From: Echinarachnius parma
Lineage: Eukaryota; Echinodermata; Echinoidea; Clypeasteroida; Echinarachniidae
Reading direction: 5' to 3'
NCBI GenBank assembly: GCA_037951105.1
Contig: JBAMJV010011308.1
Coordinates: 1-64,000, forward strand
DNA: 64,000 nt
Shown: positions 1-64,000 of the stretch, piece by piece
How positions within the stretch are numbered: position 1 is the first letter of the stretch
How the letters are laid out: each line of letters begins with the position of its first letter
Notes under the pieces: generated by a model
Databases searched by the model: none
Seen by the model: only the letters and a program-made list of their open reading frames with translations
What the model was told of the DNA's origin: nothing
Translations under genes and position numbers: made by a program

Positions 1-105
1 TCTCCACGAGTGTCTACGTCGAAATCGAGGGCTTCACGGCTCTTCAGCCACGACAACGAAGTCGCGTTCCGCCTACAAGTCTCTGCATCATGCTTACCTT
101 TAAAA

Positions 106-526
106 GAATCACTCAACAAATGCAAGTTCTTATTATTTCATTAATCAACTTGAGTTTGATATTTACTCGAACTGAAAAAAGAAATGTGGCATACCTGATT
201 AAGGAACAATTCGGCGAAGGAGATTCCAAACTTGGTTGGTATCACGGCTAGACCTCTCTTCTTCCACCTGTTCTCGCTAAATACAAAACAAAAACAAAAA
301 CAAAACTAAGTTCAGGGTTAATACACTTATTTTAATTTCAAATTCCATGACCTTTGCAGCAATAATTCCATGAAATTTCCATGACTTGTCACCATGGTAC
401 ACTAACAATGATATTTGCTTTCTCTCTGTACTCGTTGTACTGTTGTCCTCAGTGGTCGTAACCTTGTAGTGTTTATATATAACAAACGATAAGCATAATA
501 AGAACTTGCATTTGTTGAGTGATTCA
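106..526. repeat. 29-bp inverted repeat flanking exon 24
   Basis: The segment 106-134 recurs as a reverse complement at 498-526, about 360 bp apart, with exon 24 between the arms. The arms contain 'CTCAACAAATGCAAGTTC'. Similarity weakens outside them. Confidence 0.7.
195..276 (-). CDS. XDH: XDH exon 24, last exon placed with confidence
   Basis: The split Ser codon is followed by [20 protein letters not shown] then AELFLNQ. Matches '[27 protein letters not shown]': Phe1013 (bovine Phe1009) is kept while Thr1010 is Ala. Acceptor TTTTGTATTTAG, donor GTATGC, ends phase 0. The next exon should begin with the '(A)GALVHVYTDGSV' block, left of here or outside the window. Confidence 0.94.
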
Positions 527-3500
527 TAAGGTAGGATTCTAGACACAAGTATAGAGATGCATAATGCTGGTTCAGTGGTTGATTCACAGACCTCGCACCC
601 CGTTGGTGTCACCTCGTATTCAGGGGTAGGACACATGATCGTTCTAGAGGTTGAAAATTACCCCCTATTTCGCTGGGTTCCAAGTACATTTTCAGGAAAT
701 TAGACCCCTTTTTATCGCAAAAACAAGTACAAAGTGGCCTTTAGAAGAGACCCTTAGTTTTTGCCTTTCAGGTACATACTTTACAAAGACCCTCTATTTT
801 CACGATTACAAATACACGCACAAAAAAACAAGTACCCATGTGAAACGTTTTGCATCTCGCAAACGTCGTCGTGCATGAAAATAAACCTTGTAGCATCACA
901 AAAAACATACCAAAATTTCAAATTTCGCGAACAGTCATGAAAAGAAATTGTCGCGTACATCATCTTGAGAAAAAAAAACCTATTTATGGAATTTCGCGTT
1001 CATCGTCATGTAAAAAAACCCTATTTGGTCCATTTACGTGTGCACGTAAATATCGCGTTCACATGCGAAAAAGACCCCTTTTCATTAGAAATTGTGTACG
1101 ATCATGCGTGTTCACTGCCAATGTGTAGTGACACCACCGGGCCTCGAACCTTCCGCGTAACATGGTTAACCTGCGCATATCATATAGTTCCGGCAATGCA
1201 ATACCACAACATGTACCACCAGCAGTTCTACAAATCTTAATTTTCATTTCAGTGCTGAAGAAAATGCAGATAAAATCAAATTCCATGACGTTTCGTGACC
1301 CATTAAATAAGTGTACAATTTTCGCAGACTGTCAAGGCTTGGGCAACAACAAAAAAGTGAAATTCCATGACTTTCCAGGTTGTCCAGGCCCTGTGTGAAC
1401 CCTACGCAATAAGAAAACAAATCAAAGCAAAACAGTAAAAACAAAGCAATGAATACAACACATTTAATTGACATAACTGGATTTCATTATGTCACATTGG
1501 AAGGTGACAATTCACGTTCTTTTTATGTTATCTTGTTCCTTTTGCGTTTTATAGAACTGTACTTGGTGCTTTGAGAGAGACAGGAGGAGAGAGAGTATGT
1601 ATGTGTGTTGTGTGTGCATTGGTGATTGGATGTGCCATTGATGGTGAGAGAAAATGAGAGCGGAAGAGAGCTGTGCATGGTAACTTGAGTGCATGGATGC
1701 ATGACTGTGCCATTGGTGGTGTAGGTTATTGGCATTTTAATTAAGGTAAACCCATTTGATCCTGGGGAATCAAGTCTGTCTGAAGTTCATTGTCATTAAT
1801 TTGTAAAAGTTTGTTTTATGCATTGAAATGCTCAGAATTGGAGCCTGAGCGACCAGAGGCGACCGAGCTGATGCCTTGGTCACTCTTAGCGCTAATTTTG
1901 TGGTCACTATACACAGGTTTATATGGGGTGGTCGCTGGTCGCCTTAGGCAGGTGGTCGCATTACGCAGGTCGCTTTAATAACACATGATTTTTCAGCGAG
2001 GGACCAGAGAGCGGTCGCTATGAGCAGGTGGTCGCATTAGCAGGTTTGACTAATATACATTTGGTAGGAACTGTGGGACGAAGACACACCCAAGCAAACA
2101 TACTACAGTCATATAGTTGAAGGGGGTAGTCGTGATTATATGTGTTCGTCATGCAGCTGCAGTTTATGTTCGTTTCGTTTTATTAAACTTGCAGATCTGA
2201 TTTGTATTATTAGTTTGTTCAACCAGTTAACTTTTGATTTTGGAAAGATTATTAGAAAAGTAACGCGCTTATTAAAATATTTTGCTCTGACACGCGAGTA
2301 TAGGAGTTGAAGATAAGTTATGGAAACATGTAGTGGAAATGTTCTTTTGGACATTTAGGATGGCACATATGCTGGGGCCGGAGTGTAAAGCTCCGCGTTG
2401 CACTTCATACAGGAGTATCATCCAGGACCGCGCATCGACATTCGTCATCGAAAAGCCGTCGTCATTGGTCGTCGACAGGACACGTTCGTCGTCACTCATC
2501 AGCGACGTCGTCGGGACTCCATCACCGGGACTAGATGCAGGACGCTGCACATCTCCTAGCGACATTTCGTCAGTGGTTCAGGGAACACAACGTGTAGACA
2601 GGGACCTCGGCGGAAAGCCGTCATTGAAACTGGAAGTCGGTATCTGTTAGTACATGTATATGCCTTATAGAACATGACTGTGTGGTAGAAGTTAGAAAAG
2701 AACGTGCAAAAGCAGTATGTTGAGACAGAGAGCTATTTTTGAAGATATCTGTATGTCAGAGTTTTGGATGGTTAGGATTTAGGGAATGAGAAGTTTGAGA
2801 TTTATTATTGGAAGCAATGTTACTTTGTTGTGTACATGTTGACTAGTCCATTGAAGTTGATTATACTTCATATGTTGTGTTATGTGCAAAGTTGCAATTG
2901 AAACGTTAATAAACTTGGTGATCTTAGGTTTTGTGCATGTGTTCCTAGTGTTGTTATTTGAGTCAACCCACGTGACACACAACATGAAATGGGGCTAAAG
3001 CATCAACACTATCAACACTGAGCTTTTTCTACTTGCCTGAATACAACAAAATGTACTTGTCTGCCTAAACCAACATGAAACAATTGAACAAGTAATCGTG
3101 CTAGGTAGCTGGGAAATTATAATGCCATCAAGGCAAGAGTTCCTTTTGCACCCCCCCCCCCCCCCCCCCCCCCCCCCATAAAATTGAAGAAGAAAAAAAT
3201 GGGTATGACTTAGGATGATATAACGAATAATAATATATGGTATATAAAACCTAGGGTAACGGTTAGGGTTAGGCTGAATAACGCAATGTTATGGGGGGGG
3301 GGGGGGGGGGGGGGGGGGGTGCAAAAGAAACTCTTTCCGAAATCAATTTTCTCCCACAAATGAAGAGAAATGTTAATTGCCCAATCTGGCAAGATCAACT
3401 ATATGAAGATTTCACTCGCCCAATGGTGCTACTGGCTTGCCCCGGGCACTAGGGCAAGTGCTAGTGTCGAGCCCTAGCTGTCTTACCTATTGAAAATGTC

Positions 3501-6500
3501 CACGTTTTTTCTTTGGGTCGCAAAGTTGCTCTTGTGTAGGCACTCATCCCAGCAGCGCTGTAATTGAACACCCTTCAACTGCTGATTACATATAGTCACG
3601 TCCCCCTCTTGGTAGAAGTTCATCTCCCTGATCTGGGGTGAATAAGGTGAAAAATAATTTTATAATCATAGTAGAATAATGACAATGACAAGTATAGTGA
3701 GATAATATAAACTATACAGTGCGAGTCAAATAAAACTAAACCGGACTTTAATAGCTTATAAATCCACAATTCTAAACATAATATGTTGATATGGTATCAT
3801 ATTACAACTGAGGAGATTGCGTTTAACATGATATATATTACACACTGATTACTTCACGCTTCACCGAACGCGACCTAATTATCCAAAGTCATGCAAATCT
3901 ACCCGTGTCCAAGTTTGCAGTGTTCTTGTTTTGTGAATGGTTGCATCTGTTGTCTGATTTTCAAAGATAACTTCATCCTACATGACATATTCAGGGCCCC
4001 CTGCCTCCAAACAGTGTGGTTGCTGATGGGAGGAGGGTGGGGGGGGGGGGGGGGGGGGTCCTCTCCCACCTTCATTTCATGAAAAACACAGGCAACCAGC
4101 TGGTATTTTGTTTTGATTCACCAAAGGTTTTTTTATTGATCACACACAACACGGCTAGCCAAAGACACAATTTAACCTGTGCAACTGAGAACACTACACG
4201 GCCACACAATGTCACTGTCTGATCCAAGCACCAGCACAGATGAACTACCAAGCAAAGGTACCACTACAAGACAAATGACAGCCATCACTGTGCAGGTCAT
4301 GGATAATTTACTTGTGAACAAAAAGTGTATTGCACTCCTGGACCGAATCGTCAGTAAAGCTGTGGAGAAGGAAATTGGAGATCTGATCAGCAGAGTGGAA
4401 AAAACAGAAGGGGACCTGCTTGACCTGCAGTCTAAACTACAGAGCACCGTGATTGCCAACTCTAAGCTGGAGCAGTCAGTCTCTCACCTGATTGAAAAAG
4501 TTGGGAATCTCAACAACTCGATCAATGACATTGAACAGTATTCAAGACGTTCCTGCATCCGTATATTCGGCGTAGAGGAGAAGGCTGGAGAGGACACCGA
4601 CACGATAGCAACAGAGATAGTACGCCGGATCGGTGGCTCTATTGATCCTAGTGACATCGATAGGTCTCACCGCACAGGAAAGACGAGGAAGCCGCCAGCA
4701 CCTGGGACCGCGTCAGCTTCAACATCGTTGGCGTCATCTACCAGGAAACCTCCACACCACCACCAGCATCATCGATCAATAATTATTAAGCTATCTTCGT
4801 GAAAGAAGAGGAGAGAGATCATGGCAAACAGTAAAGGGTTAATGGGATCAGGGATTGCCATCGCGTGGAGGATCTGACTCAAAGAAATCAGGTCCTGCTT
4901 GCAAATACAAGAGAGACCAAAAAAGTTGTGACAGCATGGTCTTCAGGTGGCAGGATCATTGCTCTAATTCCTGCTAGCGGAGGTAAAACCATCAAAAAGG
5001 TGATCAGGACTTAGACAATTTATGAAAACTCGGGACTATAAAACAACAAAAACTGAATTATCTTGAACTTGTGACACATAAATAAAATGTTAACTTTCGT
5101 TAGGATGCCTCAAGCATACATTTTATCATTGTATTTTTGTTTTTGTTTGTTTTTCTAGTCAAAGGCTGACCAGGCTGCTACCATTACTTTTTTTTTTTTT
5201 ACCTCAAGAATTTTTCCGAATATGATTTGTGTGTTGATTTGTTTTGGTTATTTGTATAGCAGTGTAAGATTATGTGTGTATATGTAAATTGCAATTCTTC
5301 CTCTTTTACTCAGTCATGACTTTGTTTAAACTGTGTTTCAGATTTGCTACCTTTTAATTATATTAAATGATATAAGTAAATATAAATCGTTGAAAATAAA
5401 TCCACTCACTATAAATACAATTAAACTAAATGAACTTGAGAATCATATAGACCCTTTAAGTGTACAAGATAGTTTGTATTTGAATTATTAATGTCAATAT
5501 ATGTTCAGCGAAGACTTTAATAAGAAATCTGATAGTTATGACTCACAACACTTTTCATTATTTCACTTAAATGCAAGAAGTCTTCCTAAATTTTTTGATC
5601 AATTCAAAGATTTAATCTCATCCCTAGGGTATAATTTTGACATTATGGCAATATCTGAAACTTGGTTTAACTCAAATACAAATGTAAACATGTACAATAA
5701 CCCCAATTATTCCCTGGTTCATTTATGTCGAACAGAAAAGATTGGTGGTGGTGTTGCATTGTATATAAACGATGAACTTCAATATGTTTTGCGTAATGAT
5801 TTATCTTGTATTACCAATAATACTATGGCATTACTTGTGTAGAAATTAAGGAAAATAATAAATCAATTATCGTAGCATGTATTTATCGACCACCTAATAC
5901 TGAAATACCATGCCTTACTGAAACAATTACTGAAGTACTTCAAATATTGGAATGTAAAAATAAAGATATATATTTATTAGGCGACTTTAATATAAACTTG
6001 TTAAGTTATTGATCTCACACGAAAACAAATGATTTTTTAGAGTATTCATTTAGTATGTATCCTTTGATAGACAAACCAACTCGAATTTCACCAAACAGAG
6101 CTTCCTTGATAGATAACATTTACAATAAAAAAGGGAACTGACTCAAGAATTATTTATGATGATCTTACTGACCACTTTCCAATATTTAGTATTTCAAAAC
6201 ATAATGTAAATTATAGTGTAAAAACAACAAAAAAGAAACAGTTACAAAAACTTTTAATCACAGATTCGAATATACAGTTATTTAGGCAAACTTTGATAAA
6301 GTACAAATATGATATTGCAAAACAGTTTAATTCATACTTTGTTAATGTGGGGAAGAATCTCTTGGAATCAATTTCAAACTCAAGTAGTTTATTCACTGAT
6401 TATTTTTCGCACCAAAACCCATCGTCATTTTTTTGTGAGACCTACATCTATTAATGAAATAATTAAAATGTGTTCTTCAATCAAAATATCTAAATCAAGT

Positions 6501-9500
6501 GGACCAGATAACATTTTACCTCGAGTTGTAAAAGAATGTGTACATTTATTTGTACATCCATTATGTGATATTTTTAATAAATCATTAAGCTCTGGTATTG
6601 TACCTGATAAATTAAAGTTTGCCAAAATTGTTCCTTTGTTTAAAAAAGATAATCCAGTTAGAAAGATTAATGTATGATTGATTGTATACTTTCTTGTCAA
6701 AAAATAATATTTTAATTCCAGAACAATTTGGATTTCGCAAAAATTATTCTACATCACTAAGTATAATTAATTTCACGGACCATATTTTATATAACATGGA
6801 TAAAGAAAATTTGTCCTGTGGTGTTTTTATGGATCTATCCAAGGCATTTGAAACCATCGACCACCACATTCTTTAAAAAAAAAAAATTATATAGACTTAA
6901 AGGCATTCCTTTACAGTGGTTCCATAATTATTTACTTGATAGAAAACAATATGTGATGGTAGATGGTGTCGAATCAGAACATTTAAATGTAGAAATTGGG
7001 GTACCACAAGGTTCTGTTCTAGGTCCACTTTTATTGATTTATGTAAATGATATGATTACTACGTGAAAATTGTTAAAGTTTTCACATTTTGCCGATGACA
7101 CTGTTATTGTAAATGTTAATTTACTTATGTCAATAATGAACCAAGAGTTAGCAAAGCTCAATGAGTGGTTTAAATGTAACAAGCTGTTTTTAAATTTTAC
7201 GAAGACTAAATATATTATTTTTCGTTCTAAAAATAAAAAAATTGTATATGATATTGATCCTATCATAATTGAGAATATTGTTATAGAAAGAACTGAGATG
7301 ATAAACTTTTTAGGTATTATAATTCATGAATCATTAGACTGAAAAAATCATATTGTTAATATCTCCTCTAAGCTATCAAGAAGTATAGGTGTGTTGTATA
7401 AATTAAAAACCTTTTTACCTCTCAAGATATTCGATTATATTACCACATTTTAATTATTATGGGGAAATACATACAAAGCTCATACTAATAAGTTATTTTT
7501 AATCCATAAATGTGCCATACGTATAATAACAAACAGTAAATTCCCACTCACTTCCCCTTTTTGTAAAGTTAAAAACTCTTCCATTGTTTCATCTTGTAAA
7601 ACTGAATATATTAATGTTTATGTTTAAATTTCACCTCCGTGAAGTATTTGATAATATGTTTAAGACTAATTTTTTTCATACGTATCCCACTCGTAGCTGT
7701 CATAACCTCCGCAAACATATTGTACATTTCATAACAACCAGAGCCCATCCCTGCTCATTTTGAACCCATTGAAAATCTATTGGTTGACTATTTTTTGGTT
7801 ATTTTTCCACAAAATTGATGATTTTTTGACTATTTTCTCTAAAAAATTGCTTTAAAAACTGCTATTTTTAAAACTATTTAAAAAAGAATAGTAAAAAATA
7901 GGCTGTTTTTTCAGTATTTTTTAAACTTTAAAAACACATCAACAATTTTTCCGCTATTTAAACAAAATATTCAACAAATTGGCATTTTTTTTGGCTATTT
8001 TTGTCACTTTGAATAAAACAACTATTTTTTGCTATTTCTTTCTCGTTGTAAATAACATCAACGATATTTTGGCTATTTTTTCACTTTGTTAGAACAATCA
8101 ATTATTTTCCCCCTATTTTTTCCCCTTTGTAATAAAAAAAAGTACACACACACACATACAAACAAACACACGCACACACACAAACACACATACCAACAAA
8201 TACACGCACACACACATATATCATGCACACACATGTATAACATACATGCACACACACACGGATGCATACATACACGCACGCAGACACAAACACAGGAACA
8301 CATACATGAACACAATGATCATGACACAAACGTAGGAAAGTATTACTTGGTGTGTTACTTTAAATGAAAATTAAAAGAAAACAAAAATATAGTTTCACGA
8401 AAAATAGCAGAAAAATAGTTTTTCAAGATTTGTCTGAAAAAATAGCAATAACAAATATTTTTAAGGTTATTTCTCTCCTCCAAAAATATTAATAAAATTG
8501 CAAAAAAAATCTATTGTTTGTCTATTTTCTTTAAAAAAATAACCAAAAAATACATTTTGTAAATATTGATTTCGCGTTCCAAATATCGATAGTAAAAATA
8601 TATTTTTTGACTATTTTTTAATTCTATTTTAAAACTAATTTTAAACCAGTTTTAGACTATTTTTTCAAATAAAAATAGCAAAAAAATATATTTTGGGGGA
8701 CTATTTTTGGGCTATTTTGGGGATATTTTTTTAAAGCAGGGATTCTATTCGTTTTACTGGCGTACATGAATGGAATTCCATTAGCAACGATGTCAAATCA
8801 AGCTCCACTCTTACTCGATTTAAAGCTCTATACAAACGCTGTGCATTTGATAATATTTCATCCATGGCTGACTAGATCTCGATCCGTCGTCTCTTTTCCT
8901 ATCCTGTGTGAATGTGTGTATGCGTGTGATGTGTATAGTAAACCACTGCTATACGTAAACTTTTAATGTCATTTAATCGTAATTTGTAATTGTATAATTT
9001 GATGTAATGGGGCCTCACATACAAGCACATGCTGCTTCTCCGAGGTCCAGGCTAATATTCATAAAGTGTAAATTTGATCGTTAATTTTGTATTGTTTTAT
9101 TTTGCCAAATAAACTGAACCTGAACCTGAAAGGAAATTCTTTAAATGAGCCCAGGCACCACACTTTCGGTCATAAGTCGCAGTGGATCTTTAGTACATAG
9201 AGCCTCAAAATCATACAAAATTGTCTCTGGGTGAAAATTTCAACTTTACGGGATTTGATACTTACATATTTCATCTACATTCTCTGAAAATTTCAGGTCT
9301 TAATTCGAATTTTTTATACCATAAATAATGATTTTTCTAAGCAACCTTCATTTCGCTTTCGACCAGAATCTCAGTAAATCCACGCTGGCATTTCATGATC
9401 GATTATATTACTGTGAACATGAACGCCAGAGCTTATTGTGTCTGTGCTGCGACCGTAAACCACCGCAGTGATTGGTCAGAGTAATTCTATGGGGGTAAAC

Positions 9501-12500
9501 CGGGTACCGTACCGCCAACCTAGCCATCCTATTGTATGAAGCCGCGCTGTATTCTTTTGTTCGGCGGTATAGTACGGTACTTAGCAGCTCAGTGCATGCT
9601 AAACGCATGGCACAATGCATAGTACATTTCGGTATGGGGCCCCCCGCGAATTTCTTTAGTGAAGCCATAATGCGTGTGGAGTTTAATTGTGTAACCAAAC
9701 CTTACGTTTCATCATTATGCTTTTTATCGGCTCTACGTACGAACATCAATTTTATATTCCTACTATGACCCCGCCTCCCCCTGTACACACACTTGTTATA
9801 CGCGGAGCGTATGCATCAGATTTGACCCCCACGGGGCCGGCCATCTACCCCTCCCCTTCCCCTTGTACGTACGTAAGTAGCTAGTTACATTCAGATCAAG
9901 ACGATCAATCGACCGTCCTAGTGTACCTTCTGGGGATTCCCGGATTAATCTATGTTTTCATACGGGGGATATGATTTTCGATGTATTTGCTAACAATATA
10001 CGAGTCGTTTCTTCTGTGGTTGTCGGTTTTCTTTAGTGTGATACTTTGAAAAAATAGCATTATAGTATTGTTTACTTCTACTTTTGAATATGAATTTTTA
10101 AATTATCTAACCCTTTTTTGGAAAAAAAAGTAAGTGATTCGCCACGGGCGAATAATGATATTGTCCGTCGAGAATGTACTGTAAAAACACCCCCACGCAT
10201 TACAAGCGGAATATTTTACCAAAAAACACGATTCATTTGCTCTAAATAATCGTTTTTACTAAAAAATTAATGATTAAATATGATTTCTTCTAGTCCTTCG
10301 AACATACTGCCGTGTGAAGTTGTGTAGCCTACGTGAAAATGATGCAACACAATGATGTTGTGGATTTACACTATTTAAAACAAGCAATCTGATTGGCTAA
10401 AAACCAGTTTCATTGCCGCAAAATAATTTCTTTTAGAATTATAATGAAAGTGAATCGACTGGAAAATTACGAAAGAAAAGGTGCAATGGGAGCGTTAGTA
10501 GACCTCTTTATTATCATAACTACCGAAAAGTGTATTCCTAGTTTGAATTTCAATAAAAGATAACATTGCTCCGTAGCCAGTAGCCGCTTGGATTGATTAT
10601 CTGAACATCATGAGTTCATTGTTAGAAGGGATAACACTGTGCCGACCCACCAGCTAGGTTGAAAGGAAACCGGGCAAACTAACCAGCGAAAAAGGTTGAT
10701 ATATCTACCAAACGGAGAATGATGATTATACCTTCAGTTGGGAGATGTCGAGCCTCGCGGCGATGTCCGTCATGAAAGTTTCGCAAATGATCATGGATTG
10801 GGGAACACCGAATCCACGGAAGGCCGTGTTGGAAGGAAGATTGGTCTTGCACAAGTGACCTCTCACTCTGACCACAGGAAAGCGATACACATTGTCAATG
10901 TGTGATACAGCCTTTTCCAACACCTGAAAGAAGCATAAAATTAAATAGCAAAAAGAAAGAAAAAACAATTGAAAAGCTGAAATAGTAAAGTAAATTAAAA
11001 CCGTAAATACTGAATAAAACCCATGACTAAAATGCACAGATCAGTTTGGGCTAGGATATTGGTCTTGCACAAGTGACCTCTTAATCATGCTACAGAGAAG
11101 TAATACACATTGAAAATGTGCGATACAGCCCTTCTCCTTCACCTGAAAGAAAGTAGAAAATAAAGTAGTAAGAGAGCTGAAATAGTGAAGTAAATTAAAA
11201 TAGTATATAAAGAATAAAAGCCACAAATGAAATCTCTAACAAAACGGTTTTGGATAGGATATTGGTCTTGAACAAGTTACTTCTTACTCTAGCCACAGGA
11301 AAGTGATACACATTGTCAATGTGCGATACAGCCTTTCCAATACCTGAATTTAGAGAAGAGTAAAAAGGTAACAGAGCTAAAATAGTTAATAAGATTAAAA
11401 CAGATGATTCTGAATATATAAACTATAAATGAAATCCATGAAGGCAGTTTTTAATAGGATACTCGTTTTACATACGAAAGGATCGATACACATTGTCAAT
11501 GCGCAATACTGCACACTTCATCACCTGAAAGAAGCGGAAAATAAGTGAGTTTATTTAAATAAATTGATACATGGAAAAAAGCATGATTCAGACTGATTGA
11601 ATATATTGTCAACACAATTATTGCGATACGTATACAGATCTAATAATAATAATGAAACATTTTTATATAGCGCATAACACATAAGCAAAATTGCATGTCT
11701 CTATGCGCTTTACAGAACAGAATACAAAAGGAATGAAATTGTGCACTGGGTTCATAATTAAATTTTACGACATGTACGAAGTGTTAAATAAATGTGTTTT
11801 CAAGCTCGTTCTAAACCTTTTATATGTATCTATGTTCCTAATGTGTTCAGGCAAGTTATTCCATAATACAGGGGCCGCATATGAAAATGATCTTTCCCCG
11901 TATGATCTTGTCGTTGTATAAGGGACACAAAATAAAGACTTTTTGCTCGAGCGTAGAGTTCTTTCTGGCTTATACTGTGTTAACAATTCAACAAGATATA
12001 ATGGACCAAATCGATGAAAACACTGATAAGCAAATAAAAGTACCTTAAAATGAATACGGGACTGAATGGGTAACCAATGCAAATTCCTTAAGACTGAAGA
12101 AATTGAGTCATGTTTCTTTGTTTGTGTTACGAGTCGCGCTGCTGAATTTTGAATGAGTTGTAAACGTTGAATCTGTTAATCTAACTTTGCTACACACATA
12201 GTTATGATATTACAAAACCTTTAACCCTAAAAAGGCCGGGGGGCCATAATGTGTCCCCCCCCCCCCCCCCCCCCACCCTCCGCGATTTTTTTTTATTGCT
12301 CCAAAACGCGGTAAGATGACGCGCCGCTGCTTGGTGACTTTTTTCTGTTGGGTCTTGCGCATATTCTAAAACTAAAATTTTGAAAATCGGACCTACCGTT
12401 ACGAAGTCACGTGACCTTTTGTCTATGCATGTCAGCCCGAAAATTGATAAATTTCGTGATTTGTGTACAAAACATATGGAAATATCAGTTTTCGTAAAAT

Positions 12501-15500
12501 GAGGTATATCATTGGTTATTTGGTCTTGTTTACATTTTATATGTTTGTTTTGGGGTTCAAAATAGTTGAATTATAGTTAGAAATTAAAAAAACAAAAACA
12601 ATAAAATACATAAGTAAAAAAAACAAAGAAATACATAAGAAATTATAAAAAGAATAGAAAACATAAGGAAGAACCTGGCTCTTCCAAATTTTGTTGTACA
12701 CCGTGTCCCAGAAAAAACGAAACCGGGTTTCATGGCAGAAATTTTCTGTCATAATGAATAATTTAATTGATGATATATATATGCCTGGAAAGCTCTGTGT
12801 CTCTTCTTTCATTTGATGTGCAACTTATGGCACATACTTCAAGCATGACTGAATTAGAACAATGGAAAGTGGTGTTACCAATATTCAATTTGCACGAATA
12901 AATTTGAAGTTTGGGTGAGTTTTAATAGTTGTAAACCTACTTATTTATAAAAGGGACAAACACCACATAAAAGTTCATATTTTTATCTTTTACATGACAC
13001 CTCATGCTAAAAAAATAAATGATTTATACCAGAGAACGAGTACAATGAAAACATGCCTGATTTCTGCCCGAATGAGTGAAAGTTGAGTAAGAAGTCGCTC
13101 AGCTTTCCTGACTAGCAGCTGACAATGGACTTTGATGCATGAGTGAATTTACACAAACATGGGGATCAGGAAACAGGCTAGATCAGGAAAGTTACTCATT
13201 TGGGCTGGAATCAAGCATGTTTTCATTGTATTCGTTCTCTGGCATATATAATTTATTTTTTAATCATGAGGTGTCATATAAAAGATAAAATTATGAATTT
13301 TCATGCGGTGTCTGTCCTTTTTCAAAATAAGTACGTTTACTACTCTTAAAACTCTCCCCAAAACCTCACCCAAACTTGCAATTTCTGCGCGCAAATTGAA
13401 TTTTGGTAACACCACTTTCTATCGTTCTAATTCAGTCATGCGTGAATTATGTGCCATAAGTTGTATATCAAATAAAAGAAGAGACACATAGCTTTTCAGA
13501 CATATATATATCATCAAGGAAATTATTCATTATAACATAACATTTCTGCCATGAAACCCGGTTTCGTTTTTTCTGGGACACGGTGTATTATTATTCCAAA
13601 TGCTCTAAAGAATATATGTAGTGAAAACCAGAGTTCAATTATGAAGAATATATGATTTATGGGTAAAAATATGAATTGTATGACCTTATTTGCATAAATT
13701 ACCATAAATATGCAAATTAATGAATTTTTCAAAAAAATTAAATTACCATTGTATTATATACACTTCACTTATCATGCATGCAATTTTTCACGGCGATCAG
13801 CGGCTCCGCGGCCGAGATCTTAGGGGGGGGGGGGGGCCATAATGGCCCCCCCCCCCCCCCCCCCGGCCTGCTGAAGACCTCAAATAGCCCGGCCTTTTTA
13901 GGGTTAAGTTATAATCCTACCAACTGGAAATAGTTATTCCTAGTGTGTCATTTAAACACTAATCAGGCATTTCATTTTATAAATCTTAACATTTAAGACA
14001 ATTTTTAAATAATGGGCTAAGTGACACTCATAACCCTAAGCATTTCATAACCGTAGAAGTCCCTCTTGTTTTAAAGCTAAATAACCTTAATAATATATCT
14101 GTTATTATGTAGGCCTACTTGCCTATAAAGAAGGAAATTAAACTAAATGTATGTTACTGTTATTACGTACAGCTCCAGACAGGTCATGACTATAGCCAGC
14201 ATTGCAATAAAGCTTGATGTCAAGTGCCGAAAGTCTGCCATCGTTGCTGTAGCCGACTCTGTAGCGTCCAAGGAACGGATTCCTGCCACCAGTAGAACAC
14301 ATATCCTCATCTCTGTCAAGCATGCACCTCACTGGTCTATTGATTCTGGAGAAACAAATGAACAACATTTAAACAAACTACAAGTACACCCCTCAAAAAA
14401 AGTTCGGAAACCAACTTTGATCGATATCATTCTTATTACCTCCGCCAACGGAGTTGGAAGGAGGTTATGTGATCGGTCCAGTTTGTTCGTCTGTTATGCG
14501 CATGCGCAGTCCAACTCTCCAACTCTAGCTATACACAACAACTGATATCTGACTGTGCATATAATGACAATGATAATAATGCTCGTTTCCTTTTAATTTA
14601 GTTGACTTTATACTATATTTACACTCATCCAGGTGATGTTTGTGCGGGTGACCGAACGAAGCGTATTTGATTAAGCCACTGTCCAAAAGTTCACCCCGTG
14701 TTTTTCAGTTAGACCACCAACCGTTTCACATCCTGATGTAGCCAGGGTGACATCGAGGAAAAATCTTTGATTACGGGGCTTTATTGTGATGTCATAATAC
14801 AATATCTCTTGCAGCGCGCGCCATGCGGTGAATAGTGGGCTCTGCCGTGTAATATAACTATAACAAAATATTATGGAAATCACGTGACTGTGTTGAGCCA
14901 ATCAATGGCTCGCATTTTGCCAAGTCATATAATAAAAGTCTTTATCGCTGTCTAACATGTGCCTCACTGATGGTCAACTCAGTCTGCAGCAAACAAACAA
15001 TAACAAAATACATATTTTGAACAACCTACAGGTGTATTATCAGACTATTTTTCATTCCCGAAAAATGTCTGTATATCCATCAGATTGGAAAAGTACCCCC
15101 TAAAATAAAGAATTCATTCCTGCATTGCCATATTTATAAGCGGAGACTACTGTTTTATGCCATTTTAAAACATATTAAAGGGATAGTTGAGTTTTGGTAT
15201 AGAGGGTGATACACAAGATACTTTTTTTGTGAGATAATGAAAACCTCAGTGTAAAATTAAAAGAGCAAACAATTATAATGAAAGCATAAAGTTTATTTGA
15301 TCAAAATCGGTTCGTAAATAGCTGAAATATCCATAAACATAACCATTTGTAATAATTGTGGGTGGGGCTCCACAATATTCGATAATTTTGAACCAGTCGT
15401 TAACAAAATTTAACAAATGCTTCCTCTTTTCAAAAATTTACAAATGAGGTTTTTAAATAATTGTTTATTATCTCTCTATCTAATCACTATTTCAACAAAA

Positions 15501-18500
15501 CATCACATGCACCATATTTTATTTTAAATGGTTGAAACCACCCAGCTAGCCACCTGACGTCGTGCCAACGTTGGGCAGATGTAAAATTCGTTTTAAGAGG
15601 ACGTTGGGCCGACATGCGACGTCCCCGCGACGTGAAAATGTCCGCCAGCCCAACATCAGCTCGGTGTCTTTTTTTAATGCTGGCCCAACGTCATTTTGCG
15701 ATTTCGGCCCAACATATTGTGATGATGTTGTATCTGGTAGCAATTTAAGAGGTCGGTACATGGATGTGAAATTGATGTCTGGCCAATGTTATTAATTGGA
15801 CCTCAATATGACATCTCTATATGATAACGCCAAAGCGATATCCTGCCGATGTCAGAACTGACAGCAATTAAACAAGTCGGCAAATGGTCATTAAACTGAT
15901 GTTGTGCCGATGTCATTAATCCGACATGAATAAGAGATCTCAAATATGACGTCGGGCTAATATCGCGCAGATGTTGGAACTGGTAGCAAATTAAGAGGTC
16001 AGTCAAAGATTGCAAAATTGATGTTGGGCTTATGTTATTAAATATACATAAATATGACCGCTCAAATATGACGTTGGGTCAATGTTGTACCGATGTCGGA
16101 ACTGGCGACCATTTGCCGGCTTGTTTCATTGCTGCCAGTTCTGACATCGGCAGGATATCGCTATGGCGTCATCATTGAGATGTCATATTCATGTCTAATC
16201 ATTGACTTCGACACAACATCAGCCTGACATATTTATCACATTCATGTCTAATTAATAACATCGTACCGATATCAATTTTACTACCATTTACCGACCTCCT
16301 TAATTGCTATCTTTTCCGACATCGGCGCGATATTAGCCTGACGTCATATTAGAGATGGCATATTCATGTCCGACTATTGACATCGGCGCAACATCACTTT
16401 TATGATCATTTGCCGACTTGTTTCATTGCTGTCAGTTCTGACATCGGCAGGATATCGCATTGACGTCATCATTGAGATGTCATATTCATGTCGGATCATT
16501 GACATCGGCTCAACATCAACTTAATTACTATTAGCCGACTTGATTCACTGCTGCCCATTCTGACGTCGAGGATTTCGGTTTGACGTCAAAATTGAGATGT
16601 CCTATTCTTGTCTCATTACTAACATTGTCCCGACATTAATTTCACAACCATGACTGACCACTGACTGAATAATTGATGTTGGGTCAAAATCGCAAAATGA
16701 CGTTTGGCCAGCATTAAAAAAAAAAAACGCCGCGCTGATGTTGGGCTGGCGGACATTTTTACGTCGCGGCGACGTCGAATTTTTAATGTAGGCCCAACGT
16801 CGTCTTAAAACGACTTTTTACATTGGCCCAATGTCAGGTGGCTAGCTGGGTAGCGACCTCTTAAATCGATACCAGTCCCAACATCGGCGCTATATTAGGT
16901 CGACCTCTTATTGGAGATGTCATATTTGACATTGGGCCATTGTCAAATGTTGATGTTGGTCCAGCATCAACAAATTACGTTGGGCCAATGTTGGGTTAGC
17001 GGACATTCAAACGTCGGGCGAACGTCAAGATTTGATGTTGGGCCAACGTCAAGATTTGATGTTGGGCCAACAATAAAAAATAACGTTGGGCTAATGTCGG
17101 GCCAACGTCAGAATTTGATGTTGGCCCAACGTCAGGATTTGATATTGGGCCATTGGCGGAAATTGACGTTGGGCCAACATCACAGAATGATGTTGTGACA
17201 ATGTTGGGCTAGTGGACATTTTAACCTCGCGCCCATATCATAATGTTATGTTGGTCCAATGTCATGAGTTGATGTTGGGCCATTGTCGGAAATTGACGTT
17301 ATGCCAATATCACAAAATGACGTGGTGACAATGTTGGGCTGGCGGACATTTGAACGTCGAGCCCACATCAAAATTTGATATCTGTCCTATGTCAGGATTT
17401 GGTGTTGGGCCATTGTCGGATATTGACATTTGCCCGACATCACAAAATGATGTTGGGACAATGTTGGGCTAGCGGACATTTTAACCTCGCGCCCACATCA
17501 TAATGTTTTGTTGGTCCAATGTCATGAGTTGATGTTGGGCCATTGTCAGAAATTGACGTATCACAAAATGATGTGGTGACGATGTTGGGCTGGCGGACAT
17601 TTTAACGTCGAGCCCACATCAGAATTTGATATCTGTCCTATGTCAGGATTTGGTGTTGGGCCATTGTCGGAAATTGACATTTGCCCGACATCACAAAATG
17701 ATGTTGGGACAATGTTGGGCTAGCGGACATTTTATCCTCGCGCCCACATCATAATGTTATGTTGGTCCAATGTCATGAGTTGATGTTGGGCCATTGTCAG
17801 AAATTGACGTATCACAAAATGACGTGGTGACGATGTTGGGCTGGCGGACATTTTAACGTCGAGCCCACATCAGAATTTGATATCTGTCCTATGTCAGGAT
17901 TTGGTGTTGGGCCATTGTCGGAAATTGACATTTGCCCGACATCACAAAATGATGTTGGGACAATGTTGGGCTAGCAAACATTTTAACCTCGCGCCCACAT
18001 CATAATGTTATGTTGGTCCAATGTCATGAGTTGATGTTGGGCCATTGTCAGAAATTGACGTATCACAAAATGATGTGGTGACGATGTTGGGCTGGCGGAC
18101 ATTGGCGGACAATAAGTTTTCAGAAAGCGCCATTTTGGGTTTTAACGGTACTTTGTGAATGATAACAGGCTTTTTATTTAGTCATTTGTATGTGTGTATT
18201 CATTTCGAGCATGGCGGAGTTATAACTGTGAGTTTGTAATGTAATGGTGCAGGTTTTGGTTACTAAATTAAGTTTGACCAAAACTGTACTCTCTTTACCA
18301 AAACTCAATTATCCCTTCAAGTCTGCCGTCGTTTGTGATGCCAACTCTGTGGCACTCAAGAAACGGATTCCTGTCAAATAAGGGAATCTCGTACAAGGTT
18401 GAAGGAACTACAGCGTCTAGATGGCCTAATTTTCACAATTCGGCTCTCTATATGTAATTTTTCCCGAAGAAAAAGAATTTGGCAGTCATTTCTCATGAAA

Positions 18501-21500
18501 TCAATCAATTTTGGGGTAATTAGTAAATATCGAATTGTCCTGGGAACGCCCCTTTTAAATCGCCAAAATGTGACGTCATCTAAAGAACGGACTAATGAAC
18601 TAAATTCTGTAGATGACGCGTCATGACGTAAGCCAATGAATTGTCATGTCGATCACGCTGCCGATTCCGGACCCTAAATGTGGGTGGGGCGTAATCTGGC
18701 TGCTAAGTGAGATTTGGCATCAGAAAACTAGTCTTAAATCACTACTGTGTTTATTTTCATGGATTTTTTTTCGGCAGACATATGTTTCAAGTCATCAACT
18801 ATGGAATAAGTGTCAAAGTACGTTGTATTATTTAGGTCCTTTAACTTACTTGTTTGAAGCCACAGCACACGCAGAGGCCATCATGGAGGCTCTGCTCTGT
18901 TTTCCCCCGAAGCCTCCGCCCAAACGCTTGGTTCTACAAACGACACGATTCAACGGCACGCCGAGAACAATGGAGGTCATTTGCTGCAAACAAAATGCAT
19001 GTAAAAATATGCAATGTTAACAACTGAAAAAGAAGGTGCATAATTAAAAACTTGTCAGTTTGAAGGCAGGTCTTCTCTCCCTGCCCCAGAAGCTTCCTCT
19101 CACTTGCTTGGTTCGATAAACGACACAATTTAACAGCACAATGTGAACACCGAGTCGATTTTCTACAGGATTTAAGAATATCACCCCATTCATACTAGCG
19201 TCTTGCACTGGCCTGGGATAAGATGTCTACCCATTTATACTACTAGCGCAAGTAGGCTATGGAACACCGGCCTGGCCTATATAGCGTAGGATACTTCTGC
19301 GCATGCGAAATACGACCTTGGCAGAATAAATTCAAACAAGATGGATCTTGGATTGCGCGCCGTCAAAATAGATGTCTACGCCATTGCCCAATTAATATGA
19401 GCAGAGTCAACTTTGACATTTGATCTAGCTATCCTTTAAATGAAATCAGTTCATTGGCTCCGTAAGATCTATACATGTAACAAATTATATGGCAATCTGT
19501 CAACCAAATCTAGAGATATCACGATGTTTGCATACAATGAGCCCTGTGACCTTTGACCTCGTGATCACCCCCTAATCGGATCACTCCATTCTCTCATTAA
19601 GATACATTAATGTACTAAGTTCCATGAAAGTCAACTGGTTCTTGAGGTATCGTGATACCAAGCTATGTTTACATGTATAATGAGCCCTATATGGCCTTTG
19701 ACATATGACCTCGTGACCCCAACATCTAATCACGTAATTGAATTGGCTCCTCAAAATATATGCATGTACAAAGTTTAATATCTGAATTTAAACATCATAT
19801 TATATAAACAAAATAAGTATGTAGAAGGTGCCTATGCACTGACTGTTCGTTATACATTATATAACGTTATATATTTGTAAGCATTAGGCTGATGTGCTGT
19901 CCCAGGTCGAAAAAAACAGTTGAAACCAGTTGAAACCAGTTGGAAATTCAACTGGTTTGAACTGGCATCAAGAAAAGATCAGTAAAGATAAATGGATAGA
20001 TGCAGCAGACCAGTTAAAACCAATATAAATACCAGTTGAAACCAATTAAAAATACCAGTTGAAACCAACTACTTTAACTGGTCTTCTTACTGGTCAGCCT
20101 TACTGGATTCTTACTGGATTCTTACTGGTTGTTCCAGTTGATTCCAATTGATTCCAGTTGATTCCAGTGTACCAATTTCCATATTGAAACCAGTTGGCCA
20201 ACTGGTACCAGTTGGCAACTAATTTTCAACTGATTTTTTCGACCTGCGGTACTATAGCCTATGTTGTGGTAGCTCATTCACAAGAACAAAGAGACTGGCC
20301 GTGCACTACAGAGTGCTGGTAGGAAGTTCTAACAACAAAATATTATGTATAAAGTATTTCACAGATATATACTGTTTCATTTTAAATTTCCAGTGCATTC
20401 GTAAAATGCATAAATCTAATTGAAACACAAGTAATGACAAACATAAACTAAAAGAGTTTACGTAATAAGTAGGATAAAAAGAGTATATTTGTTGAGTGGG
20501 TAGCGGCCAGAAAAATTGTATCCTCATAAAAGGCTGACCCTGGAATTATATTTTTTAAATACGACAATTTCAAAACAATTTTATATCTAGCTACAACAAC
20601 AACAAAATAATATTTTACACAAAACAAAAAAAAACATAGGGGGAAATTAACGTGTCATCTAAAATATAAAATAATTATATAAATGTGTTTTTTTAAATCT
20701 TGGCCTGATGGGCCCCTTTGAAAAAACAGCTTGTAGCTGACAAGGGCAATCCATCCAACGAGTGGAGAATATATATATAGATAAAGATACATACATGTAC
20801 CAGATTTTAAATAAAGTCATAATTTACATACCTGGACTTCAGAAGGGCTCTGGGTGGAAGAGAATAACTCCATCTCTCCATCCTCTCCCTTGGGGATGGC
20901 AAAGGAACACTGGGTCTCCAGGTAGAAGTGCTCCTGCCCTCCCACCTTCATCTCCCCCTCCAAGACATGGTCTGACCTCTCTAATGCCTCCTCAACGTCT
21001 CCCGTTTCAAGCCCTTTGGTCACTTTCAAGAATGACTGCTTGGCGATAGAATCCTGAATCAAGAAACAGAGTCAATGTAACCAATGATAATCAGAATATT
21101 AAAAGAGATTTAAATGAAATTTAGATTGAAGTTTAATAGAGATTATACGAAGTAATAGCCTTATCTGAGGAATCATGTATGGGTTGTACACATGTAACCG
21201 TTAGAGCGTCACAACTCATAGCAAACAAAAGGTTGCATTCATGCAAATGAGCACCCTCGCCGATAATAAGCCCGCTCGCATACCTATAGTCACCAGTGTT
21301 CAAAGCATTTTCAAGACACTTTTAAGACACTTTCAAGACAGACTGCTTGTCTATAGTATCCTTAATCAAGAAACAAAGCCAAACTAGATGATCTTCGACT
21401 GCACAGTCCAAATGGATGCCTCTGCCATTGCATGATTTATATGAGCCCTGTGACCTCATGACCCCAAAATCTAATTATGTTCATCTATACATGTACCAAT

Positions 21501-24500
21501 ATTGGGAAGAATCCTTAAATCGATTTTGTTAGATGAGCCCTGTGACCTTTAACCTCATGACCCTATAATATATTCAGTTCACTGGCTCCCAAATGTTCTC
21601 ATGATCACGTTATCTCAAGAACAGATTAATGGAATTTTATCAAACCTGTTACATGTTCCAGTATGGCATTGGATACATACATCGTACGGACAACAACAAA
21701 AACATTATGCCTCCGGCCACCTTTTTGTAGAGGCATAATATAACCGAGCAAGTTTCACTTTTGAACCTTTGACATAAAATGTGTATGCCTTTCAGCATTT
21801 ATATCCCCTTCGAAGACATGATCTGACCTCAACGCCACCCGTTTCAAACCCTTTGGTCACTTTCAAGAACAAGTGTTTTGCTATAGTATCCTGAATCCAG
21901 AAACATCATAGTATCAAATACACCAATAATGATTTGAAGTTTCATTATGTCGACATGTTCATGTCATACAACGTTTATCTACCCCAAGAAATGAAGGACA
22001 TGATCTGACCTTAGTGCTTCTTTAATATTACCTATCTCGAATACATTGGTTAGTATGAAGAACTGCTTGGCTATATCAACCTGAATAGATGGTCACATAG
22101 ATCAAATAACAAATCTTCAGCGCCTTTCAACGTTTCTTTACTTGCATTCCTTGGTTCAGTTTGAAGAAAGATGTGTTGGCTGTAGAATCCTGAGTATACA
22201 AATTTCATACGGGCAAACACCTTGAAAGTTTCACTAGGAAAACATATGGACATTATAGAACAACTAGAGATAAAAGTGAGTTTGGTCAATTCAGATAATA
22301 AACTAGATCTCTTTAAAGGGGACAACCAGGCAAAGAGCAACACATAATTATATGTTTTGGTACAATGGTACCGTTGTGTGATATATGCCCAACATTTTGC
22401 AAAGGGGTGTGTACTTCATAAACAATGCAATTAAATACCACCACCTACGGTACCATTATCATTTCATGGTTCCGTACGCACCAAACATTTGCGAGTGCGC
22501 CAATTATATTCACGCTTACGTTTGGAGACAATGGATCACGGACGATTCGTTCGCTCTGGACAACGGTAGTTTTCGTACATACAGACCCATGAACGCATGC
22601 TTTAGAATGGTGATGCGTTTTTCAATTATATGTTGTTGTTTTTCTGGAAACATGTTATTCTGAACTTGCTGATGGAATGGACTACTAAAGATGTTGCCTT
22701 TCGTTTATAAGAATACTATTTGTAGGTGGTGGTACCCTTTAATGGTAAAATTTACAGAACCGCTTACCTCTATGGTGAGTATGGCCTCCAAGTCCTCATA
22801 TTGAATCTCCACAAGTCGAGCGCCCCTCTGGGCCAGTATCTGGCTCTCTGCAAGTATAACTCCGATAGGCTGGCCCACATGGTGAACCTTTACCAACAAA
22901 GAGCGTACAAAATATAAAGCCACATTTCAATGTGGCAATTGCTAAAACTATTTTCACTCTCAATTACAAAACTGCTATTTAAGAAAGATTATTCTGTAAG
23001 TAGGCTTCTCGTCTGACATAGATGAAAGCATTTTAGACACTACAACAAGAACATGTAATCCACCTATTTGGTGCCAAGATAATTTTTGAGAAATTAAAAA
23101 AAAATATTTGAGTTGGACATTATCATCTTGAATGTTTGGAAACATGTAATTCTTTAAACAATTGTTGAATAGATAGTCTCCCTTCTTGCTTCTGATTATT
23201 GCCTTTTTCCCTCATGCCTCTTATATATTATAACTGAATAATAAGTTATTAGATTGTACAAAATGTTACATACATTTCTTTCCTAATTTTCCCTAAAGGG
23301 GTAATACAGTTTTGGTAAGGCTGAGCTTTATTAACCAAAACCTGCACAATAACATTACAAACTAATATTAATAACTCTACCATGCTCGAAATGTATAGAA
23401 AATTACAAACGACTAAGTAAAAAGCCTGTTATCATTCAAAAAGATCCATTAAAACACAAGAGGGCGCTCTCTAAAAAAAGCATTGGTTTTAACAATTTTC
23501 CTTACAGAATTAGGCATGTGACGTTTTGTTGAATTAATGATAAAAATAGAGAGATCATCAACTTCTACTTAAAAACTTCTTTTGAAAATTTAGAAAATTT
23601 GGAAAAGTATATAAGCATTTCAATATTATTTTTTTTAATTATCGAATAAATATGGGGCCCAGATTTATTCCGATCAGATATATTTATTGATATTTCAGCC
23701 GTTTCTGAACCGATTTTGATGAAAGGAAGTTTATTCTGCCATTCAAATTGTATGCTCTTTCAAATTTTACACTCAGTTTTTCATTACAGTATCTCACAAA
23801 AAATTATTTCGTGCAGCGCCCTCTATACCAAAGCTGAACCTACCCCTTTAACTTTAACTCATCACTTTTCTCTTCCATTATTATTCAAGAAAAACATTTA
23901 TATATTTGTCTGTACAACTACATTTTCTCTTCTTTATTCTCCCCTGTGCAACCTCCTCTGTGCCACCAACCACCCCAAGTGTTCGAGACTTGGAGTCTTG
24001 ATTACAATTTTAAACTACGACAGAATATCCTACCTCATCTGTTGCAAACAGTTCTTCCTCGTGGAAGATAGGTCCAACTATGTTGCTCCCAGGAATGTCT
24101 TTGGCACTGACAAAGTCTACGACACCTGCAACCTTCAGGGCCTTGGAGGGATTCACAGATCTAGAATTGAGTTCAAGTAGTAATTAAGGTAAAAACATTA
24201 TACTTTACTGTTTAAAAAAATTAATTCTCTCTAATGATCTGATTGCTTACAAATCCTCTACAGATCAACCATGGTCAAACAAATGAAAGTGGTCTAAACA
24301 AACATTAGTTATTTCCAATTTTGGTGATACCTAAGAGGGAATATACGACTAGAAGAGACAGGAATTGTGCACTTTTCAGTAGCAGTAAGCCATATAAAAC
24401 ATTTGGATTCAATGTAAAACTGTATTTACTATCAAATAGGACATTATCATGGATATTCACTTACATTATCTTAGCATGGGCCCTTTGGCTGAAGACAAAT

Positions 24501-27500
24501 GCCATGTAGAGTTCACCCTGAATGCTTGGCATATCGTCCAGGTAGATGGCTTCCCCCGTGGCCTGCTTCAAGGCCGACACGTGGACCACAGGTCGGCCTA
24601 CGGGGTCCTGCTGAGGCTGGCCTGGACCTACCTCCTATTCAAAATAGAAGAAGACAAAACAAAGTGAATGTTAGAACTAATGATGAATGATTTGGAAAAG
24701 GTTTCAGTCATGTGTTCCAAGTCTAAGGGGTGCATAATAGGTCTGGATAAATGATCTTGGGCTAGGGATTCCTCCTAGTTAAATGGGTAGTACAGTTTTG
24801 GTAAGGCTGAACTTTAGTTACCAGTTTAGTTTAGTTTTCGTGCAGCCGCTGCAGCGCCCTCTTTAACAAAACTGAACTACCCCTTTAAATTAAAACTAAA
24901 TGCCAAATAAAGTATTAAGTAGACTTTAAAAATCCCAATGGATACATGTATTTCAAGAATTAATAATGTGAATGTCTGATGGACTTCACACGATACACAA
25001 GTTAGGTGCTGGTCTGTGGATACCTCGATAGTTCAAAATTGGATTTAAGAAATAATAACGAATATGCCAAGAACATACATAGTCGGCAGTATTTCACAAA
25101 TCATTTGAGCTAATTACAATGGGTTGTTCTGCTTCAAGGGTACTTCTGCGCATCTTTAGATCTTGCAGTCGAGGTTTAAAACTCACTTTTGATTTTTAAC
25201 AATGATGTTTCTATACCGGTATAATTACGTTTACCACGTCATTATGTATCTTACTTTTTATTTGATGCATACCTCACCTGAGTATTTTATAGCGTTTTGC
25301 TCTTCATAAATATGCATACTTAATATACAAATTATTATATTGACAAAATAAAGTGGATCAAAAATAACAATGGATAATTCAAATGAACAATGTAGGAAGT
25401 TTATAAGAGAAGACTTCAATTATAAATTGGTTGGTTTATTCAAAGGCTAACAGATGCACTACGGGTTTGTCTATTAAAGGGATCAAGTAACTTTGTTTAG
25501 AGTGCAAACAAGTGATGTGTGGTTAATTGGTGTGATCTGATATGTCTAGAAAGAATTGTGTGAACATTTAAAGTTAATTGGATGTTATTTGGCCGAGAAA
25601 TGAGCAAAAATGCAACGTGATATTAATTTACTCAATGCACTTACTTTGTGCACAGCTGAAAAAGTCCCGTAGATAATCTCATATCCGAACATTTCAATCG
25701 TAAATATATTTTGAACGAAATGGAAAATTGAAAAACCGAAACCCGTCCCATGCTTTTATTGTTAATACAAACAAAACAAGGTATGAAGGAACCGCTAGAA
25801 TTCCAATTGGATTTTGAGGATTTGGACAAAGTCCCTATAAAGTAAACCTTTAAAGTGATCCTTGGTTATAATCAATAATAATTACTATAATTCTAATTGG
25901 ATTTTGAGGATTTGGACAATGTCCCTTTCAAGTCCCATTAAAGTGTTCCTGGGTTATAATCAATAATAATTACCCTACCTGGTAAAACTGAGTGGCATTG
26001 ATTGGTGCATTCTCATGGACGGTTATTGCTGACTTATGGCTGGGTGGAATGGAAAGACCATTGCTGTATTTCTGTCGAAAGAAAATTCACAAGAAAACAA
26101 TTAGTCCCAAACTCTAAAATCTGATCTTCTCCTATACATGCATGCATGTACTAATAATTATAACATTTTTACACAAGTCAAAAAAGTAACCACTCATACA
26201 CCGTTAGCATACCTGAGCACAGCTGAAATTGAAGGCACACAACAGTAAAAAAAAAACTGCACAAATTTACACTTGAAATAAACAGAGTATTAGCAGCAAA
26301 CTTTACCTTTACAAACATGAATATGAACAAATTTGTTTGAAGCTTAACCAAATGGTTTAAATTTGTCCTCTTTTCTGTAGAAAAGTCCCAAAGTTGACAA
26401 TATTGGAATTAATATGTGGTTAGGTGTTTGCGTTGTATACTAAAACTGCATACATATCACGCAAACAATAGTCGCCGATTTTGCTTGTTTCTCGCGGGTG
26501 GGCGCGGATGCCGCAAATCACAGCGAGAGTTCACCTTGTAGGAATTATGATACGGCGATCGCTGATAGTATTCGAATTTGGATCTGCCATGCGAACGACC
26601 GAGAAATTGCGCGTGTTTTTTTAGCAATGGAAGTTAGTGTTGCGATGATTGCGGCCGTGTTTCAAATAGTTTAACGGCAGAAGACAAAGGAGCAAGAAAA
26701 AAGGGAACTCAAAGTCCACATTTTGTGGGTATATCCCAAGTCGACATTCCCATAGAAACCCATAGGACAATCCTATGGGTTTCCTTTGGGTTTCCTATGG
26801 GTTTTCTATGGGTCTCTATGCGTTTCTATGGGACCCATAGACATTTACCAGGTCGAAATTTCCATAGAATCAAAACCCATACGAAACCCATAGGAATCCC
26901 TTAGAAACCCAAAGAAACCCATGTTCTACTTTCTCTATTGAAACCCATATATTAGAGACCCATATAAACCAATAGGCCTATGGGTTTCCTATGGGTGTTG
27001 GTTCTATGGGAATTTCGACCTGGGATATTACAATACATTTTGAGAAACTAATTTTGTTGAAAAATTAATCAAATAAGTCATCACCCATTCATTGAATTAA
27101 TGTCTTTATATGGTATGTTCTTCTCTCTCTGTTCGTAGTTCAATCCTACCAGGAGCATTTACATGTAGATGTGGCTATACAGCACATTAAAGCAAAAAGG
27201 CAGTCACAAAAAACAACAAATCAAACAAGGTAACTCTTGATCTTGAACTTTTACAACTTTATTACCTGTGAAGATGAAAGGTGATTGGCAACTGCAAGAT
27301 AAAACTTGAAGAAGAAGCTTAGTGTGAGTGACTTGCGATAGGACTCCATTCCCCCAGGAGCACCGGCCGGCAGGGGTAAGTCCTCATCAAGGGTGCAGAG
27401 GGCCGTCTCTAACATGCTTTCATCCCATTTTCTGTGATACAAAAAACGAGAAAGAACCATAATAAAAACTCGAGAGGTACGTGACACACACAAATTATGG

Positions 27501-30500
27501 AGAAAAAAGAGTGAACAACTTATGGAAGGCCACCATCACCCCAGGGGGTAAGTCTATATACCAAGGGGGCAGAGGACCGTCTTTAACATGCTCTCATCCC
27601 ATTTTCTGTTAGAAAAAAAACATAGAGAGAAAACATAAAACAAAGCAAAACAAAGGCAAAACGTATCCGAATGAAACAAAGAGGTATAACACACACAAAT
27701 TATATAGAGATAGAGTTTACGACTATTGGTAGGCTAGAGGTAATTGGGTGACTACAATAGAGAGGATGCAACTGATATCAATTGTATACTTACTTTCCAA
27801 TCAACTTGTCCATGGTTTTGAGAGCCAGTACAGTCGTTGGCGCCATGCCACCATAGGCAAGTGATACCTCCTGGATAATACTGTCCTTCTCTTCCAGTAT
27901 CACCCGCATGCCGGCGTTGACAATAGCGATATCATCCTCCCTGCGAGGAGACTGCTTGTAGGCGTGGAAGAACTCATTCTTTAAAGAGAGAGAGAGTGAA
28001 AACATGCCTTTTAAGAGGGGAAAAACCGTGCTTTTAATAAGTAAATATAATTCCAGTAAATTGATAAAGTAAAAATACTAAAGAAAACACTCATTGTGCA
28101 AACAATGTTAAGTGCATGGGCAAAACATGAGGTTTGAGTTAATTAAACTCAAATAAAATGAAGACAACAGATAAAATGATTGTAGGCGAAAAGTTAATTA
28201 CTTATATGACGCAGCTTGGTCGGACTGATAAGGGATGGGGGCGCACATGAATGAAGGATTGGGGAACCCTATTATATATTTCTTATTTTTAGAAGAATTT
28301 TTGTGTCTTTGTCATGCCTTTGTAAACATACACATAATTGTAGGATAGCATTAAACCGATCCATTCAAATAAACAAAACAGAACAAACAAATATACGGCA
28401 ATATCGTATATTAGGCCCCACCACTGCTATACTGTATACACTTATGTAGCCAATAAATCTAACTTATAGCCACTAAATCTGGCCTATAGCCACTAATCTG
28501 ACCTATAGCCACCAAATTCGAGTTAGGGTTTCGGGTTAGGGTTAGGTTATGTATACAGTATATCAGTGGTGGGGCCTAATACACGATACACTGTAATACA
28601 ATGACAACAAAATAAAAGGAGGAACAATGCCAACGTACCTGCTGTGTGAATGGGAGTGTAATTGACTGGAGAATTTCATCCGGCTGGATAATGTTCCGCC
28701 TGTACCCCGTGAAGAACTTGTTATCCATCACCACACACCTCTCACCTGGTACATATACAAACACATTTATAAACAATGAAATGATTAATATTAAAGGGTA
28801 CCACCACCCAAAAATAATATTCTTATTAAAGAAAGGTAACATCTTTAGTATTCCTTTCCATCAACAAGTTCACAAAAATATGTTTCCAGAAAGAACAAAA
28901 TATAATTGGAAACGCATCACCATTCTAAAGCATGCGTTTATGCGGTCTGAATTACGCAGACTGCTATGCGTGCGGTGAATTGCAATGTGTGCACAGCGAA
29001 CGAATCGTCCGGGAATCTATTGTTTACAAACGTGCGCGTTGAATAGCATTGGCGCACTCGCAATTGGTTGGCCCGTATGGAACCAGGAAATAGCAGTGGT
29101 TCCGTAAGTGGTGGAAATTAATTGCTTTGTTTATGAATTACACAACCCTTTGCAAAATGTTGGGTATCTATTTGATATCACAAAACGGTACCAAAACATA
29201 TAATAATGTGTTGTTCTTTGCCTGGTGGTCCCCTTTAAGTGGTCCGTTGACTTTGGGACGATTCTAAGCAAAGCGTCACAGTATCACCATCCCGACCATT
29301 AATATAGGGATACAAACAAATAATAATAATAATAATTCACATTCCCCCCCCCCCCCCCCCCCCGATTTCCCCCCATACTTTTTAAACGTTTTCAAACGTT
29401 TAGTGAAATAAACGGAATAACGTAACACTAGTTTAAACGAGACAGAGTGCACTCACGGAGTGCATACCTCCGCCAACGATCGGATCAAGCCATATAAAGC
29501 CCAAAGAGATCGCAAATGAACAGACAGCCTACAAGAAAATTATTTTTTAAACAATCACATTTTTGGGGAAAAAATGGGACACCAAAGCGACATATTTCCG
29601 TAATAAATAGTCCAAGCTTATCTTGTATAGGTATGCTTTTATTTCATACTGTCTTTTTATAACATTTCTCACGGCGATTATGAACATTTCCGGCAAATTA
29701 AATCCACGGAACAAGCCTCCAGCTGGCAATTACTATGCCAGAGTTTCGGCCGGCGAAGGGGCTTGCTGTGGTGTGCATAGCTGCACTGGCATGCATGGTG
29801 ATTGATGTACCGTAGATCGAGTGTTGGACTGCGCCTGCGCATAACAGACGAACACACGAACACATTAACAGACAAACGGGACCGGAAACATAACCTCCTC
29901 CAACTTCGTTGGGCGGAGGTAATAACTACTTCAAGCACGTCAGAACATAAGAATGATTAAAATGCCAAAAGAGGTCTGATTTGTTGGTAAAACTGTAACA
30001 TATTTTCCATCTTTGCTTGTCAAATTCAACCCAAATCACTTGGAGCTTTCAGATTTGCTTTCTACATTTTGATTGTTGATGGTAACAGAAAAATGAAATG
30101 GGTTTAGATTTTTCAATTGTCTCTCATAATTATGGAGATATTTATGATAGCACAAAAAGCATTCTAGGGACGCTTTTCGACTTTACGAATGTCAATCAGA
30201 ATCAATCGGCAGTAGGTGATAACATCCGGCAACTATCTCACCTTTCCTCTAGGTAAATAGTGTCCTTATTCTAAGAAACTATCACAGATTATTCAGAAGA
30301 ATCGTACAATGATATTGCTTTATACGATTGTATTCTCACATTAATGGATCATTTTAAATCAAATTAGTTTTATGGGCAGGGCCCAACACTTACACTAGCT
30401 GGCCTGCTGATCCGAGCCAATAAAATGTAAAATTCAGGCCAGGAAAAATTAATTTGCAATTCATACATTACTTTGGTAGCTTATCAGGCAAGTATATTTT

Positions 30501-33500
30501 CATACAAAACGAGCATCAGTAATAACAGGGTCAATAAAGTGAAATCTGAATGAGGAGAATGAAATGCTGTAAATTGGGGGCCAGTTGTGTCGGGCCACCC
30601 AAAATGGAGAGAATATCATTTTTACTAGAATGACTAGCTAGGTCACTACCAAAATAAGTTAGTGCGGAGCCCTGCTTAGGTATAATATGAGAGCCCCCCC
30701 CCCCCCCCCCCTCCAAAGACATTTGTTATTGTAATATACAGTAAATGACAACCTTTTTGCCATAGGTATGTACGAGAGCCCCAGAATTATCAAGAGGCCC
30801 TGAAAATGATAGAAAGAACCCCTATTATATCTTATTGAGTACAATGAAAAACAATAAATAAATGTACAGATGAATAGATAAATCAATCAATCAATCAATG
30901 AACAAATACACAAATAAATGAATGAATGAATGAATGACTGACTGACTGACTGACTGACTGACTGACTGACTGACTGACTGACTGACTGACTGACTGAATG
31001 AATGAATGAATGAATGAATGAATGAATGAATGAATGAATGAATGAATGAATGAACGAACGAATGAATTAATTAATTAATAAAAACATGTTAAACAAATAA
31101 TACTAAATAAATAAATAAATATATAACTAAATAAACAAATATATACATATACATTTACAAAAATAAATACATTTATCGATAGACTGGTTGAGAATATACT
31201 CTGAAGTGCAATTTTAAACACAATTTTAAAAGGATGTATTATATTTACAAACATATGTATCAATTAAGAAAGAAAATGGACCAGAACTTTACCTCCTGAT
31301 TTGGAGACCAGCTTGAGTTTGGCTCTTGCTGCCATGAATATAGGGTTCAGATCAGAGATGGGACTCCCAGTCACAATGTTGCCTCCCACTCCCTGTACAA
31401 TGACACAGACAAATAAACAATATTATTAGTAAGTCACTTAAAGGGATACTTCAGTTTTGGTTAAGATGATTTACTACCATTCAAGCATCATTAAATTATA
31501 ACTGTTAATATTTTATGATAACTGTAATACGATTTTTATTTACTACAATTCTGTCTGAACAAATATATATCATTTTAAGAAGTAACAGACACTAATCCAT
31601 AAAATCTTAATAGCATAAACGTAAAAGTAACAAACATTATAATTAAGAAATTAGAAAGTAACAGCAGAAATAACAACAAATAATTTGGAACAAAATAGTA
31701 TGGTACATCTTGATTTACTAAGATAAGTTTAAACAAAATAGTACGGTACACCTTGATTTACTAAGAAACTATATTTTTTTATCAGACAGCAATGTGAAGC
31801 TTCCTTTTTTTATCTGCATCAAAGTTGTTGAAGAGTTGTGTTTGAGATCATTTGTTTGGAAAGTTATTACTCACCGCAACATTCCTGATCTGTACTCCTG
31901 CAAACCATCTCAACATCTCGACAATAGCAGCAAAAATTCTGGTTTTATGTTCTGTAATAACGCACACACAAATATAAATTAACAATTCATTATTTTACAG
32001 CAGCAAAAAGTGTTGTTTTACATTTTGTTATAACACAACAGCAAATAAATTATCACTATTTGAAAAGCCCAAAAAATTTTACTTGCAATTTGTTGGACCT
32101 CGATTTGAAAAATAAATTGATATGAGATTGATATGACCAATGAAGAATAAAGAATTTTAAGTGATTTTGTTGAGGACCTGGTTGTGTTTCAATGATAAAA
32201 CTCCTTGAAATAATGGTCCATTCTTCTTTAAGTGGTAACGAGAATCCAATATGATAAGAGTGTTTTCTTCTTAAGAATGTAGTCAAAAGAATCCCCATTA
32301 GGAACGCCTTCCCCCCCAAAAAAAAAAAAAATAATAATAATAATAATAATAAAAATAAAAATAAATTAATAAATTAATAAATTAATTAATAAGTAAGTAA
32401 TAATAATAATAAATCAATCAATCAATAAAAAAAAAATTAAAACAAAAACAATCATAAATAAATATTTTTAAAAATGCCTGAACATTGTTTGCATTACATG
32501 AAAAGCTTGTAATATTATTGAAGGTGGAAATTGACATTTATCTGTAGAGGTTGCCTACTTCTGCCTGCAATGACGTCATTTAGTCATGACCCCACAAGTG
32601 CACATTTTAAGATGCGGGGTTTAGCACGTTACGGAAGGCTTTAAAATAGGTGGAAATATTCGTAATTTTCTTTTATTACTGATATGTTGAGTACAAACCT
32701 AAAAGGATTTTGTAATGTAATAATAAAGTATTGTATTTAATCTGCAAGGCCACTTTAAGCTGACAGAAGCCCCCGATAAAATGTTGATTAATAATTAATC
32801 TAAACTATTTTTGACTTTCTAAAGTTTGCACTGATTTAGGACTTACTTTGACAAGTAAATAACAGTAACAAAATATGAGTCCCACTTAGTGCCTGGTCAT
32901 ATTTTATTGCTGACTGAAGCCCATACAAGTTGGACTTTCTTTGACAAGTAAACAAAAAGAAGAACAAAAATAAGTCCTGCTAAGTACCTGGCTGTCTTTT
33001 GATGAGGTCCTTGAAATACTCATCTATGCAAGTCAAACTAACAGAGGCCCCAACGGTAACCCCTTGGTCATCATCGGTAAGTTTGGTTAGTTCATGGATC
33101 TGGTTCACAGAGACCAGGACCGGATACAACTGGTTCTTAAACTTCATCTCCACACCTTTCATATAGAAAATATATCGGAAAGTAGTACAAGAGAATAATA
33201 AATAATGCATTAAACACCTGAAAACCCCAAGATAGAAGCCTAAAGTAAGACACTGACTATCTAAGACCATTTCTAGAATCTGGTTTACAGAGATCGGACC
33301 CAACTATAACTGGTTCTTGAACTTCATTTGCACACCTGTATAATCAGATAATAGAAAAGAGAGATCACATGTAAAACATATAAGATACGAGCCTCAAGTA
33401 TGACACCGGCCATCTAGGGTATGTAAGGGTATGTAAGTTCAGGGATCTGGCAAGCAGAGATGAGAACCGACACAATAGAGTACTGAATGGATGACATCAT

Positions 33501-35302
33501 GCCCTTTTGTTACACAATACTAATCAGTCTAAACATCTTGTCCTTTAGTTTGTTCTTTTGACAGTGGGTTGGATGTAGTTGATTGCTTATTAGCAACTGC
33601 CAGGCCATACATTTGGAGCTTGCCTGACATTGCTTAGAACCATTGTCCATGGCAATGAATAGCTGTGATGTCACTATTTAGTACAGGATTACTGTTGTCT
33701 GTGTTTGTTCCCCTTTATTTCGTCTCTTTTGTAAAAGAAAATCAAGATAAAAGACAATTGTCTTATTAATGACAATAACAAAATAAACCTATGATATTGC
33801 TTTTGCAACAACAATAGCAACAACAATCAAAATAATAATAACAAAAATAATAACTACATCAAATTTGTCACTTTTGTGTTTTACGTTGATGCAAAATGAA
33901 AAAGAAATTCAGGCATGACCTTCTCTGTGTGTTTGAAAATGATCGAAAGCAAAGTTAGCCGTGTATAGGTCATCCCCGCAAAGTTACCACAAGTGTGACC
34001 AAAAAAAAATCAGCAACAATCCAGTATTTACCAACTTCAGAGTTCCCGATGATAAGTTTTGCATCAGGATACTTAGTCTTGAGAGCCAAGAGTTCGTCCA
34101 AAGTGACAGGTTGATACCACGAAACTCTCTCTCCTCTGAAGAACAGCGACTTGGGAGGGTCATTTGCTGATAACTGGTTAGAAAAGAGAAACATGAACAA
34201 TAAGTTTGTATCATGTATCAACAAAAAATCAGTGGCAGTTTATAGCATAAATTATGCGGTTCCCTGAAATCCAAATGCAAGTTGCCTTTAACAATTGAGT
34301 ATTAATGTATTCATCGCCTATTTGACCTACGTATGTTTGATATATTTTTAAACATTTTAGCAATTATTTTCTTCGGTTTGCCAAGTCCCATCTTTAAAAA
34401 AATAAACTCTCCAGAGTAAAAAAACCCTTGTGATATCATTTCTCAATCACTAGTCAACTAACCGGAGATGAACAAAAGACAAACTTACAAAAGAACATAC
34501 TCACAATAACAATGCACGTTTCCATACAATGAACACATTTATTGGCCGATATTTAGTTCGATGAAGGGATGATTTGTTGGCCATTCGTTTTCTTTTCGTA
34601 GAATCCAAATTACAGGGTTGTTCCATCTGAAATTTGATGTGGGTGTTACATTCATCCTTATCCGTCTATTGGAAACCGTTCGGACGATTTGTAAAAGGCG
34701 GACATTCCCTTTAAAGGGATCTTTTAACCGTTCCTTCGATATTCTGAACTATCCATTGACTTTATACATGAATTACAAGAAAACGTATTATACATGTAGT
34801 TCATAGCTCCTTTAGACGCCATCCAAAATACAGTTTTATAGTTAAACCCGTCATTGCATCCACCTCTATAACAGCCAACCTGTCTATAAAAAGTGATCCT
34901 CTGCAGAGAAAACACATGAAACCTGACTACGGAGGTCACTTGTCTACAGTGGCCACGTTTTTGGTTTCTCTTAGGTCACTATAAACATAATATAAATATG
35001 TGAACAATTACAGTAATGATATTTAGGATAATCGATGTACATATATATAGTTCTACACTTATCCCTAATTCCATTCCTAACAACTCATTATACAGAACCA
35101 ACTAACACATAATTATATTATTGAAATGTTATCAGAGTATAAACATGATAAAGATGACAATGTTTTGGAACTGGTCTTACTAGAAGCTCGGGAGGAAAGA
35201 TAATGTCCTGAGATGGGTCATACGGGGCGAACTGTTGAGGGTCAAACAGTGGACTGGGTTCCTGTGGACAATAAAGTAAAGACGGGGAAAGAAATAAAAA
35301 AT

Positions 35303-35366
<64 letters not shown>

Positions 35367-38300
35367 TCGGATAGATAGATAGATAGATAGATAGATAAAT
35401 GAATATATTTATTTTATTTCGTCTTCAAACATTAAAATGTTACAATTATAACAATTTACAAACATAAGCATTTACTTATAGGCATGATTACTTACATGCC
35501 TGAAATGCTATTTCAGGAAGACAATAAGTCCCTCAATAGCATTTCAAGTCACTCTGAGAGGAACATTCAGTAATGTCCCCTCCCTTGCCAATTAACATCA
35601 ATTAATCAATCAATCCATCGATCGACAGATGTTCTTTTATATTCGGGGACACCTGATTTAGTTAAGTGCGCCATAATGCATTGCTCCCAAGGGAGCAGAG
35701 AGTGCACGTCATGCGCGGAATGATTGTGAGTGTATCCGATGACCAGGGTAATAATACCATTGTAAAGCGCTTAAATAGATGATTATCAATCATATTAGGC
35801 GCTATATAAATCGAAACATTATTATAATTAGTATCATTATTTTCAGGTATCGGGCAATAAGAATTGTTAAAAATATTGTGTTTACATGCACTTGCCGGAC
35901 ATGGCCACAAGGCAAAACAAATAAAATCTCTAATATTGTGTATACTTACCTCCGTGTTGAGATCTTGGGCAGAGCATGGGCCATTCTGACATCTGCCTTT
36001 ACCTCCACAACATCCTTCCTGTATGATATACAATATACATCAAATTATTAAAGTGAGTCATTCAATTTGTACAATTTCAACCAAAATCACTTTCCTACTT
36101 CTCTTGTACATTGTTGTTTGGCTTATGATAACAGAAGAATGAAATGGGTTGTGAACTTGTGATATTAAAAATGTCTCCATAATCATGAGTACGGTATATT
36201 TAAGATTGAATTTGAGAGCTTATATAGAAGCTTCCGACCGTAGTCAAGAGTATGTAAATTTGGATACATATATATAGTCCATAATATCCGAATTAAGATA
36301 CTTCATGCGAACGATCGGGATCAATATACAGACAATGATTTTCTTTGTTTTCACTACGTAAATGTTATTCTTTTCCATTGAAATTCTCACATATCCTTCT
36401 CAACAATCTAACATTGAATTTGGTATATGATTGAAGTCCCAGACATTACTCTTTTGAGAAATTATGAAGTTAAAGGATCACTTTAATACAGTCAAACCTA
36501 CAACGTATCTATATGGATCAACCGATCGCGAGGGATATAGAAAAAAGGAAGACAATTTAAATTTTGTTGTTACACATGTCACTCATTATATATATCATTA
36601 TCAGCATTTGTAGGACAACTTTACCCATTTACTAGAGTAAACAAACACATTAAGTTATTTTAAAAAGAAATCCACTTTACTACCTCATAATTATAGGGTT
36701 TGTAGACAAATCAATATGACATTTTTTTTTGGGCACTATATCACTTGGTATTAATCATATTATAACTTGTATAATTGTTAATAAATAAGTATACATGACA
36801 TTGTATATGACTACATGTTTGTAATATAATTATGTAAATGTATCACATACTGCAAAAAGTTATAAAATAAAAGTTTATTCAAATTGAAAATACATTGAGT
36901 AACCTAAATTACAAAACAAAACAAAATGATGAAATGTACTAATGTTTTTGCAATATTTACCTTGGTGAATGTTTTATACGCTTGCAGGATGGGTCTATAT
37001 CCTGTGCATCGACAGAGATTGCCCCCCATAGCGGTATGAATGTCGTCCATCGTGGGTTGGGGGTTGTTGCGCAGGAGAGCGTACATGGACATGACAATGC
37101 CTGGCGTACAGAAACCACACTGTGAACCATGTGCCTTGGCTATACGCTCCTACAAAGGGAAAACAAAGAGATAACGAAGAAAAGGGAAACAATAAATGAT
37201 AGTGAAATGAGCTGAAATGTAATCAAACAAGCAATAACATTTTAAAAGCAGTAAAATGTTTTTACTATTGGGTAGGAACATGACCATGGCAATGCCTGGA
37301 CAGTGTACATATTCCATACTGGGAACTATATGCATTAGCAATACACTCCTACCGCTGTTTGAGAGACGTGTAAGCAGGGGGAGGGGGTAGGGTTTTGAAG
37401 GGATAGTTGAGTTTTGGTAAAGAGAGTACATTTGGGTAAAACTGAATTTTAATAACCAAAATCTGCACAATTACATTGTTCGAAAGGAATGCAAAATTAG
37501 AAATGACTTAGTAAAAAGCCTGTTATCATTCAAAAAGAGCCGTTAAAACTCAAAAGGGTGCTCTCTAAGAACTCATTGGTTTCAACCATTCAAAATAAAG
37601 TATTATGCATGTGATATTTTGTTGAAATAATGATTAGATAGAGAAATAACCAACCACTATTTTTGTACATTTTTGAAAAGAGGAAGCATTTTTTAAATTC
37701 ACGACTGGTTCAAAGTTATCGAATAATTGTTGGGCCCCACAATTATTACAAGTGGTTATGTTAATGGATATTTCAGCCATTTCTGAACCGATTTGGATCA
37801 AATAAAGTTTATCCTGTCATTGAAATTGTATGCCCTTTCAAATTTGACACTCAGTTTGTCATTATCACACACACAACATTTGTATGTAGCGCCCTCTATA
37901 CCAAAACTCAACTATAGCTTTAATGAACGATGTACATGTACTTGATTATATAAATATTAAATGAATTTGAAGTAGCCCAAATTGTACTCTTCAATTTACG
38001 TTGAGTATTATTGAGTTGATTGAGATATAGATTAAGTCTTCATTTGAGAAAAACGTATGGGACAAGACAAAATTCTATTTCTCATACCAGTAGGAAATTT
38101 GTTTGAATATATACTCCGCAAAAAAAGAAACGGGACACTTGTTTAAGTTGAAATATTTCATATTTATGTACGATAAAGTGTACATTATCATATATCAAAG
38201 TAACGAAAATTGAGTCCTCTACATGTAGGGATTAAATATAAGGTGTAATCGTTCGTGCATGAACTGCCATGGTCAATTAACAATGGCAAGGTCTGTTTTC

Positions 38301-41300
38301 AAAAAAAACAAAAACAATGGAGGACCACACCATTTGACTGAAATGATAGTGAGTGTTTCGCTTAAAACAAGATGTGCGGGGCAAGTAAATTATGACATTA
38401 CTTAACCTTATTGTTATGAACATACTCTGAAAATACACATTTTCCAATAAAACAGGGCCAGGTTATGAGAACATTAACATACTGGTCTATCTTTTAGGCA
38501 TGAAGCAGGTCTGCTTCATGTGTCCCCTGCCATTTTAACCATAGTTACCAGAGAAATGACATCTTAGAGACTGTCCAACTGGTTGACCAAATGAGAAATC
38601 AGGTTTTTAAGATCAAGACTTTGGACTAAGGTAGAATTCTTGAGAAGAATTTATACCAAGTTTCATGCTGAAATAAGGGCACGAACTGTGCTTTCGACGA
38701 ATTAACCCTTGTCATGGAATTCCCCATTTCGTTACACTTTGATCAAAATAAAACCTATAACGTTCACAATTTGTCTTCATTTAGACTTTTTGATTAAGAT
38801 GAAAATTAAAAAAAAAATCACGTTTGTAATGAAAAATTATGCCATGTCATGAATATAGCGTTTCAGATATGCTTATCAATATTTATATGGCTGAGTTGAA
38901 GTTCCATTTTTGCTATTTTTGAAAATAGACCTTGCTGTGGTTAATTGACCGTGACAAGTCATGCATCAATGGTTTCATCTGAATTGTATGCCAATATTGA
39001 AGAGGGTAATTTGATCTTTAATTTGATATACAACATCATCTATGTTATCGTAAATACATATGAAATATTTTGTCTTCAATAAGTGTCCTGTTTCTTTTTT
39101 TGTGGAGTATACATTGAAAACTAAGGGGTTTTAAGAACGAACACAGCCATGACAGCGTAAGGGTTTCCTAAAGCTTTACTGGTATATAGAGCCCGGTCTA
39201 GCAATCCGGAGAAACCTTTTTTTTTATGCTCATTGTTCAGTTATATTATATACTTCTTGCCAATTTCACTATGTTTGAAATAAAAGAACAGAATTTAAAT
39301 GCCAATTCGGCTACTTCATGTGATTGATCGGGGATCAAATCTGACATCAAATTTCTCGTTCTCCGCACTGCGTATAAACACTGATATTTTTCTATGAAAA
39401 TATAATTTATCATTCACAAGAATCTTGCAACGACTTTGGTAAAACGTATATGATTGAAGTCTCAAAATCACTTTTGGAAAAATCCTACAAAGTTAATGGA
39501 TTACTTCAAAAAGTATGTGGCAATAGTCCCCCCCCCCCCCCCCCCCCCCCTCGTTGCGAATTCCTGGCTACGCCACTGATGACATGGGCTTACCTGGACG
39601 GGATGAAGTTTGGTCTTGGTGCTGCCGATACCTTCCACTGTAGTCACCGCCGCACCGTGCACGGAGCATAGAGGGGCGAGACAGGCATTCACTGCTTGGT
39701 GGCTACACCCACAAGAGCAAATCAATCAGTCAAGGAATATAAATATAGTTAATAATTATGTATCCGCGTGAGAAGAAACTAATGGTGCACAAGTATCAAT
39801 ACACATTTCATCTGTACACATTTCAAGCCCGCAAAATTGTCTTGTGCACATCATCAACTTCCCTCGGAGCATACATTACTAGCGGCAGGCAATCATATTG
39901 GCGCATCATCATAGTCTGGTGGCCAGATTTTAAAAAAAAAATGGTTTAGGGAGTCCGGAATTGTAGAGGTTGGAGACAAGTATTTTCTGAAAGAGTAGGG
40001 GAACCCGGGGCAAAGTGGACCAACAAAATTGGAACAACCAGAACAGGATTACAAAGCAAAGTAAAGCAAAACATTTGGTTTATACTTTTACCTTAGGACT
40101 ACCACTAACAAATGACACTAACAATGTTTCTCAAATAATCCGTTTTATTAAATGCTATGAACTTGAAAAAAATATTAAAAATCCATTTTGCCCCGGACCT
40201 CCGCTTCCCCAAAGAGGTTGTCTTCAATGTCAAAACCATTTACCTCCTGGTGAATCGTTGTACTATATGACCTTACACATATGTCCATAGATTTGAATGT
40301 CCTGTTTTAATTTAAAGGGAGAATGGAGTAGTAATGGTGTTCAGTGTGAAAAACTTGAATTTTCATGGTCTCGTTCGTTCTAATTCTTAAATGTAACACA
40401 ATAATCGCATGACCGACACAATCGTTCACGTTAAATGCATTCCACTATGCCCCAACCACTTTGCCCCGAAGAAGTGAAATTTTACAGACATGCATTACTT
40501 CACGTGGGCCAATGATTACTAGCGGTGCTATGATGTATAAAGTTAAGCTTAAGCCCATCCATCATTAATATGGCTTTCGTGATAATTCGGCATAAACACA
40601 GTATTTTAGCAGATAATATACTTATATTAATTATCGTTTTTTTATATATGAACAATTTATATTTTCCGTAAAAAGTACACATGATGACGTATTCGCGCAT
40701 CTCCGGTCAAAAACGATGCATCCTCGTTGCAGTGTTATTGGCACATGAACTTAGATAGATGGCAGCACAAACAAAAATTTACCGGGCGTGTTTCACTTTG
40801 CCCCGCGTTCCATTTTGCCCCGGGTTCCCCTACACTCTACAGCTCAGGAATTTGCTTGTCTCCAGAATTGAAAATTTGTTTCCTGGTAGATATATGGTGC
40901 CATGGTAACCACTTCATACATTTTTTAGACGAATACACTAATTCGAAAAATTAATTAATTTTAAGGCCATGACGAGTGGAATCTTTTGAAGAAAGTATGT
41001 TTTCAGATGTGGGAAAGATGCTCTAAAAAGATTAGAGATTTTCACCGGGCAAGGTCAACAGTCAACAGTTTACGCCCCACCCACATTTAGGGTCCATAAT
41101 CGGCAGTGTGATCGACATGTGATTGACAATTCATTGGCTTACGTCATGACGCGTCATCTACATAATTTAGATCATTAGTCCGTTCTTTAGATGACGTCAC
41201 ATTTTGGCGATTTAAAAGGGGCGTTCCCTGGACAATAAGATATTTACTAATTACCCCAAAATTGATTGATTTCTTGAGAAATGACAGCCAAATTCTTTTT

Positions 41301-44300
41301 CATTGGGAAAAATTACATATAGAGAGCCGAATTGTGAAAATTAGGCCATCTAGACGCTGTAGTTCCTTTAATTGTCACCGGCCTCTCAGGTGCATGAGTC
41401 ATTTGAGGTGGAAGTAATGCTTCGGAAACCATGTTCGTTACTAAAATAAGCTACAAATATTTGTTTATCTATACAATCATTCAAACCAAGTTTTCTTTTT
41501 ATTCAAAATAAAATCCCGGAGGGTGCCTATACGGGCGAAAAATTTGAAACTTTGTTTTTGCATGGTGTTTATTTAACGTGCTGTTGTATTAGAGCTCTTT
41601 ATATATCTATTTTGTTGTACTCTGATATAAACAAGATAACAAATATAACAAGATCCGTTTTAAGAATGTTCTGATCTAGCGACCACCTGTATATAAAAAA
41701 CACCTCTTTGTGAAGAGCACAAGCCTTGTCTTCCGTGGAAGCAGTTTACATGTAAATGAACCTGTCTATAAAGACCACCTGCTTTATATTAAGACCACCT
41801 TTTCAGTCTCCCCTGAGTGGTCTTTCTACGCAGGTTTGACTGTACTATTACTATTATCATTGAGTAAAGGATACACAACTTTCTTTGCAGTCCGGTTGAA
41901 TGAAGAGACCATGACGGTACAGGCGCCACATCCTCCCTCCGCACAGCCCATCTTGGTCCCTGTCAAACTCACTGAAGTGAAATACTTGTTAAGGTCTACA
42001 TAGTAACATTACATTTGTTTTGTATCAGTTTCATAAAGGTTTAAATTTTCACCAGGAAAAAGATAGTATAATTATTATAAAAATGACAGCATAATTGCAT
42101 TTTCCCTCTAGTCATAGCTCTCACACACACACTCAGTGGTTTGCACTAATTATTATGCACAGCCCAAATAATTAACGACACTTAGTGTGGGCACGGTATA
42201 TATTGGTCATTACATATAAAACCAAATACCTGTCAAAGTAACAATTCCTAGCTTAAAGGTGCACCAGATATTGCCCAAAATGACATTTGAGACTTCAATC
42301 ATATTCCAAAATTATTGTAAGATATGTCCGAATGATGTGTGAAAGTTTCATTGAAAAAAACACTGCTTTCCTGGTTAAAATATGCGTCAGCTTTTACAAC
42401 GGACCGTTTAATGAGGTTTATGACCGTTGTTTAACGCTTGTGAGCTGAATGATAGATATCGTCATACTAAAGGGGCATTTGAAGAAATCTAACCCTATTT
42501 TATTATTCTCTTACCATAAGCTAAGCAACACTGTAGAAGAGCAACGAGAAAGCTCCAAAGTAATTTTCGTGGAGTTAGACACTTTACAGGTATCCCTTTA
42601 AAGGGAGTGTCCGCCTATTACAAATCGTCTGAACAGTTTCCAGTAGACGGATGAGGATGAATGTAACACACACAAAAACAATTCAGATCGAACAGCCTTG
42701 TAATTTGGATTCTACGAATGAAAAACGAATGCGCTCCTCCACCAAACTACAGTCGGTCAATAAAGGAGTTTAAAGGGATAGTAGAGTTTTGGTATAGAGG
42801 GCGCTACACAAAATAATTTTTTGTGAGATAATGAAAAACTGAGTGTCAAGTTTGAAAGAGCATGCAATGTTAATGGCAGAATAAACTTTATTTGATCAAA
42901 ATCGGTTCAGAAACGGCTGAAAAATCCGTAAACATAACCTTTTGTAATAAATGTGGGGCCCTACAAGTATTCGATAATTTTGAACCAGCCGTTAAAATTT
43001 GTTTTAAAAAGCTTCCTCTTTTCAAAAATTTTCAAAAGAGATTTTTAGATAGTTGTTGATTATCTCTCTATTTAATCACTATTTCAACAAAACATCACAT
43101 GCACAATATTTTATTTTAAATGGTTTAAATAAAATAATGCGCTTTTTGAAAGCGCCCTCTTTAGTTTAAACAACTCTTTTTGAATGATAAATGGCTTTTT
43201 ACTTAGTCGTTTGTAATTTGTTTTATTCCTTTTGAGCATGGTGGAGTTATAACTATAAGTTTATGTAATGGTGCAGGTTTTGGTTACTAATATTAAGTTT
43301 GATTAAAACTGTACTCTCTCTACCAGAACTCAACTATCCCTTTAACTGATTTAGCATAATAGTACAATATTGTACTTATTCTTGTAAAGGTATTGTTAAG
43401 CCGACATTTGTAGAGGTATGTAACGGAAAAGGTCTCGAAAATGAAGGATACATGTAGTCAGTTTTAGCGAGATTGGGTTATTTTGTTTAGTATTCGCTTA
43501 CGCCGTTGTTCGGCCACAATCTGTGCGCGGGTCACGTATGGGTCATGCACAGCAACATGGTACTCCGTGGAATGCGCCGTGAGCGAAATTTCGCACCGGG
43601 TGAATACTCGTATAATGCACAATTAAACGCGCTGTGTCGTTTTATTATTTCGAGGTCTGTAACTCCACGAAAAATAGATTTTAAGCCCTAATGTTTTCAG
43701 GCATGCTGTTAAATGGATAGTTGATTTTTGGTATAGAGGGCGCTACACAAAGTAAATTTTTTGTGAGATAATGAAAATCTGAGTGTCAAATTCGAAAGAG
43801 CATACAATTTTAATGACAGAATAAAGTTTATTTGATCAAAATCGGTTCAGAAATGGCTGAAATATCTCAAAACATAACCATTTGTAATATTTATGGGGAC
43901 CCACAATTATTCGATAATTTTGAACCAGCCGTTAAATTCTTTTTTTAAATGCTTCCTCTTTTCAAAAATGTACGAAAGAGGTTTTTAAATAGTTATTGAT
44001 TATCTCTCTATCTAATTACTATTTCAACAAAACATCACATGCACAATATTTTATTTTAAGTGGTTGAAACCGATTTGTGTTTAGAGAGCGCCCTCGCGAG
44101 TTTTAGCGGCTCTTTTTTTTAAAAATGATAACAGGCTTTTTACTTAGTCATTTGTAATTTTTCATTCCTTTCGAGCATGGTGGAGATATAACTATTAGTT
44201 TGTAATGTAATGGTGCAGGTTTTGGTTACTAAAATTCAATTTGACCAAAACTATACTCTCTTTACCAGAACTCAACTATCCCTTTAAATGACATGTTCTT

Positions 44301-47300
44301 TCATATATAAGACAATAACCTCGCAACTTTTAAAATTTGGCTTGCAAAAGGCGGACAGTCCCTTTAAGGTCACATTCAAAGGATACATTTTCTGCGTATG
44401 TAGACCAATAAGGTCATTTCCGGATTTGGGTTCTTCTCAATGACCTGTTTTCGCAAAAACAAATACAAAATAATTATAAGACAAATATAAATTACTCCAA
44501 ACAATAATACTCTATTCCAAACTATTCACATTAATCTTTCAATGTTCAGCACATGTAACTCCTTTTTTGTTTAATTACTGTGCAGAATCTCCTGAGAATA
44601 TTATACTTGCATCTTGATCTTGATAATAACTTCATTATCATGTTCCAACAAATAATTATGGTCATGGTCATGGTGTTTATATTATAACATATCAACATAT
44701 CATAATTATAAAAGGAGAAAGACATTCAATAAACATTGAACTTCTGCACGACTATCATAAGCTCCTCCCACCTCATTAATATTCCATCCAATCAAATAGA
44801 CTGTTACAAGATTTATAAGCGCACTTACGCGCATGTGACCTACTTCTTTGACTCGATCTCTAGCGTTGAAAATCAACAACTTTTGTTTTCACTGTGATAT
44901 TATTCTGAAATAATTTGTAACTGACTCATCTAGTGCCTTTCAATTGATGACTACCAGCATAATCAGTGTATAACACTTCTTGACGTATATTGTAATGTAT
45001 TACTTTATAGCTATGTTAACGAGACATTTCCTGTAATGTTATCTGTAATACCCTTGTCTAGGATGAAATCTATATTAAAACAAAGTAATTTCATTTTCAT
45101 TTGAATTTCATTCAAATTTAATTTTAATGTTATTTTAATTTCATTTTAATTTAGCAATATGAAACCAATCGACATATCGGCAGCTATATAGGAAAATTGA
45201 TCATAATTATCAGATTCTAACTTTACGCTGTTTTATAAAAAGACAAATTTGATATAAATAGTGAACGATAGATAAGTCAACGTTGTTTGCCAGTTGTGAT
45301 ATTTATATCATTTACATGCCTACATACAAATTATACTAGTCTTGTATCATTGTATGTGAATTATGCGTATAACTAAAAAGGTTATGATGAATTCATCCCT
45401 ATAAGCAACTAATGTATTGTATCAGACTCATATTGTTTTAAAAGCGTTTTTTTCTTTTATAAAATAATTTATGTAAACTACTTATATTATTATTATTACT
45501 GTAATTAGTTCCTAAACAAACAAGTAATTCATGAAACTAATAAACGAAATATTTGACATAATCTTCAAATAAAATCTCCATCAATTCTTGAAAATGTATA
45601 ATGTGAAGAAAATGTAATATTTAACTATAATTCAGTAGAGGCATACACACTGATGCATTTTAAAGGAAAAAACATGATGTTATACTATGATATAGCCTAC
45701 CATCATTATGCTTGTTACAACTTAGTGATGATATATTACACAGTGTTACTATAATGCGGAAACGTCTATGGATTAATAAACTTTTCAATAATATGATATG
45801 AAATTGAGAGAATTAACAAAATAATAAACATACTATGAGTATACAGCAATTATTCATCCCATTGCGAAAATGTAATTATAAATAATATTGTCGCGTTGAA
45901 AATGTTAAAAAATAATACTTATGAGATAGGTAGGGTACCATTAATTTTTCAAATCATCTTTTGACTAACAGACCGCTAAATGAGCTATCAGAATCATAGA
46001 ATTATGAATTAACAAACCAACCCGTTTATAACTAGAAGGCAGGGGGGTGTCACTCTGCCAGAGTGACCGCGATTTTTGGTCACCGGAAAGCATACCACTG
46101 CAGGTTGCATTATGGGCTACTTGGGAACTACATACACCAATCACAGAGCAGTTCATACGCGTCGTCACCGGATCGAGGTCAATAAAACAAGTTCATATGC
46201 AAACGTCATCCCATTGTTCTCATAAGCGTGATAATAATCTAGGACAGTGTGCAGGAAAATAGGCGCGATAGTCTACGCACTTCATAGCATGATGATTGGT
46301 CAAGTCTTTCGAGGTCACTACGCGATGACGTCTAGTGGTAGTCCTCGGAAGCTTCAAAAATCGCGTCACTCCGCCATCTTGCCCATGCACAAAGTCTATT
46401 GGACACGTGACTTGCGCGCGTTAAGTGAGCCTTCTAGTTATAAACGGGTTGGTTTGTTTATTCATAATTCTATGGCTAGAAGCAAAGACGCTTAATGGAA
46501 AGACCGACCACTGTATAACTATCCTGTACAAAGTGAATGGGCAGAGCGCGATGTACAAAATTAACACGCATTTTGATACGCAGGCTTTTCATTATGACGT
46601 CACAATAACAATGTTTACTTCGCCTGACTAAAAATAACTTCAAGAAGACGTGATAAAGTTTGACGACCCCAAATTTGCATATCGCGCGTGAAATTTGTTT
46701 TGCGCACTTGGGTACGCGTACAATTATAAATAATTAAATAAAGACAGTGCGCGGACTGTGCGCGCATTAACAGTATAATACGCGAGTAGCCATTGCCATT
46801 TTTCTCTACACGGTAAAAATCTTTAAATCTAAAAAATATGTTTCTCATAGCTTTGATTTCAATTGTAAAATCGCTATCGACTATAATTTTTAAATATTTT
46901 TCTTATCATGAGGATAATATTAATTCTACATAAAAACATAGCCCTAAAGGTTACTAAGGTCGACACTAAGCTGTTGCTCAATCTTCATGCTAGCCTGAAT
47001 TTGCCGAGTATTTGTAAGTACGGTTTGATCCTTATTTTCTTTAAAATTCTTACGAAAGAAGTGGACATCTGTCCCAAAAAAGATATCGACTATAATTTTA
47101 AAATGTTTTTTTTATTAATAAAAATGACACAAATACAGTGATATAATAAATTCCCTATGGTTACTAAGGTCTGGCTTAAGCTCGATTTGAATCTTCATTC
47201 TGTTTGAAGGGACATCGCTGCGCGACCGCCAGTGATCTGTCTTGTAATTCTACAGTCTTTGCTAGAAGGCCAACTTATCGCGCGCAAGTCACGTGTCCAA

Positions 47301-49677
47301 TAGACTTTGTACATGGGCAAGATGGCGGAGTGACGCGATTTTTGAAGCTTCCGAGGACTACTTCTCTACGTCATCGCGTAGTGACCTAGAAAGACTTGAC
47401 CAATCATCATGCTATGAAGTGCGTCATAGAAGTATGAATAAACAAACCAACCCGTTTGTGCGTAGACTATCGCGCCTATTTTCCTGCGCACTGTCCTAGA
47501 TGTTATCACGCTTATGAGAACAATGGGATCCATGGTGACGTATGCATATGAACTTGTTTTATTGACCTCGATCCGGTGACGACGCGTATGAACTGCTCTG
47601 TGATTGGTGTATGTAGTTTCCAAGTAGCCCACAATGCAACGTAGAGTGGTAGGCGTTCCGGTGATCAAAAATCGCGGTCACTCTGGCAGTGTGACACCCA
47701 TAGAAGTATGACTCCAACACTGCCGTTGTAGAACTAGAAGGTAAACTGTATCGCGCGCAGTGACCGTACCCTGTACATTTTGTACATAAAACAATGGCGG
47801 GCTGACGGTATTGTTTACGAGCAGTATTGAACGGAGGAAGTTCGTCACAAAACTGCATTGTGGGGAAATAATATGACGAAACAATAGGAATGTGCGTAAG
47901 GCGCGCACTTTAACAAGCGCACTCACACTGTACATTTTCTATGGCAAAGATGTCATAAGCGCGTACATTTGTGATTTGGCGCGCGATGAATTTGTAAACA
48001 ATTTTTGCCCTTGGCTGAGACAGTGATCCGTGTATGAAGGGCGACTCTAATGCAAATATTGAGCATTCATAAACAGTATTTAACACAAAATGTAACTAAA
48101 AAAAGTGGTCTTATTGATGGAGTAGAAAAGGGCAACACAAATTGATTACGCTAGATAAAGAGGTGGTGAATATTTCACCGCTCAATGGGATGTATTTTAT
48201 TATTAAATTCCAGATCAATTTCGAAATACACAGCCTGTCATACTTTTGATGACGTTTTGTGACGTAGCTAAACTGCTTCTAATCGCATACATGCCTTAAC
48301 CATCATGGCGGCTGAGTTTACCCCCCCTGGTGACACCCCCTGTTCAGATTACCACTTTTCGATTAAATTTGCCATTAACTCCGCGTATTTATGCATGCGC
48401 CTTAACACGCGTATGCGCGCAAGGCTTTCCCACCAAATGCCTGTTATCATGGTAGTTAAATGATTGAGAAGTTGATTTGGCTCTCAGAATACGAAAACGC
48501 TGATTAGGCGGTGTCAGACAGAAAAATCCCAGCCTGTCTGAAATATTCTAGTATAATTTTAATCCCGATAGCCCACTAAATACGTAGGTGTCAGACAGGC
48601 GTAAATAATACCGGTATTTTAAGAATCCCATACGCATGCGCAATGCGCCGAAACAGTGTGCGCGCGATACGCCGTGACGTAACAATAGGAGATTGAATGA
48701 TTGAAGTTAGCGACTAAATTAGCCATAGAGCATTTACTTGTACGGGACCAACATCACTATTGTTGCTAACCTCAAGTATAATTACGGGATTTTTCGCGGG
48801 ATTATTTTTTAACATTGTGCAAATCCTCAAAATCCAATTGGAAAACTAGCAGTTCTCTCATACCTTGTTTGTTCGTATTAACAAAAAAAAAGCATGAGAC
48901 AGGTTTCGGTTTTTCAAATCTCCCTTTCGTTACAAAGATATGAACGATTGAAGTTTTCAGATAATAAAATATTCGTTGGATTTCCGAAACCGTGTACAAT
49001 GTGAGTGCTGTGAGTTAGTGAATATCACTTTGCATTTTTGCTCATAACTCGGCCATATAGCATCCATTTTACTTGAAATTTTCACACAATACCTTGTGGA
49101 CATAATAGATAACAACAATATACATTAAATCAACCAATCATCGCTTTTTGCACATGTCAACAAAGTTACTAGATCCCTTTAAAATCGGTGTCAGACAGAA
49201 AAATCCCACAAATAATACCGGTATTATTTGAAATAATCCTGGTTTGTTGCAGGATTCTTCGCGGTATTATTTCCGGGATTTTTCGCGGGATTATTGGTAT
49301 CAGACAGCAAATAATCCAGAAATAATACCGGTATGTTTTGCTCTGGTCTGACACCGCCTATTGAAGGCTAACAGAGTGCTATAATTAGCCTTTCAGAATA
49401 CGGCCCCTGATGTAGTGGTCAGAACAAATATAGACCCAGTTTTGCAACCCATACTGCATTTCATAGACATTGACAATAGAGAGCGGCCCGAATAGTATGA
49501 GTATACTCATACTCGATTGAAGTTAACCCATTGCCTGCAGTTACTTGGTTAGTCCCTTTTTAATTATTTGGTGATTGCAATATCTAGAATAGGTTAAAAC
49601 TAATATATAAAAAACCCTAACCATACCTTCTTGCCATTGCAGTAAAATACAAGCACGTCTCTTCCAGGATCATCCAT
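195..49677 (-). CDS. XDH: Xanthine dehydrogenase-family gene, 24 exons seen, 3' end outside window
   Basis: Split gene for a molybdo-flavoenzyme that in this family oxidises hypoxanthine and xanthine to urate with NAD+ in the cytosol. Joined exons give 1,020 codons with every junction in phase; the family is about 1,330 residues, so some 310 C-terminal residues lie beyond position 1. Order: [2Fe-2S] domain 1 (Cys46, 51, 54, 76), [2Fe-2S] domain 2 (Cys116, 119, 151, 153), FAD domain (about 225-530, with [15 protein letters not shown] and the NAD-site FxGYR Tyr395), then the Mo-pterin domain ([21 protein letters not shown]). In the Mo domain numbering is bovine +4 throughout. Gln771 (bovine Gln767), Phe918 (914) and Phe1013 (1009) are kept, but Gln806 replaces Glu802, Lys884 replaces Arg880 and Ala1014 replaces Thr1010. 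Aldehyde oxidase is the alternative, but FxGYR and the FGISF pocket favour XDH. Confidence 0.93.
1840..2060. repeat. 'GGTCGC..GCAGGT' word repeat
   Basis: Repeated 'GTGGTCGCATTA(C)GCAGGT' words, ending '...GCAGGTTTGACT'. A related inverted segment occurs at 41,675-41,845 ('GACCACCTG' words, 'GCAGGTTTGACTGTA'). Confidence 0.55.
3010..3478. mobile_element. Family N foldback element with C/G hairpin
   Basis: Dense in 'ACTTGCC'/'GGCAAGT' words and ending 'GCAAGTGCTAGTGTCGAGCC', an end shared with 55,880-55,912 and, more loosely, 53,136-53,440 and 30,376-30,680. Inside, poly-C (about 3,151-3,177) and poly-G (about 3,294-3,319) face each other with matching flanks (TTGCAC..CATAA / TTATG..TGCAA). 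The right end is only 9 bp from the exon 23 donor. Confidence 0.6.
3487..3632 (-). CDS. XDH: XDH exon 23
   Basis: Encodes [20 protein letters not shown] then [20 protein letters not shown]. Matches 'VRxxNxYKEGDxTHFNQxLEGxxxxRCWDECLxxS'; the usual THFNQ reads TICNQ. Acceptor TTATTCACCCCAG, donor GTAAGA. The intron to exon 22 is 7.1 kb and holds an antisense LINE. Confidence 0.93.
4179..5013 (+). pseudogene. LINE ORF1 (coiled coil + RRM-like), broken
   Basis: Open from 4,179 (a later ATG at 4,209 begins [17 protein letters not shown]) to a stop at 4,800. A heptad-like coiled coil spans about residues 75-120, then [15 protein letters not shown] starts the RNA-binding domain seen in L1-type ORF1 proteins. 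After the TGA the same protein continues ([12 protein letters not shown]), and following a shift near 4,868 it reads [20 protein letters not shown] to VIRT at 5,013. It is visibly richer in G+C than ORF2. Confidence 0.75.
5395..7745 (+). pseudogene. LINE ORF2 endonuclease-RT, broken
   Basis: Endonuclease: [18 protein letters not shown] and MAISETWF near 5,550-5,670, then [31 protein letters not shown] (6,495-6,540), [38 protein letters not shown], and the catalytic FADD in [10 protein letters not shown] (about 7,083-7,112). In-frame stops (e.g. 5,842; 6,010; 7,064; 7,340) and frameshifts break it. C-terminal domain continues at 8,744-8,890 after an insertion. Confidence 0.85.
7747..8743. mobile_element. 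Word-array element (CTATTTTTTGG) inside LINE
   Basis: Ends are ATCCCTGCT / AGCAGGGAT. The interior is a degenerate array of 'CTATTTTTTGG' words (7,785-8,110) and of 'AAAAATAGC' words in the other orientation mixed to the right (8,385-8,720), with a (CA)n stretch between. It interrupts the LINE C-terminal domain: the protein resumes as [18 protein letters not shown] at 8,741. Confidence 0.65.
8140..8315. repeat. (CA)n microsatellite, imperfect
   Basis: CA-rich run with ATA and ACG interruptions; produces Thr/His- and Cys/Val-rich open frames that are not genes. Confidence 0.9.
9136..10731. other. Remainder of XDH intron 22, nothing recognised
   Basis: Between the LINE tail and exon 22 I see only AT-rich sequence with a GC-richer stretch at 9,410-9,900 (open in some frames but matching nothing I know). 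Confidence 0.4.
10732..10923 (-). CDS. XDH: XDH exon 22, R880K and FRGFG motif
   Basis: 64 codons starting [20 protein letters not shown]. Lys884 sits where bovine Arg880 binds substrate. [20 protein letters not shown] follows with the flavour-defining Phe914 equivalent kept; GFGGPQ has become GFGVPQ. Acceptor GCTTCTTTCAG, donor GTATAA. Three decayed copies of its 5' part lie at 11,060-11,555. Confidence 0.96.
11060..11555 (-). repeat. Three decayed tandem copies of exon 22's 5' end
   Basis: Units at 11,060-11,262, 11,263-11,464 and 11,465-11,555 repeat the segment 10,840-11,059, i.e. about 80 bp of exon 22's 5' part, its acceptor (CTTTCAG) and about 120 bp of intron. Shared core 'GATACACATTGTCAATGTG'. 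The frame is broken in each copy; only the 10,732-10,923 copy is coding. Confidence 0.85.
11637..12190 (-). pseudogene. 5'-truncated LINE fragment, RT C-terminal domain
   Basis: Minus-strand frame reads [20 protein letters not shown], then [20 protein letters not shown] and [20 protein letters not shown], the standard C-terminal domain of CR1-like ORF2 proteins. Ends at lower coordinates in 'GCGCTATATAAAAATG' and an (ATT)n tail at 11,641-11,650. It lies in the same strand as XDH. Confidence 0.85.
12221..13907. mobile_element. TIR element TTAACCCTAAAAAGGCCGGG, about 1.7 kb
   Basis: Terminal inverted repeats TTAACCCTAAAAAGGCCGGG (12,221) and its complement (ending 13,907), each next to poly-C/poly-G runs (12,256-12,274; 13,826-13,864). 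TTAA at the ends suggests a TTAA-type target. No transposase seen. It carries a second nested foldback element. Confidence 0.7.
12697..13587. mobile_element. Nested foldback element with about 365-bp arms
   Basis: Left end ACACCGTGTCCCAGAAAAAA, right end its complement. Similarity between arms runs about 12,697-13,065 and 13,208-13,587 (e.g. 'AGAGAACGAGTACAATG' against 'CATTGTATTCGTTCTCT'). No coding capacity. Confidence 0.8.
14171..14345 (-). CDS. XDH: XDH exon 21
   Basis: 58 codons, [20 protein letters not shown] then [20 protein letters not shown] to YSHDLSGA. '[30 protein letters not shown]' is strongly conserved. Acceptor TTTGTTTCTCCAG, donor GTACGT. A fragment copy lies at 18,319-18,378. 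Confidence 0.96.
14430..14560. repeat. Partial 'CCTCCGCCAACG' element
   Basis: Begins TTATTACCTCCGCCAACGGA and shares 'CTGTTATGCGCATGCGCAGT' with the fuller copy at 29,465-29,920. Confidence 0.6.
14640..14940. repeat. Family M repeat
   Basis: Shares 'GCGCCATGCGGTG' plus 'ATAGTGGGCTCTGC' and 'ATCACGTGACTGTGTT' followed by 'AGCCAATCAATGGCTCGCAT' with 62,400-63,250. Confidence 0.6.
15541..18111. mobile_element. Family B word-array element with satellite-like part
   Basis: Starts CCCAGCTAGCCACCTGACGT; the complementary end occurs at 16,831-16,850. Interior is an array of 'TTGGGCCAATGTC' / 'GACATCGGC' words in both orientations. The same ends and words make the compact palindrome at 52,159-52,496. 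From 16,900 on, words become a tandem satellite. Confidence 0.7.
17190..18111. repeat. Tandem repeat, about 250-260-bp unit, 3.6 copies
   Basis: Phase marker 'GGACATTTTAACCTCGCGCC' (or close variants) recurs at about 17,214, 17,474, 17,724 and 17,976. Each unit carries two half-units ending GGGCTAGCGG and GGGCTGGCGG. Confidence 0.85.
18319..18378 (-). repeat. Decayed fragment of exon 21
   Basis: Minus frame reads [18 protein letters not shown] against exon 21's [19 protein letters not shown]. It is cut off by the end of the family A MITE at 18,320. It lies in the intron 5' of exon 21 and has no usable splice sites that I can see. Confidence 0.8.
18397..18697. repeat. Family K repeat, copy 1
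   Basis: About 300 bp also present in inverse orientation at 41,063-41,376; shared 'AATTTTGGGGTAATTAGTAA', 'AAAATGTGACGTCATCTAAA' and 'CGTCATGACGTAAGCCAATG'. Confidence 0.8.
18850..18983 (-). CDS. XDH: XDH exon 20, GGGFGGK motif with E802Q
   Basis: Encodes [20 protein letters not shown] then [20 protein letters not shown]. Phe of GGGFGG is kept, but the purine-contacting Glu of mammalian GGKETR is Gln (residue 806). Acceptor TTTTGTTTGCAG, donor GTAAGT; the split codon AA|A gives Lys with exon 21. A decayed copy lies at 19,064-19,155. Confidence 0.93.
19064..19155 (-). repeat. Decayed copy of exon 20
   Basis: Aligns with 18,895-18,990: shared 'CTTGGTTC..TA(C/A)AAACGACAC' and flanks. In the minus frame the GGGFGGK region has become RGSFWGR. 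Lies directly 5' of exon 20. Confidence 0.8.
19330..19810. repeat. 'GTGACCTTTGACCTCGTGA' interspersed repeat
   Basis: Contains 'TGAGCCCTGTGACCTTTGAC' and related phrases; a second copy spans about 21,390-21,740 and ends 'TTATGCCTCCGGCCACC'. Non-coding. Confidence 0.65.
19909..20250. mobile_element. Word-array element (CCAGTTGAAA)
   Basis: Ends CCCAGGTCGAAAAA and TTTTTTCGACCTGCGG. Interior repeats 'ACCAGTTGAAACCAGTT' on the left and its complement on the right. The ends resemble those of 26,731-27,029 although the interior word differs. Confidence 0.75.
20832..21053 (-). CDS. XDH: XDH exon 19, Mo-site glutamine
   Basis: 74 codons from [20 protein letters not shown] to [10 protein letters not shown], with [17 protein letters not shown] and ELFSSTQ. 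The Gln of STQ (771) matches bovine Gln767, which hydrogen-bonds the Mo oxo group. Acceptor TCTTGATTCAG, donor GTATGT. Four decayed partial copies lie upstream between 21,296 and 22,205. Confidence 0.95.
21296..22205 (-). repeat. Four decayed copies of exon 19's 5' end
   Basis: Copies at about 21,320-21,385, 21,774-21,912, 21,975-22,095 and 22,110-22,205 align with 20,935-21,075, the 5' part of exon 19 plus its acceptor. Best copy shares 'CTTTGGTCACTTTCAAGAA' and 'ATCCTGAATC'. All are out of frame. Confidence 0.82.
22313..22742 (-). mobile_element. Family C MITE, copy 1
   Basis: TTAAAGGGG...TACCCTTTAA ends; contains 'CCCAACATTTTGCAAAGGG' and 'TTGGTACAATGGTACCGTT'. Inverse orientation to the other three copies. 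It stops 25 bp short of the exon 18 donor. Confidence 0.85.
22768..22887 (-). CDS. XDH: XDH exon 18
   Basis: 40 codons, [20 protein letters not shown] then [20 protein letters not shown], the 'VGQxIGxVxAxxxxxAxxAAxxVxxxYEDLxxIxTIE' block. Acceptor GTTGGTAAAG, donor GTAAGC. A family C MITE ends 25 bp into the downstream intron. Confidence 0.95.
23293..23851 (-). mobile_element. Family A MITE, copy 2
   Basis: Starts TAAAGGGGTAATACAGTTTT and ends GCTGAACCTACCCCTTTAA. Lies just 5' of nothing coding, in intron 17. Confidence 0.8.
24034..24160 (-). CDS. XDH: XDH exon 17
   Basis: Encodes [20 protein letters not shown] then [20 protein letters not shown]. 'A-DIPGSN-xGP' and 'E-LFA' are conserved. 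Acceptor CAATTCTAG, donor GTAGGA. Confidence 0.94.
24465..24634 (-). CDS. XDH: XDH exon 16, start of Mo-pterin domain
   Basis: Contains [20 protein letters not shown] then [20 protein letters not shown], matching 'VGRPxxHxxAxxQATGEAxYxDDIP', the entry to the first Mo-pterin subdomain. Acceptor TTTTGAATAG, donor GTAAGT, ends phase 2. Confidence 0.95.
24779..24888. mobile_element. Family A MITE, internally deleted
   Basis: Only about 110 bp: TTAAATGGGTAGTACAGTTT ... AACTGAACTACCCCTTTAA, with most of the interior missing. Confidence 0.75.
25474..25973. mobile_element. Family E MITE plus 89-bp tandem duplication
   Basis: MITE 25,474-25,840 (TTAAAGGGATCAAGTAACTT ... GTCCCTATAA). Its end and the next bases are duplicated: 25,797-25,884 against 25,885-25,973, both ending 'ATCAATAATAATTAC'. 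The duplication abuts the exon 15 donor. Other copies: 48,811-49,182 and 54,768-55,154. Confidence 0.75.
25979..26071 (-). CDS. XDH: XDH exon 15, FAD-to-Mo linker
   Basis: 31 codons, [20 protein letters not shown] then [11 protein letters not shown], a variable linker before the Mo-pterin domain. Acceptor TTTCTTTCGACAG, donor GTAGGG, both phase 0, which fits the better-conserved neighbours. An 89-bp tandem duplication abuts its donor side. Confidence 0.85.
26731..27029. mobile_element. Word-array element (CCCATAGGAAA)
   Basis: Ends ATATCCCAAGTCGACATTCC and GGAATTTCGACCTGGGATAT. Interior is nearly all 'CCCATAGAAAC' or 'GTTTCTATGGG' words. Confidence 0.8.
27266..27431 (-). CDS. XDH: XDH exon 14, end of FAD domain
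   Basis: Encodes [20 protein letters not shown], then [20 protein letters not shown] and FKFYLAV. The [23 protein letters not shown] block is diagnostic for the family. Acceptor TTTGTATCACAG, donor GTAATA. One decayed copy lies at 27,531-27,610. Confidence 0.95.
27531..27610 (-). repeat. Decayed copy of exon 14's 5' end
   Basis: Aligns with 27,354-27,436: 'AACATGCTCTCATCCCATTT' against 'AACATGCTTTCATCCCATTT', including the acceptor region (TTTTCTGT). Confidence 0.85.
27794..27978 (-). CDS. XDH: XDH exon 13, FAD domain C-terminal part
   Basis: Encodes [20 protein letters not shown] and onward to [10 protein letters not shown]. 'K-S-RREDDIA-VNAGMRV' and 'AYGGMAPTT' are conserved XDH blocks. 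Acceptor TCTCTTTAAAG, donor GTAAGT, ends phase 2. Confidence 0.95.
28419..28582. mobile_element. 164-bp MITE with tandem interior words
   Basis: TIR TTAGGCCCCACCACTG and its complement, plus inner 'ACTGTATACA'. The interior holds four 'CTATAGCCACTAAATCTG' words and a short 'GGGTTAGGGTTAGG' stretch. Confidence 0.8.
28639..28745 (-). CDS. XDH: XDH exon 12, NAD-site FxGYR motif
   Basis: Contains [20 protein letters not shown] and [10 protein letters not shown]. The Tyr of FxGYR corresponds to bovine Tyr393, which stacks on the nicotinamide and marks NAD-using XDH. Acceptor TATGTACCAG, donor GTACGT. A family C MITE begins 45 bp upstream at 28,791. Confidence 0.92.
28791..29238 (+). mobile_element. 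Family C MITE, copy 2
   Basis: TTAAAGGGTACCACCACCC start and TGCCTGGTGGTCCCCTTTAA end, 448 bp. Starts 45 bp from the exon 12 acceptor, so it sits where a polypyrimidine tract or branch site would be expected. Confidence 0.88.
29465..29920. mobile_element. 'ACCTCCGCCAACG' TIR element
   Basis: Starts ACCTCCGCCAACGATCGG, ends CAACTTCGTTGGGCGGAGGT. No coding region. Preceded by poly-C at 29,346-29,363. Confidence 0.7.
30376..30690. mobile_element. Family N-like element (GGCC words)
   Basis: Ends GGGCAGGGCCCAACACTTAC and AAGTTAGTGCGGAGCCCTGC are near-complementary; interior has 'GGCCAGG'/'CTAGCTGG' words. Poly-C follows at 30,694-30,711. Confidence 0.5.
30880..31080. repeat. (AATG)n-(ACTG)n-(AATG)n microsatellite
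   Basis: Symmetric tetranucleotide array: AATC/AATG units, then about 17 ACTG units, then AATG units again. Confidence 0.95.
31293..31392 (-). CDS. XDH: XDH exon 11, FAD-binding motif
   Basis: Encodes [20 protein letters not shown] and [16 protein letters not shown](I)[11 protein letters not shown] is the conserved FAD contact block. Acceptor CATTGTACAG, donor GTAAAG. Confidence 0.95.
31875..31951 (-). CDS. XDH: XDH exon 10, FAD domain
   Basis: Encodes [20 protein letters not shown] then IRNVA, the family's 'LRWFAGxQVRNVA' block. Acceptor GTTATTACAG, donor GTGAGT. A decayed copy of its 5' end is next to it at 31,990-32,052. Confidence 0.92.
31990..32052 (-). repeat. Decayed copy of exon 10's 5' end
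   Basis: 'AGCAGCAAAAAGTGTTGTTT' followed by TTGTTATAACAC aligns with 31,926-31,972, spanning the exon 10 acceptor. Confidence 0.65.
32320..32460. repeat. (AAT)n/(AATA)n low-complexity run
   Basis: A-rich run with AATAAT, AAATTAAT and AATC units. Confidence 0.9.
32838..32992 (-). repeat. Donor-side tandem duplication at exon 9
   Basis: 32,838-32,899 and 32,934-32,992 share 'TTTGACAAGTAAA', 'AACAAAA' and 'AGT.C..CT.AGT.CCTGG', the latter spanning the exon 9 donor. Period is about 95 bp. Confidence 0.7.
32988..33155 (-). CDS. XDH: XDH exon 9, FAD domain
   Basis: Begins with the split Gly then [19 protein letters not shown] and runs to [10 protein letters not shown]. The EMKFKN motif is conserved in XDH. 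Acceptor ATATGAAAG, donor GTACTT. Decayed copies of the acceptor side lie at 33,237-33,345 and 33,400-33,480, and a copy of the donor side at 32,838-32,899. Confidence 0.92.
33237..33480 (-). repeat. Two decayed copies of exon 9's 5' end
   Basis: 33,237-33,345 shares 'AACTGGTTCTTGAACTTCAT' and 'CACACCT' with 33,085-33,160; a weaker copy lies at 33,400-33,480 ('TTCAGGGATCTGG'). Confidence 0.75.
34032..34173 (-). CDS. XDH: XDH exon 8, start of FAD domain
   Basis: Contains [14 protein letters not shown] and [11 protein letters not shown], the start of the FAD-binding PCMH-type domain (GNTEIG in mammals). Acceptor TTTCTAACCAG, donor GTAAAT. Ends with one base of Gly. Confidence 0.93.
34535..34720. 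repeat. Family J repeat, copy 1
   Basis: Contains 'GTAGAATCCAAATTACAGGG' and 'GGCGGACATTCCCTTTAAAG'; inverse copy at 42,596-42,775. A short relic of the end is at 44,350-44,370. Confidence 0.8.
35181..35261 (-). CDS. XDH: XDH exon 7, linker to FAD domain
   Basis: 27 codons starting [19 protein letters not shown] and ending IIFPPELL, the conserved 'PSQEPIFPPEL' linker motif of the family. Acceptor TTGTCCACAG, donor GTAAGA, phase 0 on both sides. A (GATA)n microsatellite follows in the upstream intron. Confidence 0.9.
35306..35398. repeat. (GATA)n microsatellite
   Basis: About 22 GATA units with one interruption, inside XDH intron 6. Confidence 0.95.
35950..36018 (-). CDS. XDH: XDH exon 6, linker after Fe-S domains
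   Basis: Encodes [20 protein letters not shown] and NTE. The CCGG motif and Cys-rich linker are typical of XDH between the Fe-S and FAD domains. Acceptor ATATCATACAG, donor GTAAGT, both phase 0. Confidence 0.88.
36961..37149 (-). CDS. XDH: XDH exon 5, second [2Fe-2S] domain
   Basis: 63 codons from [20 protein letters not shown] to [10 protein letters not shown], including QCGFC and [11 protein letters not shown], the four ligands of the second cluster that passes electrons from the Mo site. Acceptor CCCTTTGTAG, donor GTAAAT. A decayed copy of its 5' part lies at 37,262-37,355. Confidence 0.95.
37262..37355 (-). repeat. Decayed copy of exon 5's 5' half
   Basis: 'CATGGCAATGCCTGG..AGTGTACA' and 'ATTAGCAATACACTCCTAC' align with 37,080-37,153, up to and over the exon 5 acceptor. 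Confidence 0.82.
37395..37923. mobile_element. Family A MITE, copy 3
   Basis: Starts TGAAGGGATAGTTGAGTTTT and ends CCAAAACTCAACTATAGCTTTAA. Confidence 0.82.
38108..39113. mobile_element. Family D foldback element, copy 1
   Basis: Ends ATATACTCCGCAAAAAAAGA and TTCTTTTTTTGTGGAGTATA. About 1.0 kb, arms extend inward ('GGCAAGGTCTGTTTTCAAAA' against 'TTTTGAAAATAGACCTTGCT'). Second copy in the other orientation at 60,051-61,052. Confidence 0.85.
39594..39702 (-). CDS. XDH: XDH exon 4
   Basis: Encodes [20 protein letters not shown] and onward to [13 protein letters not shown]. Supplies the fourth ligand of the first cluster (Cys76) and the TVEGIGS motif. Acceptor GGGTGTAG, donor GTAAGC. A poly-C run lies 43 bp downstream at 39,529-39,550. 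Confidence 0.93.
39995..40833. mobile_element. TIR element GTAGGGGAACCCGGGGCAAA
   Basis: Starts GTAGGGGAACCCGGGGCAAA, ends TTTTGCCCCGGGTTCCCCTAC. Extra 'TTTGCCCCG' words inside (40,190, 40,460, 40,797). No transposase. Confidence 0.85.
41063..41376. repeat. Family K repeat, copy 2 (inverse)
   Basis: Reverse-complement match to 18,397-18,697 over most of its length. Confidence 0.8.
41875..41971 (-). CDS. XDH: XDH exon 3, first [2Fe-2S] cysteines
   Basis: Contains [18 protein letters not shown], with three of the four ligands of the plant-ferredoxin-type cluster (Cys46, 51, 54). Acceptor TTCACTTCAG, donor GTATCC at 41,874. The split codon GT|C gives Val with exon 4. Confidence 0.92.
42596..42775. 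repeat. Family J repeat, copy 2 (inverse)
   Basis: Starts CTTTAAAGGGAGTGTCCGCC; reverse complement of 34,535-34,720. Confidence 0.8.
42770..43345 (+). mobile_element. Family A MITE, copy 4
   Basis: TTAAAGGGATAGTAGAGTTT ... AACTCAACTATCCCTTTAA, 576 bp, uninterrupted. Confidence 0.88.
43709..44287 (+). mobile_element. Family A MITE, copy 5
   Basis: TTAAATGGATAGTTGATTTT ... AACTCAACTATCCCTTTAA, about 580 bp, ending 99 bp from exon 2's donor. Confidence 0.88.
44387..44444 (-). CDS. XDH: XDH exon 2
   Basis: Encodes [19 protein letters not shown] plus one base; matches the family's NPDPETTLLxYLRxK segment. Acceptor TTTTCGC..AACAG, donor GTATCC. The split codon T|TG joins exon 3 as Leu. It lies only about 100 bp from MITE copy 43,709-44,287. 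Confidence 0.82.
44445..46040. other. XDH intron 1, AT-rich, nothing recognised
   Basis: AT-rich sequence without recognisable exons or strong repeats. Intron 1 spans 44,445-49,626; the rest holds elements G and F. Confidence 0.5.
46041..48342. mobile_element. Element G, 2.3-kb foldback with about 400-bp arms
   Basis: Ends GGGGGTGTCAC... and ...GTGACACCCCC. Left arm about 46,047-46,410, right inverted copy about 47,280-47,695 (e.g. 'CAAGATGGCGGAGTGACGCG', 'TGACGACGCGTATGAACTGC'). Pieces 'ACAAACCAACCCGTTT' recur inside. CG-rich ends, AT-rich core, no coding region. Confidence 0.75.
48505..49361. mobile_element. Element F (TAGGCGGTGTCAGAC) with nested family E
   Basis: Ends TTAGGCGGTGTCAGACAG and GTCTGACACCGCCTA. 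Interior words 'AATAATACCGGTATTATT' and 'GGGATTTTTCGCGGGATTAT'. A family E MITE (48,811-49,182) is inserted inside it. Confidence 0.75.
49627..49677 (-). CDS. XDH: XDH exon 1 (coding start)
   Basis: Reads [17 protein letters not shown], the typical family N-terminus with the first beta strand of the ferredoxin-like fold (LVFYCNGKK). The ATG at 49,677 is preceded in frame by a TAG seven codons upstream, which supports this start. Donor GTATGG follows position 49,627, phase 0. Confidence 0.85.
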
Positions 49678-50096
49678 TCCTGTCAGATCCAGGAACTAGG
49701 AACTTGGGCAAACTGGTCCGCACTATCTTCTCAAAAGTCTCTTGCTATGTTGAATAACTGTTTAATGTAAGTAGACCGGCCGTCAATATCCTTCTTCAGA
49801 AGAGGTTTTGCTTGATCCTTTTAGCTCATTTGAAGTGCAACTATGGCATGGATAGAACAAATAAAGAGTCGTGAGAAAATACTGTTGTAAGATGCTCATT
49901 ATCCACTGTAAAAGCCTAACGGTACTATCAGATAGGTGTAAAATGCGCAGTCAACAAGAGCCAAAGCGTTTCAGTTTTGATCCTAAAACAGAATTCTCAC
50001 AAGAGCCCAGAGCCCAGAGCCTTCAAATATAAAAAGCCAACCTGACCTGTTTATAGCAGCCAACCTGCCTATGGTGACATCCAAAGGTGATCATTT
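49678..50096 (-). promoter_or_regulatory. Presumed XDH 5' UTR / promoter region
   Basis: Sequence upstream of the XDH start codon. I see no clear TATA box (a weak GCTAAAAGG at 49,819-49,827) and a possible acceptor (GATCTGACAG) just before the ATG that could mean a 5' UTR intron. Boundaries are not determinable by eye. Confidence 0.3.
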
Positions 50097-50389
50097 GTGG
50101 ATAAAAAAATGCCATGGAACGTGGAGTGTGTTACTGAGACTATCTATCTAACTCGAGCAAAATTTGCCTTTTGTATTGCTGAAGCTACCGATATATTCGT
50201 AGACATTGACAAAACTGTTGAACTGGATTGCTTGTTGGAACCAATTCTCAACAAACTCGTCGATCTAATCGCAGACGCGATTCTAGACAGAGTTTCCCAA
50301 AACGTGTATGAAGCACTAAACCTAGTCTTTCGTCAAGACTCTCACGCTATATGCACAATTACGCGAGCGGAGCGAGCATCGTGACTGAG

Positions 50390-50655
50390 CGAACACAATT
50401 TAGTCGTTCGTCACGCATTTTCGTCGATTACAATTCAAATTCGTCGGTCACAGTTGCTGAACACATCTGTGACTGACGAATTTGAATTGTACTGGACGAA
50501 AATGTGTGACAAATGACTAAATTGTATGGACTTTTTGTGAAATTGGTAGACAATAGACAAAATTGAAGTTGGCATTGGCACATTCTCGGCTTCTCGGGAC
50601 GAAATTAAATGACAAAAGTGTTAAAATGAATGGGAAAACCTATATTATTACTACT
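50390..50655. mobile_element. Element H (TTCGTC words), copy 1
   Basis: 50,397-50,524 folds back on itself ('ATTCAAATTCGTC' against 'GACGAATTTGAATTGT'); the flank to 50,655 ends TTAAAATGAATGGGAAAACC. Inverse copy at 59,548-59,832. Confidence 0.75.
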
Positions 50656-51901
50656 TTTGTATCAACCATACGGCCCATTCGTCTACATCCACTTGTACCA
50701 ACAGAGCACATTTACTGGGCTATAGGTACTCACATCTTGTAGAATTAGTACCACGTGTCAACATTATTATCCATTTATTTTGTGTCCCATTATCTTCTCA
50801 GCAAATGTAATCTCAGTGCAGTTTCAACCAATATCATTCAGAGAATGGGATATATTATAAATAGGGGAACTGAGAGACGATGCCACTTCTTGAATATTTA
50901 TATATTGCAAACTATTTTTCATAGCATACTACCGCTGTGTTAGTTCTACCAGAAAGATAATACTGTGTATGTTGGATACAATTATACAAATAAGAAAATT
51001 GGTACAGTGGTAGAATATTTTCAACTTTATCAGTCCTTTAATTGATAGTCCTAAATCTTAATATAATATCGTAACAAAACCTATTTCATATTTCCCCCAT
51101 TGACAAATAATAAGAAAAGAATGTGGAGTGGAGAATATCTAGGAATAGCTGGATCAGAAATAAAAAGAATAGGAAAATGAAGTTGAAACAAAGAGGTGAT
51201 GTTTATCACTATCGATAATTTACAATTATGAAAATGACGGAAAAGGAGACTCATTCAGAGATGAGACCGAGAAAAGATGTAGGCAATTATGATAATGATA
51301 GGTAATGATGCCAATGCATGTTGTTGTGTACATGATCGAGCTGATTTAAAAGGATTAAAATATGTCTCGCTATGCAGCGTGGTTTGATGTAAAAACAAAA
51401 ACAAAATACATTCATACGTAAATCTGCCTTAGTCATCTTCATAACAAACTGTATAGTATACACCAAGAAGTCAAGACATTTAGTTTGCTTAGGTAGTGTA
51501 TCCTTTACTTTTAGCTTTTAGAGTAATTTTTGACTGGAATCTGTTATTTGCTGCATAATGTAATCGATCTACAAATATCCTTGACTAGTACATACACGTC
51601 CATAACAAGGGCGTCAACAGCCTCTTAAACTGGCTTGCAACGATTAGTCACGTATCACGTATCACGTTCACGTGTTGCGCCTTTTCGTGAAACAGGTCAC
51701 CCAAGTCTACGAAGTGTTGGGTTACGTGAGCCAAAAGTTGGTTGATATACCTTATGCAATCCACGAAAGCTCACTTAAATTGGCGCTTGCGTAAACAAAA
51801 ATAATGTAAATTGTCGTTGAGAAGAGACTAATTCTCGGTTTAAATTCATCCGAGAACCAATAAACTACAAGTAGCTAGTTCGGATGTCCAATAATTTAAT
51901 T

Positions 51902-51924
51902 GATTTAATTGATTGATTGATTGG

Positions 51925-51986
<62 letters not shown>

Positions 51987-51990
51987 AGAT
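51902..51990. repeat. (GATT)n microsatellite
   Basis: About 20 GATT units. Confidence 0.95.
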
Positions 51991-52158
51991 TGAATGATTG
52001 GTTGATAGATTGACTCGATTCAATCACCATGATTATAAATTATTTAATTATATCATTGTTTTATTAACTCACTGATCACTCACTCACTCACTCACTTTCA
52101 CATGCAAGCACATACAACGCCGTTAACGGCCACGCGCAGACTAAGATCGCGGCAACTT

Positions 52159-52496
52159 CCCAGCTAGCCACCTGACGTTGGGCCGATGTCGGAATTTGGT
52201 TGCAGGATGTCGGCATATCGCCGTTGGCTCGAGGTTAAAATGTCCGCCAGCCCAACATCGTCACGACGTCATTTTTGTGATATATTGGCATAACGTCATT
52301 TTCCGACAATGGCCCAACATCATGTCATGAGATGATGTTGGGCCATTGTCGGAAAATGACGTTATGCCAATATATCACAAAAATGACGTCGTGACGATGT
52401 TGGGCTGGCGGACATTTTAACCTCGAGCCAACGGCGATATGCCGACATCCGGCAACCAAATTCCGACATCGGCCCAACGTCAGGTGGCTAGCTGGG
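52159..52496. mobile_element. Family B palindrome, 338 bp, near-perfect
   Basis: CCCAGCTAGCCACCTGACGT to its complement, arms about 165 bp with few mismatches, centre near 52,327 (ATCATGTCATGAGATGAT). Same ends and words as 15,541-16,850. Confidence 0.92.
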
Positions 52497-53135
52497 TTCT
52501 GGTGTAATGTGGAGTGCATTTGTCAAAATTCACGCACGACACTCGTGACACGTCTTTAATAATAATGCAAATGGTTTGGTTGTACATTTACTAAATGACA
52601 GAACTGCATATTATCGTCTCAGATTACTCTGAATTATGCACAGAAATATCATAAACATAATGATTGAAATGTTTTGATAAGGGGTTTCGGCATTTTCGTA
52701 GACATTTTTAACCTTTTTGTGCACGTATGTCTAGTCTTAGTAACAAGAGCTTGCAATTTAAAAAATCTTGATTAAACACTCACGTCACGTTTTGGTAAAC
52801 GCGACTATTCGTGTTTTACCGGCGAGCAAAACAACGAATGGTAGGCCCTACACTTCGTAAATTAGATTCACCTGTTTTACGAAATACCGCAAAACGTGAA
52901 CGTGATACGTGATACCTAACACGTGATGCGTGACCATTCGTTGCAAGCCTCTCACATTTTTTTTTTTTTTTGGGGGGGGGGACATTGCGAGGATGCGAAG
53001 CGCCCGAGCGGGGGAGGGTGTGTCCCCCTCCCACGGTAAGAAGCTTTTTTCATTTTGGGGCTTGAAATTGTGCGATTTGGTGCATACCTGAGACAGAAGT
53101 TTTACATGATATTTAGTGACAAGCCTCCACACCAA

Positions 53136-53440
53136 CTTTTCTTTCTACTTGCCCGTTCAGGCAAGTTAAATTAAGAATTTTTCAATTTTACTTGCCCAAA
53201 CAGAAAATGTACTTGCCAATAAAAAGCAACGTACAAAAAGACAATATTATTTTGCTAGGTAGCTCACTCTGCTTGGCAAATATCTCTCTTGTTTCTAAAT
53301 GTACATAAAGAATTGCATTTTCTCTTGTACTTGAACAGTTTCCCGATTGGGCAACCAAGCTAGACCATTTATGAAATTTGACTTGCCCGACATACATTTT
53401 CACTTGCCCTGGGCAATAGGGCAAATGCTAGTGACTAAAA
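53136..53440. mobile_element. Family N element, copy 2
   Basis: 'CTTTCTACTTGCCCG' start, many 'ACTTGCCC'/'GGGCAA' words, 'GCTAGGTAGCT' shared with 3,010-3,478. Confidence 0.6.
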
Positions 53441-53999
53441 CATGTGCACGTACATTGTATGTTACTTGGTCTCTGTCCAACAGATTGTAAAAATTAGCAG
53501 CAGTGAGACCTGTCCTTCTGTACAGTCATGTACACATGGAAATAGATATGTGACCATTTTGTACAAACTCATCGCTAAACTCCGATCCAACCAAGGCAAT
53601 CAAATCATGCTGCCAGTTTGTTAAATTCACTTTCTTCATTCAGCAGTGCAAAGCTGTACATGTACACATAGAAATATATATATGGTATGTGACCATTTTG
53701 TACAAATACATCACTAAAATCCAGAGGAAACCAAGGCAATCAAATTATGCAAAATGTTTATTTATGCCAGCAGTAGAAATTAACTCTTTTTATAAATTAA
53801 CTTTTCCTGAAAGTATAATGTTTCATCTATCGACTGTAAAAATTTCGAGTCCTAAAACAAAGCCAAAGTTGAATTATAAAGCAATTTCTTGACCATGTTT
53901 TTCGAAGTGACTCAAGTTTTGATTAAAAAATCTTATTGCAGAACGGTGAGAGACAGTAGCCCTTCGGTCAGCGTGTTGCAGTCCCGTACTATGGTGCTC

Positions 54000-54520
54000 G
54001 CCTCTGTACAGCTTCAATCTTTGAGATGCTCTACAAAGAAGAGCATCTCAAAGATTGAAGCTGTACAGAGGCCAGAGGCGAGCAGCAAGATTCGTTCTTC
54101 AACAATTCCGCCATGCTGAGAGTGTGTCTACTATGATTCAACAACTTCAATGGACTACACTGGAAAGACGCAGACACATCTCCTGCCTTAGCCTCCTCTA
54201 CAAAATTCAGAATGGCATGGTAGCAATTACACCTGACCAACTACTCACACCAATGGCCCCAAGCATCACCAGACAATACCACCCAAATAAGCTCAAGCAT
54301 ATGCCTACTCGAACTCAGCTTTACCAGAACACCTACTTCCCACGAACTGTCACAGCATGGAATGCGCTCCCCAATAATGTCTTGGCTTCTACATCATTAG
54401 GAGCCTTTGCGGGAGCAGTTGCCTCAATCGGCAATTAACGGGACACCTCACCTGTTCCCCTCGACTATACGTCCTGACTGATGGACCCTGTCGAGTACCC
54501 AAGTAGAAGTAGAAGTAGAA
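54000..54520 (+). pseudogene. 5'-truncated LINE fragment with inverted 5' end
   Basis: 54,041-54,438 reads IEAVQRPEASSKI/ GQRRAARFVLQQFRHAESVS then TVTAWNALPNNVLAS, the C-terminal domain of a CR1-like ORF2, followed by a (TAGAAG)n tail at 54,503-54,521. The first 32 bp of the fragment are inverted in front of it (54,000-54,031), giving a tight hairpin. Confidence 0.82.
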
Positions 54521-54767
54521 GTATGGCCCAGATTCGCGCGCGATCGCTGCACGCGGCCTGTGATTGGCTAATCGCGACACATTACCGGTTCCAGGTCAAA
54601 GTTTAGCTTTCATTCGATCCTGTTTCATGCATTTAGCTCCATTGATATAAAAAATATCTAGCTCCCGTATAATTCTGACCATTCTATGGTCTGTTGTGTG
54701 AGTGACATTCAAAAATAAATCCGCTATATTTTAATATCACATTCTCCCTAAGACTGGACACTCAATC

Positions 54768-55154
54768 TTAAAGGGATCTAGTAACTTTGTTGACATGTGC
54801 AAAAAGTGATGAATGGTTGATGCAATGTATATCGTTGTTATTTCATATGTCCACAGGGTATTGTGTGAAAATTTCAAGTCAAATGGACATTGCATGGCCA
54901 AGTAATGAGCGAAAATGCAAAGTGATAGTCACTAACTCACTGCACTCACTTTGTACACGGTAAGAAAAACTCCACCGGAGTTTTTCTTATCTGAATACTT
55001 CAATCGTACATATCTTTGTAACGAAAGGGAAATTTGAAAATCCGAAACCTGTCCCATCATTTTATTGGTAATACGAATACAACAAGGCATGAGAGAACCG
55101 CTAGAATTAAAATTTTATTTTGAGGATTTGGACAATGTTACTAAGTCCCTTTAA
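54768..55154. mobile_element. Family E MITE, intact copy
   Basis: TTAAAGGGATCTAGTAACTT ... ATGTTACTAAGTCCCTTTAA, 387 bp. Confidence 0.85.
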
Positions 55155-56100
55155 GCTTTTTCACTCGATGGTTTCTGGAAAATTAATAGTTTGGATGTTA
55201 TGTGAATTTACTATTGGTGTGAATTATACTGAGCTTGGAGAGCATGGGGTGAATGCGTATACTGAATTTGGAGAGAGCTAAAGGGGGGCTTTGCATCCTA
55301 ATGTTAATAATTGAATTGAAGAGCACATAAAAAACTATTTATGGTACCAGCAGCTATAAGGATACCAGTTATAATGATGACGATCACATAAATACTTTTC
55401 TGCCATTTCTAAGGAAATATAGAAACTGAATACCATAAAGATGTTCATGTTACATTCCTTCAAAGATATAGCTTACATTAGACTTATAAATATTGGCAGG
55501 ATTAAAATTGCTGGTAACACTGTGAACTTGAGAAAAAATTATTACCAAATAAAATGAAAAGAGCATACATGTCATGCATGTGGTTTTGAGGAACATAATG
55601 GTTTCGCACAAAATCTTACATTTTTATTAAATATACTGAAAATTTGGTACAAAAGTTTGATAATACCAGTCCATAGACGGCGTACATAGGTAGTTATGTA
55701 CAACAACCGATATTTCATCTCCGAAGTGGACAGTTAGGAATTTGCCCTCCAACCAAGCCATTTGGGCAAGTAAAATCATGAATGCTCACACTTTAATTGC
55801 CAACGTACATCTTGATGAGATTTACACATAAGAAATTACCCTTTTCTCTCTTTTAATAGTTGCCCAATCGGGCAATAGGGCAGTAGGACAAGTGCTAGTG
55901 TCGAGCATATATGAAAAAGTGGGGGGGGGGGGGGGACAATCCCTTTCAATTTCAATTGTTCCGTCCCCAGCCTGTTGGCGCCCGTGGTCCATAATATTTA
56001 TTACAAAGTCTGAATGTGTACCGTGACAATGTTTTAATATCACTCAAATGCTATATAAAGCGCTTGTTTTGTACAACATTTTCAAACAGTAATACACTCC
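55155..56100. other. No gene seen; family N relic at right
   Basis: AT-rich sequence. 55,740-55,912 carries 'GGGCAA' words and 'GGACAAGTGCTAGTGTCGAG', then a poly-G run (55,920-55,935). Confidence 0.45.
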
Positions 56101-56345
56101 AAGAACAATTCAATTCAATTAACATTTATTCGGCATCATAAAATATAAAACATACAGTAATGGTGTGTCATAAAAATATAGGCCTACATGTACATATGCC
56201 GGGATAGCTAAAAAGTACAAACTTGTATATCAGCAGCCCCTAAAACTAAAAACTAAAGCAATACATTAAATAACTTGCATTCTAACTCAAACAGCTAAAC
56301 TATAACTAAAAGTGTCTATACACACAGAAAAGGAACATGGATTTA

Positions 56346-57700
56346 CTAGGTTTCGAGTATCGCTTGTTTATGTCTATTTTTAAAAAGGTTGTAGTTCTTT
56401 TCACCCTTTAATACATCATTTAGTGAGTTCCACATTACAGGTCCCTCAAAATCTAAATGATTTATGTTGCATAAAAGAAGAACGCAATCTTGGTAAGTAG
56501 ACATTATCTCTATTCCGGGTATGTAATACAGGTACAACATAAACAAAAGTGATCATTAAAGATGGTGGTAACATAGCATGCTTACACTTATACATAAATA
56601 ACGAGGTATTGTGGGAAATAAGATATGGATGTTTCAGCGATATTAGAGATTTAAACATGAGAGGTATGCGCCCTGTATTGTGCGTTACAGCATAACCGTA
56701 TGGCACGTTTCTGTAGTATAAAAAGTGGCTTCAAAAATTTGACAAATGTTCTCCCCCACACTAGGTTACAATTATGATAGATAAGGATATATAATTGCAT
56801 TATACAAAGTAACTAATGACTTCTGCAGTAGGACACTTCGTAATTTACCCATAACATCAATACTAGAACTGACCCTTTTAGAGATTGACTCAATATGTTT
56901 TTCCCATGTTAATTTATTATCAATAGTGACTCCAAGAAATTTCGCATATTGTACTTGTTCAACATCAATTTCATCTAGTTTCTGATTAACATCATAAAGA
57001 ATATTTTTACATCTGTCCTTAAAATTAAAAATCATGAATTTTGTTTTGGATTGAATGACTCGCAACTTATTCGCATAAAACCATTTTAAAACGTTATCCA
57101 ATTCTTGTTTACTTGATACATCAATTCATTAACATCAGTATGTGAATTAAATACATTGGTGTCATCGGCGTATAAAATAAAATGTAACATTTTAGAAGAC
57201 TTAGCAATATCGTGTATGAATAATAAGAAAAGTAATGGATCCAGAATGCTCCCCTGTAGAACCCCTTGCCCTATCTGCATTATATCAGAATGTACCCCAT
57301 TATACTCAACGAACTGCCTTCTATTTGACAAATAACTTTTAAACCAGTTTATCGGGGTACCCCTAATTCCATATAAATTTAATTTGCGTAATAAAATCTG
57401 GTGGTTTAAACAATCAAACGCTTTACTAAGATCAATGTAAACACCCTTGGCAATTTCTTTACATTCAGAAAATTTATAAAGCAATTCAGATGTATAGAGT
57501 AAGGCTGATTCGGTTGAATAATTTGGTCTAAATCCAAACTGTTCAGGTATTAAAACTGAATATTTCTGCACAAATATATATAACCGATTGTTCATTAGTC
57601 GCTCCAAGATGTTAGAAAAAATGAGGATGATAACGAGATGGGCCGATAATGAAATACATCATGAATATCACCTTTTTTGTGTACAGGGATTACCTTCGAA
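56346..57700 (-). pseudogene. LINE ORF2: reverse transcriptase and C-terminal part
   Basis: VIPVHKKGDIHD and YRPISL near 57,620-57,700, then [45 protein letters not shown] and the catalytic LYADDTNVF (about 57,145-57,171). LKWFYANKLRVIQSKTKFMI and KFLGVTIDNKLTWEKHIESI follow, and GPVMWNSLNDVLK near the end. Broken by frameshifts near 57,086, 56,770 and 56,450. Confidence 0.87.
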
Positions 57701-57964
57701 ACGTTCATGTCATCGGGAAATACACCAAGTAAAAATTACAAATTAAAAATATGAGTCAAGGGTTCAATGATACAATGAATAACCTTCTTTATAAAAATGG
57801 AGAGATCCCATCGACTCCACACGAATGTGTCATATCCATCAGTTGGTAGAAGGACAAATTAGTGAATAGTACCTGTAGTTAAATAGTCAAAGAAAGATCC
57901 AACTGATTAGGAATTACTAAAACATCCATACTTTACAAAATAAGAATTAAAACACATTGGGTGG

Positions 57965-58495
57965 TATTTTACTAAATGTATCAACCTAGAGCCCTTTTAC
58001 ACGAGTGATTGCAATCATGATTGGAATCATGTTTACAATCACGGTGATTATATTGCCTTGCTTTTACACGAGGAAAAAGACTTCGCGCAAACTGTGATTA
58101 CAATCGCGTTTCTGGAGACGTACCTGTCAATCAAACAAGGAGAACACTAGTACTACACTGCATGACTGCATTCGAAGCGAAGAGCGCCCGGTTATTCGGC
58201 GGAAGTGCATGTAAGGTCACGTAAGCTCCGCCTCCCAAATCATGTTTTGGAGGTCAAGCCGTTTACACTACCGATTCGCACTTTGATTTGAGTGAATCAT
58301 GATTGGAAAACACCTCTGGACCACGATTCGAGTTTCACGATTCGTGATTCTAGTTTGTGTTCACATGGTCAAAAATACCGTGATTGGAGTACAAAAATAA
58401 CTCCAATCGTGATTGCAATCACGCAAATGGAGACGTGTAAAAGTACTTTTAGTCTAGCCTATTAAGTTGATACATTTAGTAGAATATCGGCCATT
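57965..58495. mobile_element. Word-array TIR element (TGATTGCAATCA) inside LINE
   Basis: Ends TACTAAATGTATCAACCTAG and complement near 58,465-58,492; next to them CTTTTACACG / CGTGTAAAAG. Interior rich in 'GATTGCAATCA'/'TGATTGGA' words. Confidence 0.78.
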
Positions 58496-58689
58496 GACTA
58501 TAGTTTTGTGCTCTACAACTTTCGCACTATCCATTTTTATAAAAGCGGATAATTTAGACCGACATTTCCCAAGCAGGTCATTTAACATCTTTCATGTACA
58601 AAATGAGCCTTTCGAGATTCACGTATAATGGAATTAAGTTTATTTCTAAAAGTAGTATACTTCTTATTTTGAGATGGAGTTTTTTACTT

Positions 58690-59545
58690 TTAAAAAGTCC
58701 TGTTTAGGTGTTGCTTTTTATTTATAGACTCAAGTATAGCCTTTGTAATCCAGAGCTCTTTTGGTGTTCTACTTTTCTTTTTTGAATGGGGCAATGTTCT
58801 AGAGTGATTATCAATAATCTCCTGTAAGCTCCCAAAAAATATACAATAAGCCTCATCAACATCATGGTTGGTAGTAAGAATGGACCAGTCTTTTGCAGAT
58901 AATTCCTCTATTAAAGGGTACCACCACCCCAAAATAATATTCTTATAAATGAAAGGTAACATCTTTAGTATTCCATTCCATCAACAAGTTCACACAAATA
59001 TGTTTCAACAAAATATATATAATTGGTAAACGCATCACCGTTCTAAAGCATGCGTTCATGGGTCTGCATGAACGAGACTACTTTGTCCAGAGCGAACGAA
59101 TCGCCCGGGATTCTATTGTCTCCAAACGTACGCGTGAATAGCATTGGCGCACTCGCAAATGTTTGGCCCGTACGGAACCAGGAAATAGTAGTGGTTTCGT
59201 AAGTGGTGGAAATTAATTGCTTTGTTTATGAATTACACAACCCTTTGCAAAATGTTGGGTATCTATTTGATATCACAAAACGGTACCAAAACATATCATT
59301 ATGTGTTATTCTTTGCCTGGTGGTCCCCTTTAAAGCATTACAGTCAACTTGCAATTGTGAATGACTTTCACTATATGAATGGGCGTGGTACTTAGGAGGC
59401 ATATAATTTGTTATCTGGAATTATACAGGGAAGTGGTCTGAAAGATCAGAATAAAGAATACCTGGCAAAATATTATCAATGCATGTTGAGGATCTAGTTG
59501 TTACACGGGTTGGTTTTGTGATAAGGGGGAAGAAGGAGAACGAGT
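58690..59545 (-). pseudogene. LINE ORF2: endonuclease end and EN-RT linker
   Basis: 59,421-59,545 gives PLITKPTRVTTRSSTCIDNI then LPGILYSDLSDHFPV, the end of an AP-type endonuclease. After the inserted MITE, 58,690-58,910 gives DWSILTTNHDVDEAYCIFFG and PKELWITKAILESINKK, the linker to the RT. Confidence 0.82.
58911..59333 (+). mobile_element. Family C MITE, copy 3 (inside LINE)
   Basis: TTAAAGGGTACCACCACCCC ... GCCTGGTGGTCCCCTTTAA; splits the LINE endonuclease-RT linker. Confidence 0.88.
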
Positions 59546-59547
59546 AC

Positions 59548-59832
59548 ATAGTATAGGTTTTCCCATTCATTTTAACACTTTTGTCATTCAATTTCATTAA
59601 TTCGTCATTCAAATTCGTCCCGAGGAACCACCAGAGCGGAAATCCCAACTTCAATTTCGTCTTTCGTCAATCAATTTAACACAATCACCACACAATTTAG
59701 TCATTAGGCACACATTTTCGTCAATTACAAATCAAATTCGTCGGTCACAGTTGCTGAACACATAAAAGCGAAAGCAATTTCGTCAATTTGCAACCAATTT
59801 CATCAAAACTCCATTCAAATTCGTCCTATGTA
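59548..59832. mobile_element. Element H (TTCGTC words), copy 2
   Basis: Starts TATAGGTTTTCCCATTCATT; shares 'AAATTCGTCGGTCACAGTTG' with 50,390-50,655 in inverse orientation. Confidence 0.75.
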
Positions 59833-59903
59833 TTTAGGAGGTAATTTTCTGTTATAAATTGTCTTGATGTAATTGTTAAATTGTAACATTAATTATATAG
59901 GGG

Positions 59904-59908
<5 letters not shown>

Positions 59909-59945
<37 letters not shown>

Positions 59946-59985
59946 CACACATCCACACACACACACACACACATACGTTTAAAAC
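59909..59985. repeat. (CA)n microsatellite
   Basis: About 36 CA units with CG and CATC interruptions. Confidence 0.95.
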
Positions 59986-60050
59986 ATATCTTCATTCAAT
60001 TATATATTTTTTGTATAGAAATATATGTAATGTTGTTATGTTTTGTTTTA

Positions 60051-61052
60051 TATATACTCCGCAAAAAAAGAAACTGGACACTTGTATAAGACCAAATATT
60101 TCATATTCATTTACGATAAAATATATGATATTGTATATCAAATTAAAGACAAAACGACCCTCTTCAATATTAGCATAAAATCAAGATGAAATCATTCATG
60201 CATGACTTGTCACGGTCAATTAACCACAGCAAGGTCTGTTTTCAAAAATAGCAAAAATGGAACATCCACTCAACCATATAAATGTTGATAAGCATAATCT
60301 AAAACGCTATGTTCATGACATGACATAATTTTTCAATACAAATGTGACCTTTTCTATCTTCATCTCAATAAAAAGTATAAATGAAGACAAATTGTGAACA
60401 TTATAGGTTTTATTTTCATCCAAAAGTAACAAAATGGGGAATTCCATGGCAAAGGTTTTATTAGTCGAAACCACAGTTTGTGCCCTTATTTCAGCATGAA
60501 AAATGGTATAAATGCTTCTCAAGAATGTTACCGTAGTCCAAAGATCTTCAAAACCTGATGTCACCATTGGTCAAACAGTTGGGCAGACATTTCTCTATAG
60601 GTAAATATGGTTAAAATTGCAGGGGACACACTCAAACAGACAAGCTTCATGCCTCTATAATACAGACAAGTATGATGATGCTCTCATAACCTGGTCCTGT
60701 TTTATTGACAAATTTGTATTTTCAGAGTTTGTCCATAACAATAAAGTTAAATAATGTCATAATTTACTAGCCCCGCACATCTTGTTTTAAGTGAAACGTT
60801 TACTATCATCCTGATCATTTCAGTCGAATGGTGTGGTCCTCCATTGTTTTTGCTATTTTTGAAAACAGACCTTGCTATTGTTAATTGACCATGGCATTTC
60901 ATGCATGAACGATTACACATTTAATTTATACCCTGCCTGCAGAGGACTAAATTCTTTTTAATTTGATATATGATAATCTACACTTTATCGTACATTAATA
61001 TGAAATATTTCAACTTATACAAGTGTCCAATTTCTTTTTTTGCGGAGTATAT
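60051..61052. mobile_element. Family D foldback element, copy 2
   Basis: TATATACTCCGCAAAAAAAG ... TTTTTTTGCGGAGTATAT; arms extend at least 200 bp inward ('GCAAGGTCTGTTTTCAAAAA'). Confidence 0.87.
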
Positions 61053-61119
61053 TTTTCAAGAGGTTTGAAGTAAATCAAACTGGACTTTTTATTTATTTTG
61101 TTTCATCTTGATTTGGAAA

Positions 61120-61202
61120 TAAAACAAACAAACAAACAAACAAACAAACAAACAAACAAACACACATCACACATCACACACACACACACACACACACACA
61201 CG

Positions 61203-61235
<33 letters not shown>

Positions 61236-61236
61236 C
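61120..61236. repeat. (CAAA)n followed by (CA)n
   Basis: About nine AAAC units then (CA)n with one CG-CT break. Confidence 0.95.
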
Positions 61237-61276
61237 CACCAATCGATGTTTTTGTACTAGTGTATAATGTTGGAGA

Positions 61277-61704
61277 TTAAAGGGTACCACCACCCAAAAA
61301 TTATATTCTTATTAAAGAAAGGTAACATCTTTAGTATTCCATTCCATCAACAAGTTCACAAAAATATGTTTCCAGAAAGAAAAAAAATATAATTGGAAAA
61401 CGCATCACCATTCTAAAGCATGCGTTCATGCGGTCTGAATTGCGAAGACTAATGTGTGCAGAGCGAACGAATCGCCCGGGTATCTATTGTCTACAAACGT
61501 ACGCGTCAATAGCATTGGCGCACTCGCAAATGGTTGGCACGTATGGAACCAGGAAATAGTGGTGGTTCCGTAACTGGTGGAAATTAATTGCTTTGTTTAT
61601 GAATTACACAACCTTTTGCAAAATGTTAGGTATCTATTTGATATCACAAAACGGTACCAAAACATATAATAATGTGTTGTTCTTTGCCTGGTGGTCCCCT
61701 TTAA
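61277..61704 (+). mobile_element. Family C MITE, copy 4
   Basis: TTAAAGGGTACCACCACCCA ... GCCTGGTGGTCCCCTTTAA, 428 bp, same orientation as copies 2 and 3. Confidence 0.9.
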
Positions 61705-61865
61705 AGAATGAATTTGGTTCTTCTCTAAACCAGGTTTCAGTAATAGTGGGGCAGATAAGTGCTTAACCCCGCAGGAGTCGTTTTTCATTTTCATACAAGC
61801 ACACAAATCGACACGTGTATTGCCTTTGGTCCACTTTTTGGGAAGCAACATTGAGCCAAGCAAAA

Positions 61866-62145
61866 TATCAACATGGCGGCCATTTTCCAAGATGGCCGCC
61901 AAAAGGCTACTTTTTGTCATAAAAATAAATAGAGTTTTTAATTTTCAATAGAATCGGAGGCGATTCCATTTATGAATGGTATGCAGAAACTAATTATGCC
62001 AATACAGACATACCCTGTGGCGTAAGTACTAACAAATCCAACATGGCGGCCATTTTCCAAGATGGCCACCAAAAAGCTACTTTTTGTTATAAAAAATATA
62101 AATGGTGGGTCGTTTTCAATGACTTTAGAGTCGATTCCGATTATG
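61866..62145. repeat. Two-copy tandem repeat with 'ATGGCGGCCATTTTCCAAGA'
   Basis: Units begin at 61,870 and 62,040 (about 170-bp period), sharing 'ACATGGCGGCCATTTTCCAA' and 'GCTACTTTTTGT'. Confidence 0.85.
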
Positions 62146-62224
62146 TACCACCGCCACCACACCACCACATGCACCACCACCATTATATCATCCATTTACC
62201 ACCATTGTACAGATGTTAACTGGG

Positions 62225-63250
62225 GGTGGAGGGAATATCCCAGAATGTTCCTCTACGAGGGATTGGAAATGCTATTGAGGGAATATCATAAGTCCCGAGA
62301 CGTAGTCGAGGGACTTATTGTCTTCACGAAATAGCATTTCAAATCCCGAGGGAACATTCCATGATTTTCCCGACCACAAAATTAACATCTGTTATATTAT
62401 ATGACAAAAGTAACACATCTTTCCACTTTCAGCCTGTCTGAGCTCAATTAGAAAATGTGGCTTTTCGGAGTGATATGTTGACAAGTCACGGTGACGTCAT
62501 AATAGAACCCCTCTCTCTCTCTCTCATTGTGACGTCATAATACAATCTTTCTTGCAATCCGCGCCATGCGGTGTATAGTGGGCTCTGCAGTGTAATATTA
62601 TACAAATAGTGCATGGTTTGGAGTTGAATATACCAGAATAGACAACGATACATTTTTAATTTCTCGAGAGCGATTATATTGCATCGAGGCCGCAGGCCGA
62701 GTGCAATATAATCGCACGAGAGAAATTAAAAATGTAGAGGTGTCTATTATGGAATATTTAACGACAGGAATCATGTACTATTTGTTATATCAGATGATTA
62801 TTTTGAGGAACTGATTTTGTTATCATGTTGATAAACCCAAATTGACCTTGCTCAAATTGTGAGTGCTCTCTCGTCGGCCCTGCGTACTTCGTACAAGGGC
62901 CAGCGCGTATTAAAAATAATTGCGCGCTCTGCGCATTTTCCCCATTCAAGAACAAGCGCACAAACGCACATTACGCACTCCAAGGCCATCCCCTGCGCAG
63001 TTATAGTGCATATATGCACTATAACTTTACCATTTACTATACCGGATTAAGCATCAGTGCTCAATTTCCCTTAATTATGACGTCATTATCTAATATACTA
63101 AATTATCATGGCAATCACGTGAGTGTGTTAAGCCAATCAATGACGCGTATTTTACTAAGTCAGATGATATAACAGCATATTATGGCAATCACGTGACTGT
63201 GTTTAGCCAATCAATGACTCGCATTTTACTAAGTCATATAATAATATTCA
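62225..63250. repeat. Family M repeats, several pieces
   Basis: Includes an inverted pair around 62,235-62,365 ('GAATATCCCAGAATGTTCC' against 'GGAACATTCCATGATTTTCC'), a 'GCGCCATGCGGTGTATAGTG' piece, and two tandem copies of 'GGCAATCACGTGAGTGTGTT' at 63,109 and 63,183. Confidence 0.65.
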
Positions 63251-63687
63251 TTATTCAATTTTCTTTTTTCAATTATTCATGTTACAAGAATCTTAGAATT
63301 AACAGTTTTCAATCGTCTTAAATCGCTGATTGCAGGAAAGTACGATATTCATGTCCAGGTGAATTTACATTAATTCTTATAAATATTTGGTTAGATCAGT
63401 TAAATGTTCAAGAAAACCATGGCACTCTTAAAACACCAGTTTGTATGTTATCAAGAATTCGGTGACGTAGCGTGGTCGGACCAATTGGGGGCTCGCAAAT
63501 TCTTTGGGGGCCTACTCTGTTTTTATTTTTATATTTTTTAAATTTTTTTATTGTTTACCTTACGGTAATATAGCAAGCTCTGTCTAGTAATTCTCCAGTC
63601 GACGATGAGGATGCTCACCATGGATGTTTGCGTTTTATACTTCAATGTCCCGGTAAACATGGTAAAACCTTGACATCCAGAAATCTG

Positions 63688-63776
63688 TTAAAGGGATAGT
63701 TGAGTTTTGGTCAGACTGAATTTTAGTAAACAAAACCTGCACCAAACTAATAGTTATAACTCCACCGTGCTCGAAA
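63688..63776. mobile_element. Family A MITE, truncated
   Basis: TTAAAGGGATAGTTGAGTTT start then joins unrelated sequence after 'CACCGTGCTCGAAA'. Confidence 0.75.
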
Positions 63777-64000
63777 CAGGGGTGTCGATCCGTTTTTGAG
63801 ATTGGGGGGGCGAAATTTGAACAATTTTCCAGAGTGACCACTGAGAGAGCTAAAAGCCCCACATTGGCATGCCCGGAAGTTTTATTATGCGCTCATTGAA
63901 AGTGTCTTGATGGCTCGAATACCTGACTTTGGGGGGCACCCACATTGGGGACAATAATGGGGGTCCAGGGGGCGGAGCCCCCGGAAGCTTTCAGATTTCA

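Follow-up and report, generated by a model that had tools for sequence, protein, structure and literature searches.

Tandem copies of exon borders are already in print for amphioxus, where they are called "mirages" (PMC3087553). In the available text of that paper, the globin gene BflGb6 carries 3 to 6 units of 150 to 160 bp, each made of an intron 3′ end and an exon 5′ part, and BflGb9 carries a copy of an exon 3′ border; either border can be hit, and copy number varies between haplotypes. The same text cites an Adh3 mirage of 10 to 72 bp (Canestro et al. 2002, via PMC3087553), and the accessible part of a second paper gives 60 and 108 bp for a mirage in PGBD5 (PMC3902484). The accessible part of an amphioxus huntingtin paper mentions tandem repeats and not border copies (PMC2206037). 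Here we describe partial exon copies in the introns of a xanthine dehydrogenase (XDH) gene which, with a probability that we put at roughly 0.87, were left by tandem duplications of the mirage type that spanned intron-exon borders.

RESULTS

Partial exon copies in the XDH gene. The window (the whole 64,000-nt stretch of DNA analyzed) contains an XDH gene on its minus strand, here called gene A. The model comprises 22 exons, numbered 3 to 24 as in the initial annotation, with an AG before each and a single frame open across the real exons. Scanning the window against Rfam and for tRNA genes gave no match. The gene and the exons discussed below, as modeled, are as follows.

195..41959, minus strand, XDH gene A, exons 3 to 24 (3′ exons beyond the contig start; 5′ end outside the model)
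36961..37149, minus strand, exon 5
32988..33155, minus strand, exon 9
31875..31951, minus strand, exon 10 (upstream match marginal only, nt 5 to 26 at −69)
27266..27431, minus strand, exon 14
20832..21053, minus strand, exon 19
18850..18983, minus strand, exon 20
14171..14345, minus strand, exon 21
10732..10923, minus strand, exon 22

The presence of exon-edge copies in this gene was confirmed. With the exon alone as query, 11 matches reached E ≤ 0.01. Every one was a same-strand match in the immediately upstream intron, and 7 of them began at exon nt 1; self matches were excluded, as was exon 16 matching itself as a near-palindrome. Queries with 400-nt flanks (E ≤ 0.001, at most 8 kb away, at least 10 nt of exon) gave 14 rows, of which 13 were upstream and the single downstream one was at exon 9. 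When each 1,500-nt flank was compared with 60 shuffles and only scores exceeding all shuffles by more than 2 were counted, upstream copies were called in 7 of 21 exons (5, 9, 14, 19, 20, 21, and 22) and downstream copies in none of the 21. The initial annotation had counted at least eight exons with upstream copies of their 5′ part; these seven stand, and the eighth, exon 10, is marginal, with scores of 16 in gene A (shuffle maximum, 17), 18 in paralog B (15), and 14 in paralog C (15). Exons 5, 14, and 20 have one copy each, exon 9 has one and a second partial one, exon 19 has four, exon 22 has three, and exon 21 has one weak copy and an inner fragment.

37278..37352, minus strand, copy of exon 5 (−4 to 67), 75% identical, 199 bp upstream
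33271..33353, minus strand, acceptor-side copy of exon 9 (−17 to 65), 77%, 180 bp upstream
33433..33475, minus strand, second partial copy of exon 9 (nt 27 to 70)
32839..32905, minus strand, donor-side copy of exon 9 (last 13 nt, donor, and about 56 nt of intron)
27545..27644, minus strand, copy of exon 14 (−37 to 59), 81%, 174 bp upstream; paralog C has the counterpart of this copy as functional acceptor
21309..21382, minus strand, copy of exon 19 (−22 to 49)
21786..21919, minus strand, copy of exon 19 (−32 to 119)
21949..22114, minus strand, copy of exon 19 (−32 to 132), 64%
22149..22202, minus strand, copy of exon 19 (−13 to 41)
19071..19167, minus strand, copy of exon 20 (−5 to 93), 70%, about 180 bp upstream
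14928..15033, minus strand, weak copy of exon 21 (−40 to 53), 66%
18319..18376, minus strand, inner fragment of exon 21 (nt 58 to 115), 79%, 4 kb upstream, also present in paralogs B and C
11031..11144, minus strand, copy of exon 22 (−2 to 113), 219 bp upstream, homology extending beyond −100 (tandem unit)
11247..11345, minus strand, copy of exon 22 (−2 to 98), 85%
11471..11526, minus strand, copy of exon 22 (−2 to 51)

All 13 upstream copies of gene A are direct repeats in the intron adjoining their own exon, some of them nonadjacent, at 0.7 to 4 kb. The weak copy of exon 21 has a z score of 6.0 in gene A, and none was seen in paralogs B and C. Copies stop within the exon, and paralogs often share the stopping point. 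The repeat unit spans the exon-intron border: exon 22 units repeat with the intron included at a period of about 200, and exon 19 of paralogs B and C shows homology from −55 to +119 at a spacing of 187. For the old copies of exons 5 and 20, anchored extension demonstrated no homology upstream of the acceptor, and being single they cannot display a head-to-tail arrangement; these two could therefore be short insertions instead of tandem units, old age being the simpler reason for the missing homology.

Whole-exon tandem duplicates that have since decayed, or mutually exclusive exons, would likewise be adjacent and in the same orientation, but their copies should hold both splice sites, and no match spanned an entire exon in the four XDH gene copies searched; with copies ending within the exon, this explanation is largely refuted and hardly tenable. 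Lariat-derived cDNA ending at the branch point was considered since copies seemed to begin at −2 to −40, and was rejected because units at a dynein exon (below) include 90 nt of intron, and those of exon 22 a similar length.

Spacing and a young array. As a sample of the genome, we surveyed exons of five domain families with no relation to XDH (four of dynein and one of myosin, 522 matches). The nearest-copy spacing was 165 to 217 bp in 22 of 33 pairs, with both sides of the exon alike, this range having been picked after the data were seen and short units being prone to escape detection. Within one array, spacings were 179, 358, 537, and 716. A young array lies at a dynein exon on C3447, for which a profile search found 13 upstream copies. 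The four upstream units read there are spaced at exactly 184 bp and are 97 to 99% identical, and each unit consists of 90 nt of intron end with its AG and the first 94 nt of the exon. The stretch read contains five near-identical acceptor regions and a donor after the last one only; in its 1,061 bases, a weight matrix placed donor-like sites above threshold only at the real donor and at the far edge. The dynein array, the exon 22 units, and the arrays with multiples of one spacing are head-to-tail and minisatellite-like. The number of profile matches also differed between contigs that may be haplotypes, judging from their like hit patterns, with 4 on C9197 versus 1 on C4123 and 3 on C877 versus 2 on C14328. 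A spacing set by a splicing filter was unsupported, as donor-side copies share the spacing.

These arrays also bear on the repair of breaks with DNA captured from nearby (synthesis-dependent strand annealing), which would have put exon pieces into the intron apart from their source and with no tandem period. Proximal capture with a mean length of 162 bp is documented in human in the available text of PMC2671141, and some of our copies do lie 0.7 to 4 kb off. However, units of the young dynein array follow one another head to tail at an exact period, spacings cluster, inverted copies at E ≤ 0.01 numbered none in gene A and one in paralog B, and the same text treats tandem copies as a separate mechanism. 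Repair capture is very doubtful as the source.

Both exon borders are duplicated. The initial annotation had placed the copies always on the acceptor side. This is nearly true of gene A, with its one donor-side copy at exon 9, and false for the genome. Donor-side copies of exon 9 also occur in gene copies Ap, B, and C, and others were found at two XDH-family exons on C2988, in dynein genes (four on C9197 and three on C877), and in myosin (two on C3991). Strict pairs in the five families numbered 21 acceptor-side and 12 donor-side (P = 0.16 for bias), so that equal sides genome-wide, named at the outset as grounds for refutation, were partly borne out in this sample of exons. An acceptor-specific mutational process, such as fork stalling at the pyrimidine tract, would duplicate 3′ splice sites only, and could account for the seven upstream and no downstream exons in the shuffle test, for the 11:3 ratio among XDH-family exons, and for the pooled 32:15 (P = 0.019). 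The 11:3 was, however, read from sequence by criteria other than those behind 21:12, and XDH paralogs are related; moreover, donor-side pairs are common (12 of 33) and have the same spacing. The finding of donor-side arrays led us to reject an acceptor-only process as a general rule, and such a process is unlikely. The initial annotation also proposed that selection removes copies that damage splicing, which may be so; by our own arithmetic, with units of ∼190 bp and exons of ∼150 nt, most random exon-touching duplications would in any case straddle one border only.

Age of the copies and apparent takeover of a decoy in exon 14. Copies had been described as of differing age. Instead, 12 of 13 are closer to their positional counterpart in paralog B or C than to their own exon (slightly so for the exon 9 copy and one exon 22 copy), so that most predate the XDH gene duplications.

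Copies with an acceptor, or decoys, could be under selection for a role, for example in alternative or regulated acceptor use. Each orthologous group contributed one decoy that aligned as far as exon nt 1, with one of these anchored by hand. AG was kept in 14 of 14, never as GAG (P = 0.0026 if decay ran at the codon 1+2 rate), and pyrimidine content was 0.70, compared to 0.69 for real acceptors and 0.49 for random intronic AG. This set leaves out copies short of nt 1, however, and AG is gone from two further decoys, which belong to a later exon of paralog B; such selection appears rather improbable.

The newest point concerns exon 14, where, judging from sequence comparison, paralog C seems to use a once-dead copy as its working exon edge. 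From about −70 to exon nt 40 to 45, exon 14 of paralog C is closer to the decoy of B than to the functional copy of B, after which the order reverses. Matches per block were 20/20, 10/10, 19/20, 17/18, 19/19, and 18/20 to the decoy, compared to 10/18, 6/10, 11/20, 12/18, 18/19, and 15/20 to the functional copy. At exon 14, paralog C has a functional acceptor and about 45 nt of exon that are of the A/B upstream decoy type and not of the A/B functional type. The residues are ETS in C and ETA in A and B, and the decoy of B carries the serine codon of C. Since this edge matches a decoy, decoys can be recycled into exons.

DISCUSSION

The proposal of recurrent local tandem duplication at exon borders, with decaying copies, held up, as judged from the direct repeats, the tandem units of exon 22, and the clustered spacing. 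In the mechanism that we propose, a segment of about one nucleosome repeat (mostly 165 to 217 bp) straddling an exon border would duplicate head to tail. Where it covers the acceptor border, the upstream unit would become a truncated decoy, with the intron end, AG, and exon 5′ part and without the exon 3′ part; where it covers the donor border, decoys would lie downstream. The last unit retains the rest of the exon and the donor and can therefore remain functional, as the anatomy of the young dynein array shows. Splicing past intact decoy acceptors presumably rests on exon definition, because decoys lack a donor. Arrays would grow and shrink while decoys decay, and by contraction or conversion a decoy acceptor and first exon part may replace the originals; the acceptor exchange itself is seen in exon 14 of paralog C, with contraction or conversion as its probable route. 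As a guess, the ∼190-bp units may come from nucleosome-spaced breakage or template switching. A search of the microDNA literature found no match.

It is also possible, though we hold this tentatively and at somewhat less than even odds, that one-nucleosome border duplication is steady and genome-wide in this lineage and that array contraction continually brings decoy splice sites, with their drifted codons, into exons that work. In that case exon 14 of paralog C would have been caught in the act, with exon 19 a likely second instance, and exon edges and acceptors would turn over by recombination, beyond point mutation alone. The exon 14 case means that noncoding decoys can return drifted codons to a protein, the nearly constant unit length hints at chromatin, and the young array on C3447 offers a natural test of exon definition. 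Mirage repeats, a curiosity of a few amphioxus genes, are now seen in a different animal group and at many exons of a single gene. Reported mirage hosts are cephalochordates; the mitochondrial code places the present host elsewhere (4 of 5 comparable ATA codons in COX1 fall at positions with Ile in solved COX1 chains), a difference of host range and not of structure. A search for a GFP-family match, run without a positive control, found none; on these two grounds amphioxus was set aside as the host.

Among known systems, intron gain by tandem duplication, as presented in the available text of PMC4974935 and PMC2891723, similarly involves local duplication over splice signals, whereas the duplicated pieces in the present case fall within introns already in place and no gained intron was seen. 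Repair-mediated duplications, in the accessible part of PMC2671141, are also short, proximal copies that sometimes include splice sites, but they are nontandem, tandem copies having been filtered out. The amphioxus mirages share tandem duplication across the intron-exon border, with either border affected, and apart from the host group the present copies differ from them in four respects. First, many exons of one gene are affected. Second, spacing is mostly 165 to 217 bp on both sides, unlike the 10 to 72 bp of Adh3 and the 60 and 108 bp of PGBD5. Third, old decayed copies are common to paralogs. Finally, a decoy acceptor appears to have been taken over as the functional one.

The xanthine dehydrogenase gene and its paralogs

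The window is the opening 64 kb of contig C11286, which measures 198,811 bp, in a 1.2-Gb assembly. It carries a minus-strand gene that matched xanthine dehydrogenase (XDH) in the parts compared; 22 exons were modeled (exons 3 to 24 of the initial annotation), which when joined form a single open frame. Paralog B occupies about 79.7-132.5 kb of the same contig, head to head with the window gene (paralog A), and the introns of the two can be aligned piecewise at about 82-96%. A near-identical copy, Ap, either an allele or a recent duplicate, is found on contig C4000, and the third paralog, C, on contig C1345. The following features of the window and of B were also recorded:

Window 11768-12175, minus strand: 136-aa open frame between exons 21 and 22, resembling by eye the reverse transcriptase C terminus of a non-LTR retrotransposon
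Window 15700-18100: satellite-like array of 122-251 bp units between exons 20 and 21
Window 18319-18376: exon 21 fragment of the window gene
Window 42770-44291: dispersed repeat, two direct copies about 940 bp apart, with several more on C11286
C11286 116358-116465: exon 21 fragment (nt 58-155 in B), about 32 bp after exon 20 and far from exon 21

Truncated exon copies in introns

Exon queries from the window gene gave 11 matches at E<=0.01, not counting self matches and a match of exon 16 onto itself. All 11 were on the same strand and in the intron directly upstream, as initially described. When flanks were added to the queries, 14 rows were obtained, 13 upstream and 1 on the donor side (exon 9). 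Each 1,500-nt flank was then compared with 60 shuffles, an exon standing out if its score was >2 above every shuffle. By this measure, 7 of 21 exons of the window gene stood out upstream and 0 of 21 downstream. The corresponding upstream numbers were 7/21 for Ap, 7/22 for B, and 4/15 for C; downstream, only exon 9 of B stood out, and two scores in Ap exceeded the shuffles by less. The copies reported at eight exons in the initial annotation are real, except that exon 10 is doubtful (marginal in the window gene), and one donor-side copy was overlooked.

The anatomy of these copies, hereafter decoys, is best read as that of a tandem duplication across the intron-exon border. In local alignment, 12 of the 13 upstream copies in the window gene have their start 2-40 nt before the acceptor, and all 13 end within the exon, at nt 41-132; at exons 5 and 20, no alignable homology was found above the acceptor. 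A tandem array of about 200-bp units, intron included, is visible at exon 22, and at exon 19 of B and C the homology runs from -55 to +119 with a spacing of 187. Divergence of 14 copies from their own exons was lower at the first two codon positions (identity 0.81) than at the third (239/344, our own sum), a pattern expected where the protein of the real exon is conserved and the copy drifts. AG was kept in all 14 decoys counted (one from each orthologous group, the match having to reach exon nt 1; later starts were left out), and was lost in two further decoys belonging to a late exon of B; AG retention is weak evidence that selection maintains decoy acceptors.

A young example of such duplication is a dynein heavy chain exon on contig C3447, which has 13 truncated copies upstream (profile hits). 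Four of these, within 1,061 bases read, have an exact 184 bp spacing and are 97-99% identical. Each unit joins 90 nt of intron end with its AG to exon nt 1-94; the 195-nt real exon corresponds to the last unit together with its remaining part and donor. A simple donor score over the 1,061 bases found the real donor and one far-edge site only. Duplication across the exon border is plain in this array.

Acceptor-side and donor-side copies

The exon sample beyond XDH comprised 522 profile hits to five unrelated domain families (AAA_6, 110; DHC_N2, 115; AAA_8, 102; AAA_9, 105; myosin head, 90), at E<=0.001 for AAA_6 and E<=1 for the others; four are dynein heavy chain domains drawn largely from the same genes. 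Two hits formed a pair if they shared contig and strand and lay no more than 6 kb apart, the shorter being <=90% of the longer's length, with >=60% of itself overlapping the longer and running past it by <=6 positions. The nearest copy was counted once per exon and side, and haplotig-like contigs once. A first list, covering three families without the run-past and haplotig conditions, gave 21:8 (acceptor:donor); both conditions were fixed after it had been seen. The four families other than AAA_9 supplied 42 exon-level pairs, and 25 remained once 15 that ran past the longer hit had been discarded as neighboring exons or composites and 2 as haplotig copies; for AAA_9, 3 of 22 rows ran past and the rest collapsed to 8 exon-sides.

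The five families gave 21 acceptor-side and 12 donor-side copies (P = 0.16); for the donor-side AAA_6 pairs on C1315 and C4544, the assignment of the real exon is doubtful. In the XDH family, with exons scored at the sequence level and exons 10 and 21 left out, the ratio was 11:3. The 11 were exons 5, 9, 14, 19, 20, and 22, two later exons of B, one exon on C9021, and two on C377 (one with two copies, the next with an array); the 3 were exon 9 and two exons on C2988, one of them with an array. Pooling yielded 32:15 (P = 0.019). There may be a mild acceptor excess, whereas the exclusively acceptor-side placement initially claimed is ruled out, both by the exon 9 copy and by the 21:12 in other genes. 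Dynein donor-side arrays differed in copy number between C9197 and C4123 and between C877 and C14328, contigs haplotype-like in look, so these arrays seem to be still unstable.

In a profile search that would miss short units, the nearest copy was at 165-217 bp in 22 of the 33 cases, both sides alike, and arrays showed multiples of this spacing. Other C11286 repeats at tandem-like distance (100-260 bp) had spacings scattered between about 105 and 251 bp. The spacing is near the nucleosome repeat; a link to chromatin is only a suggestion.

Age and turnover of exon edges

For 12 of 13 copies tested, ten of them clearly, a counterpart at a like position in B or C was closer than the copy's own exon, which indicates that these copies predate the XDH gene duplications. 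Acceptor flanks (-90 to -1) group by origin. Exon 14 shows two groups: one comprises the functional flanks of A, Ap, and B (mutual scores 70-79), the other their decoys (45-83) and also the functional flank of C, which scored 68 to B's decoy and 17 to B's functional flank. The alignment of C switches near exon nt 40-45, and C has ETS where A and B have ETA, with the same serine codon in B's decoy. Array contraction or conversion would explain the decoy-like acceptor of C. A duplication younger than the split was rejected, since in A and B the decoy flank differs from the functional flank far more than C differs from B's decoy. At exon 19, B and C agree in their functional flanks (82), and that of A is unlike either (17-19); a second switch is likely.

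Host and comparison with known duplications

COX1 on contig C14600 contains 12 in-frame TGA codons, read as Trp, and of the 5 comparable ATA codons in a 501-base stretch, 4 fall at Ile positions of the best-matching solved COX1 chains, from mammals. By the code assignments of these animal groups, this fits either an echinoderm or hemichordate host or else a cnidarian or sponge, but not a lancelet. GFP-family genes, many in lancelets, gave no match in a search run without a positive control. An ambulacrarian is the most likely host.

Among titles and abstract starts, with most subscription journals outside the coverage, no such duplications were recognized in another animal group than that of amphioxus. 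There, according to PMC3087553 (2010), globin genes carry them on both borders as "mirages" with units of 150-160 bp, by a mechanism called unclear and maybe general in cephalochordates; PMC3902484 adds further cases in lancelet PGBD5. We read the copies described here as mirages. This kind of duplication is thus already known, and what seems new is its occurrence in this host group, at so narrow a range of spacings and at so many exons of one gene, together with the exchange of acceptors.
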